A stretch of DNA of 61,751 nt from Dyella sp. C11. Lineage in GTDB: Bacteria > Pseudomonadota > Gammaproteobacteria > Xanthomonadales > Rhodanobacteraceae. Both the position numbers and the translations under genes were made by a program. The notes under the pieces are model-generated. The model was not told where the DNA came from, did no database searches, and worked only from the letters and a program-made list of their open reading frames with translations. Positions 1-61,751 of this stretch are shown here, piece by piece (position 1 is the stretch's first letter; every line of letters begins with the position of its first letter). The stretch is from the NCBI RefSeq assembly GCF_003121485.1, contig NZ_QAVX01000026.1, positions 1 to 61,751 on the forward strand, written 5' to 3'.

Positions 1-12
1 CCCCTTTTATTT

Positions 13-81
13 AATGATACGCCGACCAGCGTGATCTACACGCGTACGATCGTCGGCTGCGTCAGATTGGAATAAGAGACA

Positions 82-82
<1 letters not shown>
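13..82 (+). other. Illumina P5 / i5 / Nextera adapter carried into the assembly
   Basis: The first bases match, with several errors, the P5 flow-cell sequence (13-41), an 8-nt index (42-49, gcgtacga) and the Nextera read-1 primer ending in the Tn5 mosaic end (50-82, ending ataagagacag). This is library-construction sequence, not genome. The errors look like those of noisy reads. The true genomic sequence begins at about 82-83, so the left boundary of this window is artificial and the first 12 bases should also be distrusted. Confidence 0.93.
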
Positions 83-157
<75 letters not shown>

Positions 158-175
158 AATTGGCAGGCGGCATGC

Positions 176-180
176 TTCGC
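176..180. repeat. Left target-site duplication (TTCGC)
   Basis: The five bases TTCGC lie immediately outside the left tip of the Tn7-like element. The same five bases lie immediately outside the right tip at 59849-59853. A 5-bp duplication is the hallmark of Tn7-family transposition. Confidence 0.82.
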
Positions 181-245
181 TGTACGTTGACCCAAAGTTT
201 GGCCGCTTTGGCCAAACTATCTGACAATGTCAAAAAGTTTGGCCA
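181..245 (+). repeat. Transposon left end with TnsB-type binding sites
   Basis: The tip TGTACG is followed by AGTTTGGCC at 196-204, an inverted copy (GGCCAAACTAT, 210-220), and AGTTTGGCC at 236-244. The two direct copies are preceded by similar sequence (TTGACCCAA and ATGTCAAAA) and are 40 bp apart. Sequence-specific TnsB sites repeated in the ends are typical of Tn7-family elements. Assignment to TnsAB here is inferred from position and repetition. Confidence 0.75.
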
Positions 246-447
246 TCGGGGCCTGTCGGAGCGGCACCAAGCCCTTTGGGGCGGGCTGGGTCTAAGACTG
301 GGTGCGAGTCGTTCGGGGGGATTGGCGAAAGGGGAGAAGCTGCTTGGCAGCAGGCAGTGGGGTAAACACTTCTGTTGCCCTTCGATTTGCGACGGCTGTT
401 AGACCTGTGACAAGCCTTAATGTCCTAGGACTGAAGCAGTATCTACC
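246..447. other. Gene-free stretch between left end and tniQ
   Basis: About 200 bp without a convincing gene, separating the left-end repeats from the tniQ stop codon. A short plus-strand reading frame crosses the tRNA and the transposon tip and is not considered coding. Confidence 0.6.
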
Positions 448-1827
448 TCATAAATAGCCCGCGTCCCTTCCTCTCTTTAGCATTACTCGGTTGTTTCTTG
501 TCAGTTGAGGACTTTCTGCGAGCACTCTTAGCCGCTCATGGGTCCGCAGCACATCAGAAACTAAAAGCCTTGCCACGTGTTTCTTCACTAGAAAATTGGC
601 ATGCAAGTGGTCGACGAGATCATCTTGACTCCTGAATTTGCCACCTATGTAAGCGAGCATTGCTCCACCTAGCGTTAGCTCAGTCTTAGCTTGGCGCTTC
701 CTCAACTTGTTGGTCTCACGCACCTGGCGTCGAAATTCTTCGACGTAAACTTTGCACAATGCGGGTTGCCGATAGCGAAGGAAACCCTTCGATACGCCAA
801 GGGACTTTGCAAACTCCGGGAACGACACTAGGGGTTTTTCGGGCAATCCAGCGATAGCATTCAGGAGGCTTGTTTTAGCCTCCGTACACACATCTTGGGC
901 TCGTCGTGGCTTATCGCATTTTGGAAGCATTAGTTCGTCAAGAGCTAAGGAGCCGGCGATATGAGCGGCTCCACGAGGGTCTGTAAGAACATCTGCGAGC
1001 TTCACGCCAGCTACATGGCAACGTTTGAGCATTGTCGAAAGCGTTGGGCGATGTTGCTTTGAGCTCCAGGTTCTGATCGCTCCCTTCGTGGAAACGTCGT
1101 TCCGATAGGCCATGGCAGGACCAATGATCGAGACCGACTCTTGGCAGAATAGGCCAAAGGCTCGAGGCACGGATTCGCGCAAAGCGCCGGTCGCTATAGC
1201 CTCTATCAGTCCTCGGCAATCCGTTTCACCGAAAACCGGGCGATCGACTCGTGACCATGTCTTCGGACCTTGAACTAGCGAACTTAGGCATTTGGCGCAC
1301 TTCGTCATGCCAGCAGTCGAATGGTAGGCGAGTTGCTGCGCTCTACAAGCGGGGCATCGGTTCACGAGCGACACCTGGTGCATAACACAGCGCCCAGTAG
1401 GCGCCAATGCCCAGAACAGCCTGTCGTAGTAAGGAGTGCCCTCACGTTCGCTCCAGTACATACAGGCCGGGCACCACGCTCTTCCTCGGCGAAGTGCGCC
1501 ATGGGCGACAGCGTCTGCCGCGTTTCGAATTGGTAAGAGGGTTGTCCTATACAAATCTGGCTGATTAGCGGCGAGAGATACCACCTTGACGTAGTTCTCC
1601 ACAGCCTCACCGTAGCCGCATAGTGGGAGACGATTTGCCTTGTACAGAAATACCTGCTTTAGTTCGACCGCTTCCTTTTGTTCACGTGACCACCATTGCT
1701 CGAGATGGCGCGCCATTGGAATCATGGTTGTAGAGTGAAGTGCCGCAAACCGATAAAAGTAAGAATGAAACTGTTCCACGTCTTCGGTGCCCCATCCAAG
1801 GGGGGCAAGCATGAAATAGTCATTCAT
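448..1827 (-). CDS. tniQ: TniQ/TnsD family target-selection protein
   Basis: A 459-residue TniQ-family protein, the sequence-specific target selector of Tn7-like transposons. The family's zinc-binding region is clear: CPAC at about 119-122, C147 and H150, CPAC at about 158-161 and CAKC at about 177-180. The length and a long C-terminal half rich in basic residues and helix-turn-helix-like segments (for example FAKSLGVSKGFLRYRQ) match TnsD-type rather than short CRISPR-associated TniQ. It is the last gene of the tnsAB-tnsC-tniQ operon. Its start overlaps the tnsC stop by 8 bp, implying translational coupling. The adjacent tRNA-Ile2 gene, whose end lies 23 bp from the transposon tip, is the obvious candidate target. 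That it binds the tRNA gene is inference. Confidence 0.9.
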   Translation of the reverse strand: MNDYFMLAPLGWGTEDVEQFHSYFYRFAALHSTTMIPMARHLEQWWSREQKEAVELKQVFLYKANRLPLCGYGEAVENYVKVVSLAANQPDLYRTTLLPIRNAADAVAHGALRRGRAWCPACMYWSEREGTPYYDRLFWALAPTGRCVMHQVSLVNRCPACRAQQLAYHSTAGMTKCAKCLSSLVQGPKTWSRVDRPVFGETDCRGLIEAIATGALRESVPRAFGLFCQESVSIIGPAMAYRNDVSTKGAIRTWSSKQHRPTLSTMLKRCHVAGVKLADVLTDPRGAAHIAGSLALDELMLPKCDKPRRAQDVCTEAKTSLLNAIAGLPEKPLVSFPEFAKSLGVSKGFLRYRQPALCKVYVEEFRRQVRETNKLRKRQAKTELTLGGAMLAYIGGKFRSQDDLVDHLHANFLVKKHVARLLVSDVLRTHERLRVLAESPQLTRNNRVMLKRGRDAGYL

Positions 1828-2842
1828 TCGACACCTTCGGGTAGGTCGGCAGTTTGCGATTTGGATTCCGCTGGAACGGGCGGCGACGCTGCTTGGTTCG
1901 TGGTGTCGACGCAGAGGCGGATGTATCGAACGAAGGATTTCTTAGGCGCGCAATCGCCCTCTGTCCGGCTTCAATGTCACGTTTAATGACGTCGTGCTCC
2001 GCCTGCGTAGGAAAGGCGGAGCGTAGAACTTCTCGCGTAATCGCTTTGCCGTGACTTCTAGCGCGCGCCAACCAAAGAATCTTTTCCAAAAGCCCGAAGA
2101 CACCGTTTGCCGCGTAAAGTAATGTTTCGACCTCCTCCAGAAGAAGCGAAGGAGGATGGAGAGACATGTGCTTGCCAAACAGCTTTAGTATTCGGCTCCA
2201 CTCGATAAGATCGTCAGGACAGTTGGTGTACGGTGCAATTTCTACGCATATCAATCTTCCAGCAAAGTGCGCGGAGTCAAACAACCCCCGGTAGACCAAC
2301 TCGTAACCTCCGAAGAGGGCTAGGGTGCGATCAATAGCTCCGAGACATTTAATCGACTGCAGGACATTTGATCTCAACTCGCGATCTTTTGTGTGCGTGA
2401 GATGGTGAGCTTCGTCAAGTAAAGCCAAGAGCGTTTCACGAGCTATCATTCCTAACTCAAGCGAAAGCCTTAGCGAAGTCTCATCACGACCGCGAGACGG
2501 TCGATAGTGATCTGATTCGTCAAAATCGCCCACATGCTCATGCATTGGATGCCGAATGAGTTTGAGCAGGCGAAGTGTTAGATATTTAGGTGAAATGCGC
2601 CCGTCTTGGCTTGTCGCGACGACAAGGTGAACAAATGGAATGTGTGCTGGAGATTTGGGCTGCAGTTCAACGCTAAGATTCCTGACAGCATATTGAAAGA
2701 TGAGGGACTTGCCCGCTTGGGTAGGGCCAACAAGAACGATAACCTTGCCTGGCGGTGAGAGACGAAGAAGCTCCGTGATCTCGTCTCTCGCCCGCTTGAA
2801 ATTTCTGTGGAGAACCGGGCCTGGAAGAAGCATGGGTTTCAT
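1820..2842 (-). CDS. tnsC: TnsC/TniB family transposition AAA+ ATPase
   Basis: A 340-residue ATP-dependent regulator that links TniQ at the target to the TnsAB transposase. The Walker A motif GPTQAGKS lies at about residues 39-46 and the Walker B/DEAH stretch LLALLDEAHH at about 138-147, the classic TniB/TnsC arrangement. The start at 2842 (MKPMLL) has a strong upstream GAGGAGGA, and its ATG overlaps the tnsAB stop codon by 4 bp (ATGA). A longer frame to 2899 exists but lies inside tnsAB and lacks a better ribosome site. The protein forms filaments on DNA in characterised relatives. That activity is family knowledge and is not shown here. Confidence 0.9.
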   Translation of the reverse strand: MKPMLLPGPVLHRNFKRARDEITELLRLSPPGKVIVLVGPTQAGKSLIFQYAVRNLSVELQPKSPAHIPFVHLVVATSQDGRISPKYLTLRLLKLIRHPMHEHVGDFDESDHYRPSRGRDETSLRLSLELGMIARETLLALLDEAHHLTHTKDRELRSNVLQSIKCLGAIDRTLALFGGYELVYRGLFDSAHFAGRLICVEIAPYTNCPDDLIEWSRILKLFGKHMSLHPPSLLLEEVETLLYAANGVFGLLEKILWLARARSHGKAITREVLRSAFPTQAEHDVIKRDIEAGQRAIARLRNPSFDTSASASTPRTKQRRRPFQRNPNRKLPTYPKVSNE

Positions 2843-5328
2843 GTTGGATCCTCCTCTATCTGCAAGTCTTCGATATGCTCCATCTTCTCTAGGTAGCACT
2901 TAGGCGTTGAGGATTGACGTTGCTCTCCATTAGGTATTCCTATCGATGGTTGGAACTGTTCCTGCTTATCGATGATCGAGGTGAGCAAGTCTTTCTTTAA
3001 CTGGTAAGTGCGCTTTTCGGCCTCCAGCGCTAGAGATGCGATGAGGTTTCTCAAATGCCGTTTTTCTTCAGTTCGAGCGATGACCTCGGATGAATGAAGC
3101 GCATCGTTGATAGCTGCCGTGGAGCTACGGCAAACGTGCCACTCATGATTGAGGCACGCGTAAACGATAGAGCTATCAAAAGGCTCGACACGAACATAGG
3201 CGCTTTTCTTGGGTCCACGATAGGCAAGAAGAGCGGGGCAGCTGTATGAGATGCCATAGACCCTAATGCCGCGACCCACCTGTAAGCGATAGCACTCAGC
3301 GGGTGCATCGACGGCAGTTTGTATTAGAAATCGAAGATCCAACGTCACCTTCTTACCGCTGAAGGGAAACGCCTTGTCGCACATATTTCTAAGATGCGCT
3401 CGCGATTCCAGACAACCGGGTTTGTTCTCTTGGTTGTATCCACTAAAGGTGAATACTTCGAGGAGTTCGATAAGGTCCTGGATGTTTAGCTTTGCTCGGG
3501 CAGCTGCTTTCCACTTTCCAGATGTCTTTCGAGCATCCGCCACCGGTGGTATGAATCCTGGTAGGCCTCTGGCGAATTTTTCTTTGAATGTCCCGAACAA
3601 TCGCTCGATTTCCTTGCCAAACTTTGGATCCTCGGGAGGCCTCTCGAAGCGCGTAACGCCTAGACTTGCAAGAAGCGTTGTAAAGTGAACGCTGTCGAAC
3701 TCAGGCCCACCATCTACGACCAGAATTTCGGGAAGTCTGTGATGTCGCCGTACGCAATCACGTATGACCATTGCGCATGAATGACGACTTGGCGCTTCGT
3801 AAGATATCCATAGCCCTAATACTTCGCCTGTGTACGCGTCGACCATGCCGGTTAGCCAAGCCCGTTTGGAAATGACCTGGCCATCCTCTGTGCCTAGTGA
3901 TAAAGCAACGTCAACGGCATAGTGGTCGATATGGGCTATCGAGAAAGCTCGCGTTGGAATTAGCGTTCTGCGCTGAGGGTCGACCGGGGAGGCCGCCGCA
4001 TTGAAGGCACGCCTTCCACCCCTCCTCATCGCTAGATCGGTTCTGAGGGAGAAACGTCTGAAGCGGCGATAGAACGTTGATCGAGCCACCGGTCTATCTT
4101 GTCCTCCTTTCATGGCCTCCTCAAATTGAGAGAGGTATTCAAGGTAGCCATTTGCGGCTGAGGAGAGATTTGGGTCAGCTCTTGTCTTGATGACAATGCT
4201 GTCTAGTAGTTCCAAGTGGTTTTGTGCGAGCCGTGGTGCGCGATTGCCGGAGTTTGCCCAGCGGGGGAATAGCACTGACCGATCGCCATCACTTTTCCTC
4301 AAGTCTTGCTTGTAGCGACGTTTTGATCTCTCAGATTTCTCCTTAAGTCCTTCACTTTGATCGATGAAACCACAGGCCGCAAATCGAGAGGCGACTTCGC
4401 AAACGTGCCTCGGATCCGGGAGATCGTTGGTGGAGACGGTATTCTTTTCCACGATCACACTGTGGAAGGGAAAGCCGATATCGTTAGGCAGATCTAAGAG
4501 GTCTTCGCTTGTCGATATCCACAGCTTACGAGGAGAAGAAAGTAGGCATCGATCCAGGTCTGCATAGAGGACGCCTTGATCAATTAGTTGCATCACAGCT
4601 GTCGTATCTTCGACCCCGAGCTGATCTAAAACGTTGCCAATTTGTATTAGGTCGACCCGCCGTACGATTTTTTCTATCCTGCGGCGAAGAACCGCCAGAC
4701 TATCGCTGTCTTCCGCATGGCGTGCAGCCAGTAGCATTCGAAGGTTGTCAGCGCGTACGGCAGATGTTTTGCTGTTTGGTACTACGACGTGTTCGATACC
4801 AAGCATGGCGAAATAGTCTCTCGCCGGCCTGTGAGTAAAGCTCCCTTGTTCGCATACCCAGTCGTTGCTTCGTTCTTGGCAGTTCTTTGTTAGAGCATCA
4901 TCAGCTTTGATCTCGTACACGACGATGCGGTCGCTATGAACCACTAAGAAGTCGGGTGTGTAGGTCGTTTTAGTTCGTATCCCTCTTCGATTCACAATTG
5001 ATAGCGGTACTGCTTGAGGTTGGTCATACACGGCAACGACATCACGTCGGTGCATCATCTCAAGGAGAAAGAAATACTCGCCAGACGCTGATTCGGCTTG
5101 AAGTAGTACCTGCAGCTCCGGGATTGGAACGTCTGCGATCATGTTTCGCACACGGTGCTTTCCGATCTTCCGGCTGGGAGGCGATGAAGCGACTGCCTCT
5201 ACATATGCCTTACCCACCTCTGGAAGATCTAATTGATCGATCTTGCGCGTTAGGGCTTCAGCGTATTCGTCACGTGATGTCTCCGGCGCGATCGAGTGTG
5301 CCCCGCGACTGTCGGCATTGATATTCAT
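2839..5328 (-). CDS. tnsAB: Fused TnsA-TnsB transposase (TnsAB)
   Basis: An 829-residue fusion. The N-terminal part carries a TnsA-type nuclease signature: Glu at about residue 90, the PDF aspartate near 126, and YEIKAD with Glu-x-Lys near 139-141. This would cut the 5' strands and allow cut-and-paste movement. The C-terminal part is an rve/DDE integrase. The likely catalytic residues are Asp near 468 (HIDHYAVD), Asp near 539 (VVDGGPEF) and Glu near 575 (KEIERLFGTF). It would recognise the end repeats and join the 3' ends to the target. The ATG at 5328 follows GAGGAG by 9 nt, whereas a GTG at 5337 is less likely. First gene of the tnsAB-tnsC-tniQ operon. TnsA-TnsB fusions occur in some Tn7-like and CRISPR-associated transposons. 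Confidence 0.88.
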   Translation of the reverse strand: MNINADSRGAHSIAPETSRDEYAEALTRKIDQLDLPEVGKAYVEAVASSPPSRKIGKHRVRNMIADVPIPELQVLLQAESASGEYFFLLEMMHRRDVVAVYDQPQAVPLSIVNRRGIRTKTTYTPDFLVVHSDRIVVYEIKADDALTKNCQERSNDWVCEQGSFTHRPARDYFAMLGIEHVVVPNSKTSAVRADNLRMLLAARHAEDSDSLAVLRRRIEKIVRRVDLIQIGNVLDQLGVEDTTAVMQLIDQGVLYADLDRCLLSSPRKLWISTSEDLLDLPNDIGFPFHSVIVEKNTVSTNDLPDPRHVCEVASRFAACGFIDQSEGLKEKSERSKRRYKQDLRKSDGDRSVLFPRWANSGNRAPRLAQNHLELLDSIVIKTRADPNLSSAANGYLEYLSQFEEAMKGGQDRPVARSTFYRRFRRFSLRTDLAMRRGGRRAFNAAASPVDPQRRTLIPTRAFSIAHIDHYAVDVALSLGTEDGQVISKRAWLTGMVDAYTGEVLGLWISYEAPSRHSCAMVIRDCVRRHHRLPEILVVDGGPEFDSVHFTTLLASLGVTRFERPPEDPKFGKEIERLFGTFKEKFARGLPGFIPPVADARKTSGKWKAAARAKLNIQDLIELLEVFTFSGYNQENKPGCLESRAHLRNMCDKAFPFSGKKVTLDLRFLIQTAVDAPAECYRLQVGRGIRVYGISYSCPALLAYRGPKKSAYVRVEPFDSSIVYACLNHEWHVCRSSTAAINDALHSSEVIARTEEKRHLRNLIASLALEAEKRTYQLKKDLLTSIIDKQEQFQPSIGIPNGEQRQSSTPKCYLEKMEHIEDLQIEEDPT

Positions 5329-5588
5329 TGCTCTCACTCCTCATGGGTGCTCCACATAGAAATGTGTGCATTGGGAGGGCCAAAGTCTTAAGGTCTCTTG
5401 CAATACCCGGACGGGAACTGCGTACAGCGATTCGCCCTTCTATTCTTAGATAAGTGAGAAGGGGCTTGACTTTGGCAAGTAAGGCTCTGAATATGCAGAC
5501 AAGCGGCGACTCCTAACACTTGCCGCACACGAAGGGCCTCGCATGGCTGTGCGGGGCCTTTCGCTTTTCAGGGCCTTATATGGCTTAA
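5329..5588. other. tnsAB upstream region with a GC-rich hairpin
   Basis: This 260-bp gap separates tnsAB from the upstream small DNA-binding gene and should hold the transposase promoter. It contains an imperfect 14-bp-arm hairpin at about 5530-5562 (CGAAGGGCCTCGCA against TGCGGGGCCTTTCG) followed by GCTTTT. As read, the T-run suits a plus-strand terminator, but the hairpin lies just downstream of the minus-strand gene at 5589-5870 and could act there too. An operator role is also possible. Confidence 0.45.
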
Positions 5589-5870
5589 CTATCCGCTCAT
5601 GCCTCGGCCCTCCTCGGCTGCGATCTTCTTGGAAGATGAGCTTGTAAGCGCTGTCTCTAACCACGCTTTGACGAGATGCCTTGCGGCAAACCAGCCTCGT
5701 CTGCCTGGAATCTGAAACATAGGGATCGGAAGGCGGCCGGCTTGTCGAGCCTTATTCAACGCCTCACTTGATTGGAAACCCATGATGCGAGCGGTATCGG
5801 CCGCGCTGAGGATGGGCGTGCGGGGGAGAAATAACTCGACTTCGGAAGCTAGCTCGTTAGGAACAGCCAT
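5589..5870 (-). CDS. Small winged-helix/excisionase-like DNA-binding protein
   Basis: A 93-residue protein with a MerR/excisionase-like layout. A helix-turn-helix (ILSAADTARIMGFQSSEALN, about 21-40) is followed by a basic hairpin (MFQIPGRRGWFAARHLVKAWL). This resembles the pyocin-activator PrtN/AlpA-like small DNA-binding proteins. The ATG at 5870 has GAAGGA about 9 nt upstream. It lies upstream of, and co-oriented with, the tns operon, separated by about 260 bp with a hairpin. A role in regulating transposition genes is plausible but inferred. The C-terminal tail (Ser-rich, then KKIAAEEGRG) is unstructured. Confidence 0.6.
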   Translation of the reverse strand: MAVPNELASEVELFLPRTPILSAADTARIMGFQSSEALNKARQAGRLPIPMFQIPGRRGWFAARHLVKAWLETALTSSSSKKIAAEEGRGMSG

Positions 5871-6003
5871 ACGGCGAGTCCTTCACGGATTTGGACAGCC
5901 GGTCATGCCAAATCCGGGTCTGTCGTCACTGGGGCACGAAACTCCGATTGTTCAGTGATAGACTGGCACGCAGGAACTATTTCGTCAATAAGTTATTGAA
6001 TTT

Positions 6004-6017
6004 GATATATTTATATC
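6004..6017. promoter_or_regulatory. AT-rich inverted repeat upstream of the VbhA-like gene pair
   Basis: GATATA-TT-TATATC sits in an AT-rich patch that stands out from its GC-rich surroundings, about 30 bp before the first start of the following small gene pair. It is a plausible promoter or operator of an autoregulated toxin-antitoxin-like unit. No consensus promoter is certain. Confidence 0.35.
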
Positions 6018-6044
6018 ACTCCAATAGATTCGCTTTACACCGCT

Positions 6045-6344
6045 ATGCAACGTATGCCGGGCGACGTCCAGCTAGTTATATGCACCGGGTCTCGCGAGGA
6101 GGGACGGCCGAGATTCGCTGCGGCGATGGATGGTCAACGACAGGTGAGCGTCGTTCGAGTACCGAAGGACGCACGCCGAGGGGTTGAGCAAGAGCGCGCT
6201 GTACGCGTGATCGCAGTGGGCCATGGCCGCGAAATGCTTGCAGCGATCGGTATGAAGCTAAGTGTGAGAGAGGAGGAGTTGGTCGAGCGTTTTATTGATG
6301 CGACGGCCGACTATGTCGAGTTGGTGGGAGTGCCTTGTGTCTGA
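6045..6344 (+). CDS. Small hypothetical protein coupled to VbhA-like gene
   Basis: A 99-residue frame I do not recognise. Its C-terminal half (VRVIAVGHGREMLAAIGMKL followed by an acidic helix) looks protein-like, while the N-terminal third is less convincing, so the real start may be the internal ATG near 6126. It overlaps the following VbhA-like gene by 8 bp, suggesting translational coupling and a shared function. It has no Fic motif (HPFxxGNGR), so it is not the usual partner toxin of VbhA. Confidence 0.4.
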   Translation: MQRMPGDVQLVICTGSREEGRPRFAAAMDGQRQVSVVRVPKDARRGVEQERAVRVIAVGHGREMLAAIGMKLSVREEELVERFIDATADYVELVGVPCV

Positions 6345-6543
6345 GCGGATTAGCGAGAGTGAACGCGCCCGGAGGCAGGAGATCTTGGACTTCGCCTATG
6401 CGAACGTCGGCTTGGAGAGATTGATGCCAAGCGAGAAGGTAATTGCTGCGGCACAACGCTGGGCTCGAGGCGAGATTTCGTTTGAGGAGCTACAGATTGA
6501 AGCCGATAGCTCTTTATCCAATCGAGACAGCAGTGAAATTTGA
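6337..6543 (+). CDS. VbhA-like antitoxin domain protein (orphan)
   Basis: A 68-residue protein beginning at GTG 6337 with GGTGGGAG upstream. The stretch from SERARRQEILDFAYANVGLE to RWARGEISFEELQIEAD matches the compact helical VbhA antitoxin family, which inhibits Fic AMP-transferases by inserting a glutamate into the active site. The usual (S/T)xxxE(G/N) inhibitory motif appears here as NVGLER, with the first and last positions changed. No Fic toxin gene is found next to it, so it may inhibit a toxin encoded elsewhere, or have another job with its unknown upstream partner. Confidence 0.65.
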   Translation: MSERISESERARRQEILDFAYANVGLERLMPSEKVIAAAQRWARGEISFEELQIEADSSLSNRDSSEI

Positions 6544-6943
6544 GATTGGAGCCGTCTACAACCCGCAGCGGTATATCCAAGCATCCGTTTTCACTTTATT
6601 CGCGCTCGCTCGTTTACAGCGCGTTGTCTTGACGGAATGAAATCCCAATCGAATCTGGACACTCCTCGCCCCGTGTCTAGACGCCTAGCAACGCGACGAC
6701 CAATCACGCCCTCGTTGATGTCGCTCAAGCATTGCTAGTCAAGGCGGACAACCCGGTCAGCCTTTCGCTAGCTACAAGTGCACGGGTTTGCTTGGAGATC
6801 CGTAAGTGTGGCATTGGAATGGCAGCAGAGAAACCACTTCGGCGGGCAAACTCTCACTGCGCCGCGGCGCGGTACGAAGAGTTGGGCGGCGCCCATATCG
6901 ATGATCTGGCGTCGCCCTAACGCATACATGCCTCAAGGCTCAA
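6544..6943. other. Gene-free stretch
   Basis: 400 bp between the VbhA-like gene and the RclC-like gene. Only short overlapping frames occur, and none has codon use or a ribosome site that I trust. No repeat or hairpin stood out. Confidence 0.5.
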
Positions 6944-7441
6944 TCAATGATTTTGATCAGCCGCAATCACTCGCTCGACATCTTGCTTTAGAAGATAGAT
7001 TGAAACGACCAACAAAACGAGGTCTTTCAGCAGGAACGCAGAAACGATTGTCATCGCGGGGAATCCGCCCGCGGCAGCTTCCCATGCACCAGGAGCGAAC
7101 GGCAGGATGGTGAAGGTGGCAATAAAAGTGAAAGTGGCCCCAAGAGCACCCAGTACGCCCAGTTTCTTATTCCAGAATCCGAGAAGCAGCAGCAAACCAA
7201 AGGTCCATTCCGAAGTTCCCAACAGATAGCTAGTGCCACGTACACCCAACACCGGAATCGTCCAGAAAATAAGTGGTCCATGGGTGATAAGCGGAATCAG
7301 TCCTATGATTTCAGCTTCGAACCATTTGTCGTACCCGAACCACGCGAAGATGATGACCATTGATGCGCGAAGTAGGTGGTAGTCGACATCTTTCTTCAAG
7401 AGACCGGTTTTAGCGAAAAGCTGGACGAGCGCGTTCATCAT
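6944..7441 (-). CDS. RclC/YkgB-like DUF417 inner-membrane protein
   Basis: A 165-residue protein of the DUF417/YkgB family, which includes E. coli RclC, a membrane protein of the reactive-chlorine resistance regulon. About four hydrophobic segments are visible (for example near MVIIFAWFGYDKW, LLLLLGFWNKKLGVLGALGA and TIVSAFLLKDLVLLVVSIYLL). The start is set at the ATG at 7441, preceded by GAAGGA, rather than the upstream extension to 7516. It is divergent from the RclR-like regulator at 7618, the same pairing as in the rcl system, so control of this gene by that regulator is likely. Confidence 0.82.
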   Translation of the reverse strand: MMNALVQLFAKTGLLKKDVDYHLLRASMVIIFAWFGYDKWFEAEIIGLIPLITHGPLIFWTIPVLGVRGTSYLLGTSEWTFGLLLLLGFWNKKLGVLGALGATFTFIATFTILPFAPGAWEAAAGGFPAMTIVSAFLLKDLVLLVVSIYLLKQDVERVIAADQNH

Positions 7442-7617
7442 TTTTTTCCTTCGATAGTGAGTCGGGAAGTCGGTTGCCGTACAAATCGGTCTACGACGGC
7501 CATGTGGTGTGTGCATTTGCCGTGTCGTTCGATGTGGTTACTTTACGACCGACGATCGAGATGATTAATATCGAAAAATTCAAATAACATGCTTGAAAGT
7601 TTCAAGCGGAGGTCATT

Positions 7618-8580
7618 GTGTCCCCACCAGGTGATTGGTTGAGCCGATTTCTGGAAATCACCCCTGTGCGCGGGAAGCTTGAAGTGCACTGCCAATACGG
7701 TGCGCCCTGGCGTATCGATCAGGGGGAGGCGGCAGCTGGCGAAATGCCCTACCACATCGTGCTTGATGGCTCGGGTTTGCTCGAGGATCCGGCAGGTGGC
7801 CCGCCGATTCCTTTGGCAGCGGGAGATATCTTGCTTATCGCCAACGGGGATGCGCACGTATTGCACGACGGTAGCGGCAAACGGGCCAAGCCTGCTATGC
7901 GACGAACGGCTGCGAACCTGGTTTTCAGCGAGAACAAAGGACGCGGCGCGCAGCTCGATATGCTATGCGGTCGATTCGTCCTCTCTCCGTCACACGCGCA
8001 GTTGCTGCGCGGTTATTTACCGCCATTCCTCGTGGTGCATGCTGCTGGCGACGTATCGGATGACGCGCGCGAAACTGGAGCCCAACTATGGGGGTTGATG
8101 GCACTGATGCGGGCAGAGAGTGGCATCGATTGCCTTGGCGGTCGCGCCATGCTCAATGCATTGTCCACGGCATTGTTCGCGCTGGTATTGCGCTTTGCCA
8201 GTAAGGCGAGCGAAGCGCCGGCAGGGTTGCTGGCGTTGGCCGGCTATCCGCGACTTGCTCCTGCGTTGGAGAGCCTCTTTCAGGATCCTGGCGCCGCATG
8301 GACACTTCCAGTCCTCGCGCGCAAATGCAACATGTCACGCTCTTCCTTCGTGCGTCTATTTCAGGAAAAGCTAGGCCGATCAGCAAGCGAGCTTTTGACA
8401 GACATCCGCATGACCCTGGCCGCAAATCAATTGCGCGAGTCGTCACTTTCGACCGGTGCTATTGCAGAAAGCGCGGGATATCAGTCAGAGGCAGCTTTCC
8501 AGCGGGCGTTCAAGCTCCACCTGGGAGTAACGCCGGCTCATTGGCGACGGGCTGCGCAGGTTCAAGACAGCGTGCCCTGA
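7618..8580 (+). CDS. RclR-like AraC-family regulator (cupin_6 sensor)
   Basis: A 320-residue AraC/XylS activator. The N-terminal cupin-type sensor (about 5-190) matches the AraC_binding/cupin_6 group that includes E. coli RclR. Two helix-turn-helix motifs fill the last 100 residues (LARKCNMSRSSFVRLFQ and IAESAGYQSEAAFQRAF). Cys25 and Cys117 are candidates for the redox switch by analogy with the hypochlorite-sensing cysteines of RclR. The start is GTG 7618 with AGCGGAGG upstream. It is divergently arranged with the RclC-like gene, indicating local control of an oxidant or electrophile response. Confidence 0.85.
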   Translation: MSPPGDWLSRFLEITPVRGKLEVHCQYGAPWRIDQGEAAAGEMPYHIVLDGSGLLEDPAGGPPIPLAAGDILLIANGDAHVLHDGSGKRAKPAMRRTAANLVFSENKGRGAQLDMLCGRFVLSPSHAQLLRGYLPPFLVVHAAGDVSDDARETGAQLWGLMALMRAESGIDCLGGRAMLNALSTALFALVLRFASKASEAPAGLLALAGYPRLAPALESLFQDPGAAWTLPVLARKCNMSRSSFVRLFQEKLGRSASELLTDIRMTLAANQLRESSLSTGAIAESAGYQSEAAFQRAFKLHLGVTPAHWRRAAQVQDSVP

Positions 8581-8640
8581 ACCCGCTAGCTAAGGGGAGT
8601 GTAGGTCCCCGATCAATTATCCCTTTGGGGATCTTTTGCT

Positions 8641-8676
8641 CATCGCGGAGCGCTGGTAATACAGCGCTCCGCGATG
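8641..8676. terminator. Perfect 15-bp stem-loop between convergent genes
   Basis: CATCGCGGAGCGCTG is followed by a 6-nt loop and its exact complement. It lies between the ends of the AraC gene (8580) and the AhpD-like gene (8680), 4 bp from the latter. It probably terminates both transcripts, although neither side has a proper U-run. Confidence 0.65.
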
Positions 8677-8679
8677 AAG

Positions 8680-9216
8680 TTACTTCACTGCCGGAAAATC
8701 GATCGACGTATCGTTGATGCGGTTGAAGACGTTGGTGAAAACGATCAATGCAATGGCCAAGCTGATATCGACCAGCTGCGCGTCGGTATAACCCGCGCTC
8801 TTGATGGCAGCAAATTCTTCCGCAGAAATGGTGCCGGAAGTCTTTACCAATGTCCGCACGAAATGGACCAGCGCATCACGCTTGGCATCGTCTGTTGACT
8901 GACCCGCACGGATCTTACCCAACGCGTCGGGTTTGAGACCTGCCATCTTGCCGAGCAACGAGTGAGCAGCCACGCAGTAGTCGCAACCGGCCACTTCGCT
9001 GACTGTCAGTTTGATGGTTTCCTGATCTTGTTTGGTCAAAGTACCGGCTGCCAGGACGCCGTCAGCTTGCAGGACTGCTTTGAGGGCAGCGGGATTCAGC
9101 GAGCCAATCGCCCCAAAAGCATTGGGCACACGACCCACTGCTTTTCGAATCTGGTCGAAAACTTCCGCCGTCGCGCCAGTGGCTGTTTCAAGGTCAGGGG
9201 TAAGGATGCGAGACAT
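8680..9216 (-). CDS. AhpD-like carboxymuconolactone decarboxylase family protein
   Basis: A 178-residue AhpD/CMD-fold protein with the redox motif CDYCVAAHSLLG (CxxC followed by His), as in alkylhydroperoxidase D and peroxidase-related proteins. Such proteins reduce organic hydroperoxides or serve as disulfide carriers. The substrate here is unknown. The start is the ATG at 9216 with GGAG upstream, rather than TTG 9228. It lies in the oxidant-response cluster and is convergent with the RclR-like gene, being separated by a perfect hairpin. Confidence 0.82.
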   Translation of the reverse strand: MSRILTPDLETATGATAEVFDQIRKAVGRVPNAFGAIGSLNPAALKAVLQADGVLAAGTLTKQDQETIKLTVSEVAGCDYCVAAHSLLGKMAGLKPDALGKIRAGQSTDDAKRDALVHFVRTLVKTSGTISAEEFAAIKSAGYTDAQLVDISLAIALIVFTNVFNRINDTSIDFPAVK

Positions 9217-10121
9217 GAGTGACTCCAAGAGGATTAAGGTGGAGCCACTTTAGAAGGTGGAAACGATCTCTTTAATGCCGCTTTGTGCGAAATACATGCT
9301 CAAAAGTTTCATCTAGCGAAGTCCATGACGGATCGATCGAAGACGTGGTGGCTGCGTCTCTAGAGTGGAGCGGCTCGCAATCCAGTCCGGCGATGTTTCG
9401 CAGACGTCGCCGCCCGTTCAACGACCTATCTCCCAAGACCCCATGAATGTCCCTGTTTCCGGGGATACATGACTCACTGGCTATGGCGCCCCCCTTGCGA
9501 GTCTTAATGAGAGTGCCTTGATATCGGTGCCACGCATGCTGCCCTACGATTGCCGCGCCGTGCCACCGGAGTAGCCCGTGCTGCCGCCCTAAATCGATGG
9601 GCGGCGAGGACTACAGCTCAGTTAGGCGGTGGAGGGCAACGGCTGCAACACGCCACCCCGAAAGAAGCGAACGCCGACTGCTAGCAAAGCTGCGTCTATG
9701 TATTCGTGACCGCCAGACTAAGGCAGTTGGCCACCCGATCACTTCCTGTCGTATCCACTCGCCAATCACCTAGGTTTGCATTGCCACCCATCCCTGGTGC
9801 TAAGCGACCGCGCGCTACGTCGATGTTGGTACGAGGTGTGGCAGGTCAAGCAGGCATCCCAAGTCCCAGCCGTCTTCGGCCGAATCGTTTCGCTTCCCGA
9901 TCCAGGTAATCAATTTATTAGGGAGGAGGCGATGCCGGTGGGTTGATTGGCAAAGGGGCGCATCCGCTTGCGCGCAGCATAAAGCGAGAGTAACCTCTCT
10001 AAAAGTATTTATGAAGTTACTCAAAGTGACGGCACCTTACTGCAATTGTTTGCAGGAGGTATGGTGCAAGCGAGTCGACGAACGCATGAAAACCTCAATC
10101 GGCAACGAAGAGAGACTAGAA
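9217..10121. other. Long upstream region with an operator copy
   Basis: About 900 bp before the next credible start. I see no convincing gene, as the short frames here lack ribosome sites and family likeness. The only strong signal is the inverted-repeat operator at 9991-10020. A local GGCGAtGTttCGC...GaCGTCGCC near-palindrome occurs at about 9391-9413. Confidence 0.5.
9991..10020. promoter_or_regulatory. Operator copy 1 (TAACC...AGTTAC inverted repeat)
   Basis: TAACCTCTCTAAA then seven spacer bases and TTATGAAGTTAC. It is 25/30 identical to the copy at 22890-22919 and shares arms with four other copies. It lies about 100 bp upstream of the alpha/beta hydrolase start chosen at 10122. A possible start at 10011 would lie inside the repeat and is therefore disfavoured. 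Confidence 0.65.
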
Positions 10122-10814
10122 ATGGCTCAGCTATCCGCTACTGTGGTGTTGGTTCATGGGGCATGGGCTGATGAATCGAGCTGGAAGAAGGTGAGAGATT
10201 GGCTCGACAAAATCTCTGTCAAGACGGTTACTGTCGGGTTGCTCATGGCGTCCCTAAAAGAAGACGTGACAACGCTCGACATGGTGCTGGCGGCGATTGA
10301 TGGACCCGTGATCTTGGTGGGTCACGCTTACGCCGGTGCCGTCATCGCCGAGACGCAGAGCGCGCAGGTGAAGGCGCTCGTTTATATCGCGGGTCTTGCG
10401 CCAGATGAAGGTGAAACCGTGGTGGACGTCTTCAATCGCTTTGGACACGACGACCAAGCGCCGGTACTGGAGCCTGCAAGCGATGGACGCATCTGGTTAT
10501 CGCCGGAGGCATTTGTGACGGCATTTGCGCAATACGCCACGGCAGAAGAACAAAAGGCACTTGCTACAGCTCAGCGACCAATTTCGCCAGCGTGCATTGT
10601 GACGCCTGTTGGTACACCTCTGTGGAAACGCGTCCCGACGTGGTACCTGGTGGCACAGCATGACCACATGATTCCTGAAAAAACACAGCGCTTTATGGCT
10701 GATCGGATAGGGGCACATACGCGTGCCTATCCTGTTGATCACTTGCCAAGTGTGACGGCACCTTCACTGGTGGCCGACATAATTGTTGATGCGCTCAACG
10801 TTAGCGCAGCTTGA
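10122..10814 (+). CDS. Alpha/beta hydrolase, nucleophile Ser replaced by Ala
   Basis: A 230-residue alpha/beta-hydrolase-fold protein. The oxyanion region VLVHGAWADESSW and the nucleophile elbow VGHAYAGAVIAE are clear, but the usual Ser of GxSxG is Ala. I believe this is shared by close relatives, implying a non-hydrolytic or unusual role. A late His (AYPVDHLPSVTAP) is present. The ATG at 10122 begins the conserved domain. Upstream in-frame starts (10086, 10011) lead into the operator and are unlikely. It is the first of three genes (10122-12508) that probably form one transcript controlled by the operator at 9991. Confidence 0.75.
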   Translation: MAQLSATVVLVHGAWADESSWKKVRDWLDKISVKTVTVGLLMASLKEDVTTLDMVLAAIDGPVILVGHAYAGAVIAETQSAQVKALVYIAGLAPDEGETVVDVFNRFGHDDQAPVLEPASDGRIWLSPEAFVTAFAQYATAEEQKALATAQRPISPACIVTPVGTPLWKRVPTWYLVAQHDHMIPEKTQRFMADRIGAHTRAYPVDHLPSVTAPSLVADIIVDALNVSAA

Positions 10815-10851
10815 TGGGTACGCCCTCCAAATTATCGTAAGGGAAATTGCC

Positions 10852-11703
10852 ATGTCTACTATTCACTTCCGTAGCGCTCAGGTCGACGGTGTTGAGGTTT
10901 TCTATCGTGAGGCCGGCACGCCGGGTAAACCGAAGTTGCTTTTGCTCCATGGTTTTCCAAGCTCAAGTCATATGTTCCGAGATCTGATCCCCTTGCTCAG
11001 TAACGACTTTCATATCGTCGCACCTGACCTGCCGGGTTTTGGACGAACAGATATGCCTTCGCGCGATACATTCAAATACACCTTCGATCACCTGGCAGAC
11101 ATCATCGATGGCCTGACAGAGGTGATTGGTTTTGATCGCTACATCGTTTATGTATTCGATTACGGTGCACCGACGGGATTTCGATTGGCCATCCGACATC
11201 CGGAGCGGATCCAGGGGATCGTTACTCAAAACGGAAATGCGTACGTTGAAGGTCTCAGTGATGGCTGGAATCCGATTCGCACGTATTGGGAGAACGCAAC
11301 GGTGGCCAACCGCAACGCGTTGCGTGCTTTGTTAACACCGGAAACGACGCGGTGGCAGTACGTGCACGGCACTACTGACGAGTCATTGGTGTCGCCGGAC
11401 GGCATTGCTCTGGATAACTACTATCTTGCGCGCAAAGGCGCTGACGAGGTGCAGTTGGATTTGTTCCTCGATTACCAAAGCAATGTCGCTCTCTACCCTG
11501 CGTTCCAAGCATATTTTCGCGAACACAAGCCGCGTTTGCTGGCGATTTGGGGTAAGAACGATCCATTCTTTCTTCCACCAGGTGCTGAGGCATTTAAGCG
11601 TGACATCCCCAATGCGCAAGTGACCTTTCTTGATACCGGGCACTTTGCGCTAGAGACTCATGCGTCTGAGATAGCAGATGCGATGCGCTCGTTCTTCAAA
11701 TAA
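10852..11703 (+). CDS. Alpha/beta hydrolase (haloalkane dehalogenase/epoxide hydrolase-like)
   Basis: A 283-residue protein with LLLHGFPSSSHMFRDLIP (oxyanion loop), an aspartate at the nucleophile elbow (VFDYGAPTGF), as in dehalogenases and epoxide hydrolases, a second acidic site near WGKNDPFF and a terminal His in DTGHFALETH. It likely hydrolyses small electrophiles, but the substrate is not predictable. The start is the ATG at 10852 with AAGGGA upstream. It lies 37 bp after the previous gene, in the same operon. Confidence 0.82.
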   Translation: MSTIHFRSAQVDGVEVFYREAGTPGKPKLLLLHGFPSSSHMFRDLIPLLSNDFHIVAPDLPGFGRTDMPSRDTFKYTFDHLADIIDGLTEVIGFDRYIVYVFDYGAPTGFRLAIRHPERIQGIVTQNGNAYVEGLSDGWNPIRTYWENATVANRNALRALLTPETTRWQYVHGTTDESLVSPDGIALDNYYLARKGADEVQLDLFLDYQSNVALYPAFQAYFREHKPRLLAIWGKNDPFFLPPGAEAFKRDIPNAQVTFLDTGHFALETHASEIADAMRSFFK

Positions 11704-11737
11704 CCAGCAGCAACAACCTAGGAAGTAGGGGTGCGCT

Positions 11738-12508
11738 ATGTCTGAAACGACCGCTATTGTAACGGGCGCCAGCCAGGGTATTGGCCAAGCAACTGCGATA
11801 CGCCTCGCGAAAGATTTTGGTGCGCTTGTACTCGTCGCACGAAGTCGGGAGAACTTGCAGCACACGGCGGAGGCGGTTGAAGCTTTGGGTGCAAAGGCAC
11901 TACTCGTCGATTGCGATCTTAGCCAGCCAGCTGCTGCAAAGCTCGTCGTCGAGGCGACTCTGTCCGCCTTTGGTCGCATTGATGCACTGCTTAACATTGC
12001 TGGTGCCGTTCCTCAGGTGGATCTCTTCGAGATGACCGACGAGCAATGGGATGCAGGTATGGCGCTGAAGTTGCACGGTGCCCGTCGCTTGACCTTGGAA
12101 GCGTGGAGTGCGCTGCGAAACGCCAAAGGCGCGGTCGTATTCACTTCGGGTAATTCCGCGGCCATCCCCAAAGCGCCCTATGCAGCGGTAGGTACGATCA
12201 ATGCGGCCATCGTAGCGTTGGCCAAGGCTTTCGCAGATCGCGGTATCGCAGATGGCGTCCAGGTAAACAGTGTATTGCCAGGCCCTGTTATGACGGGACG
12301 CAGGCGTTCTTACCTAGAGCATTGGGCGCCGTCGCACAACATGAACGTTGCGGAAGCGATGGAGCACTTTCCCCGTGAAGCGGGTATTGCGCGTTATGGC
12401 CAGCCCGAGGAAATCGCAGAGCTGATGGCTTTTATGGTGTCGCCAGCAGCCCGTTGGATGACTGGTGCAATGCTTCGCATGGATGGGGGCGAAGTCAAAT
12501 CGTTGTGA
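11738..12508 (+). CDS. Short-chain dehydrogenase/reductase (atypical active site)
   Basis: A 256-residue SDR with the nucleotide-binding TGASQGIG near residue 10 and the NIAG motif near residue 85. The catalytic region reads TSGNSAAIPKAPYAAVGTIN, so the usual YxxxK is changed (Lys position is Gly), suggesting altered or lost classical chemistry. The start at 11738 is a clear ATG with GGAAGTAGGGG upstream. It is third in the hydrolase-hydrolase-SDR operon and ends at 12508. Confidence 0.82.
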   Translation: MSETTAIVTGASQGIGQATAIRLAKDFGALVLVARSRENLQHTAEAVEALGAKALLVDCDLSQPAAAKLVVEATLSAFGRIDALLNIAGAVPQVDLFEMTDEQWDAGMALKLHGARRLTLEAWSALRNAKGAVVFTSGNSAAIPKAPYAAVGTINAAIVALAKAFADRGIADGVQVNSVLPGPVMTGRRRSYLEHWAPSHNMNVAEAMEHFPREAGIARYGQPEEIAELMAFMVSPAARWMTGAMLRMDGGEVKSL

Positions 12509-12704
12509 CAGTGCGACGTTGCGGCCGTGGTCTTGTGGGCCATTGGCATGGGTGTGGCAAGGAGCGCGCAGTGATGAAACGATTTCGGCTAATACAGTGG
12601 ACGATGTAAGGACTCGGCTGGACTAAAAAGTTCGCTGAGGGTGATGTCATCCAGTGATGGGATGAATGCAGTCAACTACCGACGGTAAGGCATCTGCCAA
12701 GTAC

Positions 12705-14435
12705 CTAAAGGTCGAGTTCGACGTCACCCCGGGGTCGCGAGCAACAAATCAGAACGTCGCCTCCACCTGGGGCATCAAGGGGGACTGGTTCGTAGTCGAC
12801 TTGACCATCAATGAGGGGTGTAACGCAGTAGTGGCAAACACCCGTGCGGCAACTCCAACGCACGGGTACGTCGCAGGCTTCCGCTAGCGCTAGCAAAGAT
12901 GGAAATCGGGCATCCCAGTGAACGGATAAACGACTGCGCGCAAATGTAACGCTCGGCCCGACCGTTGCGGCCTCGATAGGCGGGTGCGGGGAGCGCACAG
13001 TACGTTGTGTGACGCCAGGTTCAACGGGCGCATCGGCAACAAAATTTTCCATGTAGATGTCGCCCCACTCCACACCACTCTTCAGAAGCTCGGCTTTGAG
13101 TCCTTCCATGAAAGCGCTCGGTCCACACAGATAAAAGGTGCTCTCTAGTGGTACACCAAGGGCGAATAGCCCCGCCGCGGTGATACGCCCCTCCACGTCA
13201 TAGCGGCGCTGCAGGCGATCATCATCGGTAGGCCGACTCAAGAACGTCAAAGCGCGAACTTTTGATCTGTCCTTCAAAAGGCGTGATATCTCGTCCGCAA
13301 AGGCGTAATGGGTTCCATCGTGAGCACCGTGGACCCACCACAAGCGCGAATCTGCTTCGTCAAGTTCCGATACAACGGTTTGCGCAAGCATTCCCAGCAA
13401 CGGCGTGATTCCGATGCCAGCACTAATTAGGACTATGGGTTTCACGGTTGGATGGAGGAAAAAATTGCCCCGCGGCGCACTGACCTCAAGGGTATCGCCT
13501 ACTTTGAGGCTATCGTGCAAGTAAGCACTCACACCACCCTCGATTCGCTTTACACCGATGCGGTAAATGCCCGCATTGTCATCGCATAGTGAATAGCTAC
13601 GGATCTGACGTGAATCCGTTGCTGAGCGTGCCACGCGTATGGCTACATATTGTCCGCCGCGATGAGGTGGCAACGGCTCGTCATTTGGGTCCGCGAGACT
13701 AAATGCACACACGTCATCGGACATCTTCACTCGGGCTACCACCCTCAATCGGCGGAAACCAGGCCAAGCAATTTCGGGTTGGGAGGGTGCCGCGGAAGCG
13801 GTAAGCAAATCTTCGAAAGATTTTCGCCACCCCACGCTGAGCGCTGGCAAATTAGCCGCGCGGCGAAGATCTTCCTTGCTGCGGTTCCCCTTGTATAGCA
13901 ACGAATCTATGTCGGCGACACTCATCGCATCACTCGCGCGACTGATGCGCTCAATCCGATCCCCAGCACCAACTTCCCCAGTCTCCAGCACGCGCATATA
14001 AAACCCTGGCCGGCGGTGCGCAACCATCAGTGATGGTAATTCGGGATGCTTCATACGGAAGCCCACCTTGTAACACGTGACGCGTGGCTGAGTGACCTCA
14101 AATAGAGCTGAGCCGATTCGGTATCGATCACCTATACACACATCCTCATCGGAAAGCTCCGTTACGGTGAAATTCTCTCCAAATTGCCCAGGCTCTAGTC
14201 CCTCGCGCTCCAATACTTTCGCCCAATAGCGAAGGGATTCCTCCTGATACACGAGGATCGCGCGATGTTCGCCACCATGACCAACAAGGTCGCCTTGTTC
14301 ATCACCTGCCAGGTTGAGTTTTGTCATGGTTACGCGACCGGCAACCGGCGCTTTCCAAATAGCTGTCCGAACCACCTTGTCTTGCCAGGTGATGTCCTTG
14401 GCCCTGCCCACGTTGATCGACAGTAAGACAGCCAT
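12705..14435 (-). CDS. MOSC domain-ferredoxin reductase-[2Fe-2S] ferredoxin fusion
   Basis: A 576-residue three-part protein. An N-terminal YiiM-like MOSC domain (about 1-210) has GHGGEHRAI and a conserved Cys in QPRVTCYKVGF. The middle is an FNR-type FAD/NAD reductase (RSYSLC, GGVSAYLHD, GIGITPLLGML). The end is a plant-type [2Fe-2S] ferredoxin with CRTGVCHYC and a distal CC. It should pass NAD(P)H electrons through FAD and iron-sulfur to a MOSC-bound acceptor, as in YiiM/YcbX-type detoxification of N-hydroxylated compounds. The start is the ATG at 14435, with AGGAAGGA upstream. It follows egtD by 47 bp on the same strand, so it is probably the third gene of the egtB operon. Confidence 0.87.
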   Translation of the reverse strand: MAVLLSINVGRAKDITWQDKVVRTAIWKAPVAGRVTMTKLNLAGDEQGDLVGHGGEHRAILVYQEESLRYWAKVLEREGLEPGQFGENFTVTELSDEDVCIGDRYRIGSALFEVTQPRVTCYKVGFRMKHPELPSLMVAHRRPGFYMRVLETGEVGAGDRIERISRASDAMSVADIDSLLYKGNRSKEDLRRAANLPALSVGWRKSFEDLLTASAAPSQPEIAWPGFRRLRVVARVKMSDDVCAFSLADPNDEPLPPHRGGQYVAIRVARSATDSRQIRSYSLCDDNAGIYRIGVKRIEGGVSAYLHDSLKVGDTLEVSAPRGNFFLHPTVKPIVLISAGIGITPLLGMLAQTVVSELDEADSRLWWVHGAHDGTHYAFADEISRLLKDRSKVRALTFLSRPTDDDRLQRRYDVEGRITAAGLFALGVPLESTFYLCGPSAFMEGLKAELLKSGVEWGDIYMENFVADAPVEPGVTQRTVRSPHPPIEAATVGPSVTFARSRLSVHWDARFPSLLALAEACDVPVRWSCRTGVCHYCVTPLIDGQVDYEPVPLDAPGGGDVLICCSRPRGDVELDL

Positions 14436-14482
14436 CGTTATCGATCCTTCCTCATCTTCCCCAATCGCTTGAGAAAGTGTTC

Positions 14483-15442
14483 TTACTTCGTAGCGGCGCG
14501 TGCTAAATACACCGAAAAGCGCCCCCGGGAATCTGTCCATTCTCGAATCGGCACCCAGCGGCTAGCGCGCAGCAATACAGAAGCGCCATGCGAATCGTAT
14601 TTGTGACTATTCTCTGTATGGATGGTTTGCCCGGCCTGTAATTCAAATTCCTGAGAGTCAACCGTAAAGCGAACGTCTCGCACCGCCTCCAAATGCATTT
14701 CGATGCGGGACTGCTTAGCGTTCCAGCGCGCGCGATGGCAAAACGCACTCACCGGAATCGACCCATCCAGTTCACGATTGATGCGTTCTAGTAAGTTGAG
14801 GTTGAACTTGGCAGTGACACCTTGTGCATCATCATAGGCCGCTACTAAGGTGCGCTCGTCCTTGATTCGATCAATACCGATCAGCAGCATGGAATCCGGT
14901 CCAAGCGTGTCCGCCATGAGTCGCAACAAGTCCACCGCTTCGGCGGCTAACAAATTGCCTACTGTCGACCCAGGGAAAAACGCTAGATACGGTGCGTGCA
15001 CTGCCGATGGCAAGGCAACGCGCGACATAAAGTCCCCTGCAATGGGATGCATGGGCAATGACGGGAATCTTTGACCTAACACGCTAACCGACGCGGCAAG
15101 AAACTCGCTTGAGATATCGATCGGCACATAAGCGCTTGGGTTGATCGCCGACAACAACAACGGCGTCTTCATCGATGAGCCAGAACCATATTCCACGACA
15201 GTCCGACAGGGATCGATGAGCGAAGCCAAATCCTTCGCGTTGTCTGTCAAGATTTCACATTCAGCCCTAGTGGGGTAATACTCGGGCAAACGTGTTATGT
15301 CCTCGAATAGTTCCGATCCGCGGCGGTCATAAAACCACCTTGGGGATATGGTCGGTTGGCGCAACGCCAAACCACTAAGCACACCCTCACGGAATGCGGG
15401 ATCTACTTCGTTAGAACACACATCGAGCATACGCTCCATCAT
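14483..15442 (-). CDS. egtD: L-histidine N-alpha-methyltransferase EgtD
   Basis: A 319-residue SAM-dependent methyltransferase that trimethylates histidine to hercynine, the first step of ergothioneine synthesis. Typical landmarks are PRWFYDRRGSELFEDIT, the EYYPTRAE loop, and the SAM-binding VVEYGSGSSMKT. The end (SHKYDSHG followed by an FSVYLA terminus) is also family-like. Its ATG at 15442 overlaps the egtB stop (ATGA), so the two are translationally coupled. Confidence 0.92.
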   Translation of the reverse strand: MMERMLDVCSNEVDPAFREGVLSGLALRQPTISPRWFYDRRGSELFEDITRLPEYYPTRAECEILTDNAKDLASLIDPCRTVVEYGSGSSMKTPLLLSAINPSAYVPIDISSEFLAASVSVLGQRFPSLPMHPIAGDFMSRVALPSAVHAPYLAFFPGSTVGNLLAAEAVDLLRLMADTLGPDSMLLIGIDRIKDERTLVAAYDDAQGVTAKFNLNLLERINRELDGSIPVSAFCHRARWNAKQSRIEMHLEAVRDVRFTVDSQEFELQAGQTIHTENSHKYDSHGASVLLRASRWVPIREWTDSRGRFSVYLARAATK

Positions 15443-16722
15443 CGACTCCTCGCCAAACGCACACCTGCAAACTGCCAACGCTGGTGTGGATAAAAGAAAT
15501 TTCGATAGCTCGCTCGCACATGGCCGCGCGGCGTCGCACAACTACCGCCCTTAAGTACAAATTGTCCGGACATGAACTTGCCGTTGTATTCCCCAATGGC
15601 ACCGGCCTCAGCCCTAAAGCCTGGATGACCAAGAAACGCAGAGGCCGTCCACTCCCACACGTCACCAAAGAGCTGTCTGAGCCCATGTCCGCCGAGATCG
15701 GCCTTCGGCGCTACAGCTCCAGGGCCGTCGAGAAACGTGCCCGATGATGAATCACAGCTTTCTGCCGCACTTTCCCATTCGGGCTCCGTGGGGAGCCTTG
15801 CCCCCGCCCATCGCGCGTACGCATCGGCTTCGTAATAGCTCACGTGGCAAACCGGTGCGTCCATCCGAATGTCCGACCAGCCACCCAAACCGAAGGATTG
15901 ACCCCACTCACCGTCAGCTGATTTTCGCCAGTACTGAGGTGCAGCGATCTGTTGCGCGTTCACCCAAGCCCATCCATCTGAGAGCCAGAGCGCCGGGTTT
16001 CGGTAACCGCTGTCGTCAATGAAATCGCGCCATTCGCGATTAGTGACGAGACGGTCCGCGAGGGCATACGGGTCCAACCATGCCCTATGCCGGGGGCGCT
16101 CACAATCAAAGACAAATCCATCGCCATCGGCCCCGATGCTTACAAGCCCAGCCTCACGTTCTATCCAACTCATCGTGCCGCGCTGTTGCGATTGACTTGA
16201 ATGCATTGGAGGCCAAGGCGTTGCTTGGAGTGGACTGCTGTGCATCAAATGCTGGAGATCCATCACGATGAGCTCTTGATGTTGCTCTTCGTGATGGCAT
16301 CCAAGCTCAATTAGCTCTTTCGCGCGAGGAGAGAGATCGCTCCATGCAGCAGCCAACCGGAAATTTACATGTGCGCGGTAGTCATAAATTTCTTCGATCG
16401 ACGGCCGAATAAGAAGGCCGCGACTGGCTCGAGCGACGCGCGCTCCTTCAGCTTCGTAATAACTATTGAAGAGATACGGATATTGCGAGTTGAACTGGCG
16501 ATACCCCGGTAGATGATCCCTTAGCACAAACGTTTCAAAGAACCAGGTCGTATGCGCGAGATGCCACTTCGCTGGCGAAGCATCAGGCATAGATTGCGCT
16601 GAAGCTTCCGCATCGGAAAGAGGATCACATAGTGCTTCCGTTAACGATCGCAACCGAAGAAACCTTTGCAGCAAAGGCTCTCCTATCGCAGCCGGAATAC
16701 CCGCAGAGAACAACGCCGTCAT
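15439..16722 (-). CDS. egtB: Ergothioneine sulfoxide synthase EgtB
   Basis: A 427-residue iron enzyme that joins hercynine to a thiol (cysteine or gamma-glutamylcysteine) as the sulfoxide. An N-terminal DinB-like domain supplies iron ligands (WHLAHTTWFFE near 56-66 and GCHHEEQHQELI near 143-154). The C-terminal half is a formylglycine-enzyme/sulfatase-modifying fold ending in FSG-type repeats (GDVWEWTASAF, CATPRGHVRASYRNFF). The ATG at 16722 is preceded by GAAGGG at 9 nt. Upstream lies an operator copy (16853-16880). No EgtE lyase is visible nearby, so the final C-S cleavage must use another enzyme. Confidence 0.92.
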   Translation of the reverse strand: MTALFSAGIPAAIGEPLLQRFLRLRSLTEALCDPLSDAEASAQSMPDASPAKWHLAHTTWFFETFVLRDHLPGYRQFNSQYPYLFNSYYEAEGARVARASRGLLIRPSIEEIYDYRAHVNFRLAAAWSDLSPRAKELIELGCHHEEQHQELIVMDLQHLMHSSPLQATPWPPMHSSQSQQRGTMSWIEREAGLVSIGADGDGFVFDCERPRHRAWLDPYALADRLVTNREWRDFIDDSGYRNPALWLSDGWAWVNAQQIAAPQYWRKSADGEWGQSFGLGGWSDIRMDAPVCHVSYYEADAYARWAGARLPTEPEWESAAESCDSSSGTFLDGPGAVAPKADLGGHGLRQLFGDVWEWTASAFLGHPGFRAEAGAIGEYNGKFMSGQFVLKGGSCATPRGHVRASYRNFFYPHQRWQFAGVRLARSR

Positions 16723-16852
16723 GTCCAAACACCCTTCAAAGAGATCTCAAACAAACCATCACTAGCGCAGAACGTTCCGCTTCACAGTGATCCGCAAATG
16801 ATCAAAACCTTGATGAGTTTTCAATTTTGTTTTCACTCGCGAATTCTGGCTA

Positions 16853-16880
16853 TAACCACTACGAGGTACTACAAGGTTAC
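16853..16880. promoter_or_regulatory. Operator copy 2 (28 bp), upstream of egtB
   Basis: TAACC and GGTTAC arms separated by 17 bases. The first 9 bases (TAACCACTA) are identical to the copy at 17161. It lies about 130 bp before the egtB start. Confidence 0.6.
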
Positions 16881-17160
16881 TTCGCGAAATGGCGGTCAAG
16901 GCCTCACTCACCATCCAGCAATTTCATCATTGGGTCGTTCGGACCCCTCATCAGCCAAACCTTGCGTTCGCCTGTGCTTCGTCCGATGGGCAATAACCTG
17001 CGCCATTTCAGCGATAAGCCTCTACTCGCTCCAAATCATTCGCAACAACCCCATCGTGAAAGGGCGGTGAAACTGTCCCAGATGAGTTACGTCGCGTAGA
17101 AATAGGCAAACTGAAACCAGCAACTGCGCCGCCATGCCGACACAAGGCCGGCTGACAACA

Positions 17161-17190
17161 TAACCACTATAAACTCTATTGACAGGTTAC
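17161..17190. promoter_or_regulatory. Operator copy 3 overlapping a -35 box
   Basis: TAACC...GGTTAC with 30-bp total length. The right arm overlaps the TTGACA -35 hexamer (17179-17184), so a protein bound here should block RNA polymerase. Confidence 0.7.
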
Positions 17191-17206
17191 TGCAATAGGG
17201 CACAAT
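17179..17206 (+). promoter_or_regulatory. Sigma70-like promoter of the VOC/DUF427 operon
   Basis: TTGACA (17179-17184), 16-bp spacer, CACAAT (17201-17206). It is followed by AAAGGAG and the ATG at 17234. A CTATTG...CAATAG inverted repeat also spans the -35. Confidence 0.6.
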
Positions 17207-17233
17207 CGTGCTCATGCAAAGGAGCGTAAAGTC

Positions 17234-17479
17234 ATGGCAGAGGAACTCGGTTTGCTTGCCGGGAACTGGCGTCGTGGAATGCGTGATGCCGCCGATCGAA
17301 GGCTGGATGCACGTACGCCCTTGGGCTTGTTATCGCCTTGCATGGTTCGTGGCGTGCATGCAAAGGAAAGTCCGTTACAGCCCCAAGATCTGCAAGGGGG
17401 CGCGAGTATTAGCGAGGTCGCCCGAATGGCGATTGAGCATGCAAAGCATCATGGCTTCCAGCTCTGGCCTAGCTGGTAG
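17234..17479 (+). CDS. Small hypothetical protein, first gene of the VOC operon
   Basis: An 81-residue protein I do not recognise. It has a strong AAAGGAG 9 nt before the ATG and a promoter just upstream, so translation is likely. It is basic, has no signal peptide or membrane segment, and ends in an Ala/His-rich helix (ARMAIEHAKHH). It is followed after 39 bp by the VOC gene and is under the same operator. Confidence 0.55.
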   Translation: MAEELGLLAGNWRRGMRDAADRRLDARTPLGLLSPCMVRGVHAKESPLQPQDLQGGASISEVARMAIEHAKHHGFQLWPSW

Positions 17480-17518
17480 GCCCATGCCTGATCGAAGGCA
17501 CCCTAAGAGGCAACGTTA

Positions 17519-17974
17519 ATGACGACACGCGATCAAGAACCCGCTTCAACCGTATCCCTCGCCATCGAGGTTGTTTTGGTGCCCGTCACTGATGTTGACG
17601 TTGCGCTTGCGTATTACACGGAACGCGTTGGTTTCCATCTGGATGTGGACTATCAGCCGATGCCCGATTTCCGTGTCGTGCAACTTACTCCACCTGGATC
17701 TGCGTGCTCCATACAGCTGGTGAAGGCGGACTCTTCTGGTCGGCGCTGCCAGCTATTTCTTGTTACCACTGATCTGGCTGAGACCCGAGGAAAGTTAATT
17801 GCTCGCGGCGTGGTGGTGGGCGACGTTCGGCACAAACAACCATTTGATGCATGGGCGGGGGGATGGAGCCCGGGCTTGGATATTCAGCGTCGCGACTACG
17901 CTAGCTTCGCTGATTTTGAGGATCCCGACGGCAACATTTGGACGCTGCAGGAGCGCGGCTTTCGGAAAGCTTGA
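17519..17974 (+). CDS. VOC-superfamily (glyoxalase/bleomycin-resistance fold) protein
   Basis: A 151-residue VOC protein with the paired beta-alpha-beta-beta-beta units. Key stretches are VVLVPVTDVDVALAYYTERV at the start, FRVVQLTPPGSACSIQL in the middle, and FEDPDGNIWTLQERG near the end, the conserved metal-site/closing region. It probably acts on a small electrophile or antibiotic, but the substrate cannot be predicted. It is in the operon between the 81-residue protein and the DUF427 protein. Confidence 0.85.
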   Translation: MTTRDQEPASTVSLAIEVVLVPVTDVDVALAYYTERVGFHLDVDYQPMPDFRVVQLTPPGSACSIQLVKADSSGRRCQLFLVTTDLAETRGKLIARGVVVGDVRHKQPFDAWAGGWSPGLDIQRRDYASFADFEDPDGNIWTLQERGFRKA

Positions 17975-18003
17975 ATTCATCAATAGCTGAGAGGTACGCA
18001 ACT

Positions 18004-18867
18004 ATGGGACTGTCCTGGCAGCAAGGGCCACTGAGCGGCGCGTCCGTGGGCCACTTTATTACACCAACGCCACTACCAGAGCGGCTGTTGTTTGCCGAGC
18101 GCCTTCGTCGTCGTATGCGAGTTAAGTTCGCTGATGAATGGATTGTGGATAGCGAAGACGTGATTTTGTTGCATGAGCCAGCTCGCTATCCGGTTGCGTA
18201 CTTCCCAATTAGTGCGGTGCTGCCTGGGGTTCTGGTTCGCGAGAATCGAACGACAAAGCATCGCGATCTCGGTAGCACTGATTGGTATGCAGTTACAGTT
18301 GGCGCACGTCGAGCCGACCATGCAGCCTGGCAGCACGCGGACTTACCGGATTACGCGAACGTGCTTCGCGAGCGTGTCGCATTTGCTTGGCGCGCCATGG
18401 ATGCTTTCTACGAGGAAGACGAGCGCATCGTTGGTCATGCGGCTGACGCTTATCATCGCATCGACATTCGTCGAACCTCGCGCCATCTGGTTGTGAAAGA
18501 TGGGGAGAAAACTATCGCCGACACTAAGCGCCCGATGGTGCTCTATGAGTCCGGTTTTGCGCCACGATGGTATGTGCCGCGCGAGGACATCGCTGAAGAC
18601 GCACTCGTACCGACTGAGGGGCAAACCTTTTGCCCATACAAGGGACTCGCCAGCTATTATGACGTCGGTCATCAGCGCAAAGCTGCGTGGTACTACCCGG
18701 AAGCGTGGCCCGAAGTTGCGGCTATATCAAATCTGATCTCGTTTGAGGCTGATCAGCTTGATATCTACCTCGATGGCAAGAAACTTCAGCTCGAGCCAGG
18801 TCAGACTGTAGTGGCGCACGGAATCGATCGTGGTCTCGAGCCCGACGAAATCCTCACTCGCCGCTAA
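18004..18867 (+). CDS. Tandem DUF427 domain protein
   Basis: A 287-residue protein with two DUF427 domains. The first is around WIVDSEDVILLHEPARYPVAYFP. The second contains LYESGFAPRWYVPREDI, the CPYKG motif and a closing AWYYPEAWPEV. The biochemical role of DUF427 is not established. Its frequent neighbours are stress and detoxification genes. The start is the ATG at 18004 with GAGAGG upstream; a longer frame runs back into the VOC gene. It is the last gene of the operon and is followed by a terminator at 18889. Confidence 0.85.
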   Translation: MGLSWQQGPLSGASVGHFITPTPLPERLLFAERLRRRMRVKFADEWIVDSEDVILLHEPARYPVAYFPISAVLPGVLVRENRTTKHRDLGSTDWYAVTVGARRADHAAWQHADLPDYANVLRERVAFAWRAMDAFYEEDERIVGHAADAYHRIDIRRTSRHLVVKDGEKTIADTKRPMVLYESGFAPRWYVPREDIAEDALVPTEGQTFCPYKGLASYYDVGHQRKAAWYYPEAWPEVAAISNLISFEADQLDIYLDGKKLQLEPGQTVVAHGIDRGLEPDEILTRR

Positions 18868-18888
18868 TAACGTAACCTCTTGTTTATT

Positions 18889-18915
18889 GCCGCCCTTAAT
18901 TGGGGCGGCTCTTTG
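18889..18915 (+). terminator. Rho-independent terminator after DUF427 gene
   Basis: GCCGCCC, 7-nt loop TTAATTG, GGGCGGC, then TCTTTG. It lies 22 bp past the stop at 18867. Confidence 0.75.
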
Positions 18916-19069
18916 ATTCGCGGGCGCCTTAGCGGTAATCGCATGCGTCATGCCGTTTCCGGCACTAGGTTGCGGTCGCGAGCAACGCGAACTGGCCATT
19001 TGGAAGTCTTGAAACGCCAGCTTCCGAACTCCCTAGGTCATTCCTCCGGCGCCCACTCACCGAGTGGCG

Positions 19070-19693
19070 TTACGGCTTATCGTCCTGCAAACCGTCGTGG
19101 GAACTCAGGGTTTTGGCAGATTCCGCTATCTCGGGGCGCAAGTAGAGGATTAAACAAAAGCAAACAATCACCAGGCCGGCAATCGGATAGATGAGCGCGA
19201 TCACCGCGGCTGCCAAGAATGCCAGCAAGGTCAATACCGAACGCCTCAGCATTGCTCTACGTACAGGGCCAGGGATTGCATGCATATGCTGACGGTCGAG
19301 CACTTCCATGCACAACATCATGTAAGTGGCATTAACTAACAGGAAAACGAACGCGTAGATTGCCACTGGTACAGGTGCCAACCTCGTGTTGGCGATCCAA
19401 ATCGTCGTGAATGGCACAAATGACACGCTAAACAGGTGCGCGAAATTGGCCCAAATCAGCTGCGACGTAGGAGTGGGCCTGTGTCGGAAGAGATGGTGGT
19501 GATTGACCCAAACAATCGCAAGGAAGAGATAGCTCACCCCATAACTTACAAAGGATGGCCACAATCCAAGCAGTGCGTGCCAATCCTCACCATCGGGTGG
19601 CCGAAGTCCGAGGACCAACAAAGTGATGATGATCGCGAATACCGCATCACCGAAAAACACTAAACGGTCAGCATTGTTATGCGATGCACTCAT
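19070..19693 (-). CDS. TMEM175-family membrane protein (predicted potassium channel)
   Basis: A 207-residue bacterial TMEM175/DUF1211 protein. The family's filter-helix signature FFGDAVFAIIITLLVLGL is near the N-terminus, followed by five more hydrophobic segments. Related bacterial proteins form leaky K+ channels as tetramers. The start at 19693 (MSASHN) follows GGGGGGAAGG, while the longer frame to 19717 is less likely. It is a single gene facing the terminator of the DUF427 operon, and its link to the detoxification cluster is by position only. Confidence 0.82.
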   Translation of the reverse strand: MSASHNNADRLVFFGDAVFAIIITLLVLGLRPPDGEDWHALLGLWPSFVSYGVSYLFLAIVWVNHHHLFRHRPTPTSQLIWANFAHLFSVSFVPFTTIWIANTRLAPVPVAIYAFVFLLVNATYMMLCMEVLDRQHMHAIPGPVRRAMLRRSVLTLLAFLAAAVIALIYPIAGLVIVCFCLILYLRPEIAESAKTLSSHDGLQDDKP

Positions 19694-19788
19694 GGCCTTC
19701 CCCCCGTTTTGCGTCACGATACATCGTCAACACTCACATCGGTTGCACGTCGTGTAGCAGCGCGCCCGAGGCACGCCGCTTTACGTAG

Positions 19789-19821
19789 CATGACAGGTGC
19801 CAACTTACGGCACCTGTCATG
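19789..19821. terminator. 13-bp perfect stem-loop after the dehalogenase
   Basis: CATGACAGGTGCC, 7-nt loop, exact complement. It lies 30 bp past the dehalogenase stop (minus strand) and upstream of the TMEM175 gene. There is no U-run. Confidence 0.6.
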
Positions 19822-19850
19822 ATTCGACCTATCCCACTTCTCGGGGAGCG

Positions 19851-20738
19851 TTACCCTAGAGCAGGCAGCCACTTGGCAATTGCCTGACCGATCTCATCCG
19901 GCGAATCCTCCTGGATATAGTGCACACCCTTAACCGTGACTTCGGTCTGCGCCGGCAAGCTGCGGCAGAATTCGAGATCCGGCCCTGCTGACAGGATACC
20001 GCCCGGCTCAGCTCGAATAAACAATTTCGGGACATCAGTCGTTTTCAGCCACTTGTCGTATTCCTTCACGATCGCGACCACATCGGCGGGATCGTTCTCG
20101 ATAGGAATCTGTCGCGGCCAGGTCAGTGTCGGCCGACGACCCTCACCAGGAGTAGCAAACGGACGGCGATATTGGTTCATCTCTTCTTCCGACAGAGTAC
20201 GCAGGATCGCACCCGGAAGGATTTTCTCGATGAAGTAGTTTTCTTCCAAAACCATCTGCTCACCAGCTTCGGAACGAAGCCCCTCGAGCGCATGACGCAT
20301 CTCGAACTTGTCCCAGTGATCCCAGCGCTGAGGCACGACAATTGCTTCCATATACGCGATGCCCTTCACAGCGTCGCGATGGCGGTTTGCCCAGTCGAAA
20401 CCTAGGGCCGAACCCCAGTCGTGAATCACCAAAGTAACCTTCTCACGTACGTCCAGCGCCTCAAGTAGTGCATCGAGGTAGCGACGATGCTCCACAAATC
20501 GATAGGAGTCCGGACCGCTATTCGGCAGCTTTGCAGAGTCGCCCATTCCGATGAGGTCGGGAACAATGCAACGACCAAGCGACTGCAAGTGCGGCACAAC
20601 ATTGCGCCACAGGTAAGAAGACGTCGGATTGCCATGAAGGAAAACGATCGGGTCACCTTCACCCACTTCGACATATGCCATCTCGCTGCCGAGGATGTTC
20701 TTACGCTTTTTTTCGTACGGGAATGCTGAAGAGATCAT
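19851..20738 (-). CDS. dhaA: Haloalkane dehalogenase (HLD-II/LinB-DhaA type)
   Basis: A 295-residue alpha/beta hydrolase that replaces halogen by water on alkyl halides through an aspartyl ester. Every active-site element of subfamily II is in place: nucleophile Asp107 (VIHDWG), halide-holding Asn37 ([12 protein letters not shown]) and Trp108, the acid Glu131 (AYMEAIVVP) and His273 (GVHYIQED). These positions sit within one residue of Lin[18 protein letters not shown] is also typical. The ATG at 20738 has GGAG upstream. No plasmid-borne dehalogenation partner lies next to it. Confidence 0.93.
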
Positions 20739-22200
20739 GTTAACTACTCCGAGAGAGGAGAATTGAGCCAGAGCATTGATGCTGTAGCAGTCATTCGCCT
20801 CTTAATGAACTAAATACCGAGTGATTTTTGCCCATTGCTTCCAATGTGCAGAGCCAACAAATTTCGAATTAACAGTGCGTCATCTTATTCACCTACTAAT
20901 CTTTCAGATTGCTGCGCGTCCTTTTGAACATCACGACCTTCTGATGCGACTCCTTTAATTCTCTGCGGTGCAATGCCAGACAAACGTCCTCACACCACCG
21001 CCGTGTATTCGGGTATTACGTCGAAGCTGCAGACGGGTTTCATTGCGCTCGCGACGCGACATTAAGTCGGGCTGCCAGCAAGTACATTGCGTCATCGACC
21101 TCCATTTCCGGCGGATCCGACACGCCATACGGTCAATGCCTGCGCGCTATGCAGCGCTTGGCTTCCTTCATCTCGATGGCGGCCCAGACCAACCGTCGAA
21201 TGTTGTAATCGCGATTCACGTCTCAATCACACCGTCCAACGTTCCCTTGAATGGAGTAACCGCCTCGAATGCGCTAAGAAGGTTACTCTCGCGATTTACG
21301 CCTGTCAAGCACATGGGTTCGATTAGACGCGCCTATTTCGACGGTCCTGTCTGAAAGGTCTAGTTGCGATATCGCCGCCGCGCCCTATGCGTCGCTAGGG
21401 GGCGTTGAGTACTCTGTGAGAAGAGAGCATTGGGCTGGAGAAATATGCTTTACCGCTAACTGCGGTGCATCCATGCCGTGGCGGACTAAGGGCCACTTGC
21501 AGCGCTCGGGTGTGTGCTTGGCGTTGGAAGCCATCGGAGTCACGCTTTCGCACGAAGGTGCAAAGCAGACGTTCGACAATGCATGCAACGAAACAACGGG
21601 GGCACGCGTAGTGCTGTCGTGCGATGACGCCCCTTCGCATGCTTGGCGAGAATGGGCCCAACCTATCATCGTGGATTTAAAGTTGCGGACACCGCGGATG
21701 ATCGGAGCACCAGCTCGGGTGACCGCCGCACAGGAACATTTCGGTCAGTGCAATTCCAGTGAGATCAATTCTCGCCTGTTTCGCTGACCCACATTGAGTG
21801 CGCCAGTACAGGCAAATTGAGAAATCGCACCCAATAGTCACTCAACGGTCCGCAGACTCGAACCTCACGACTTGTTCGTTGGTCCCAGTGCGCAGACCGC
21901 CCTGATCTTCTTGTTCATCGGGCCGTGTCCCGCTCATTGCTGCGCGCCTAACCTTCCTTCGATGACACGCGCTCTTTGCGAAGAGGTGTGGCTATTTTGA
22001 GATAGCTACCATCCAGATATGCGCCAGCACAGCGACGCACCAATCTTTTTGTTTTAGGTCGGATGTGACCGAAATCGCTGTGAAAATGGCTCTCCCCGAA
22101 AACAGAGCATCGACAGCTGTGTCGTGTGAGTCCTATACCAACAAACGTCGAGCATCGCGCTCAGGTTTTCCTAAGATCCAGAGTGGAGATCACACTCGAA
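20739..22200. other. 1.46-kb gene-poor region with an orphan operator
   Basis: No convincing gene. Short frames exist on both strands but show no family likeness, ribosome site or consistent codon use, and the stretch reads like decayed coding sequence. It contains operator copy 4 at 21257-21286, which therefore has no obvious gene to control now. Confidence 0.5.
21257..21286. promoter_or_regulatory. Operator copy 4 (orphan)
   Basis: TAACC...GGTTAC, 30 bp, flanked by G and T to give GTAACC...GGTTACT, the best-matched arms of the six copies. No gene starts nearby. Confidence 0.55.
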
Positions 22201-22830
22201 TCAATGACCTTTGACTCTCTCGCGATACATGGCCTGCTTCGCGCGATTGCCGCAGGTGGTCATGCTGCACCAGCGTCTGCCTCGCCTATCTAGAAAGAAC
22301 ATGGAGCATTTGCGCCCTTCACAAGACCTAATCGAAGCAAAGTCGTCGGAAACCACAAACCTTCCGATCGCTTCGGCGAGTGGGACCAAAAGTGCATCGG
22401 CCACAGCCCACCGTCGTTGCGATACCAACTCAAGTTTGGAGAACTCCTCTTCTGTGCGCCGAGAAGGTTTCATAACAATCTGACTGAACAAGGCATCCCT
22501 TTCCAGGATTCGGTTAACCGGCGCCAATTCAGTAACGGCTGCGGCAGAAAGGGGATGCCCCCTGTGCTCCCCGACAAAAGCGCGAAACCACTCACGTAGC
22601 TCGCGCGCTCGAGTCGCAACAGCTCCTAGGTCATCGCTGGGCGGCAACGCGCGAAATGTATTCAGCACATTGTCTGGCACTAGTTTCGCTTGCTCTAACC
22701 ATGACAGGAGCGCCTCTCCATCGAGCAGCCACTCGTAAGGATCATCTGCCCTGACCGTGAGGGTGTTGAGGAAGTCCAAGGCAACCGAATCACCTATGAA
22801 CACCGCCGGGAGCCTGTTTGATGTACCCAT
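22201..22830 (-). CDS. ABATE/CGNR zinc-finger regulator 1
   Basis: A 209-residue protein with an N-terminal ABATE region (FIGDSVALDFLNT, RELREWFRAFV) and a C-terminal CGNR finger: C (RSCEGRKC), then RRWCSMTTCGNRAKQAMYR. The family is described as stress-induced transcriptional regulators. The start is the ATG at 22830, with AAGGGA upstream, rather than GTG 22851. An operator copy lies 60 bp upstream, consistent with autoregulation. A paralogue with the same orientation is 1.4 kb away. Confidence 0.88.
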   Translation of the reverse strand: MGTSNRLPAVFIGDSVALDFLNTLTVRADDPYEWLLDGEALLSWLEQAKLVPDNVLNTFRALPPSDDLGAVATRARELREWFRAFVGEHRGHPLSAAAVTELAPVNRILERDALFSQIVMKPSRRTEEEFSKLELVSQRRWAVADALLVPLAEAIGRFVVSDDFASIRSCEGRKCSMFFLDRRGRRWCSMTTCGNRAKQAMYRERVKGH

Positions 22831-22889
22831 TTGCTTTTCCCTTGGTGCCACTCACCGTGCGGCACTGAACGCTTCACATTGAGTTATGA

Positions 22890-22919
22890 TAACCTCTCTA
22901 AAGTTCTTTTAGAAGTTAC
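22890..22919. promoter_or_regulatory. Operator copy 5, upstream of CGNR regulator 1
   Basis: TAACCTCTCTAAAGTTC followed by TTTTAGAAGTTAC. This is the most symmetrical copy: TAAC, TCT and TAAA recur as TTTA, AGA and GTTA. It lies 60 bp before the CGNR start. Confidence 0.7.
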
Positions 22920-23585
22920 GTAACTCATGCGTCCGAGTCTCCGCACGCACAACGGAGGCGAGGGCCCCGGGTCTAGGTCTCTAGGCGTGTGAGAGCGTGA
23001 ACCCTGGTAGGCCGAGTAAGTAAGCACGTTATGGGTATTCACATCAGCGTTATCGCCGATTGCCCCGCGAAGGGCGGAGGTGAGTTTTTATCCGCGCGGG
23101 CTCGGGCCTCGCACGCCAGTGGCGCGCCATGGCTCTTTTGTCTGTTGACGTTGCTTGCCGTTGCGACAGGACAGCTGTGGTGGCGTCGGCGACCGGAGAC
23201 TTATTTCACGGCAGAGCAGGAATATCTGGCCCTAGATGCAACGAGGGAGCTCATGAGCGCTTGCTGGAATGTGGCTGCAGGCGATGAGCACATAGATCAG
23301 CGATCACAGATGGCAGAGCACGCGCTTGCCGCTGCTCTTAGGCTAGTTGTAGTACCAGGGATTGACGTTTGCTTGTGCGGACTGTCGAGTCGCTACCGAT
23401 CCGTTCTGTGTCACGGACGCACTAACAGTCTCAGCGCTACCCGAGCTCCATCAGGCGCCAGCACTGCAACACCCCTGCCGGCATGCCGCGTTATGGGCAT
23501 CTAGGTCATTCACCCAGTGGAACTCTAGCGACAAACATCTAGCGCTACGCAGGTTGACAACGCCAGCGCCTGTTGGTGGTGTTGC
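22920..23585. other. Intergenic region between the CGNR paralogues
   Basis: About 670 bp. One plus-strand frame (23031-23504, 157 codons) has a hydrophobic stretch (PWLFCLLTLLAVATGQLWW) and might encode a small membrane protein in its first half. Its second half looks non-coding and it has no ribosome site, so I do not call it a gene. Confidence 0.4.
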
Positions 23586-24236
23586 TCAGCTGCGTCGTGA
23601 CGATTTCGGGCGATTCGCAGCGTCCTTGACGCGCTGCCTGTGCGCCGCTTGCTTTGCACGGTTGCCACAGATGGCCATACTGCACCAACGTCGTGCGTGG
23701 CCCTTCGTGTGATCAGCAAAGAGCAGCGTACAACTCGGGCCCTCGCAAGCCTTTACATGCGAGAAGTCTTCATCGCACACCAGACGGGCCATCTCTTCGG
23801 CGATGGGTAACAACAGGGCTTCTGGTGATGTCCAGCGCCGGGAATGAGATAGCAGCAGAGCTGACTCTGCGCCGCGTGGTTGCGGCAAGATTTCAAAATA
23901 GCCTTCATCGCGCTTCAAAAGTCGATTAAGCGGCTCAAGGGCATTTACGTCTGCAGCCTTTAAAGCCCGACCTTTGCGCTCCTGGACGAAGGTCCGAAAC
24001 CATTCTCGCAGCGCGCGAGCCTGATCAGCCAAACGATCCAACTCGCCTGGAATTGTCCGCGACCGCATAGCATCGAGTACATCTTCATCTACAAGGTGTG
24101 CCTGCTGGAGCCAGCTTAGCAAGCCCTCTCCATCTGCGATCCAGTCAACTTCGGTGTCGACCGGCGTCGCCACAGAGTTAAGAAAATCGAGGCCGAGCGA
24201 ATCGGCTAGGAACATGGCGGGAGGTAGCTGCGACAT
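23586..24236 (-). CDS. ABATE/CGNR zinc-finger regulator 2
   Basis: A 216-residue paralogue of the protein at 22201. It shares the ABATE core (FLADSLGLDFLNS, RALREWFRTFVQER) and the CGNR finger (CEGPSC, HARRWCSMAICGNRAKQAAHRQR). It is predicted to bind DNA or sense stress. Operator copy 6 lies 29 bp upstream of its ATG. Having both paralogues behind the same repeat suggests that they regulate themselves or each other. Confidence 0.88.
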   Translation of the reverse strand: MSQLPPAMFLADSLGLDFLNSVATPVDTEVDWIADGEGLLSWLQQAHLVDEDVLDAMRSRTIPGELDRLADQARALREWFRTFVQERKGRALKAADVNALEPLNRLLKRDEGYFEILPQPRGAESALLLSHSRRWTSPEALLLPIAEEMARLVCDEDFSHVKACEGPSCTLLFADHTKGHARRWCSMAICGNRAKQAAHRQRVKDAANRPKSSRRS

Positions 24237-24264
24237 AACCTATATTTCTCCTGACTCCATAGAG

Positions 24265-24294
24265 TAACTGCTTTGGATGCCGTTTGCAAGTTAT
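24265..24294. promoter_or_regulatory. Operator copy 6, upstream of CGNR regulator 2
   Basis: TAACTGCTTTGG...GCAAGTTAT, 30 bp. The arms are weaker (TAACT and AGTTAT) but spacing and position match the other five. Confidence 0.5.
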
Positions 24295-24511
24295 TAGAGT
24301 TCGCGGCGTCGAAAGTATCCTGCTAGCCGGATAATCTAAATCCAGCTGCTCTGGCGGTCTCCCGTAGCACTGCGATGCTATCTAGCACCAAGCCTTGCCT
24401 TCCTCGCGTAGGTTCAGACGTTCACCCCTGATAGTGAAGATCGCAATCAACCGGCCGATATAACTATGCAAGCCATATAAACACTTAGAACCGTCGAGAA
24501 GGGGAATCTCT

Positions 24512-25312
24512 ATGACGAGCGGAAGATGGTGGGAGTTCTACTTCGTCAGATACGCAATGGGGACCGTGATTGGTGCCCTTGTCGTCATCACACTTATGCA
24601 TATCGACCCTGCGCTAAATCGGGTGCTCGGACGGTTACTCGATGGACTTGATGGCGGAGGCCGTTTCGCTGTTCTCGGCGGGCTAGGTTTGGTCTACTGC
24701 TACATATCTAGTATCCCGATTCTTGTTTTGCACGCAGGCCGCTTACTTCTCCCGATCGGGCCGCGGATGGTGAAACGCAGCAAGCTGAGAAAGCTCTATG
24801 AAGAAGCACTACCGGCAGTCTTTACAGCTACCGTATACGCCTTCTCAGTGCTCTATGTTTTCGTGCAATTTGAGCTCTTGCGCTCGCCGGAGTTGGACAA
24901 CCGAATCGCCAACTTAAGCTTCCTAGCGTTCATCGTTACAGTCATGGTTCTCGCTGGTCTAACCTTCTCCCTCACTTTCTTCAGGAGCAGGTGCTACCAG
25001 TTCTACAAGAACCTTGCCAAGGCAAGAGCTCGCCAAGGAGATGCGGGGGAGCTTATAACGTCGTACAGGCACCTCAGAGAGCACGGAAATTCAATATTCA
25101 TTGTTGCCCTCGAAGCAGTCTTCGGTTTAACGATGCTTAGTGCTTACCGCGTGGCATCTGGCCTAAAGCATGAGCACTTGGGTTTGATCTACGCACCCCA
25201 GTTCTATCTGTATGGCGTTATTGCCATGGCTTGGATCTTGCCGGGTGTGGCTGTTTGGCTATTCGCGACGTTGATTGAAAATGAGTTCGTACGCGATCCC
25301 ATGTGGCCATAG
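24512..25312 (+). CDS. Polytopic membrane protein of unknown function
   Basis: A 266-residue protein with about six hydrophobic segments (for example YAMGTVIGALVVITLMHI, GLGLVYCYISSIPILVLHAG, FLAFIVTVMVLAGLTFSLTFF and YGVIAMAWILPGVAVWLFATL) and a basic cytoplasmic loop around residue 165. I do not recognise the family. The ATG at 24512 follows GAAGGGGAATCT. It is followed after 140 bp by the broken STAND-type NTPase on the same strand, so it may be a leftover partner of a defence locus. Confidence 0.7.
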   Translation: MTSGRWWEFYFVRYAMGTVIGALVVITLMHIDPALNRVLGRLLDGLDGGGRFAVLGGLGLVYCYISSIPILVLHAGRLLLPIGPRMVKRSKLRKLYEEALPAVFTATVYAFSVLYVFVQFELLRSPELDNRIANLSFLAFIVTVMVLAGLTFSLTFFRSRCYQFYKNLAKARARQGDAGELITSYRHLREHGNSIFIVALEAVFGLTMLSAYRVASGLKHEHLGLIYAPQFYLYGVIAMAWILPGVAVWLFATLIENEFVRDPMWP

Positions 25313-25452
25313 TTGACCTGCCAAAGGCCCTCCGTCCCTCCAGGAATCGTCTGCAGTAGGCTCATCACCAATCAAAAATGATTTCAGGCAAATTCACGGG
25401 AAGAAAGGCCAAAAATCTGCCCTGACTCACCTTCGCGACCAATATTTCGCCA

Positions 25453-26316
25453 ATGAATCCTCCAAAGAAACCCAAGCCCCAGATCAACCGGACCTTTCAC
25501 GATGTATCAGAGGAGGAGGCCGCTAACGTTGAGCGGGCATCCATATTGGCCAGGCTTGGTTGGTCGAGTTCCCTTGGATGGAACACTCTGCTTGAATCAA
25601 AACGCATCCTAATAATCTCAGAAGCCGGCGCGGGAAAGACGTATGAATGTCGAACCCAGAGGCAGGTTCTTTGGGATCAAGGGCAGCCCGCCTTCTATCT
25701 CGACCTGGCGGAGCTCTCCGTCAACAACCTACGCGACCTTCTATCGGCAGACGAGGAAGCTAGGCTCGATGCCTGGATCGCAGCACAATCAGACGTTGCA
25801 ACATTCTTTCTCGATTCGATCGATGAGCTTAAGCTAACCCTTGGCTCATTCGAAACTGCGTTGAAGCGATTGGGAAAGGCCGTTGCCGGCCAACTAGGAC
25901 GGGTTCGAATTGTTATCACGACGCGACCAATCGCCGTTGATCAACAACTCATACGTCAGCACTTTCCAGTTCCAGATCCTCGTGGGCTCTACGAGTCCTG
26001 TGATGCTTTGCGAGAACAGCTCCCATCTGAACTTGCCGCGTTAGTTGTGGACACCGTGTATCTACTCGACCTGATGTACTCACCGTTGAGCGATTACTAC
26101 TCGTTACTCGCATCGAGGTATGCAACGATCACTCGTTGGCTTGAGCGATGGCGTTCCGATCTGTCAGGAGGTTGGCTAGCGCTTGAGCCACCCATTCAGT
26201 TCCAGGCGTGGCCCAATCGGCATCGCAGCCACGTCGTGTGGGGCTCGCTCGGCTTTCGCAGTGTCCAGAACCAACTAGCTGAGCGGCTCAATAGCACGTT
26301 GCGCGGTGCTGGCTAA
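25453..26316 (+). pseudogene. Truncated, chimeric STAND/NACHT-type NTPase
   Basis: The first about 175 residues match the P-loop module of very large STAND NTPases: IISEAGAGKTYEC (Walker A), ATFFLDSIDEL (Walker B) and RVRIVITTRPIAVD (sensor). Family members normally continue for many hundreds of residues. Here, homology stops near VPDPRG and a different sequence of about 110 residues follows, unlike an NTPase, ending at 26316. The likely history is recombination that replaced the sensor part. The remaining protein would lack target recognition. It could alternatively be a short regulatory form, but I favour decay. Confidence 0.6.
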
Positions 26317-26425
26317 CTAGTGCCGATCCGACGTATTGATCGCGCGACAGTCTCTCCTTGCTCGCATCCCGTTCACGTCACAACGGAACGTCCTGTATCG
26401 AGCAACCTGAAGAAGTACTGATCCT

Positions 26426-26614
26426 ATGAATGATCTCGAGCGGGTACTCATCGCGGTAGCAAGCCTAACTAAAGACAGTGGAATGGTCGCCAAGTGGCTA
26501 CTCGATCCGCTAGACACATTTGATGGAAAGACGCCACTACAACTCGTTGAGGAAGGTCGTGCCGGCGACCTCCTCAGATATTTAGCATCGGTGGAGTCTG
26601 GATTCGTTGGCTAA
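26426..26614 (+). CDS. Orphan Xre/MbcA/ParS-type toxin-binding domain
   Basis: A 62-residue protein resembling the C-terminal toxin-binding domain of Xre/MbcA/ParS antitoxins (DUF2384): a helix, then KWLLDPLDTFDGKTPLQLVEEG and RAGDLLRYLASVE. The usual N-terminal helix-turn-helix is absent, as is any RES toxin. It may be a remnant or a stand-alone domain. No strong ribosome site is visible. Confidence 0.5.
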   Translation: MNDLERVLIAVASLTKDSGMVAKWLLDPLDTFDGKTPLQLVEEGRAGDLLRYLASVESGFVG

Positions 26615-26737
26615 CAACGGTCGTATCCCGCCAGTGTCACCTAGGGCCGTGCGCTTTCGTGGGTCGACGCCTGTGCTTGCTCTCCGGAAGCCTGATGTGG
26701 CCGCGGGGCCGGGATCTCGGTGGGGTTTGTTCACGCT

Positions 26738-27256
26738 TCAAGGCGAGTAGCGGGCAAAGACGAAATCACGATTTTTCACAGGCAAGTGGCATGAAAAACA
26801 GGCGGCCACGTCCAGCTTGGAGGGCTTCCCTTGCTGGAACTGGGTGTACCCCCAGCCACCGGTGGTTGCGTATTCCCGTGAGTTCTTGACCATGAATTGA
26901 ATGTGCGTCGGGGCGCCCGCAACGAATGACTGGGCATGACCGAAAGCCTTGTTGTTTTCTTCAGATGGCACGTACGCCCATGCCACGCGGGCAATGACTG
27001 CGCCGTCTGGGAACGGAAGTGTGCCGTCGCGATAGGCCTTAACCGCAATATCGTTGCCGAGAACCGCCCGTATGTCATTGAGGTTGCCCTCCTCGTGGGC
27101 AACCGTAATCAACGTCCAGTCGCGATATGCAGGAGGTAGCTTGCCATCGAGGACGGCGGTGTTGTCATACCCTTCCTCCGATGCGGACGAGAGAATGGAC
27201 CCGCCTAGACTCAGAGTAGTCACGGCAAGGACTGCGAACACATGAATATGTTTCAT
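26738..27256 (-). CDS. Cytochrome P460-family haem protein
   Basis: A 172-residue exported protein. The first about 25 residues form a signal peptide (KHIHVFAVLAVTTLSLGGSIL). The body matches the cytochrome P460 family (YRDWTLITVAHEEGNLNDIRA, the ARVAWAYVPSE region), with the haem motif CFSCH near the C-terminus (ACFSCHLPVKNRDFVF). Relatives oxidise hydroxylamine or NO, or bind NO. The reaction here is not known. It acts in the periplasm. Single gene. Confidence 0.85.
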   Translation of the reverse strand: MKHIHVFAVLAVTTLSLGGSILSSASEEGYDNTAVLDGKLPPAYRDWTLITVAHEEGNLNDIRAVLGNDIAVKAYRDGTLPFPDGAVIARVAWAYVPSEENNKAFGHAQSFVAGAPTHIQFMVKNSREYATTGGWGYTQFQQGKPSKLDVAACFSCHLPVKNRDFVFARYSP

Positions 27257-27659
27257 GGCGCGTTCTCCGGTAGTGCAGATGATCGGATGTCGCGGTAGTT
27301 CGATGAAATGATTTCTTCAACGTCTCGATTGAGATTAAACTCAGAGGCTTGAGTTACTGCCGATTTGTGCCACTTTTAGCGTTTCTTGCTGGTAGCGTTA
27401 CTGACAGCATTCGCTATTAGTAGGGGTTGTGAACTTGTTCTCAAGGTGGCCGCCCCGTCAGGCCAAGCTCCCGAACAAACCCGCGAACTAAACGTTCCGG
27501 CAGATGCGATTACCTACCCGTTTCGAGCAGAGCCAGGACGTGAAGTTCGATTGTATCCACTGGTAGGCATCTAGCAGTGCGCCGAGTTGGGGAAGAAGGA
27601 CACTGGCGATAGCGAGCAGGATGGCATTTACGTAGGGAAGTGCTTTCATTTGAATTGGC
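27257..27659. other. Gene-free stretch
   Basis: About 400 bp. A minus-strand frame with a hydrophobic stretch (MKALPYVNAILLAIASVLLP, near 27650) could be a remnant of a small membrane protein but has no credible continuation. Nothing else stood out. Confidence 0.45.
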
Positions 27660-27911
27660 TCAATCACTGGGTAGGCGCTCGCCTTCGACTTCAAGAAGCC
27701 GATCTAGGCGGATGGTCTCGCCCGACCCCATCGCAAGATATTCGGCTCCATCGCGCGCATAGACATCCAAAATCGTCGTGCTGCGATGGGCATCGGCACC
27801 CGTGGCATCGATGAAACTGATGTTCACAAGCTTGCGCGCTGTTGCTATGTCCTCCAGTCGATCGTGAAATTCGCAAGAGATGGGTGCGTAGCTGCAGGAA
27901 TTAGTGTTCAT
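27660..27911 (-). CDS. rof: Rof-like Rho-binding antiterminator
   Basis: An 83-residue protein matching the Rof/YaeO family: YAPISCEFHDRLEDIATARK at the start, a central TTILDVYARDGAEYLAM and a closing ETIRLDRLLEVEG. Rof binds the primary RNA site of Rho hexamers and inhibits termination. Its presence as transposon cargo may protect poorly translated foreign DNA from Rho, but that is inference. No strong ribosome site is visible before the ATG at 27911. Confidence 0.8.
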   Translation of the reverse strand: MNTNSCSYAPISCEFHDRLEDIATARKLVNISFIDATGADAHRSTTILDVYARDGAEYLAMGSGETIRLDRLLEVEGERLPSD

Positions 27912-28292
27912 GACACACGCTTTTGAAAGAGATGATCTGGTCGCCGACGTTGACGCTGTCAGCGCATTTGATCGCTATAGGACGGGGCAAGGGCGATAGG
28001 ACTCGTCCTTAGCGGTGCGGCTTGGCGAAGCGTTCTTGTTGTAGCTGAGCTCGCCTTTCGTGCTGCAGATCGATGGCAATAGACGTGGTGTCGCCCTTAA
28101 CGAGACCGCGAACTTACCCGTGCACGACAAACAGCACGACTCCAAGAATGGACGCGGCTATCATCAATGAAAATATGCGTCCAAAGCCTATTGAAGATTT
28201 AGAAGACATTTTGCGTCTCCAGAAAAGTTGGGAAGAGGTTCGCGAACGTTGTGCCGCCGCAAAGATGGTTCTGTGATGGCAAGCGACGCAAA
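27912..28292. other. Gene-free stretch
   Basis: 380 bp with only a doubtful short plus-strand frame (28073-28276). I see no family likeness or site. Confidence 0.5.
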
Positions 28293-29381
28293 TCAGGCTG
28301 CACGTGTCGGATAGTCGATGTAACCCTTCGGTCCGGGGCTGTAGAGCGTTGCCGTGTCTAAGGCATTCAGCGCTGCATTCGTCCGCATACGCTCCACCAG
28401 GTCCGGGTTGGCGAGGAACGGGCGCGCGAAAGCGATGAGATCTGCGTGGCCAGCTCGCAGCGCCTCTTCGGCGCTCGCCCGATCAAAGCCACCCGCAAGA
28501 ATGAACAAGCCCTGGAACGCAACACGCAGCTGCAACTTGAACGCGGCTGGCACTGGCGGCGCGCCCATGTAGTTGTCCATGGCCGAATGATCGAGCACAT
28601 GAAGGTATAGCAGACCCAATTTCGACAGTTCCTGAGTCAGTGCCAAGTACTGAGCCTCCACCTGCGGGTACGCGCCCGTGCTGTTGAACACTCCGTAAGG
28701 CGATAGTCGAATGCCGACGCGATCGGCACCGATGGCGGCGACGGTAGCTCGGGCGACATCAAGAGCGAACCGATTTCGGCCGTCGATGCTGCCACCGTAC
28801 TCGTCTTCGCGTTGATTCACATTGGCGTTTAGGAACTGCTCAATTAGGTACCCGTTGGCGGCATGCAGTTCAACGCCATCGAATCCCGCTTCGATCGCGA
28901 GTCGCGCTGAGTTCGCATATTCATCGATGGTGTGGGCGATATCGATAGCGTTCATGGCCCGCGGCGTGCTTCGCGGTTGCATACCTTGGGAGTCCGTGTA
29001 CATCTCGCCTGGACAGGCAATAGCCGTTGGACCGAGCACTTCCGCACCTGTAGGCAGGTTCGCCACATGGGAGACGCGACCCGTATGCATGAGCTGGACG
29101 AAGATCTTGCCGCCATTGGCGTGGACGGCATCAGTGACGGCTTTCCAGCCACGCACTTGCGCACTATTGAAAAGACCGGGAATGCGCGCGTAGCCCACAC
29201 CATTCGGCGACGGTGACGTGCCCTCGGCGATGATCAGACCCGCGGAGGCACGCTGACCGTAGTATTCAGCCATCAGGGCGCTAGGAATGTTGATGTCGCC
29301 TGCACGGCAGCGCGTCATGGGCGCCATGACGGTGCGATTGGCAAGCCGAATCGACTTGGCTGTGAGAGTTTCGAAAAGCAT
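28293..29381 (-). CDS. nemA: Old yellow enzyme family alkene reductase (NemA-like)
   Basis: A 362-residue FMN-dependent ene-reductase that reduces electrophilic C=C bonds and nitro compounds with NAD(P)H. OYE landmarks are present: NRTVMAPMTRCRA at the start, the FVQLMHTGRVSH substrate/FMN region, the ELHAANGYLIEQFLN active-site stretch, and LILAGG-type phosphate loop (FILAGGFDRASAEEAL). The start is the ATG at 29381 (MLFETL). It is followed by an SDR gene 76 bp upstream on the same strand, so the two likely form one operon for electrophile detoxification. Confidence 0.9.
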   Translation of the reverse strand: MLFETLTAKSIRLANRTVMAPMTRCRAGDINIPSALMAEYYGQRASAGLIIAEGTSPSPNGVGYARIPGLFNSAQVRGWKAVTDAVHANGGKIFVQLMHTGRVSHVANLPTGAEVLGPTAIACPGEMYTDSQGMQPRSTPRAMNAIDIAHTIDEYANSARLAIEAGFDGVELHAANGYLIEQFLNANVNQREDEYGGSIDGRNRFALDVARATVAAIGADRVGIRLSPYGVFNSTGAYPQVEAQYLALTQELSKLGLLYLHVLDHSAMDNYMGAPPVPAAFKLQLRVAFQGLFILAGGFDRASAEEALRAGHADLIAFARPFLANPDLVERMRTNAALNALDTATLYSPGPKGYIDYPTRAA

Positions 29382-29457
29382 AGATTTTTCCCAGCAAGGG
29401 CAGAATGTTGGAAGAGACGTGGGTGGAAGGGGCAAACCCTTCAATCGCAGGCCAACC

Positions 29458-30162
29458 TCAGGATTGTTGCGGCAGATAGATTGGCCTGGCCGCTGACAAT
29501 GCTTGCTTCACCTGTACGCTGCGTTCATCGGCGAGCACTTCTTCCAGGCCCGCTTCAAGTCCGTCGAGCGCACGCTTGACGATCTCTTCGGCGCTGGATT
29601 TCGGAGCATCGAACGCGCTCGCGAGATCGGTATCCACGAAGCCCATGTGCAATGCCGTCACTTGCGTCCTTTGTGCTTCCAATTCGAAGCGCAGGGCATT
29701 GGTGAGCGACCACGCAGCGGACTTGCTTGCCGCGTACGCGGCCATCGAACCGCTGTTGACCCATGAAACGACCGACAACACGTTGAGCAACGCACCACCG
29801 CCGTTGGCTTTGAGAATCGGCGCGAAGTCCTTGCTCATGCGGAGCATGGCGAAGAAGTTAGTCTCGAAGATGCGCCGTGTGACGTCTTCGCTGTCTGATG
29901 CAAGAAAGCCACCAAGCTGCGTGATGCCGGCGTTGTTGATCACCAGCGTCACATCTGAGGCGAGTTTCGCGGCTGCCGCCACGTCGGTCGGATTGGTGAC
30001 ATCAAGCCGCACGGGCTCGACGCCGGGAAGCGTAATGGTGGCTGGGTCGCGTGCAGCTGCGTAAACCTTGCGGGCGCCGCGTGCCAGTAATTCGCGAGTG
30101 AATGCCAGACCGAGCCCACGATTGGCTCCGGTGACAAGAACGGTAGCGTTCTTAATCTTCAT
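29458..30162 (-). CDS. Short-chain dehydrogenase/reductase
   Basis: A 234-residue SDR with TGANRGLGLAF (cofactor loop), NNAG near residue 78, Ser near the VLSVVSW strand, and the YAASKSA catalytic Tyr/Lys pair in place. The substrate is unknown. It precedes the old yellow enzyme gene on the same strand. Confidence 0.88.
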   Translation of the reverse strand: MKIKNATVLVTGANRGLGLAFTRELLARGARKVYAAARDPATITLPGVEPVRLDVTNPTDVAAAAKLASDVTLVINNAGITQLGGFLASDSEDVTRRIFETNFFAMLRMSKDFAPILKANGGGALLNVLSVVSWVNSGSMAAYAASKSAAWSLTNALRFELEAQRTQVTALHMGFVDTDLASAFDAPKSSAEEIVKRALDGLEAGLEEVLADERSVQVKQALSAARPIYLPQQS

Positions 30163-30407
30163 AAAAAGTCTCCAATAGGAGTAAACAAAGGGTTGATGGA
30201 GCTCGGAGGCCGCTGATCCTTGCCGCTCCCTGGCGAGAGTCCGTTATACGGTTTGACCAGCAAGGAAGTGGCTGCGTAAGTGGAATGCGCGGTGGTTGAT
30301 ATCGGGCGGCACTTCATACCGGTGCCGTTGTAACCAGTGAGAAGTCGATCTTTCGTCGGATGATCCGAAAGAGAGGTGGCACAGGGTCCTTCCGAACTGG
30401 CCATGGG

Positions 30408-30438
30408 CCGGTTCGTCGCTAGTGGCGTGACGAACCGG
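30408..30438. terminator. 10-bp stem-loop after ohr1
   Basis: CCGGTTCGTC, 11-nt loop, GACGAACCGG, located 13 bp past the ohr1 stop on the minus strand. Confidence 0.6.
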
Positions 30439-30450
30439 TCTGGCCTTTCC

Positions 30451-30900
30451 TTACGCGGTGATCACTTCCGTCACTACTTCGATATTGCCTTTCGTTGCCT
30501 GGGAGTACGGGCAGAACTGATGGGCCGAATGGGCAAGATCGTTAGCAATGGCCTGGTCCAAACCAGGAGCGTTGAGAGTGAACTTGGCTTCTAGGAACCA
30601 GGCTGGGCCGGTCTCGCCAATGTCGATCTGGAGATCCACCGACGTATCTTCCGGAAGAGTCACTTTCTTCATTTGGGCCACGATACCCAGAACGGTGATC
30701 CAGCAGGCCGACCAGGCACCTGCGAACAACTGCTCCGCAGTGGGGTGAGTTTCGGCGGCGACGAACTCGTGTTTCTCTCCGCCCTTAGTAGCCGACAGCT
30801 TGATGTCCAAGACGCCGTGTTCGCCGCGCTGGAGTGCCGGGTCCAGATTGAACTTGGTGTAGGTTTGGCCGGTGTAGTGAATTTTATCAATCTTGTTCAT
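30451..30900 (-). CDS. ohr: Organic hydroperoxide resistance protein Ohr (copy 1)
   Basis: A 149-residue Ohr/OsmC-family peroxidase that reduces organic and fatty-acid hydroperoxides with a lipoylated partner as electron donor. The two catalytic cysteines are in their usual settings (GAWSACW and HQFCPYSQAT). The ATG at 30900 is followed by KIDKIHYTGQTYTKFN. A second Ohr gene with about 70 percent similar sequence by eye lies upstream on the same strand. Confidence 0.92.
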   Translation of the reverse strand: MNKIDKIHYTGQTYTKFNLDPALQRGEHGVLDIKLSATKGGEKHEFVAAETHPTAEQLFAGAWSACWITVLGIVAQMKKVTLPEDTSVDLQIDIGETGPAWFLEAKFTLNAPGLDQAIANDLAHSAHQFCPYSQATKGNIEVVTEVITA

Positions 30901-31275
30901 GACTCATTTCTCTGTGGGGATGTTTGGGGGATTGGATAAATTGATGGGCCCCGTCGTGCTCACGGCGAGGTCTTCTTTCATGGGTTGACTGGATGGAAGC
31001 ATTGGCAAGCACCCTCAGGAACTCGGCGCTGGACGCCAAGTTCGAGAGTGAACGCTCCATTGGTGAGAGGGTATGGAGCGGCCTTAAGCAAGGACGACCA
31101 GACCCATGTCGTCAGTTCTCTTCAGGAATTCGATGCCAAAGCTCCACACAAGCTCCGAGCATCAATTTCTATGACGCGACTCTTGATGTTCTTTATTGGG
31201 CAAAGCGGCCGTTCACCGGAATTGGTGGCGGGCTGATTCGCCGCTGATCGCTCGACGAACTGAGGAGGCCACGCT
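30901..31275. other. Intergenic stretch between the two ohr genes
   Basis: 375 bp. A plus-strand frame (30985-31236) shows no likeness to any family I know. No OhrR-type palindrome was found here, so ohr1 may depend on read-through from ohr2 or on another promoter. Confidence 0.4.
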
Positions 31276-31722
31276 TCAAGCCGTGGTGACTACCATGTCA
31301 ACTTCGATGTTGCCGTCCACCGCCTTGGAGTAGGGGCAAATCTGGTGAGCTGAATGGGCGAGCGCTTCCGCAACATTCTGGTCCACACCAGGAATACGAA
31401 CATTGAACTTGGCGCCGAGGAACCACGCCGGGCCGGTCTCACCAATGTTCACCTGGATGTTCACAGCAGTGTCTTCCGGCAGCGTCACCTTCTTCAGCGA
31501 GGCTGCAATGCCCAGGGCAGCGATCCAGCAAGCCGACCAGGCCCCGGCGAACAACTGCTCGGCGGTCGGGTGCAGCTCCGCAGCGATGAATTCGTAGCTT
31601 TTCCCGCCCGGAGTCGAGAGCTTCATGTCGACGACGCCGTGCTCGCCCCGCTGGAGCGCTGGGTCACGATTGATCTTGGTGTGGGTCAGGCCGGTGAATT
31701 GAATCTTTTGAATCTTGGTCAT
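31276..31722 (-). CDS. ohr: Organic hydroperoxide resistance protein Ohr (copy 2)
   Basis: A 148-residue Ohr, close to copy 1 (shared DPALQRGEHGVxDMKLS, AELHPTAEQLFAGAWSACW, HQICPYSKAVDGNIEV). Both catalytic Cys are present. The ATG at 31722 is preceded by AAGGA. A longer frame to 31869 enters the operator region and is rejected. It is divergent from ohrR, with two OhrR-type palindromes between them. Confidence 0.92.
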   Translation of the reverse strand: MTKIQKIQFTGLTHTKINRDPALQRGEHGVVDMKLSTPGGKSYEFIAAELHPTAEQLFAGAWSACWIAALGIAASLKKVTLPEDTAVNIQVNIGETGPAWFLGAKFNVRIPGVDQNVAEALAHSAHQICPYSKAVDGNIEVDMVVTTA

Positions 31723-32078
31723 AACAAATTCCTTACAGGGAGTTTTCGTGGGTGGGGTTGGGCAAATATAGAATCGAAAGCGATTAGCTCGTATGCGACA
31801 TGTATGGGTGCTAGAAGGGAGTGATGCTCTATCTGGAAATCTCAAACGATTGCTTCGCCCCATTTCCAAACATCCATCGCGTGCGGTTCAATCGCATGCG
31901 ATGTAGAAATATTCAACGAGAAGCTCGGCGAAGTCAATAGAAGTTTGAAAAAAAGTTCTTTCTTTACATTCGGTCTATGTGGCATGGAAGTTGCTTCCGT
32001 CGCGATGGGCGCTACCGATTTCATCGCATGCGATGTATGATCGAGTGAGGCGCCCTGAGGCGCAGAAGAGATACGGAT
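31723..32078. promoter_or_regulatory. Divergent ohr2/ohrR control region with two palindromes
   Basis: The perfect palindrome ATCGCATGCGAT occurs at 31891-31902 and again at 32023-32034, each followed by GTA or GTAT. A degenerate third (CATCGCGTGCGG) is near 31875. These are almost certainly OhrR binding sites. The second lies 45 bp before ohrR, so OhrR probably represses itself and ohr2. Confidence 0.8.
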
Positions 32079-32519
32079 ATGAAATCGAATCCTAAGTTGG
32101 CTGACTTTCTTTGCTTTGCCGTGTATTCGGCAAACCTTGCGTTCGGCAAGGCCTACCGACCCATCCTCGAGCAGCTTGGTTTGACCTACACGCAATATGT
32201 GACCATCGTTGCCCTGTGGGAGGAGGATGGTCTTACCGTGAGCGGGCTTGGCGAGAAGCTGTTTCTTGAATCGAACACGCTGACGCCCATACTCAAGAAG
32301 CTTGAGGCAATGGGTTATGTCGAGCGCTTGCGTAGCGCGGAAGACGAGCGCGTTGTCCGCGTTCACCTGACCAAGAGTGGACGCCGCCTTCGCGAGAAGG
32401 CGTTGAGCATCGACCTAGATGATGCCGTTGGCCTAACGCCCAAGGAATTCGCCGCTCTTCAGAAGGATGTCGTGGGGCTGAGGACTAACCTCCTCAAATC
32501 GCTCGACCGCGAGGAATAG
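32079..32519 (+). CDS. ohrR: OhrR, MarR-family organic-hydroperoxide sensor
   Basis: A 146-residue MarR-type repressor. The reactive cysteine is Cys12 in DFLCFAVYSAN, the position matching the sensing Cys of known OhrR proteins. The tyrosines that contact it are present (YRPILEQLGLTYTQY). The winged helix covers about residues 50-100 (LFLESNTLTPILKKLEAMGY, RSAEDERVVRVHLT). Oxidation by organic hydroperoxide should release it from the paired palindromes upstream and induce ohr2. Confidence 0.93.
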   Translation: MKSNPKLADFLCFAVYSANLAFGKAYRPILEQLGLTYTQYVTIVALWEEDGLTVSGLGEKLFLESNTLTPILKKLEAMGYVERLRSAEDERVVRVHLTKSGRRLREKALSIDLDDAVGLTPKEFAALQKDVVGLRTNLLKSLDREE

Positions 32520-32549
32520 TGGTGCGCTGGGCCCTTTGACGTGGGAAAT

Positions 32550-32588
32550 GGGCATGCATAGACGGCGCTAGGCCTCCGATGCATGCCC
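32550..32588. terminator. 10-bp inverted repeat between ohrR and the AhpD-like gene
   Basis: GGGCATGCAT and ATGCATGCCC separated by 19 nt, in the short gap between two convergent genes. Probably a shared terminator. Confidence 0.55.
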
Positions 32589-32593
32589 GGGTC

Positions 32594-32905
32594 TTAGTCC
32601 GAAATCAGGTGCGTGGCGTGGGTGATGGTCCCTCCGGCACGTAGATCGGCAGCGACGAACGCGGTTTCGACAAGCTCCTCTTCGGTTGCGCCTGCCTTAA
32701 CCGCCTCTGCCTTGTGGATCTCGATGCAATAGGGGCATTGCGTGGTCAGCGCCACTGCTACCGCCATCAACTCCTTGTACTTCTTTGGGACCACGCCGTC
32801 GGCGCGTGCCGCCTCGTCAAAGGCGAGGTAGCTCTTCCATGTCTCGGGCGCCTTAGCACCAAGCGACTTCAGTTTCCTCATGTTCGCCATGTCGTACATG
32901 CTCAT
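32594..32905 (-). CDS. AhpD-like carboxymuconolactone decarboxylase family protein
   Basis: A 103-residue CMD-fold protein with the thiol motif QCPYCIEIHKAEAVKAG and a closing FVAADLRAGG. Likely an AhpD-type peroxidase or disulfide relay, fitting the neighbouring Ohr system. Several ATGs follow an AAGGAGG (32908, 32905, 32899). Spacing favours 32905 or 32899. Confidence 0.82.
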   Translation of the reverse strand: MSMYDMANMRKLKSLGAKAPETWKSYLAFDEAARADGVVPKKYKELMAVAVALTTQCPYCIEIHKAEAVKAGATEEELVETAFVAADLRAGGTITHATHLISD

Positions 32906-33086
32906 CATCGTCCTCCTTCGCCGTGTGGTTCCGGCAAGAACATCGTTTGGCATTCCAACACACGCTTACTAAGCGAGAAGCGCAATGCTTTCTGCATTGC
33001 AGAAAAATGCGCTGTAGGCGTTAGACCGCGCTGCTGCCGACGTGGGTAAGCCGTTCAATGAAACGCTTCGGCCGACCCACCCGCAG

Positions 33087-34424
33087 TCACGCGGTTCGGA
33101 GCGGTCTCAGACCGACGCGGAGTTCCTCGGTGAATAACGTTGGCTGCTCCCACGCCGCGAAATGTCCACCCTTATCAAGCTTGTTGTAGTGAATGAGCTT
33201 GGGGAATGCCTGCTGGGCCCAGCTATGCGGCGTGGCATAGAGCTCATCTGGGAAAGCGCTCACGGCTACTGGAATGGTGACGCCTTTAACGCCGAAGAAC
33301 GACAGCTTGTTCTCCCAATAAAGACGGGCAGAAGAGATCGCCGTGCCGGTGAGCCAGGTGAGCGTAATGTTGTCCAGGACATCGTCGCGGCTTAGACCGC
33401 TCGGATGACCATCAAAAGCCCCTGCGATAAGTGTGAGGCTTCGGGCATCATGATCGAGCAGGTAGGCCGCCAAGCCCACTGGCGAGTCTGCGATGCCGTA
33501 CAGCGTTTGCGGGCGCAAGCCCATCTGGTACGCGTAGCCGATGCCCTTGGCGTAAACAAAGGTCAACATGTCATAAGCATGTTTCTCGTCTGCTGAAAGA
33601 TTGGCCGGCGCTGGCGCACCAGAGGAGACGCCCTTTTCAATCGCCGGCGAGAGCACGCCAGGCATATTGGAATGAATGCCGATAAGTTCCGGCGCGTTCA
33701 ACAAGGCCATCTGCTCGGTTACGATGGCGCCCCAGTCACCACCCTGCGCCACGAATTTCGTATAACCAAGGCGCTTCATTAACACGAGCCATGCGCGCGC
33801 GATGCGTTCCGGACCCCAGCCCGTACCAGTGGGTTTGCCGGAGAATCCGTAACCGGGCATCGAAGGAATGACCACGTCGAAGGCATCAGCCGCAGATCCA
33901 CCGTGCGCCGTGGGATCAGTCAACGGCTCGATGATCTTCATCTGCTCGATGATCGAGCCGGGCCACCCGTGGGTAATGATGATCGGGAGCGCATTTGGAT
34001 GCTTCGACTTGACGTGGATGAAATGGATGTCAAGTCCATCGATCTCCGTCATGAAGTTGGGAAGCTTGTTTAGACGGGCCTCGACGTTGCGCCAGTCGTA
34101 TTCCGTAGACCAGTACGCAGCAAGCTTCTGCATGGTGGCAAGAGGGACGCCCTGCGTGCGATCTGCGACGGTTTCCTTTTCCGGCCACCGCGTTGCTTTG
34201 ATTCGGCGACGCAGATCGGCAAGGTCTGCATCGGGAAAAGTCATATGGAAAGGCCGGATGGCCGTGTTGTCTCCGGCTGCTTGCTGTGTACCTGTTGCGC
34301 TCATGGCTTCACTCCTTTCAGAAAATAGACTGGACATCCCGAGTGGTGTCACAGCGACGACAGCCGCAGCAGCGCTGCAGAAATGCCGACGACTAAGGTC
34401 GGTTGCCTCTGGAATCTTTTTCAT
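33087..34424 (-). CDS. Exported epoxide hydrolase (Tat signal)
   Basis: A 445-residue EHN-type epoxide hydrolase. A twin-arginine-like start (SRRHFCSAAAAVVAVTPLG) points to Tat export. The EHN N-terminal domain (FHMTFPDADLADLRRRIKATRWP) is followed by the oxyanion HGWPGS, nucleophile Asp in AQGGDWGAIV, and the late catalytic His in KGGHFAAWEQP. It opens epoxides to diols, here probably in the periplasm. The ATG at 34424 follows GAGGAG. Related in function to the other electrophile-clearing cargo. Confidence 0.9.
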   Translation of the reverse strand: MKKIPEATDLSRRHFCSAAAAVVAVTPLGMSSLFSERSEAMSATGTQQAAGDNTAIRPFHMTFPDADLADLRRRIKATRWPEKETVADRTQGVPLATMQKLAAYWSTEYDWRNVEARLNKLPNFMTEIDGLDIHFIHVKSKHPNALPIIITHGWPGSIIEQMKIIEPLTDPTAHGGSAADAFDVVIPSMPGYGFSGKPTGTGWGPERIARAWLVLMKRLGYTKFVAQGGDWGAIVTEQMALLNAPELIGIHSNMPGVLSPAIEKGVSSGAPAPANLSADEKHAYDMLTFVYAKGIGYAYQMGLRPQTLYGIADSPVGLAAYLLDHDARSLTLIAGAFDGHPSGLSRDDVLDNITLTWLTGTAISSARLYWENKLSFFGVKGVTIPVAVSAFPDELYATPHSWAQQAFPKLIHYNKLDKGGHFAAWEQPTLFTEELRVGLRPLRTA

Positions 34425-34719
34425 CACGTTCTCCTCGACGCGAAATCACTTACTTCGCCGCATGTGAACGGGCACGTCCCACGTGAGGATTAGAGGAGAA
34501 GAGTGTGCGAGCGTCTATTGAGCAGAGGCTCAATGATCTATACGGTAGTAAAGATCAACGCAATCGTATTGAGCGGTCGGGATTGAGCTGTTCGCAATCA
34601 ACCAAACACCCGTTCTTTTTCACGGGAGCGTTCGTTATCTTTGGAGAAACGGGCGCGGTCAGGTGCACTTAGTGTACTAGCGCATCATCGACGCCTGTTG
34701 GGTCGTGCTAAACCTTGGC
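34425..34719. other. Intergenic, no gene
   Basis: 295 bp between the epoxide hydrolase start and the hybrid kinase stop. The epoxide hydrolase promoter should lie here. I see no clear motif. Confidence 0.5.
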
Positions 34720-37700
34720 TTAGTGAGTCGTTGGCAACGTAAAACGAAAGATGGCGCCTCGCGGGTATGCCGCATCCGCCCACAGCCGGCCACCATGTGC
34801 CTCAATGATCGACCGGCAAATGGAAAGTCCAATGCCTACGCCGTCGGCCTTGGTCGTGTAGAAGGATTCAAAAATTCGATCTCGAAGTTCGATGTCAACA
34901 CCGGGGCCCGAATCGGTCAGGGCAACGAGAATGCTGTTCGATGCGTCCGACGTCGTGGTGACGCTCAACTGGCGTATGCCGACTTCGACGCCCGCCATGG
35001 CTTCGATGGCGTTGATGACCAGATTGAGAATGACCTGCTGCAATTGCACGCGGTCGCCATGCGCCGGAGGTAAATGCTTGGCAAGATCCATATGAACTTC
35101 GACATGGCTCTTTGAGAGTTCGCCTCGAACCAATGCGATGACCTCCTCAATGGCGTAGTTGAGGTCAACGCCTTCCTGGCGCGGTGGCAACTTCTTTACC
35201 TGGTCACGAATCCTTCCGACGATGCTCCCGGCTCGGTACGTATCGCTGACGACGCATTCGATCGCTTCCCGAACTTCGCCGAGGTCTTGCTGATCCGAGG
35301 CAAGGAAACGCAACGCGGCGTTTGCGTTGTTGCGCGCAGCACCAATGGGTTGGATCACCTCATGGGCGATCGAGGCCACTAATTGGCCCATGGTCGCCAG
35401 CCGGTTGGCGTGCGTAAGCTCTGCCTGCAGCTCGCGCAAGGCATCAGCCGCGAGCCTGCGCTCAGTCAAGTCAAGCACAAAGGCGACACCTTCAGATCCT
35501 TTCTCTTCAAAGGCGGCGACACCGATCAGGACGGGTACGCGTTCGCCTGTCTTACGGAAAAATTCTTTCTCGTAGGGTGGAATACATCCCGTCGCCTCCA
35601 GCACGGGAACGCGTTTTCGGCGGTCGTTGTCCAGCCATTCGGGCGGTGTCAGGTCGGTCCAGCGAAGGCCCTTGGATACCATGTCATCGTGGTCGTAGCC
35701 CAGCATCCGCAGAAAAGCTTCATTTGCCTCCAGGATTCGCCCCTGGATATCCCAAATGAAGATGCCGATGATGTTTGCATCGACCAGTCGGCGAATACGA
35801 GACTCGCGACTGGCGAGGTCTTGATAGAGCCTCGCGTTTTCGAAAGAAATGGCAGCTTCCGACGCTAGCAGCTTGAGGATTGCCAAACGCGATGCTGTGA
35901 AAGCATCGGAGGTAAGGTCGTTCTCCAAGTACATGATGCCAAGCAGCATGGCTTGTTTGACGATCGGCATGCAAAGTACAGATCGTGTTTGGTGCGAGTG
36001 AATGTAGTTGTCGCTTACGAATGGGCCACTTGTTGAAGCGTCATGCAGAACCACGATCTCCTTCGTTCGGGCTACGTAGTGCAACACCGACTGAGGAAGA
36101 TCGTCAGCTCCAACGGTTGAATTCGGGATCGCCACCGTCACCAAGCCATCGCGGCTCGTTTCGACTTCGACGGCGAGTTGGTACCCATTTCCAACTGGAA
36201 GAATTAACGAGCCTCGCTGAGCGCCCGCATGTTCAATTGCTGTGCGCATCAATGTTTCCATAAGGCGCTCGAAGACCATTTCTCCAGACACTGCCTCGGA
36301 TACCTTTATGACCGTTGCAAGATCCAGACGATCGACTGACGTAAGGATGGTGCTTGTCGCGTCAATGCCCGATCTGTCGTTTAGGAGTTGTGGATAGCGC
36401 GCCTCCAGTTGTCTGGCCTTACCATCGGCTCCCCAGCGAAGGTAGCCAAGGCGCGCATCACGGAAGTAGGCGAACGCGATCTTCTCGAAGCCACGGGCTT
36501 CATAGAATGTGCCGGCCCGTTCGTTGGCTATGGCTTCGTTGTGGACATAGCCATACTTGCGTGCTGACCTAATGGCCTGTTCATAAAGGTCCTGAGCATC
36601 GAGCAACCGCCCTTCGACGCGCGCCAACTCGGCGTTCACCAGTGCCGATCGGTTTTCAAAGGTGGCTGGGTTGAGATCAGACCAAATCTGGTTCTGCTCG
36701 GAGTGGGCAGTAAGAACGGCATGGTGTTCTTGCTTGTCGACGTCAGTTGCGCTTCCGTAAGCCGCGGCATGGGCAAGCGCGGCGTAGAAGTGAAAGTCCG
36801 CAGTCTCGAACATGCCCGCGGAAGTCCATAGCAGCCGATGTCCATTTCTTGCAGCTTCCACGGCGGCACTGATATCGCCGGCGATAACTCGACCTTGTAA
36901 CTTGCGTGTCCAGTAGTAGAACTCAGCAAAGACCAGATTAGGGTTGCTTGCTAGGCGTCGCTCGGTACCCACCTCGGTATAGTCGTCATGATCCAAGTTG
37001 CCCAGCAAAGCCGCTTTGCCTCGCAGGCCCCGGATCAGGCCGAGTTGGGCACCGCACAACTCAATCACCAGGCCAAAGCGTTGCATCTTGGCAAATGCCA
37101 GGCCGTTCTCAGCTTCAGTTTGGACTTCGCCCAGTGGATCACCTACTGCCAGGCAGACGGTGATCAGTTGATCCCAACTGTAAGCGGCAAACGTGAGGTC
37201 TCCGATGCGGTGTGCTGCATCGACTGCGCGCTTTATCAAGTCCCGGCCGTTTGCGACATGCTCCTCCCATGGTGTGACCATGGCTCCAATGGACATGTAT
37301 GTTCGTGCCTGATATCGCGTTAGCCCGCGCTTCTCGACCAGGTCGTAACCGACGTGGCCGAACCGGAATCCATCCCGGTAGTTGCCAAATCTTGGGCCAG
37401 CGAACATGGCGAGCCAGACGTATGCGAAACCGGCTGCGTCGGAGTTGCCGTGCTCCAGACTCAGGGTAACGAGTCGGCATACGACAAGTGAAGAGAAGTG
37501 CTCGTCGTAGAGAATGGACGGTGTGACGATCTCCGTGAAGACGTCTAATGTGTCGAGAACGTCCGGATCGGTTATCAAGGGTACGTCTAGAAGGTCTTCA
37601 ATGCTCCTGTCGCCCAGTAACTTCCAAATGCGATCGTATTCCTGCTGGGCATCTTGCTGCGTGGGTCGCTTAGACCATGTGGTTCCTTCGTGACGAAGCC

Positions 37701-40236
37701 ATTCGAGAAACACTTCGGCACTGCGGTCACATCGGTCGAGCGTGGTATAGAGCGTGAGCCGGAGGCGTGTAGTCACGCACAGGTCGTGGCGGTTTCGCGT
37801 GCGATCGGAGAGCCGTTCCAACCTGAGTTCCGCAGCAGCCATATTGGCAGTCAATAGCTCACAGTCCGCCATGAGATATTCGAGCTGAAAGATGGTGCTG
37901 TAGTTTTTCTCCCACGCGTCGTCCTGCAACAACGATCTACCTTCCCGTAAATACTTAAGAGCGGATGCGTACGCTGTCGATACTTTGGCCCGTCGTCCCG
38001 CTATGAGATTGAGATCAGCGACGTAAGCGCGATCTTCGCTCGAGGAAAGCAAGTGCGCGCCGCGATTGAGCTGATTGACGATCTCGAATATTGCCTCCTC
38101 GCGCTCATTGGGAGGTATATGCTCTGCTAACAACATGCCGATACGAAGGTGTGCTGCTGCGCGCTGATCCTCAGGAATGAGTGAGTAGGCACCCTCCTGA
38201 ACACGGTCATGGAGGAAGCGGTACGCATTGTCGGATTTGAAGATAAGGCCCGCTCGTACCGCCTCCCACAAGTGTTGATGCATGTCGTCCAGTGGCGTTT
38301 GGTAGACCTTCTGCAACATGCCGAATTCAGCGCTATTGCCCATGCAGGCGAACTGTTGCAGCGCTCGTTGTGTGTCGGTCGGAAGGCGTATCAGCTTTCC
38401 CACCATCAACTCCACAACGTTATCCGTGTATCCCTTGGCACGAATACTTTCCAGGCTCCATGACCATCGGCCTCTCATGTAGTCGAAGGCGAGTAGGCCT
38501 TCGTCCGATAGCGCCGAAATGAACTGGATCGCGAAGAACGGGTTTCCGCTGGTCTTCTCGTGAAGCAGGCGGGCCAGCGGTTCTGCGTTCTGATGCGAGC
38601 AATGAAGCGAGTCTGAGAGAAGGCAACTCAGGTCGTACATGCTCAGTGGAGCGAGCACGATGTCTTGCAATCCAGCCCCAGCTTGTCGCATTGCATCAAG
38701 CTTGCGCATCAGCGGATGGGTCGAACCAACTTCGTTATCGCGATAGGCGCCGATGAGAAGTAAGTGCTTCAAGTCAGCTTGAACCAATATGTCCTCAAGA
38801 AGATCGAGCGTCGCGGCATCAAGCCATTGCAAGTCGTCGAGGAAGAGTGCAAGCGGATGTTCGGGCCTCGCAAATACGCTGATGAAGCGACGAAAGACAA
38901 ACTGAAAGCGCCGCTGCGCATCTTGAGGTGGCAATTCCGGCACGGGAGGCGGATCACCAATGATGTGCCTTACTTCCGGTACGAGATCGGCGATGAGTTG
39001 GCCATTTGGACCGAGCGCTTCGTCAAGCGATTCGCGCCAGAAGCGGAGCTCCTCCTCATTCTTGCTCAAGAGAGGTCTGATCAGACTTTGGAAAGCTTGT
39101 GCCAGCGTGGCATAGGGGATGTCACGCTTGTATTGATCGAATTTCCCCGCGGCGAACAGTCCTCTTGGGGGAACCAGGGGCTTGTGAAGTTCGTTTACGA
39201 CAGCGGATTTGCCGATACCCGAATAGCCAGAGACTAGTACCAGCTCAGGCCGGCCACCGGCGACGACGCGATCAAAAGCATTGAGGAGCGTTTCGAGCTC
39301 GTGGTCTCTGCCGTAAAGCCTCTCCGGAATCATGAGGTGATCGGGCATGTCCTCTGTGCCCAGCTCGAAATCGTCGATTCGACCGTCCTGATTCCACTGG
39401 GCCTCACACCGGCGAAGGTCACTCTCGACGCCAGCGGCCGTCTGATATCGCTCTTCCGCGGTCTTGGCGAGCAATTTCATGACGATGGCCGATAGGCCGC
39501 CGGGGATGCTCTTGAGTTGGTCGCTTGGCTTTCTGGGCTCTCGCGCGACGTGGCAGTGAACCCATTCCATCGGATCGGCTGCCATGAACGGGAGGCTGCC
39601 CGTCAGCATTTCGTAGAACGTAACGCCAAGGGAGTAGAGATCGCTCCGCGAATCGATAGAGCGATTCACTCTCCCCGTTTGCTCGGGTGCCATGTAGGCC
39701 AGCGTGCCTGCGATGAATTCAGGTGGTTCTGGCGATTGGCGCTCTCGCAGCAAGCGCGAGGCGATGCCAAAACCAGTTAGACGAACGTTGCCCGTCGAGG
39801 CATCAAAGATAACGTTCGCTGGCTTGATGTCCTTATGTACGATGCCACTGCCGTGGAGATGTCTGAGCGCGGCAGCAAGAGAAGTGGCCACATTCAAGAA
39901 CCATCCAATCTCCGCCGGCTGCCCAAGCAGGAGATTAAGGGGCTCGCCCTTTTCGTAGTCGACCACGAGCATCGTACGTCCGCGGTCTCTAACGAGCTCC
40001 AAAGGACGAATGGCCCAGTTGGTATCGAGTTGTTCCTTGAGGCTGATTTCGTGGACAAGGCGAGCGAGGACATCGCCGGTGGAATGCTCGTCGCCGCCTC
40101 TCAACGGGATAAAGGCAAATCTCTCGGCCTCTTTGTCGTCTTCCCGGGTTCTACAGAAGGCACGTTCGCCGTCCTCCCATAACACCTCCAGGGATCCTTC
40201 TTCCCAACCAGCACCGAGCAAGGAAGAGGCTTTCAT
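34720..40236 (-). CDS. Trifunctional Ser/Thr kinase-ATPase-sensor histidine kinase
   Basis: An 1838-residue multidomain sensor. An N-terminal protein-kinase-like domain (about 1-270) has HKDIKPANVIF and the APE-region YMAPEQTGR, but reads TGFG where DFG is expected, so catalysis is doubtful. Then come an AAA_16 ATPase (VLVSGYSGIGKSAVVNE near 330), a long helical-repeat region, a GAF domain (about 1330-1460), a PAS domain (about 1470-1600), a HisKA domain with the phosphoacceptor in VASIAHEVIQPIGAARNN, and an HATPase end (DSGPGVD, GVGIGLSICRSI). It is followed by a receiver gene and a divergent FixJ-type regulator, its probable partners. The signal is unknown. Confidence 0.9.
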   Translation of the reverse strand: MKASSLLGAGWEEGSLEVLWEDGERAFCRTREDDKEAERFAFIPLRGGDEHSTGDVLARLVHEISLKEQLDTNWAIRPLELVRDRGRTMLVVDYEKGEPLNLLLGQPAEIGWFLNVATSLAAALRHLHGSGIVHKDIKPANVIFDASTGNVRLTGFGIASRLLRERQSPEPPEFIAGTLAYMAPEQTGRVNRSIDSRSDLYSLGVTFYEMLTGSLPFMAADPMEWVHCHVAREPRKPSDQLKSIPGGLSAIVMKLLAKTAEERYQTAAGVESDLRRCEAQWNQDGRIDDFELGTEDMPDHLMIPERLYGRDHELETLLNAFDRVVAGGRPELVLVSGYSGIGKSAVVNELHKPLVPPRGLFAAGKFDQYKRDIPYATLAQAFQSLIRPLLSKNEEELRFWRESLDEALGPNGQLIADLVPEVRHIIGDPPPVPELPPQDAQRRFQFVFRRFISVFARPEHPLALFLDDLQWLDAATLDLLEDILVQADLKHLLLIGAYRDNEVGSTHPLMRKLDAMRQAGAGLQDIVLAPLSMYDLSCLLSDSLHCSHQNAEPLARLLHEKTSGNPFFAIQFISALSDEGLLAFDYMRGRWSWSLESIRAKGYTDNVVELMVGKLIRLPTDTQRALQQFACMGNSAEFGMLQKVYQTPLDDMHQHLWEAVRAGLIFKSDNAYRFLHDRVQEGAYSLIPEDQRAAAHLRIGMLLAEHIPPNEREEAIFEIVNQLNRGAHLLSSSEDRAYVADLNLIAGRRAKVSTAYASALKYLREGRSLLQDDAWEKNYSTIFQLEYLMADCELLTANMAAAELRLERLSDRTRNRHDLCVTTRLRLTLYTTLDRCDRSAEVFLEWLRHEGTTWSKRPTQQDAQQEYDRIWKLLGDRSIEDLLDVPLITDPDVLDTLDVFTEIVTPSILYDEHFSSLVVCRLVTLSLEHGNSDAAGFAYVWLAMFAGPRFGNYRDGFRFGHVGYDLVEKRGLTRYQARTYMSIGAMVTPWEEHVANGRDLIKRAVDAAHRIGDLTFAAYSWDQLITVCLAVGDPLGEVQTEAENGLAFAKMQRFGLVIELCGAQLGLIRGLRGKAALLGNLDHDDYTEVGTERRLASNPNLVFAEFYYWTRKLQGRVIAGDISAAVEAARNGHRLLWTSAGMFETADFHFYAALAHAAAYGSATDVDKQEHHAVLTAHSEQNQIWSDLNPATFENRSALVNAELARVEGRLLDAQDLYEQAIRSARKYGYVHNEAIANERAGTFYEARGFEKIAFAYFRDARLGYLRWGADGKARQLEARYPQLLNDRSGIDATSTILTSVDRLDLATVIKVSEAVSGEMVFERLMETLMRTAIEHAGAQRGSLILPVGNGYQLAVEVETSRDGLVTVAIPNSTVGADDLPQSVLHYVARTKEIVVLHDASTSGPFVSDNYIHSHQTRSVLCMPIVKQAMLLGIMYLENDLTSDAFTASRLAILKLLASEAAISFENARLYQDLASRESRIRRLVDANIIGIFIWDIQGRILEANEAFLRMLGYDHDDMVSKGLRWTDLTPPEWLDNDRRKRVPVLEATGCIPPYEKEFFRKTGERVPVLIGVAAFEEKGSEGVAFVLDLTERRLAADALRELQAELTHANRLATMGQLVASIAHEVIQPIGAARNNANAALRFLASDQQDLGEVREAIECVVSDTYRAGSIVGRIRDQVKKLPPRQEGVDLNYAIEEVIALVRGELSKSHVEVHMDLAKHLPPAHGDRVQLQQVILNLVINAIEAMAGVEVGIRQLSVTTTSDASNSILVALTDSGPGVDIELRDRIFESFYTTKADGVGIGLSICRSIIEAHGGRLWADAAYPRGAIFRFTLPTTH

Positions 40237-40317
40237 ATGCCTGTCACCGCCTATGGTTGAAAGAGACCGATTTTCCTGGCGCCATCACGAATGTATGCGT
40301 CGAGACCTTCGCCTTCT

Positions 40318-40770
40318 CTACGTCGCCGCACTGCCGCGAGCGAACGCCGAACGCAGGCAGCCAACAAGGTGGCCTTCGTCCAGCGGCTTGTAGAGATAGC
40401 AATCGACACCCTCTGCAAGCATCTGCTCACGTGTGGCGTCGTCAGGATACGCAGTCACGAGAATGGTGGGGATAGGCTGCCCCTTGGCGATCAGATGCCT
40501 GTAGAGCTCGATACCCGTCATCGAAAGCATATGAATGTCAGCCACCAGACAGGCTGTGGCGGACCGCTTAGGCGAGCCAAGAAACTCGATAGCTGAGGGA
40601 AAGACCGCGACGGCGTAACCCAACGACCTCAGCAGCCTTCGCAAGGAATCGCGAAAAGACTGGTCGTCATCCACGATGGAAATCAGCGATCGCTCGGACA
40701 ATGGAGGCTCCACCAGGCTTGTCAAAGCCGGAATGCCGCGCCCATTGGCACGGACGGGTAACACTTCCAC
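40318..40770 (-). CDS. Stand-alone response-regulator receiver protein
   Basis: A 150-residue CheY-like receiver: acidic pocket SIVDDDQSFRDSL, phosphoacceptor Asp in VADIHMLSMTG, Thr/Tyr switch (LVTAYPDD) and Lys in YKPLDEG. There is no output domain. It sits 81 bp upstream of the hybrid kinase on the same strand, so it probably accepts or buffers its phosphate. A GTG start at 40770 is weakly supported. Confidence 0.8.
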   Translation of the reverse strand: MEVLPVRANGRGIPALTSLVEPPLSERSLISIVDDDQSFRDSLRRLLRSLGYAVAVFPSAIEFLGSPKRSATACLVADIHMLSMTGIELYRHLIAKGQPIPTILVTAYPDDATREQMLAEGVDCYLYKPLDEGHLVGCLRSAFARGSAAT

Positions 40771-40803
40771 GCTTAAGAATAGCGCTGCCCGCGCGCTTAG
40801 GCT

Positions 40804-40819
40804 CTAAACCATGGTTTAG
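40804..40819. promoter_or_regulatory. Perfect 16-bp palindrome CTAAACCATGGTTTAG
   Basis: It lies about 95 bp upstream of the FixJ-type regulator and 34 bp upstream of the divergent receiver gene. A 14/16 copy occurs at 45054-45069. Both are followed about 40-50 bp on by TAGACTT. Probably an operator of the FixJ-type regulator. Confidence 0.65.
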
Positions 40820-40914
40820 GCTGATGTCGTGCTCCGGCACGCGTCGGTTGGACTAGACTTTTCAGCAGTGGGGACGGCGAAGTAGCTGCATCGGCGGTTG
40901 CAAGAGGAAGAGAG

Positions 40915-41577
40915 GTGCCTTCCGTGGATCTTGGGTCGCGAACAAAAGCGTTGTCGACAGACGACGAAAGCGGCCACGTCATGGTGGTCGATGACGATGA
41001 AGCATTTCGGTCGTCGCTGGGTCGACTACTCAGGTCAATGGGATTGCAGACTCATCTATTCGCATCAGTCGCCGAATTCATGGGATCGGTACTGCCAGAA
41101 GCACCTAGTTGCCTGGTGCTCGATGTGCGGTTGCCTGGCCAGAGTGGCCTGGATTTCCAGAAAGAAGTCGCAACGCAGGATATGCGTTTGCCGATCATCT
41201 TCATCACAGCCTACGGCGATATCCCGATGACGGTGCAAGCCATGAAACGGGGTGCGGTGGAGTTTCTGGCCAAACCATTTCGCGATCAGGACCTGCTAGA
41301 CGCAGTGAACCTTGGCCTTGCGCGAGATCGACTAAGGCGAGAGCAAGACCACGCGCTTGTCGCTTTAAGAAAGCGACTGGATACCTTGACGCCGCGTGAG
41401 CGCGTGATTCTCTTCGAGGTCACGAAAGGTCGCCTCAACAAACAGATCGCGGACGATATGGGTATCAAGGAGGCTACGGTGAAAGTGCACCGTAGCAACA
41501 TGATGCGCAAGGTCAATGCGGCGTCAGTAGCGGATCTCTGCAGGTTGGTGGATAAATTGAAGCTCCCCCAAGAATGA
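40915..41577 (+). CDS. FixJ/LuxR-type response regulator
   Basis: A 220-residue two-domain regulator. Receiver (about 22-140): VVDDDEAFRSSL, phospho-Asp in LVLDVRLPGQSG, ITAYGD, KPF. LuxR/GerE helix-turn-helix: LTPRERVILFEVTKGRLNKQ and KEATVKVHRSNMMRK. The start is GTG 40915 with GAGGAAGAGA upstream. It is divergent from the receiver-hybrid-kinase pair, with a perfect palindrome between them. The same palindrome at 45054 suggests that it controls the 45284-47662 operon. Confidence 0.88.
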   Translation: MPSVDLGSRTKALSTDDESGHVMVVDDDEAFRSSLGRLLRSMGLQTHLFASVAEFMGSVLPEAPSCLVLDVRLPGQSGLDFQKEVATQDMRLPIIFITAYGDIPMTVQAMKRGAVEFLAKPFRDQDLLDAVNLGLARDRLRREQDHALVALRKRLDTLTPRERVILFEVTKGRLNKQIADDMGIKEATVKVHRSNMMRKVNAASVADLCRLVDKLKLPQE

Positions 41578-41694
41578 CCTCATGGGCCACCGGCTCGAAC
41601 TGGACATTTGAGAGTTGCTTCGCACACCACGTAAGTAGCCTTGAAGGCCAACGGTGCACAGTCTGGCTGAGCGAACGAGAAGGCAGCATCGCGT

Positions 41695-41940
41695 ATGAGT
41701 TTGACGAGAGCTCAGTTGTCCGGTCAGTTCGATAGGCTTGATGCCGAGTTGGCCAAGCTGAAAGTGGAAGGTCGTCCTGAAGAAGTGCTGTGGGAAGTAT
41801 TCGAGCAGCTAATCCAAGTGCCAACTTCCGCAGTAGATCATCGTGATCGTGTCTGGTGGTGGGAAATGATTTACTCGACGATGGAGCGCCATGGCCTCAC
41901 TGAACTCAGTCGAGGCCGCGTCCAACGCGAATTTTCCTAG
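41695..41940 (+). CDS. Small hypothetical protein
   Basis: An 81-residue protein I do not recognise. The ATG follows GAGAAGG. The sequence is mostly helical and acidic, with a Trp-rich centre (RVWWWEMIYSTMERHGL). It lies on the same strand as the DUF4238 gene, 145 bp ahead of its start. Confidence 0.5.
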   Translation: MSLTRAQLSGQFDRLDAELAKLKVEGRPEEVLWEVFEQLIQVPTSAVDHRDRVWWWEMIYSTMERHGLTELSRGRVQREFS

Positions 41941-42085
41941 TCGTCATGCGCTTGGTACTACAACGCCTGCTCATAAAAATACTGCGATCGATGGCTTGAT
42001 AGGATCAATTTTCCTACAAGTTCTGCCTCCGATGCGGGCCAGACGCTTCATATCAACAAGACTAGGGTGGGTACTCAACGGTGAG

Positions 42086-43039
42086 ATGATGTCGAACAAG
42101 TCGCGTGGTCATCACTATCTTTCTCAGTGCTATTTGAAGGGCTTTACCGCCGACGGAGCCAGGACGTCGCGACTCGCCGTGATTGATGGTAAGGAGCGAA
42201 AGGCATTTCGGACTGTGCCGGAGAACGTCGCCAAAGTCAGGGACTTCAATCGCCTTAATGCAGAGGGTTTTGACCCAAATGCCTTGGAGCAAAAGCTGTC
42301 TGAGCTCGAGAGCAAAGTGGCTGAAGCGATTGCGGAACTTGAGCGGGGTGCGCCATTTCAGGACGAGCGGCGGGAAGTCGTGTTGTCACTTGCTGCAATC
42401 TTTGCCATTAGGAACCCTCATAAACGAGAGGTATGGCGCCAGAATATGGCGAACCTTATGGATCGTGTCATGGATACGGCGCTTCACTCAAAGGAGATGT
42501 GGCAACGTCAGATCGATGCGGCACGTGAGGATGGGCAGCGCGTTGACGATGGCGTGACCTACGAGCAGATGAAAGATTTCCATGAGAGGAAGGAATACCG
42601 CATCGAGCTATCGAACGATCGCCATATTGAGATGGAGTTCGTTGGTCTGGATGCTGTTCTTCCTTACTTTCTTAGCCGTGGCTGGTCTCTCTTTCGCAAC
42701 TCGGATGATGACGCGCCATTTATAACGTCCGAAACCCCAGTGACCGTCATGTGGACTGATGGAGGAGAAGGTCGATTTCCTCTGGGGTACGCATTACGAG
42801 GTACTTCGGTTTGCTTCCCCGTAAGTCGTAACCTCTACCTCATCGGCCGATTCGATGATTCAGACACGGACCAGCAAGTCGATGACATCTTCGTAGCGTT
42901 TGCAAACGAATCGACCATAGCTCACGCACAAGGAAGGCTCTTCGCCCCTTCGTACGACTTCCGGTTCACTACTCACGAGAACAAGATTCTGGATGGACGT
43001 TCACTTTTGGCCAGCCTAAGCATCACAGAGCCTCGATGA
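42086..43039 (+). CDS. DUF4238 family protein
   Basis: A 317-residue DUF4238 protein. Typical signature SRGHHYLSQCYLKGF at the N-terminus, AIFAIRNPHKRE in the centre, and the PFITSETPV region later. The function is unknown; members often occur in accessory and defence-rich DNA. The start is ATGATG at 42086. A longer frame begins upstream at 41891 but has no likeness before 42086. Confidence 0.82.
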   Translation: MMSNKSRGHHYLSQCYLKGFTADGARTSRLAVIDGKERKAFRTVPENVAKVRDFNRLNAEGFDPNALEQKLSELESKVAEAIAELERGAPFQDERREVVLSLAAIFAIRNPHKREVWRQNMANLMDRVMDTALHSKEMWQRQIDAAREDGQRVDDGVTYEQMKDFHERKEYRIELSNDRHIEMEFVGLDAVLPYFLSRGWSLFRNSDDDAPFITSETPVTVMWTDGGEGRFPLGYALRGTSVCFPVSRNLYLIGRFDDSDTDQQVDDIFVAFANESTIAHAQGRLFAPSYDFRFTTHENKILDGRSLLASLSITEPR

Positions 43040-43280
43040 AGGCATGGCGGTCCTGACCCGTGCGTTCTTCTTTGGGGGAGCAACCCACGCGAGCTGGCAA
43101 TGAGGGGACGGTGACGTTGACGCGCCGGTTCAAGTCCAAGACCGGAAGGGCGGGACAGACGCTTTCTGATCATACGAACAAATTTTAGATCACCGATTTG
43201 CCGCTCAATGTCCGCTCTCGACTCATGGCGGACCGCTCATGTTCTCGCTGATTGAGACGCGGCCTGCGTAAGGTGAGGGC

Positions 43281-43643
43281 ATGATTGTTATAGAGCGCAA
43301 TGCGTGGGAACCCGGCGTCCGGTACTACTTCCGGTCGAACCATGGTGCGACACCGATTTGTGAGCTCACTCAAAAGGGCGATCACTGGGAGGTCTTGTTT
43401 TATCGCGGGGCGACTCACCCTGGGCCACATGTGTATTTCGACTTCGAAAAGGCAAAGCGGCACATTTTGAGATACGTCGGCCCACGCGAAGCAGAGCTGC
43501 AGGGTGAGCTGGCTCTTTGGGCAAAGGCTGGCCTTTCGATATTTGCTGGTGGCGAGGCACCGCCTCGCTCTCGAACCGACACCGCAGATGCTGAGCCGAG
43601 TCGGCCCAGCGCGAAACGCCGTACGCGGAGGCGGTATCACTGA
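43281..43643 (+). CDS. Hypothetical protein upstream of the SRAP gene
   Basis: A 120-residue protein: a compact domain (WEPGVRYYFRSNHGATPICEL, GDHWEVLFYRG, HVYFDFEKAKRHILRYVG) with a basic, disordered tail (RSRTDTADAEPSRPSAKRRT). I do not recognise the family. The ATG follows AAGGTGAGGG. Probably co-transcribed with the next two genes. Confidence 0.6.
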   Translation: MIVIERNAWEPGVRYYFRSNHGATPICELTQKGDHWEVLFYRGATHPGPHVYFDFEKAKRHILRYVGPREAELQGELALWAKAGLSIFAGGEAPPRSRTDTADAEPSRPSAKRRTRRRYH

Positions 43644-43684
43644 GTTCTCAGGCTGTGAGATTGGTCCCGGCTAGCGTGGTGGTC

Positions 43685-43897
43685 ATGACTACTCGCGCTG
43701 ACCTTCAAAAAGCCCTGAACCGCGTTGAAGCCCGTTTGCCTGGTCTCTTGGACGCCTATCCCGAGGGCCACGAATTCTGGCCGGCCTTCGCTGGCGAAGC
43801 GGATACCGTCTTGGAGGGAGCGCCGCCAGAGCACCACGATTGGGTGGCCGGTAAGCTCGAGAGTATGCTGACCTTCCATGGGGCGCCGGCCCCTTAG
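43685..43897 (+). CDS. Small hypothetical protein in the SRAP operon
   Basis: A 70-residue protein from the ATG at 43685: acidic, helical, with GHEFWPAFAGEADTVLEGAP and HHDWVAGKLESML. It ends 9 bp before the SRAP gene, which indicates co-translation. Unknown function. Confidence 0.6.
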   Translation: MTTRADLQKALNRVEARLPGLLDAYPEGHEFWPAFAGEADTVLEGAPPEHHDWVAGKLESMLTFHGAPAP

Positions 43898-43906
43898 GAG
43901 CGAGCT

Positions 43907-44965
43907 GTGTGCTACTCCGCTGAGGTGTGGGAAGACTTTCGCAAGTATGAGCGTCTAGGCGGCACGCTCGATATCCATGCCTTCGCCCGGATGATGGACG
44001 CTCGGCGCGTCACGGGTGATTTGTTCAAAGCCGTGCCCAATGCCATGCGCGAACCATTCCTGCACCCGCGCAACGAGGGTGAGCGGGACGTCCAGACAAA
44101 GATGCTCGATGCCTATCGGTCAGCCACGCTGGCGATTGAGGAAGAGATTGCTGCGCAGACTGAGCGCCTCGTTAAGGCAGAGGCTGTTCTGGCCTCATCC
44201 AAGCCCACGAAGAAAGCCGAAACTGACAAGCGTGTGGCGACGAACAAGATCGCCGCTGCACGTGAGAGGCTGAAGGAGATCGAGGAGCACGCGGAGTCCG
44301 ACGGTTACGGTCGTATGTGGCCCGGCCAATTCGCACCTGTGTTAATCCGCGACCCCGCCACAGGCGCACGCATGATTGTTCCTGCACGCTACCGCTGCCG
44401 TCTCCCTGACTGGACAAAAGCGATGGAGTTGGAAAAGCCTGGCACGTACAACGCCCGCAAGGACAAATTGCATACGGTTTGGAAGAAACTGTTCGGTTAC
44501 AACCATGGCGTGATCGTGGCGCGGCGCTTCTACGAAAGTGTGTCCCTTCATCGTTTGCAGCAACGCGAGCTCGTTCCAGGAGAGCGCGATATTCCAGTCG
44601 AGGTCCGATTTGAACCGGAGCCGAAACAGGAGATGTTCCTTGCCTGCCTCTGGCGGTACGTCGAGCCGACGGAGACAGAAGAAGGGTTCTATTCCTTCGC
44701 TGCCATCACACGCGACCCGCCGCTCGAAGTCCAGGCTGCTGGGCATGACCGCTGCATCATCGCCTTGAAGCCCGAGAACATCGACGCATGGCTTGAGCCT
44801 GATCCAGGTCACCTTTCAGCGATGTACGCGATACTCGACGATCCCATCGACGCCTATTACCAACACGAACTGCCGAAGAAGAACGGTGATGACGATGACG
44901 CTAGCGCTTCAGCTGCCGCCATCCCCACTACGATCATCCGTCGCGGTAGGTTCGATGGTCGATAG
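43907..44965 (+). CDS. SRAP (HMCES/YedK-type) abasic-site shielding protein, long form
   Basis: A 352-residue SRAP-family protein. GTG start, so the mature chain begins with Cys2 (MCYSAEVWE), the residue that links covalently to abasic sites in single-stranded DNA. Other expected residues are in RRFYESVSLH (Glu) and AAGHDRCIIAL (His), followed by KPENIDAWLEPD. It is over 100 residues longer than E. coli YedK; an inserted lysine/alanine-rich coiled coil (about 70-135, AIEEEIAAQTERL) accounts for this. The tail is acidic then basic. A scrap of a second SRAP gene occurs at 61112. Confidence 0.88.
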   Translation: MCYSAEVWEDFRKYERLGGTLDIHAFARMMDARRVTGDLFKAVPNAMREPFLHPRNEGERDVQTKMLDAYRSATLAIEEEIAAQTERLVKAEAVLASSKPTKKAETDKRVATNKIAAARERLKEIEEHAESDGYGRMWPGQFAPVLIRDPATGARMIVPARYRCRLPDWTKAMELEKPGTYNARKDKLHTVWKKLFGYNHGVIVARRFYESVSLHRLQQRELVPGERDIPVEVRFEPEPKQEMFLACLWRYVEPTETEEGFYSFAAITRDPPLEVQAAGHDRCIIALKPENIDAWLEPDPGHLSAMYAILDDPIDAYYQHELPKKNGDDDDASASAAAIPTTIIRRGRFDGR

Positions 44966-45283
44966 AAACCGGTGCGCTATTGCCAAAAAGGGGCGCAGAG
45001 CACACACCAGTTGTGCTTGTCTGAAGCGGTCTAACCGAATCACTGTTCGGCAACTAAACCATGGTTCAAAAGTTCGAAGAAAACAGGCGGTACGCCTCCC
45101 TGTGGTTTAGATAGACTTCGCGATGCCCTTACTAAGGGCTATTCGTCGAAACCAATGGGTCGAGTAAGTCGACTACGGCGGAATACGAAACCAAATCATC
45201 GCGGCGCATGCTCGTTTCAGGGCCTGGCATTGCGCTGGTGTCGGGCCTCTACCTTCGTATCAAGAAGCTTGAGGAGACCCGCC
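44966..45283. other. Control region of the hydratase operon
   Basis: 318 bp without a gene. It holds the palindrome copy at 45054 and a half-site TGGTTTAG at 45103, followed by TAGACTT. Confidence 0.5.
45054..45069. promoter_or_regulatory. Near-palindrome matching the 40804 operator
   Basis: CTAAACCATGGTTCAA, 14/16 identical to the perfect palindrome at 40804-40819. It lies 215 bp upstream of the hydratase start. Confidence 0.55.
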
Positions 45284-46123
45284 ATGATCAAACTTTCCCA
45301 ATTCAAGATTGATCGCAGCCGTCCGGGCTGCTGGAAAGTTGCCTTCAATAACCCGCCCATCAACATGTTTGTGCCGGAGACGATCGCTGAAATGGAGTCG
45401 TTGATGTCAGCGATCGAGACGGATTCTTCAGTGCGGGTTGTCGTATTCGAGTCATCGAATGCGGATTTCTTCATCGCCCATCTCGACGTGGCCAAAGCAC
45501 TGCAGCAACCCGACGTGCTAACTGTGTGGCGCGACATCGTGCTTCGTCTCGCGGCAGCGCCTGTCGTGAGCATTGCCAAGGTACGCGGTCGCACGCGCGG
45601 AATCGGGAACGAGCTCGTTCTGGCATGTGACATGCGATTTGCTAGTCGGCAGAACACACTCTTCGGTAACCCGGAGGTTGGCGTTGGGCTCGTTCCAGGT
45701 GGCGGCGGTATGGAATGGCTGCCTCAATTGGTGGGTCGTTCAAGGGCCATGGAGATTGTGTTGAGCGGCGACGATTTCGATTCGGATATTGCGGAGCGCT
45801 ATGGCTGGATCAATCGAGCGCTTGATGACGGTTATCTGGACACTTTTGTTGACACGCTGGCACATCGCATTGCTTCGTTTGATCGCGAAACGCTTGCCGC
45901 TGCAAAGGAACAGTTGAATCGATATGGCGTGCCGACGTCCGCGGAGCTTAAGTCAAGCACCGAAATATTCTTCTCCATCGTGGCAGGGCCATCGGCACAG
46001 GCGCGTAGGGTGAAGGTGCGAAACGTTGGCTACGGCGTACCGGGCGATTTTGAAATGAACTTCGGCCGGTATCTGACGCAGTTCGGACCGGACGCTGATG
46101 AGGTCGAAGCCAAGGTTGGTTGA
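45284..46123 (+). CDS. Enoyl-CoA hydratase/isomerase family protein
   Basis: A 279-residue crotonase-fold protein. The CoA/oxyanion regions are visible (FNNPPINMFVPETI, VRGRTRGIGNELVLACDMRFAS, PEVGVGLVPGGGG). The first catalytic Glu of hydratases is replaced around GIGNELVLAC, so the reaction is uncertain. The ATG at 45284 has GAGGAG upstream. It is the first gene of a three-gene operon with an isochorismatase-like hydrolase and a beta-propeller. Confidence 0.85.
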   Translation: MIKLSQFKIDRSRPGCWKVAFNNPPINMFVPETIAEMESLMSAIETDSSVRVVVFESSNADFFIAHLDVAKALQQPDVLTVWRDIVLRLAAAPVVSIAKVRGRTRGIGNELVLACDMRFASRQNTLFGNPEVGVGLVPGGGGMEWLPQLVGRSRAMEIVLSGDDFDSDIAERYGWINRALDDGYLDTFVDTLAHRIASFDRETLAAAKEQLNRYGVPTSAELKSSTEIFFSIVAGPSAQARRVKVRNVGYGVPGDFEMNFGRYLTQFGPDADEVEAKVG

Positions 46124-46156
46124 GGTCTGTGGCTTAAGCGAGTCCGGAGATTCGCC

Positions 46157-46780
46157 ATGTCTAAGTCGATCTATCCGGTTGGGCGTACCGCTTACCTTCT
46201 TGTCGATCCGTACAACGACTTCCTTTCGGACGGCGGGAGGGTCTTCCCGTTCATCAAGGCAATCGCCGATGCAGTGGGATTGCTGGAGAACCTGCGCAAA
46301 CTGGATGTCGCAGTGCGAAAGCGCGGTTTGGACGTTTTCTTCGTTCCTCATAGGCGTTGGGAGCCTGGCGACTATGAGGGCTGGGATCATCCAAATCCCA
46401 ATCAAGTGAAAGTGTCACAGCGCCACCACTTCGCACGCGGTGAATGGGGTGGCGAATGGCACCCCGACTTCACACCGAAGCCCGGAGACACCATTGTCCG
46501 CGAGCATTGGGGTTCCAGCGGCTTTGCAAATACGGACCTCGACTTTCGCTTGAAGCAAAGAGGCATAACGCATGTGATCGCGGCTGGTCTATTGGCTAAT
46601 ACATGCATTGAATGCACAGCGAGGTACGCGAGCGAGATGGGCTACCACGTCACTTTGGTGCGCGACGCGACCGCGGCTTTCAAGCCCGAAATGATGCATG
46701 CAGCCCACGAGTTGAACGGTCCTACATTCGCGCATGCCATCCTGACGACGGACGAGCTAATCCAGAGGCTGGCTTCGTGA
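46157..46780 (+). CDS. Isochorismatase-like cysteine hydrolase
   Basis: A 207-residue isochorismatase-fold hydrolase. The catalytic Asp is in LLVDPYNDF, a Lys lies near RHHFARGEWGG or KPGDTI, and Cys is in LLANTCIECTARYA. These enzymes cleave amides or isochorismate-type substrates. The actual substrate is not predictable. It lies 33 bp after the hydratase gene. Confidence 0.87.
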   Translation: MSKSIYPVGRTAYLLVDPYNDFLSDGGRVFPFIKAIADAVGLLENLRKLDVAVRKRGLDVFFVPHRRWEPGDYEGWDHPNPNQVKVSQRHHFARGEWGGEWHPDFTPKPGDTIVREHWGSSGFANTDLDFRLKQRGITHVIAAGLLANTCIECTARYASEMGYHVTLVRDATAAFKPEMMHAAHELNGPTFAHAILTTDELIQRLAS

Positions 46781-46792
46781 GCGTGCAATGCC

Positions 46793-47662
46793 ATGACACG
46801 ACAGATCTACATTCTCGATCAACATCTGGGTGCCGTTCTCTCCATTCGGGAGGACGGAAGTGGCCTCACCGTATTAGTTGATCGTTGTCCTCATCCGGAT
46901 GGGATCGTTGTGGACGGAAGCGCCGGCCACTTGTACTGGACCAACATGGGGCCAACGTTTGACGAGCCTTGTGGCTCCATTGAGCGCGCGAGATTGGACG
47001 GCAGTGAGCGCACGATGATTCTCGCAGAAGGTTTGACGCATACACCCAAGCAACTCCGCCTGGATGCGGCTGAGCGAAAAATCTATTGGTGTGACCGCGA
47101 AGGCATGCGCGTGATGAGAGCCAATATGGATGGAACCGAGATCGAAACATTGGTGATCACCGGGGACCCAGAGGCCAATCGGGGTGATGCGACAAGGTGG
47201 TGCGTCGGGATCGCGCTCGATCTCGTGCGTCGACAGGTCTATTGGACGCAGAAGGGGCCTCCGGGCGGCGGTCTCGGTCGCATCTCTCGTACATCCATGG
47301 ATCGCCCCAATGAATCGGATGCAGAGCATCAAATCGAGATCCTCATTGAAAACCTTCCAGAGCCAGTCGATCTGGAGCTGAGTGAAAAGGGCGACAGCTT
47401 GTGCTGGACTGATCGCTCCCAAGGATCAGGTGGCGGAAGCCTCAATCGGGTTCGGGTCGACCCGGCCAGCGGGGCAATTGGTATGCCACAGCTAGTCGTG
47501 GCGGAAATGGATGAGCCGATTGGTCTGGCTTTGAACGCGGATGAAGACCGGATGTTCGTGGCCGATCTTGGCGGCAGTGTCCACGTTGGCGATATCGAGC
47601 GTGGGCAATGGAACCGCCTGCTATCCAACGCCGGAAGGTTCACCGGGATCTGTGTGTTGTAA
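46793..47662 (+). CDS. YWTD-type beta-propeller protein
   Basis: A 289-residue protein made of repeated blades with LYWTN, IYWCD, VYWTQ and CWTD motifs, the LDL-receptor YWTD propeller pattern (also SMP-30-like). No signal peptide is visible, so it is probably cytoplasmic. It lies 12 bp after the isochorismatase-like gene and ends the operon. Lactonase-like or binding roles are possible. Confidence 0.82.
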   Translation: MTRQIYILDQHLGAVLSIREDGSGLTVLVDRCPHPDGIVVDGSAGHLYWTNMGPTFDEPCGSIERARLDGSERTMILAEGLTHTPKQLRLDAAERKIYWCDREGMRVMRANMDGTEIETLVITGDPEANRGDATRWCVGIALDLVRRQVYWTQKGPPGGGLGRISRTSMDRPNESDAEHQIEILIENLPEPVDLELSEKGDSLCWTDRSQGSGGGSLNRVRVDPASGAIGMPQLVVAEMDEPIGLALNADEDRMFVADLGGSVHVGDIERGQWNRLLSNAGRFTGICVL

Positions 47663-48072
47663 CAACTGAATCGCTTGCCGGTGTCGCGGTAGAACGCACA
47701 CCGAAGCACGCCCAAGCTCAAACACTTGACCAGAACTTAGCGCGATCTACGTGGCCAGGAATGACGGCAGCCTCTGTTGGCAGGAAAGGCTGGCACGACT
47801 CTGACCAAGAATCGTAAGCGGGTATTTATGTAGAACTATTGCAGCGATAGTCAGCAAGTAGATCATCGCTTTTATGAGATCTTAAATGTTTCTCCAAGCT
47901 TCCGAAGGGGCATGAACGACCAAGACAAGCTCAACGCTCATCGACATCGGTGAAGGGGCGCCTCATCGACTTCGAATGACTCATGTGACGGCGCGAGATC
48001 CGAAGTACACCTCCAATGCTTTGTTCATCGGGTTCTTCCGTAAGACGCTAGAAGCAGTCGGCCGGATCGAAG
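47663..48072. other. Gene-free stretch
   Basis: 410 bp between the propeller gene and the ICMT-like gene. No credible gene. No clear terminator by eye. Confidence 0.5.
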
Positions 48073-48798
48073 CTATACGATGCGCGGGAAAAGAAACCCC
48101 GTGCTTCGCTTATAACTTGAATAGGCGTCGCCATAAATCGAGAGAAGGACTGTCTCTTCACGAGTGGCCGCCCAGAGAAAGGCGACGACTATTAGAGGCC
48201 AGCTCGCTAGACTCACGACTGTGGGCCAGTGAATGAGCCATCCGGTAATGAATAGCAAAAAGCCGAGATACTGAGGGTGCCGGACGAAACGATAGGGGCC
48301 GGTGGCAGCCAGTCCGCCGCCGGCTGCATAAAGCTGGCACCAGGACCAGGCAATCAGGACTAGCCCACTGAACGCTGTTCCCATTCCGAGTGTCAACGGC
48401 CAGTGTCCGAAGCGCTGGAAGTAGACGTCGCCAAGAAGTGGCATTGAGACCCAGCGCGACAGTACGTACATAACTAACGGCACGCCGAACATTTCGGTAA
48501 GCAAAGATGACATAAAGGCAACGACTAGGCCGGCTTCGACCCAGCCCTGGTGGCGATCGCGCCGAAATAGTAGTGCGCTGCTGATCGCAAATACTGCAGC
48601 AATATTCAACCAAAGAAGAGCGTGGGGCCCGAGCCAATCGTTAAGGAACCGCTCCTGTCGTGTGGGCCAGTCGTGCCTGGGATCGAGCTCCTGGAAATTC
48701 AACATGATAGAGAGGAGCGCTCCCATAATAATCAGGAGACTACACAGCCGATATCTTGAGGTATAAGTCCGACGCCTAGATTTGTCCCGGCGCATCAC
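48073..48798 (-). CDS. Isoprenylcysteine carboxyl methyltransferase-like membrane protein
   Basis: A 241-residue integral membrane protein with about six hydrophobic segments. The C-terminal half matches the ICMT/PEMT-type SAM-binding region: TGPYRFVRHPQYLGFLLFI and then REETVLLSIYGDAYSSYKR. It methylates a small acid or lipid, or is related to NnrU. The acceptor is unknown. It is divergent from the NHL/peroxidase operon. Confidence 0.82.
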   Translation of the reverse strand: MMRRDKSRRRTYTSRYRLCSLLIIMGALLSIMLNFQELDPRHDWPTRQERFLNDWLGPHALLWLNIAAVFAISSALLFRRDRHQGWVEAGLVVAFMSSLLTEMFGVPLVMYVLSRWVSMPLLGDVYFQRFGHWPLTLGMGTAFSGLVLIAWSWCQLYAAGGGLAATGPYRFVRHPQYLGFLLFITGWLIHWPTVVSLASWPLIVVAFLWAATREETVLLSIYGDAYSSYKRSTGFLFPRIV

Positions 48799-48906
48799 CT
48801 CCCCCTTTTAGCTAGGTTGCACCCGCAAAGGATGGGCGCCAACATAATATTAGTAAACGCTCAGTGCGAAGTCCTGGCAAGACAAAAACGCAAAAGGGGA
48901 TGGCCG

Positions 48907-50952
48907 ATGTGGCGGATCCGTACCTCGCTAGGCGTAATCGCGGTTGCGATGTCTTTCCTTTGTCGGGCTGGTCAACTTCCGATACCCCCCGATGAGCTCA
49001 AGTATCCCAACGTCGTAAAGTCGACGCTGGAATATAAATCTTGGGGTTTGGGGCCACAGGATCTGAATGATCCTTTCACTTGCCGTCACATGCCCGATGG
49101 GCGTTTGCTCATTTCCGATTTCGAAAATCATCAGCTGAAGATATTCGACTTCACAAGTAGTCGCCTATCTAACGTCTCACTTCGCACATCGAAGGGCGTG
49201 CCGATGACTGGCCTGCTTCCATTTGCAGCATTGATGACTAGTGATAACCATGTGCTGCTTGTGGATCGTAGTGAGGGCAGTCTGCTTGAATTTGGCAGCG
49301 ACGGTCGGCTGCTGCGTCAATTCGGCGCCAATGATCCGTCCCAACGTCTTTTCGAAGGTGGAAAAATTGCTCTGAACGGTGATCGCGTGGCCGTCGCAGA
49401 TGAAGGACACAATCGTGTCCTAGTTTATGCGCGAAATGGCAAGCTGCTAGTCAGTCTGGGTTCGTACGGCCAGCATGATGGGGAGTTTAATGGGCCACAG
49501 AGCGTCGCCTTTACAAGGAACGGCGATTTGCTTGTGCTGGACACTTACAACAATCGCGTCCAAGTGTTCGGTCCTGACTATCAGCATCGCGCTACATGGG
49601 GTAGATGGGGCTCCTTCAAGGGGTTCATGGCGAATCCTAGCGACATATATGTCGACCAAAACGACGATGTCTATGTGACTGACCTGCTCAATCACCGGGT
49701 TCAGGTATTTAGGCCTGACGGTACGTTCAAATTGCAGTTTGGCCGGCATCCACCTACGTCTCATGAGGGAAACGGGCGGATTCACTATCCAACTAGTGTA
49801 TCGGTCAGTGACAGGGATCAAAGCATTGTGACCTGCGAACCCTTTGAGAGCCGCTTGCAACGGTTCTCGTTAGGAAGCGTCAGCCAAGTAAAGAATGTAA
49901 ATGACTCAGCATGGTGGGAAAAGGGTGCCCGGTTCCATTACGGATCCAAAGCGACCGCGGCCGGCTCAATGCTCGCAATATCTGAACCCGATACGCATGC
50001 GATTCTTTTCTTTCATCTAGATGGTACGACGCCGATCTTGACGGAGATCATCGGGGGCGAAGGTAGCAATCCTGGCCAATTTGTTCGTCCTGCCGGACTT
50101 GCAGTGGACGCCGTTGGTCTGCGCTTGTTGGTGAGCGATTCAGGAAATCACCGTATTCAGGAATTCAAAATCGATGCCGATGGGATTAGCCAGTCGCTAG
50201 CGTTGTCGAAGAGCAAGAACGGTCTAGCCACCGCAGATCTCTCAGCGACTTTCAATAGTGCGCCGGCGGCTCCACATAGTCTCAGGTTTGTAGCGAGTCA
50301 CGAGATTCGCTTTGCCACCACATCTACGTCTAAATCATTGCAGACTCGAGACGAACCACAACAGACATCGAACGCAGCGCTGGAGCCTAGCGCTATAAAA
50401 GTTGGCCCAGATAATCTGATCTATGTAGCTGATCCAGAGGCGGGACGTGTCCTGGTGCTATCAAATGACTATCAGCTACTGAGAGTCATACAAGGGACAA
50501 AGAAGACGGGTGCTATGAGCAATCCCCTTGATTTCTCGTTCTCGCGCGACGGCCATTTCATCTTCGTGGTCGACCATTACAACTACCGAGTCCTCAAGTT
50601 TACGGTCGAAGGCGCATTTGTGGCGCAGATTGGTGGGCCTGGACCCCAGCCAGGGCGCTTCGTGCTTCCTTTCGGTATCCAATCTGGCCAGGATGGCTTT
50701 GTCTACGTATCTGATGTTGGCGGCCAGAGGATCGTCAAATTCACCGAGGACGGTCATTTTGTTAAGCAGTGGGGACGTTGGGGGACCGCGCCTGGCGAGT
50801 TCTACAAACCTAAAGGCCTTGCTCAGCTCGCCGATAACACCTTGGTTGTAGTGGACTTCGGCAATCATCGGGCTCAAATGTTCGATCCAGAAGGGCGATT
50901 CTTGCGTACTTTTGGAATCGAAAATGCTGTAACAAGTGCAGTCCGGCCATGA
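48907..50952 (+). CDS. Exported NHL-repeat beta-propeller protein
   Basis: A 681-residue protein. A signal peptide follows the ATG at 48907 (RTSLGVIAVAMSFLCRAG). At least ten NHL blades follow, with recurring patterns such as VADEGHNRVLVYARNG, VLDTYNNRVQVFG, VTDLLNHRVQVF, VSDSGNHRIQEF and VVDHYNYRVLKF. It likely forms one or two periplasmic propellers, serving as a scaffold or enzyme. The stop overlaps the start of the next gene (ATGA). Confidence 0.88.
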   Translation: MWRIRTSLGVIAVAMSFLCRAGQLPIPPDELKYPNVVKSTLEYKSWGLGPQDLNDPFTCRHMPDGRLLISDFENHQLKIFDFTSSRLSNVSLRTSKGVPMTGLLPFAALMTSDNHVLLVDRSEGSLLEFGSDGRLLRQFGANDPSQRLFEGGKIALNGDRVAVADEGHNRVLVYARNGKLLVSLGSYGQHDGEFNGPQSVAFTRNGDLLVLDTYNNRVQVFGPDYQHRATWGRWGSFKGFMANPSDIYVDQNDDVYVTDLLNHRVQVFRPDGTFKLQFGRHPPTSHEGNGRIHYPTSVSVSDRDQSIVTCEPFESRLQRFSLGSVSQVKNVNDSAWWEKGARFHYGSKATAAGSMLAISEPDTHAILFFHLDGTTPILTEIIGGEGSNPGQFVRPAGLAVDAVGLRLLVSDSGNHRIQEFKIDADGISQSLALSKSKNGLATADLSATFNSAPAAPHSLRFVASHEIRFATTSTSKSLQTRDEPQQTSNAALEPSAIKVGPDNLIYVADPEAGRVLVLSNDYQLLRVIQGTKKTGAMSNPLDFSFSRDGHFIFVVDHYNYRVLKFTVEGAFVAQIGGPGPQPGRFVLPFGIQSGQDGFVYVSDVGGQRIVKFTEDGHFVKQWGRWGTAPGEFYKPKGLAQLADNTLVVVDFGNHRAQMFDPEGRFLRTFGIENAVTSAVRP

Positions 50953-51323
50953 TTAGGTTCGCACTGGCACTAGGTGCTGCAAGCGTACTCGGTGCACCAG
51001 CGGCAGCCAACGTGACTTCAAGTAATGGTCGCTGGGAAGCTTCCATGGATCGCGTCGCGATTGGTGTGGGAGAGCATGCGGCCTTAATACTGAGTATCCG
51101 TGGTGTTCACACAGACGGATGCCCGAAGCTTGATGGCGTAATTTTGGAAATGCCGCAACATGGTCACGGGACGGACTATAAGCCGCAATTCGTGTCAAGC
51201 GGACTGTGTAAGTGGCGACTGAGTAATGTGACACCTACTATGCGTGGTGTTTGGCGCCTCCGTCTGGTCCTCAAATACGGGGACGAAACTAGCGTTGCGG
51301 ATTACGAAGTTGTGGCGCAATGA
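50949..51323 (+). CDS. Small exported protein, YtkA/FixH-like
   Basis: A 124-residue protein with a signal peptide (RFALALGAASVLGAPAAA) and an immunoglobulin-like beta domain (VGEHAALILSIRG, GCPKLDGVILEMPQHGHG, GVWRLRLVLKYGD). The HGHG in a PQHGHG setting resembles YtkA/FixH-type proteins linked to copper or cytochromes. It overlaps the NHL gene before it and the peroxidase gene after it by 4 bp each. Confidence 0.7.
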   Translation: MIRFALALGAASVLGAPAAANVTSSNGRWEASMDRVAIGVGEHAALILSIRGVHTDGCPKLDGVILEMPQHGHGTDYKPQFVSSGLCKWRLSNVTPTMRGVWRLRLVLKYGDETSVADYEVVAQ

Positions 51324-52456
51324 GCGTTCGCCATCTCGTTCGAGAACTCTCAGGTGTCATACTTCTCTTTGTTTCAACTGCAGCCGTCTCAGGTGGAGAT
51401 CCTAGTGTCGCGAACCTACTTGAGGCGCTTGGACTCACATCCAGGCCCCCACTGGATGGGACAGCGTTTAGGATGCAGGGACCATTTTTCGACAAAAATC
51501 TTTCGGCAGACGGCGCTCATAGTTGCGCGAGTTGCCACATGCCTAGCCAGGCCTGGTCGAGTGATCAGCTTTCAGTGGGAAAGCTGACTCGGGCAGTTCC
51601 ATCTTTGTATGGGGCTGCCGACAAGCAATATTTCTTTTGGGATGGCCGTGCGGCCTCTTTAGAGGCGCAAGTAATGGAGGTGCTAGAGAATCCTGCGGAA
51701 ATGAACAGCTCCCGATTGCTCGTTGCGCGGTATGCGTTGGACAACGGGCGCCCTATAGCATCGTGCCGTCCAACGACACACGGCCTGGCCGATGAGCTAA
51801 CTTCCCTTGCGCCTTCGCAGCTAACAGCTTCTGAATCACGCAGGTTGTATTTGGGCCTTGATTTGGAGAGTCGCAGTGAGGTTGATAAGAGTTTCGCCTG
51901 CGTCGCTCATCTGATTGCCGACTATGTTCGGTCCATTCCCATTCCGCGCACGGTATGGACGAGCGCCCCAAAGCGCAAAAATGATATAGACCCCAGTGTT
52001 TGGCGCGGCGCGGTGGTCTTTGCTGGCAAAGGGCGCTGCGCCACTTGTCACTACGGACAAAGCTTTTCGGACGGCCAATTTCACAATATCGGAATCGCAA
52101 ACGTTAACGAAGTAGATATATCCGATCCGGGTAGGTTTTCCGCGGTGCAATCTATGCGACAAAACGAATACAACTTGCTGGCCAAAACGTATTACCCAAG
52201 TCGAGTAGCAGAAACGGAATTCAATGTCTCAGAAGAGATGTGGGGAGCCTTTAAAACACCATCTTTGATAGGGCTTAGTAAGCGCCACAAATTTATGCAC
52301 AACGGTCGCTTTGGTAGCATTGGCGAAGTGGTTGACTACTATGACACACTGAAGTTAGCTGTTGTTCCAACTCATCACTATGTAGGTCTCCTAAGTCCTT
52401 TGAATTTATCTCAAGAAGAACGGGCAGATCTAATTGCTTTCCTAAACTCACTCTGA
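51320..52456 (+). CDS. Di-haem cytochrome c peroxidase/MauG-family protein
   Basis: A 378-residue exported di-haem protein. A signal peptide is followed by CxxCH motifs CASCH near residue 70 and CATCH near residue 240. The family stretches PSLYGAADKQYFFWDGRA and FKTPSLIGLSKRHKFMHNGRF are present. It reduces peroxide, or like MauG/MbnH oxidises a partner protein. It is tightly coupled to the small exported protein before it, which may be that partner. Confidence 0.9.
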   Translation: MSVRHLVRELSGVILLFVSTAAVSGGDPSVANLLEALGLTSRPPLDGTAFRMQGPFFDKNLSADGAHSCASCHMPSQAWSSDQLSVGKLTRAVPSLYGAADKQYFFWDGRAASLEAQVMEVLENPAEMNSSRLLVARYALDNGRPIASCRPTTHGLADELTSLAPSQLTASESRRLYLGLDLESRSEVDKSFACVAHLIADYVRSIPIPRTVWTSAPKRKNDIDPSVWRGAVVFAGKGRCATCHYGQSFSDGQFHNIGIANVNEVDISDPGRFSAVQSMRQNEYNLLAKTYYPSRVAETEFNVSEEMWGAFKTPSLIGLSKRHKFMHNGRFGSIGEVVDYYDTLKLAVVPTHHYVGLLSPLNLSQEERADLIAFLNSL

Positions 52457-53012
52457 TCACGCATCTTTCGACGGCGCGGGTTTGTAGCGGCAGGCCCTTT
52501 GTAGGAGAGGTGATCTCCTCAGTTGGGTGTTAGCTGTGCGTGGTTCGCCCTTGATAGCCGCTGGGGCTGCGGTGTCATCATCCAGACCTCCACGATGGTG
52601 CACAGAAGACTCTCGCACTCAAATCAGAAGTCGGTAGCTCCTAAATGGTGACAATGGCGCTGGGCTGCATGACACGATGGGGACTTCGTATACAGACTGA
52701 GCTTGTGTATGGGGCAACAACAAATGGCAGTAATTGCCCAAGCCCCACGGTCGTAAAATTGCTCCCCACGCAGGTGTGCCTCCTCTAAGCACGCAGGAAA
52801 CCGAGCGCGATCAGGACGTATAACGCCGTGCCCGTTAGGATCCAGTGCGCCCTTCAGGGCGGGGAACATCGTTCATTCGATGGCTTTGCAGCCAATGGCC
52901 TCGTTGACAATATCCAAATAGACGTCGATGTTTGGTCCGTAGAGCCTTCACCTTCTAGACGACAGACAAAAGACACGTCGCCTGACGACGTACTAGCTGA
53001 GGATCTAAAGCC
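52457..53012. other. Gene-free junction before the defence island
   Basis: 556 bp with no credible gene. It marks the boundary between the peroxidase operon and the defence genes. I see no repeat. Confidence 0.5.
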
Positions 53013-54104
53013 GTGCCAGTCAAGCATGCCATTTGGACCGTAGATCATGCACCCCAGCCCTTGGCGAAAGCGCGTCTATCGAGTGAAAACTTTCTTGAAG
53101 AAATGATAGTTCGGCGCCCGGAAATTTTGTCTGGGGAGTGGATGCTCATCGGCCGCCAAGAACAAACGGGCGTTGGAGGGCGCATCGATCTTCTGGCCAT
53201 CGCGCCCGATGCGTCACTGGTGCTTATAGAGCTGAAGCGAAATCGCACACCCAGGGAGGTTGTAGCCCAGGCATTGGACTACGCCGCATGGATCGATCGG
53301 CTCACTCCCGAGCGGATCGCCCAGATATATCAGCGCTATTCCAGTGGTGGCGAGCTATCCGAAGCATTCAAGGCTCGATTCGGCAATGAACTTGACGAAG
53401 AGTCACTGAATCAAGCCCACCAGATCATCATCGTTGCCGCCGAACTGGACGAGTCCACCGAGCGAATCATTGACTACCTCAACGCTCGGGATATTGCCAT
53501 TAACGTGATCTTTTTCCAGGTCTTCCTGCACGGCACCCAGGAGTTCCTAAGTCGTGCATGGCTCATTGATCCAGGTGAGACGCAGGCGAACGTATCGGCC
53601 AGCATGACCAAGTCAGGTGATAAGGAGCCTTGGAACGGTGAGTTCTATGTGTCCTATGGCGGAGATCGGTCCTGGCACGACGCACGTCAATACGGCTTCA
53701 TCAGCGGTGGCGGTGGCAGCTGGTATTCCCAAACACTCAAGCTTCTGAAACCGGGAGATAGAGTTTGGGTAAAGATTCCCAAAACTGGGTACGTCGGGGT
53801 CGGTCGTGTCAAGGAGCCGAGGCAATTGATTCAAGACCTGACCTTCGACACGGCCAAAGGGCGACAACAGGCTATGGAAGTACTGCGCGACGGACCGCGG
53901 TTTGGGCGGGCGGCTAGCGATCCAGATATCGCTGAGTATGCTGTGTTGGTGGACTGGCTTGACTCGGTCGAAGAAGCGAAAGCCTTTAACGAGCTTGGGC
54001 TATTCGGTAATCAGAATACTGTCTGCCAACCAACCACGCCTAAGTGGCGCCATACAGTCGAGCGATTGAAGATCGCTTTCCCTTGCTGGGAAAGGTCAAG
54101 CTAA
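53013..54104 (+). CDS. DUF91/NucS-like nuclease-fold protein
   Basis: A 363-residue protein. Its N-terminal region has the PD-(D/E)xK-type core: ENFLEEMIVRRPEIL, then GGRIDLLAIA and LVLIELKRNRTPREVVAQALDYA. This is the DUF91/NucS-like pattern that cleaves or binds branched or mismatched DNA. The C-terminal part (YGGDRSWHDARQYGFISGG, KPGDRVWVKIP) is a small beta domain seen after DUF91 in some proteins. It lies 90 bp before the Septu-like pair, and a joint defence role is suggested by position only. Confidence 0.75.
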   Translation: MPVKHAIWTVDHAPQPLAKARLSSENFLEEMIVRRPEILSGEWMLIGRQEQTGVGGRIDLLAIAPDASLVLIELKRNRTPREVVAQALDYAAWIDRLTPERIAQIYQRYSSGGELSEAFKARFGNELDEESLNQAHQIIIVAAELDESTERIIDYLNARDIAINVIFFQVFLHGTQEFLSRAWLIDPGETQANVSASMTKSGDKEPWNGEFYVSYGGDRSWHDARQYGFISGGGGSWYSQTLKLLKPGDRVWVKIPKTGYVGVGRVKEPRQLIQDLTFDTAKGRQQAMEVLRDGPRFGRAASDPDIAEYAVLVDWLDSVEEAKAFNELGLFGNQNTVCQPTTPKWRHTVERLKIAFPCWERSS

Positions 54105-54193
54105 CGCAACCAACCCGTAACTTGGTATTCCAGCAGCGGGATCTTGAAGTGCGCACAACTTGCGCCTTCTGCACCATATAGGAAGCTCGGCGA

Positions 54194-55567
54194 ATGAAGA
54201 TCAGGAAGTTCCACACGGCGCGGGAAGCGCTTCGTGATCACTCAGCATTTGAGGTTCTCTTCGGAGAGGTAGTCGATTCTGAGAGGAATCACTTCTCAAT
54301 CCTGATCGGCGAGAACGGTACTCGAAAGAGTCGTACGCTCCGCGACATCGTGGACATCGCTGCGCTCAGAGAGGTGCGTGGGGGCGGGGTATACGAAACT
54401 AAGACCGGTTCGATCGAGCTTTGGCAAAACAAGGCATCGAACAGCCGTGATGGCGTAGCCAAAATAATTGCTGTATCCGGCGTTGCGACGGACCGCTTCC
54501 CATCTCGCATCACATCCAGGACCCGCACTAGATCGCCGGATTTCTATCGCTACATTGGTCCGCGAACCGATAACAATCTGGTGAGCAGGGTTCAGGGTGT
54601 CAATCAGCTGGCTCTTAGCCTCCTCACTTCGGCTGAGCGCGTTAAGTCTCGATATAGGCAGCTTAAGCAAGTGTTCGCAATGCTGCAGGTTTCTCACGGC
54701 ATCTTGTTCGAATTTATGATTTCCCCGCGAGAGAACGGTGGATCGTGGACGCTGAGTGAGCTTCGTACGCAAGCCTCTTCGTCAAAGAATCGGTGGGCGA
54801 TTGATAGGACGTCCGCCGATGAGTCACTGCTAAAGCGGTGCGTAAGAGTACTCAAGAGTAAAGAGCCGATTGAGCTCCGTCTCGATTTGGATGACGTGGT
54901 TCGAATAGATGCTTCGCCTGATGATTTGGAGGCACTCGCCTGGTTGCTTGGCTCAGGTCTCCTTTCGGTGCGAAACAGCTACGTCAACGAAAACGACGAC
55001 AATGGAATGCTTCCATTGTCCGAGTTCAGCTCCGGGCAATGGCACCTATTGTCGTCCCTCCTATTCACCGCTATCGCAGTGGAGGATAACTCGCTCATTC
55101 TGGTGGACGAGCCCGAGAATAGTCTGCATCCCGCTTGGCAGCAGGAATATCTTCGCTTGATGCGCTCAGTAATCAGTAGTTCGCGTGGTGTCCATGTCAT
55201 CGTGGCAACCCACTCGCCCCTGGTTGCGGCCTCGCTGAATTCGGAAGACGCAGAAGTCATTCAGCTCAAGAACCGCCGTGGCCGGATAACCGCAAAGGAA
55301 GTGGAGGCTGGTCCATTCGGATGGACTGCTGACAAGATTCTGCAGGAAGTATTCGGGCTGGAAAGCTCGCGAAGTGTGGAATTTACACAACAAATGGACG
55401 AGGCCTTGGCGCTTTTTGCCAAGGGTGACCGCACAAATCCTCGGCTAAAGAGGCTGGTGACATCGCTCGAAGCAACGCTCCCGCACTTGGCATCGGACGA
55501 TGTCGCTCGTGAAGTGATTGAGACTCTATCGGCCGTATTGGATGTGCCTGCCAAGGGGAGGGCGTAA
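54194..55567 (+). CDS. ptuA: Septu-like PtuA, AAA/ABC-type ATPase
   Basis: A 457-residue SMC/OLD-like ATPase. The Walker A is GENGTRKS (about 39-46). The ABC signature region is EFSSGQWHLLSSLLF and the Walker B NSLILVDEPENSLHP, followed by the H-loop VIVATHSPL. Paired with the HNH nuclease gene 1 bp downstream, it matches the Septu (PtuA-PtuB) anti-phage arrangement. PtuA is thought to control the PtuB nuclease through nucleotide binding. Confidence 0.85.
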   Translation: MKIRKFHTAREALRDHSAFEVLFGEVVDSERNHFSILIGENGTRKSRTLRDIVDIAALREVRGGGVYETKTGSIELWQNKASNSRDGVAKIIAVSGVATDRFPSRITSRTRTRSPDFYRYIGPRTDNNLVSRVQGVNQLALSLLTSAERVKSRYRQLKQVFAMLQVSHGILFEFMISPRENGGSWTLSELRTQASSSKNRWAIDRTSADESLLKRCVRVLKSKEPIELRLDLDDVVRIDASPDDLEALAWLLGSGLLSVRNSYVNENDDNGMLPLSEFSSGQWHLLSSLLFTAIAVEDNSLILVDEPENSLHPAWQQEYLRLMRSVISSSRGVHVIVATHSPLVAASLNSEDAEVIQLKNRRGRITAKEVEAGPFGWTADKILQEVFGLESSRSVEFTQQMDEALALFAKGDRTNPRLKRLVTSLEATLPHLASDDVAREVIETLSAVLDVPAKGRA

Positions 55568-55568
55568 C

Positions 55569-56318
55569 GTGGCAGAGATACCAGCGCATTTCGAAAGGAT
55601 CGAAAGGTTCTGGTTGGCGCCGCCGCATAAGGCTCGAATAGCTGGGGGCGTCACGGCATACGGCTATCAATGGAATCATTCAAATTTCGATTGGTTTAAG
55701 ACATTGGTGAATGATCGGCTGAGAAAGCGGCAGAAGAATAGATGTTGTTACTGCCGCAGACCACTTGTATTTGACAAGGGGCACGTTGAAATCGATCACA
55801 TTGTGCATAAAGGCTCAACAAATAGTCCTTACGCGAGATTCGCCTTTGAGGCTCAGAATTTGGCCCTCTCATGCAAGGACTGCAACAACAACAAGGGAAA
55901 AAAAACTGTTCTCGCAAGGGCCATTCGTGCCGGCTCGAACTACCCGAAGCAGGCGAAGGCTTTTTCTTGGGTGCATCCCCATTTCCACCGCTACTCAGAT
56001 CACATCACGATTCATCAGGGGTGGGTCTATGAGTCCAAGAACAAGTCACCAGAAGGATTGGAAGTAATAAGAAAGTGCATGTTGGACAAGCTCGCGGGGA
56101 AGGAGCTTGCAAATCGACGTGTAATTGTGGATGGCGCTGCAGACCTTAAGGCTGCTGTCATCAGGGCTGTAGCCATGGTCGAGGATGTGGGTTTAGAGAG
56201 GCTGTGTCGCGAACTTGGTGGGCACCTGTCTCGCAAATGGAGGTCAGCGAGTTCCGCCGAAGTAAAGCAGGTCATACGCGATACGCATGCCGCTGTCCAA
56301 ATGATTCGGATGCCATGA
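55569..56318 (+). CDS. ptuB: Septu-like PtuB, HNH endonuclease
   Basis: A 249-residue HNH nuclease: CCYCRRPL, then HVEIDHIVHKG and NLALSCKDCNNNKGKK, which supply the metal-binding Cys pairs and the catalytic His. GTG start at 55569 follows AAGGGGAGGG inside the end of ptuA. It is the likely toxic effector of the pair, cutting nucleic acid when infection is sensed. Confidence 0.85.
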   Translation: MAEIPAHFERIERFWLAPPHKARIAGGVTAYGYQWNHSNFDWFKTLVNDRLRKRQKNRCCYCRRPLVFDKGHVEIDHIVHKGSTNSPYARFAFEAQNLALSCKDCNNNKGKKTVLARAIRAGSNYPKQAKAFSWVHPHFHRYSDHITIHQGWVYESKNKSPEGLEVIRKCMLDKLAGKELANRRVIVDGAADLKAAVIRAVAMVEDVGLERLCRELGGHLSRKWRSASSAEVKQVIRDTHAAVQMIRMP

Positions 56319-56564
56319 TGGCTCTTTGAGACCGTTGGTCATTTCGATGTCATTTGGTCCGCGGGACTGCTGAGGTCGATTCGTCAAACTAAATTGGGGC
56401 AGTGTGGATAGCTGACCGTTTGACTTTCGCATTGGCGTTGGCTGCGCGTTTCGCCCTGAGAATGGCCCTCGCGAATCTGGGCGACAAGTAATGTGCGGCG
56501 TTAGTGTTGGGCTTCCTTGCCTCAGCGAAGAAGTCGATCTTCCACCTTACCTTACAGAGCACGT

Positions 56565-59500
56565 ATGGCGACGTTGATCATTTTCTTGAGTGACATTCAC
56601 ATCGCTGCGGCAAGCGATCAAATCCTTGCTCACCACAAGGAGATCGTGGACGCGTCTTTCTCAGACTACTCCGATGGAGTCACAGACTGCCATCTGATTA
56701 TCACTGGCGACATCGCACAGTCGGGAAAGAAGCAGGAGTACGAGCTCGCCAAGGTGTTCATTGAGAACATTTGTACTCACGTCGTCAATCGCGTAGGCAA
56801 GCGTCCAGGCATAGTTCTATGCCCGGGAAATCATGATTGTGACTTCTCATCTGACCAAGCGGTCCGGACCATGATCATCGATAACATGGACTATCGGGCT
56901 GAGGTCAAGCTGGGATTGAGCGATGCCCTAGCTGAGCCGCTAAAGGCCTATTTCGAATTTGTTGATGATGTTGCGTCGCCCGTCCATGGTCCCGGCAGGT
57001 GGACAAGCGACTATCGTTTTTCCGGTGATATTTGCATCAACTACACCGCCTTGAACGTCGCCCTCACATCGGGACTACCAGAAAGACAGGGGAAGTTGCT
57101 TTTCAGCCTAGCCGCAGATGCCGGGCCCAGTGCGGCGGAATCGGCGCTGTCGATCTATCTGTTGCACCAGCCACTGAACTGGTTAGCGGCGGATTGCGCA
57201 CGAGAAGTCGGGGACCTGATCAGTACGAGGGCCGATATAGCTCTGTTTGGACATGAGCATAGGGACCGGGGATTCGTCGTGGCGGGATTGTACGACGAGT
57301 CGAAAGTGATCAACTTCAATGCTGATGTCCTACATGATCGCAAGGGCAAGTTGCCTAGCGCATTTCGGACGGTGCTGATCCAGAAGGGTGGGAAGATCAA
57401 GTCATCGAGATACGTGTGGCAGGCTCCCAGTTACCTGAAGGATGAAGCAAAGTCGGATGGCGCTTGGCGCGACTGCTTAAACCAGGAGTCTCGCCGGAGT
57501 GTTCTTTCGTTCAAGAAAGACTTTGTCGCCTGGATCGACGACATAGGTGCAACCTACGCGCATCGCCGGAAGGAACGGCTAACGCTCTCCGATATCTTTG
57601 TTTGGCCTAATCTGAGAATAAAGACCCGAGATAAGAGTGCCCAATCCTTGCTCATTGATGCGGAGGAGTTGAACGCTTCTAAGTTCTTCGACGTGGTCGC
57701 CCCTTACGGTGTCGTCACCATCACGGGTGACGAGCAGTACGGCAAGACGACGCTTGCCAAGCGATGGCTGGCTAAGCTCAAGTCGATAGGCTTCTTCCCA
57801 ATCTATATCACCTGTTCAGATATCAAGTCATTAAAGGGTCCGTACATTGATCAGAGGATCAAGGAGATTGTAAAAGCGCAATATGCATGCATTTCTAGCG
57901 ATGCCTTCGATCAGCTGGAATCGAGGCAGCGCGTTGTGATCATTGATGACTTCGATGACCTTACGTTTAATAGCGAGGGTAAGGCGGAGCTACTCAAGCT
58001 TCTGAAGGAGCACTTTGGGACGGTCATCCTTCTGGTTAGCAACACGCCAGGTGTGGAACTGTGGCTCGAAAATATCCTCAGTGAGGCAAAGTTCTCGAAA
58101 CAGTCGTCCTTCGAACTGCTGCAGATGAACTTTCAGGCCCGCATGCAGCTGATTGAGAAGTGGCTGCATATTGGCAATGAGTACAGCCAGGAAAAGGAAG
58201 ATATCGAGTCGACTGCGACGAGGTTAGGCCGGCTTGTAAGTGATGCACTCGGTCGAAATCTCGTGCCTTCCGTCCCACTCTTTGTGTTGATCATTCTCCA
58301 GCGCGCAGAGTCAGAATCTGAGCTGGAAACTGTAATCAAGAACGGCTCACATGGGTTCCTGTATGAGGCGTTGATCACTCGTGCGATTGGGGAGAAGGTG
58401 CCGTCGTTCACCGTGGATACTGCCCAAACCTATCTTACAAGTTACGCCAAGAAGATCTACTCGGCGGGCCTCGATGGACTTAGTCTTCATGACGCAGAGT
58501 CCTTCCATCGGGATCACTGTGATTTCTTTGAAATCTCCTACAGTTTTGAAAGAACGAAAGCAGAGCTGTGCAATGCGGGTATTTGGCGAGAAAAGTCTGG
58601 TGTTATCGTATTTGCGTACCCGTATCTGTACTTCTATTTCGTTGCGCGCTTCTTGGCAAACTTGGCTAGCCCGGCGCAGCGGATGGGGGTCGTGGAGTCC
58701 CTGATTGCGACGATTCACACTGAAACGTCTGCAAACATTCTCCTCTTTCTGGCGCACCTGGGCAGAGATGAGGAAGTCCTAGATAGGCTGTTGGGTCATG
58801 CAGCCACAGTCATGGGCGACGCCGTTCCCTTTGATGCATATGCTGCCGTTTCCATCTTTCAAGAGTTCCAAGAAGGAAAGGTGCGCGAGATCTACTATGA
58901 AACCTCACGCGAGCAGGCATTGAAAATCGCGCACGATGCGGATTGCGAAAGCGACCCCGTCGTCATGGTCTCGTCTGGCGCCATCTCAACTGTGAGAGAC
59001 GTTCAAGAATACGCGACGGAGATCAATAGGTCGTTTCGCACGCTACAGGTGTTGGGGCAGATTCTTCGAAATCACGCGGGATCAATCGAGAAAAGTAAGA
59101 AGCGCGAAATCGCACTGGCCTGCACGAACCTTGGGCTGCGCACGCTGGGGTCCATGTTGACCTTGTTTAAGGACGTGGCGCCCGAAATCATTCAATCGCG
59201 CGTGGAATCCATCATCTCAACCGAAAAGGACAAACTGCTGTGGCGGCAAAAGGTCGATGAGCAGTTGAAGTCGATGTCGGGAATCCTAAGTGAGCTCGTC
59301 ACCAATGTCGCGGTAGGGACCTTTGTCCGCATTGCGGGTGCGATCGGGTCGGAGGAGCTGGCGCCTACTCTGGAGCACATACTTTATGCGGACGATAACC
59401 GAACAAAGAAGATTGTTGGTCTGAGTGTGAAGCTGGAACACTTCGCCACATTTCCTCGCGACGAGGTCATGAACTTTGTGCCGAAGAAGTCTACGGTCAA

Positions 59501-59654
59501 GGATGTCTTGGCGGTCGCGCTTGTTAGAAGCTTTGTTGTGCGGCGGTTCTACATGTTTCCCGATGCTGCTGAGCTTAAGCGCGAGGTTTGCTCCGCGCTC
59601 AACATCTCGCGTCGGCCTTTCCAAGTGAAGAGCCTCGAGACGGGTAGAAAGTAG
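56565..59654 (+). CDS. Metallophosphoesterase-STAND-type NTPase fusion
   Basis: A 1029-residue protein. The N-terminal calcineurin-like phosphoesterase has all five motifs: SDIH (D10, H12), GD (49), GNHD (88-91), H201 in LLHQPLNW and GHEH (229-232). A P-loop NTPase follows (TITGDEQYGKTTLAKRW near 385-401, RVVIIDDFDDL near 456-466), then a helical C-terminal half of about 500 residues. This effector-NTPase-sensor layout is like STAND immune proteins, in which the phosphoesterase would be switched on after target recognition. It lies directly after the Septu pair, at the transposon tip. The start has only a weak ribosome site. Confidence 0.8.
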   Translation: MATLIIFLSDIHIAAASDQILAHHKEIVDASFSDYSDGVTDCHLIITGDIAQSGKKQEYELAKVFIENICTHVVNRVGKRPGIVLCPGNHDCDFSSDQAVRTMIIDNMDYRAEVKLGLSDALAEPLKAYFEFVDDVASPVHGPGRWTSDYRFSGDICINYTALNVALTSGLPERQGKLLFSLAADAGPSAAESALSIYLLHQPLNWLAADCAREVGDLISTRADIALFGHEHRDRGFVVAGLYDESKVINFNADVLHDRKGKLPSAFRTVLIQKGGKIKSSRYVWQAPSYLKDEAKSDGAWRDCLNQESRRSVLSFKKDFVAWIDDIGATYAHRRKERLTLSDIFVWPNLRIKTRDKSAQSLLIDAEELNASKFFDVVAPYGVVTITGDEQYGKTTLAKRWLAKLKSIGFFPIYITCSDIKSLKGPYIDQRIKEIVKAQYACISSDAFDQLESRQRVVIIDDFDDLTFNSEGKAELLKLLKEHFGTVILLVSNTPGVELWLENILSEAKFSKQSSFELLQMNFQARMQLIEKWLHIGNEYSQEKEDIESTATRLGRLVSDALGRNLVPSVPLFVLIILQRAESESELETVIKNGSHGFLYEALITRAIGEKVPSFTVDTAQTYLTSYAKKIYSAGLDGLSLHDAESFHRDHCDFFEISYSFERTKAELCNAGIWREKSGVIVFAYPYLYFYFVARFLANLASPAQRMGVVESLIATIHTETSANILLFLAHLGRDEEVLDRLLGHAATVMGDAVPFDAYAAVSIFQEFQEGKVREIYYETSREQALKIAHDADCESDPVVMVSSGAISTVRDVQEYATEINRSFRTLQVLGQILRNHAGSIEKSKKREIALACTNLGLRTLGSMLTLFKDVAPEIIQSRVESIISTEKDKLLWRQKVDEQLKSMSGILSELVTNVAVGTFVRIAGAIGSEELAPTLEHILYADDNRTKKIVGLSVKLEHFATFPRDEVMNFVPKKSTVKDVLAVALVRSFVVRRFYMFPDAAELKREVCSALNISRRPFQVKSLETGRK

Positions 59655-59848
59655 TCTTCTAGATACCCGCGAATGATGCTCGGCAAGTGATGTGGGAAAG
59701 CCTGCCGTAGCTGCCACCCGCCGAGCACGCCGTGGGTAGGGGCCGCTCTCGCGGAAAATCATCGGCAGGTTCAATGAATTGCGTCGTTTCTGCTTGCGGT
59801 GGCCAAACTATGCGAGACGGGAGCGGCCAAACTATGTGAGATCGCGCA
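59655..59848. other. Transposon right-end region
   Basis: 194 bp after the last cargo gene. Two GGCCAAACTAT sites (59801-59811 and 59825-59835, 24 bp apart) precede the right tip at 59848. No gene. Confidence 0.75.
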
Positions 59849-59853
59849 TTCGC
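59849..59853. repeat. Right target-site duplication (TTCGC)
   Basis: Exact copy of the five bases at 176-180, immediately outside the right tip (…GCGCA|TTCGC). Confidence 0.82.
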
Positions 59854-60068
59854 GCTGGGCCTGCAACGAATTGCTGTCACTTTTGACACTTTTCGCTGGG
59901 AGCGGCCCTGACAGTATCCACTGGTAAGCTATTGAACAGGTTTCTGTATTTTGCCGACAGCCGCTCCAGACGGGCAATGCAAGGCGTTCAACCCATGGGT
60001 CACCAAATGAATTTCGGCCGTGCTCCCGCGAGGTGGCGGAATGAGTCGCCCTCTTATCTCTCGGCAGA

Positions 60069-60386
60069 TTAGCCCTCACCCGGCGGAAGCTCCTCGCTGT
60101 CCGCCAAGACTTTATGCAGGCTCTTGCGTACAACCAACTTAGGCAAACCAGTGCGTTCCCGAATGATGCGTTCGGCCATCTTGAGCGAAATGGGATGGCC
60201 TTGAGCGAGAAGCGACTCACGCGCAGCTGCTAACGCTGCTCGGTTTCTGGCTGTCCTCGAGACAATAAAATCGCAACGTCGCCGCCGGTTATATGTTGCG
60301 ACCAATTCTCCGAGATGATGTCGTGCGAAGCCTGTACTGACGCTCAAGCTTTTGCACAATTCCCGCAAAGGTGGCGGTAGCTCATC
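60069..60386 (-). pseudogene. C-terminal fragment of a second TniQ/TnsD-like protein
   Basis: About 105 codons, beginning DELPPPLRELCKSLSVSTGF. The stretch LCKSLSVSTGFARHH parallels FAKSLGVSKGFLRYRQ in the C-terminal DNA-binding half of the intact TniQ at 448-1827. The rest (AALAAARESLLAQGHPISLK, AERIIRERTGLPKLVVRKSL) is basic and helical. The orientation and distance to the presumed end are like the intact element. The N-terminal zinc part is missing, replaced by an amidase fragment. Probably a remnant of an older Tn7-like insertion at the same tRNA site. The family assignment rests on eye alignment. Confidence 0.55.
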
Positions 60387-60763
60387 GCGCGCACGGTATC
60401 TGCATCTTCCTCGGACACAAAATGCTGGAGGGAACTAAGACCGAAACTGGTCGCCAACCCTTTCGTCAAATAGCTATCTTTCACACCGATCGGAACACCA
60501 AGCAGCGGAGCCGTCGCACCCTTGGCGCGCGATTTATCTGCGTCCCTAGCTGCCGCAAGCACTCCGACTTCGTCAATGCTAATGAATGAATTGAGATCGA
60601 CCTTCTCACGTGCTCGTTGCAAGAGCGCAGAGGTATAAGCTTCTGACGTAACGTCGCCGCGCCTGATCGCGTTCGCCGCCTCTACAAGTCCCAGCCGAAT
60701 AAGGTCGTTAGCGCCCGATGCTGAAGGGGAGGAGACATCGGTGCTGGCGATGACGTCGCTCAT
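60387..60763 (-). pseudogene. Truncated amidase-signature enzyme (N-terminal part)
   Basis: About 126 residues of an amidase-signature enzyme start at the ATG at 60763: AANAIRRGDVTSEAYTSALL, then PLLGVPIGVKDSYLTKG carrying the catalytic Lys95, then VSEEDADTVRA. The Ser-cisSer part of the triad is missing, because at about 60386 the sequence switches to the second TniQ fragment. The frame runs 13 codons past the junction, to 60344. Not functional as an amidase. Confidence 0.75.
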
Positions 60764-61111
60764 AATGGCGCCTCAAGATCTAAATGGTGTGCCCGACGTT
60801 TTCCGCTCGGGTAGTGTCACATAGCCATTTCAGTCAGCACGCGACACCAATCGTAGGTAACTTGCGTTCCGTTTCGAAAAGAAGCCCACCCTGACGCCCG
60901 CGAAATAGCGCCACTCGTAAGTATCTGGTCCAGCACAAAACAAGGTAATTGGCGTGCAACGTTGGGACATTAGTCACCAAGTCGCAAAGATCACTGCCCG
61001 CCTGCGCGTCTATAGTGCTGCTAAAACACTGCGCTGACGAACGCCTTTTTGTCGTGAAGGTGACGGTGTGCGAATTGAGTCGTATCGAATAACTGTTATT
61101 CCCAGAAGAAG
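60764..61111. other. Intergenic, no gene seen
   Basis: About 350 bp between the amidase fragment and the SRAP scrap. No credible gene or repeat. Confidence 0.5.
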
Positions 61112-61171
61112 ATTGATCTAACCGACTTTAAACACGAGAGCATCGACGCATGGCTCGAGCCGGACCTGGGT
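61112..61171 (+). pseudogene. Scrap of a second SRAP gene
   Basis: Codons for FKHESIDAWLEPDLG match LKPENIDAWLEPDPG of the intact SRAP protein (near 44770-44810) at the protein level and at most bases. The likeness ends near the presumed IS30 left end. It is a remnant of a diverged paralogue, probably cut by the insertion. Confidence 0.6.
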
Positions 61172-61217
61172 TTGCGCCATTGCGCATGTCCGCTTTCGAC
61201 TGCGGATTCAGCCGGTC

Positions 61218-61261
61218 GTTGCAACACACTAGAGACTGCGCGAGCAGCAGGAGTGTTGCAA
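61218..61261. repeat. Inverted repeat upstream of the IS30 transposase
   Basis: GTTGCAACAC (61218-61227) and GTGTTGCAA (61253-61261) are complementary (9 of 10). They immediately precede the transposase start and may be part of the insertion sequence's left terminal region or its promoter control. The exact IS tip cannot be fixed without the other end. Confidence 0.4.
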
Positions 61262-61262
61262 G

Positions 61263-61751
61263 ATGTCCCAACGACCTCCGACGCATTACACCGATGCCCA
61301 GATCGGGTTGATGTGGGATCGCTGGCAACGTGGCGAGTCCCTTCACCAGATTGCCAAGCTCTTTGATCGGCCTCATTCCTCGGTCCGCCGGATCCTGGCC
61401 GCGACCGGCGGGATTCGGCCCGCGGTGCGCCAGCGAGCGGACCGGGCGCTGACCCTAGCTGAGCGTGAGGAGATCTCGCGGGCGCTGATGGCAGGTCAAT
61501 CGATTCGCTCCGTGGCGGCTCGGTTGAGCCGGGCGCCCTCGACGATCAGCCGGGAGGTCCGGCGCAATGGCGGACGGGACCGTTACCGAGCCAACCGTGC
61601 GGATCAACATGCGTGGGATCAGGCGCGTCGCCCCAAGCCTTGTAAATTGGCCAAGCACCGCACGGTGGCACGCTTGGTAGCCGCTAAGCTCCAGCAACAA
61701 TGGGCACCGGAGCAGATTGCCGGTTGGCTCAAACGGACGTATCCGAGGAGT
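61263..61751 (+). CDS. IS30-family transposase, N-terminal part (runs off the window)
   Basis: An open frame of 163 codons with no stop before the edge. The N-terminal helix-turn-helix (MWDRWQRGESLHQIAKLFDR, SSVRRILAATGG), the LTLAEREEISRALMAGQSIR stretch and the APSTISREVRRNGG motif are the standard IS30 pattern. The DDE catalytic part lies beyond the window. The start is the ATG at 61263. Confidence 0.92.
   Translation, partial: MSQRPPTHYTDAQIGLMWDRWQRGESLHQIAKLFDRPHSSVRRILAATGGIRPAVRQRADRALTLAEREEISRALMAGQSIRSVAARLSRAPSTISREVRRNGGRDRYRANRADQHAWDQARRPKPCKLAKHRTVARLVAAKLQQQWAPEQIAGWLKRTYPRS

Follow-up and report, generated by a model that had tools for sequence, protein, structure and literature searches.

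A complete and probably functional Tn7-like transposon with a fused TnsAB transposase behind a CAT-anticodon tRNA gene of Dyella sp. C11

We analyzed a stretch of 61,751 nucleotides from Dyella sp. C11 (NZ_QAVX01000026.1), called the window below, in which an element of 59,668 bp lies behind a tRNA gene (Table 1). A preliminary description of this DNA had placed both boundaries of the element, and its details were borne out base for base: TTCGC stands on both sides, the tips run TG...CA (TGTACG... at the left, ...CGCGCA at the right), the 12-mer AGTTTGGCCGCT is found at both ends, inverted and 15 nt in from the tip, and the two tips agree at 20 of 27 terminal positions. The termini depart from the TGT/ACA pair, with TGT at the left tip and GCA (TGC) at the right one. 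Because the available part of a review names CASTs with non-TGT ends (PMC11406308), we regard TGT/ACA as typical rather than defining. Judged from the list of open reading frames, a content of about 50 genes is plausible. The element had also been called large for its class, which holds against the element medians of 14-29 kb in the accessible text of Benler and colleagues but not against their longest element of 140 kb (PMC8649781), and a relative in genome G019 of the same genus reaches 58.2 kb.

Table 1. Features of the window and related elements with exact target duplications
Feature	Position	Strand	Basis
CAT-anticodon tRNA gene, target	82..157	+	ARAGORN
18-bp spacer, tRNA CCA end to duplication	158..175	+	sequence read
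Left copy of 5-bp target duplication TTCGC	176..180	.	sequence read
Left end: tip TGTACGTTGACCCAA and three AGTTTGGCC sites	181..244	+	motif positions, relatives
Left-end AGTTTGGCC sites	196-204, 210-218, 236-244	+, -, +	motif count
TniQ/TnsD target selector, 459 aa	448..1827	-	PF06527 above cutoff; 8v32/9bw1 TnsD match
TnsC-type AAA ATPase, 359 aa	1820..2899	-	PF13401 above cutoff; role from position and homologues
TnsAB fusion transposase, 832 aa	2839..5337	-	PF08722 above cutoff; rve below cutoff; 9bw1 match
Cargo: AraC regulator, hydrolases, EgtD/EgtB, OsmC-like, OYE, kinase-histidine kinase, MauG, NHL, others	6944..52456	.	family scans
Defence-like cargo: PDC-S11, PtuA, PtuB (Septu type), DS-8-type anti-phage protein	53013..59654	+	family scans
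Right end: two direct AGTTTGGCC sites and tip TGCGCGATCTCACAT	59801..59848	-	motif positions, relatives
Right-end AGTTTGGCC sites	59825-59833, 59801-59809	both -	motif count
Right copy of target duplication TTCGC	59849..59853	.	sequence read
Element of D. acidisoli (G107), 24,351 bp, exact duplication CCTCA			both ends located
Element of G019 (same genus), 58,194 bp, exact duplication CTTGC			both ends located
Element of G229, 9,308 bp, exact duplication TCCTT	L130, about 2173-11480		both ends located
Element of G116, 3,362 bp, exact duplication TTTTT	L148, 3771-7132		both ends located

The three transposition genes all read toward the tRNA-side tip. The TnsA-type endonuclease and the DDE-type TnsB expected of a Tn7-like element are joined in one protein, in which PF08722 scored 30.5 bits (cutoff 26.5) and rve scored 28 bits, under its cutoff of 32.6. 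A profile of 18 TnsAB sequences matched 9bw1 in the PDB (E 1.8e-88). Residues D471, D542 and E578, which we infer to be the DDE triad, are invariant in all 18 rows of this alignment, and K144, the ExK lysine of the TnsA domain, is lysine in 13 rows and arginine in 5. A TnsC-type ATPase, recognised by a generic AAA domain of Pfam, and a TniQ/TnsD protein adjoin the tnsB portion. As a single sequence, the ATPase had no match in the PDB; TniQ matched TnsD of 8v32/9bw1 (E 4.2e-17) over residues 7-365. We take these two PDB entries to be PmcCAST. This assignment fits the abstract of PMC12585508, a source that describes the TnsABCD transpososome of the type I-B CAST of Peltigera membranacea cyanobiont 210A.

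Both ends of the element carry arrays of putative TnsB-type sites. The motif AGTTTGGCC occurs six times in the window, compared with 100 shuffles that averaged 0.44 copies and all had fewer than six. Five of the six copies lie at most 64 bp from a tip, and the sixth is isolated at 49736 inside the element. The first two left-end sites stand head to head and form the palindrome AGTTTGGCC-GCTTT-GGCCAAACT with a 5-bp centre, the third site lying beyond it, while the two right-end sites are direct and 24 nt apart. The ends are asymmetric, as in Tn7-like elements, with three sites at the left versus two at the right. Relatives keep the left-end palindrome with the site variants AAAGTGGCC or AAGTTGGCC. 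We call the tRNA-side tip the left end because the convention given in the review text at hand reserves the name right end for the side upstream of the transposition genes (PMC11406308). According to the same text, overlapping sites tend to occur nearest the attachment site and layouts vary widely. No description of a palindromic or inverted pair of TnsB sites at a Tn7-like end was found in the accessible portions of the literature, and the novelty of the palindromic tRNA-side end is unproven.

The cargo was characterized by scanning 50 frames, a few of them outside the tips, for protein families. The ergothioneine genes for EgtD and EgtB, both above their NCBIfam cutoffs, lie at 14483-16728, and the other cargo includes two OsmC-like proteins, a relative of old yellow enzyme, a cytochrome P460, a MauG-type protein, an NHL protein and a large kinase-histidine kinase. 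A defence-like cluster, in which the DS-8-type protein scored above its cutoff, adjoins the right tip, and DUF4238-Pers lies further inside the element. A single mobile unit of 60 kb holds the ergothioneine genes together with several defence-like genes. At 25453-26316, a 287-aa fragment of a HyoA-like NACHT protein matched the first 172 of the 1430 positions of an anti-phage model and is probably a broken gene. Such damage to part of the cargo, together with the divergence of the left tip from the right one, would suit a genuine Tn7-like transposon that has lost its mobility. We consider this loss unlikely, given that the three tns genes are open, that the transposase match runs without an internal stop and that the ATPase and zinc-binding motifs are visible by eye in the translations.

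We then considered the target of the element. ARAGORN calls the tRNA a Met tRNA from its CAT anticodon; by resemblance, we presume that it is more likely tRNA-Ile2. The left tip is 23 nt downstream of the CCA of this gene. In relatives, the left tips are found 22-26 nt downstream of the same CAT tRNA or of its 3' half, so that the insertion at a fixed distance behind a tRNA gene that marks the subfamily is found in the window and in its relatives alike. At 13 of 41 tRNA 3' ends, a near-perfect palindrome (at least 8 of 9 arm positions) starts 34-43 nt beyond the CCA, versus 6 of 656 control bins further downstream, the 41 ends being a biased set of loci from the tRNA search and loci fetched for their elements. 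The selector probably reads the 3' half of the tRNA gene, because in D. acidisoli, G004 and G117 the sequence in front of the left end matches the 3' half perfectly (38/38) but is unrelated to the 5' half (10-18 of 38 positions). A second Dyella left end (L089), where the 3' half is matched at only 23 of 38 positions, counts against this target.

The position behind a tRNA gene would also suit a genomic island that a tyrosine integrase moves and in which the tns genes are passengers, and other islands do seem to share this tRNA, as copies of its 3' half lie downstream of it in several genomes. However, none of the 50 frames scanned belongs to an integrase family, the window holds no second tRNA 3' half (the next best stretch has 15 mismatches of 38), and the boundaries are TnsB-type ends. 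We rejected this explanation, which is hardly credible for the element. As a separate observation, the 3' half of this tRNA is present in a further copy, kilobases away, in G004, G018, G010 and G057 (L090 and L091 are among these loci); the copies were probably left by integrase-type islands that share the site.

The preliminary description had suggested a search for the two tips in other genomes. Among 233 genomes of the family, 25 (the Dyella sp. C11 genome included) contain the right-tip 24-mer TGCGCGATCTCACATAGTTTGGCC with up to 3 mismatches, and none contains the same letters reversed; at some loci (L101, L122 and L124-L126, for example) the match is to a left end whose tip is similar. 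The search thus recovered relatives with matching tips and matching tRNA spacing, and because they carry these tips, the tips of our element are fixed independently of the window. An exact 5-bp duplication flanks five of the seven elements or tip pairs with both ends located, the window included. In the remaining two, the tip pair on a G147 contig has GCTAC/GCTGC, alike at 4 of 5 bases, and the flanks of the G149 element differ (ATCAA/TCAAC). Tips, duplication, spacing, gene order and recurrence can all be read directly from the DNA.

Insertion leaves the tRNA whole, so the same point stays available to later elements, which can stack up there. In G019, a second left end (TGCCTGATCCATCAA, then AGTTTGTCC) comes immediately after the duplication CTTGC, and in G013, G106 and G229 a left-end palindrome lies at most 70 nt outside a right tip. 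At the level of sequence, these stacks show repeated insertion at one point. They also make it conceivable that the two ends in the window come from two Tn7-like elements stacked at the same tRNA, whose inner ends were lost. We judge such a composite very improbable, as the same 5-mer stands at both tips, a coincidence with a chance of about 1 in 1,000 for tips fixed by homology, and as the lone inner AGTTTGGCC copy is not accompanied by any further tip-like pair of sites inside the element.

Two of the relatives are small. The G116 element encodes a TniQ fragment of 87 aa (56% identity) along with MrcB_N and DUF4365 proteins, and we read it as a deletion derivative because this fragment is retained. 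In the G229 element, tblastn with the three Tns proteins of the window found no match at E 0.1; its scanned frames encode a peptidase-ABC exporter, an HlyD protein and an IS66 transposase, and the G229 genome (87% complete) has only a short and distant TnsAB match. This element may have been moved in trans, or it may have lost its own tns genes. Right ends stay nearly letter for letter the same even where the identity of TnsAB to that of the window is as low as 41-57%. Together with the exact duplication around the G229 element, which lacks a recognised tns gene, this similarity could point to a network of shared ends, with one tRNA dock, one palindromic tRNA-side end and transposase-less cargo carriers moved in trans by any resident TnsAB element. 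We regard such a network as doubtful, since G116 keeps its TniQ fragment and G229 may likewise be a deletion derivative.

The preliminary description had predicted that relatives without the element would read tRNA, 18 bp, TTCGC and GCTGGGCC. No such site was found: the joined flanks gave no match across the joint, by the criterion set, in any of the 150 fetched loci, which included no same-species genome lacking the element. Two matches, in L041 and L042, extended 5 bases past the joint. The right flank is island debris: 60344-61751 holds a truncated amidase gene and then the start of a transposase, IS30-like by its HTH domains, that runs off the contig. The best relative of the amidase is found in G015, some 6.4 kb downstream of the same tRNA, in a stretch that also looks island-like and proves little about the empty site. 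On the left, positions 1-81 are degraded Illumina sequence up to the tRNA, matching the P5 oligo at 26 of 29 positions and the Nextera read-1 adapter at 29 of 33; this stretch at the start of the contig is an assembly artefact. TGTCACTTTTGACACTTTTCGCTGG stands at 59875-59899, a short way beyond the right tip, and is found, among 20 genomes of the genus, only in this genome and G003. A similar stretch adjoins the tips in G116, and the sequence is possibly the end of another mobile element.

The proposal of a complete Tn7-like transposon is supported by the fused TnsAB, the TnsC-type ATPase and TniQ, as well as by the two tips with their 5-bp duplication and the site behind a tRNA gene. From its sequence, we consider it very likely that the element is complete, probably functional, a member of the TnsAB-fusion subfamily and homing to the tRNA. 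If the element is active, as its homologies suggest, the proteins can be given the following tentative roles. TnsAB would bind the AGTTTGGCC sites at both ends and excise the element, with the TnsA domain cutting at the 5' ends and the DDE TnsB domain at the 3' ends. TniQ/TnsD would recognise the 3' half of the CAT tRNA gene and recruit the TnsC-type ATPase, which in turn would direct insertion 23 bp past the tRNA with the left end tRNA-proximal. Joining with a 5-bp stagger would then leave TTCGC on both sides.

Among known systems, Tn7 shares with this element the functions of TnsA, TnsB, TnsC and TnsD, a protein-guided insertion beside a conserved gene and arrays of TnsB sites at both ends. 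Unlike Tn7, the element has TnsA fused to TnsB and targets a tRNA gene instead of glmS, and its target-side end, named by the convention in the review text at hand (PMC11406308), lies downstream of the tns genes and carries an inverted pair of sites. Another close counterpart is the D. acidisoli element (NZ_BSOB01000018.1), with TnsAB 57%, TnsC 59% and TniQ 61% identical to those of the window, the same tips, a CCTCA duplication of its own and the same distance from the tRNA 3' half; this element is shorter (24.4 kb) and lies behind a tRNA 3' half only. A literature search for Tn7-like elements in Dyella found none. Benler and colleagues, in the accessible text, describe the region downstream of tRNAs as a safe insertion site (PMC8649781).

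The combination of a fused TnsAB with a tRNA-homing TnsD is common to our element, the type I-B2 CAST (PmcCAST, Tn7744) and the type I-D CASTs. According to the available part of the review, type I-D and I-B2 CASTs arose within a set of Tn7-like elements in which TnsA is fused to TnsB and TnsD uses different tRNA genes (PMC11406308). In contrast to these CASTs, the frames scanned in the window include no cas family and no second small TniQ, and the window has no CRISPR-like repeats. We rejected a CAST on the grounds that no cas family was found in the 50 larger frames scanned, and no exact 18-mer repeat at a spacing of 45-100 nt. The element also differs from them in using a CAT tRNA, inserting 23 nt past it and residing in a proteobacterium; CyCAST homes 30-33 nt past a tRNA-Leu, as stated in the part of the source at hand (PMC10293859). 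Overall, the element is a CRISPR-less, tRNA-homing Tn7-like transposon with a TnsAB fusion and belongs to a described subfamily. Its less expected features are the palindromic pair of TnsB-type sites at the tRNA-side end, the stacked insertions and the 9.3-kb relative without a recognised tns gene. It is related to the tRNA-homing module of type I-B2 and I-D CASTs but is CRISPR-less, looks intact and is exactly bounded. Natural replicates already map its target, spacing and end sequence, and the recognition of the tRNA by TnsD and the orientation of the ends become directly testable.
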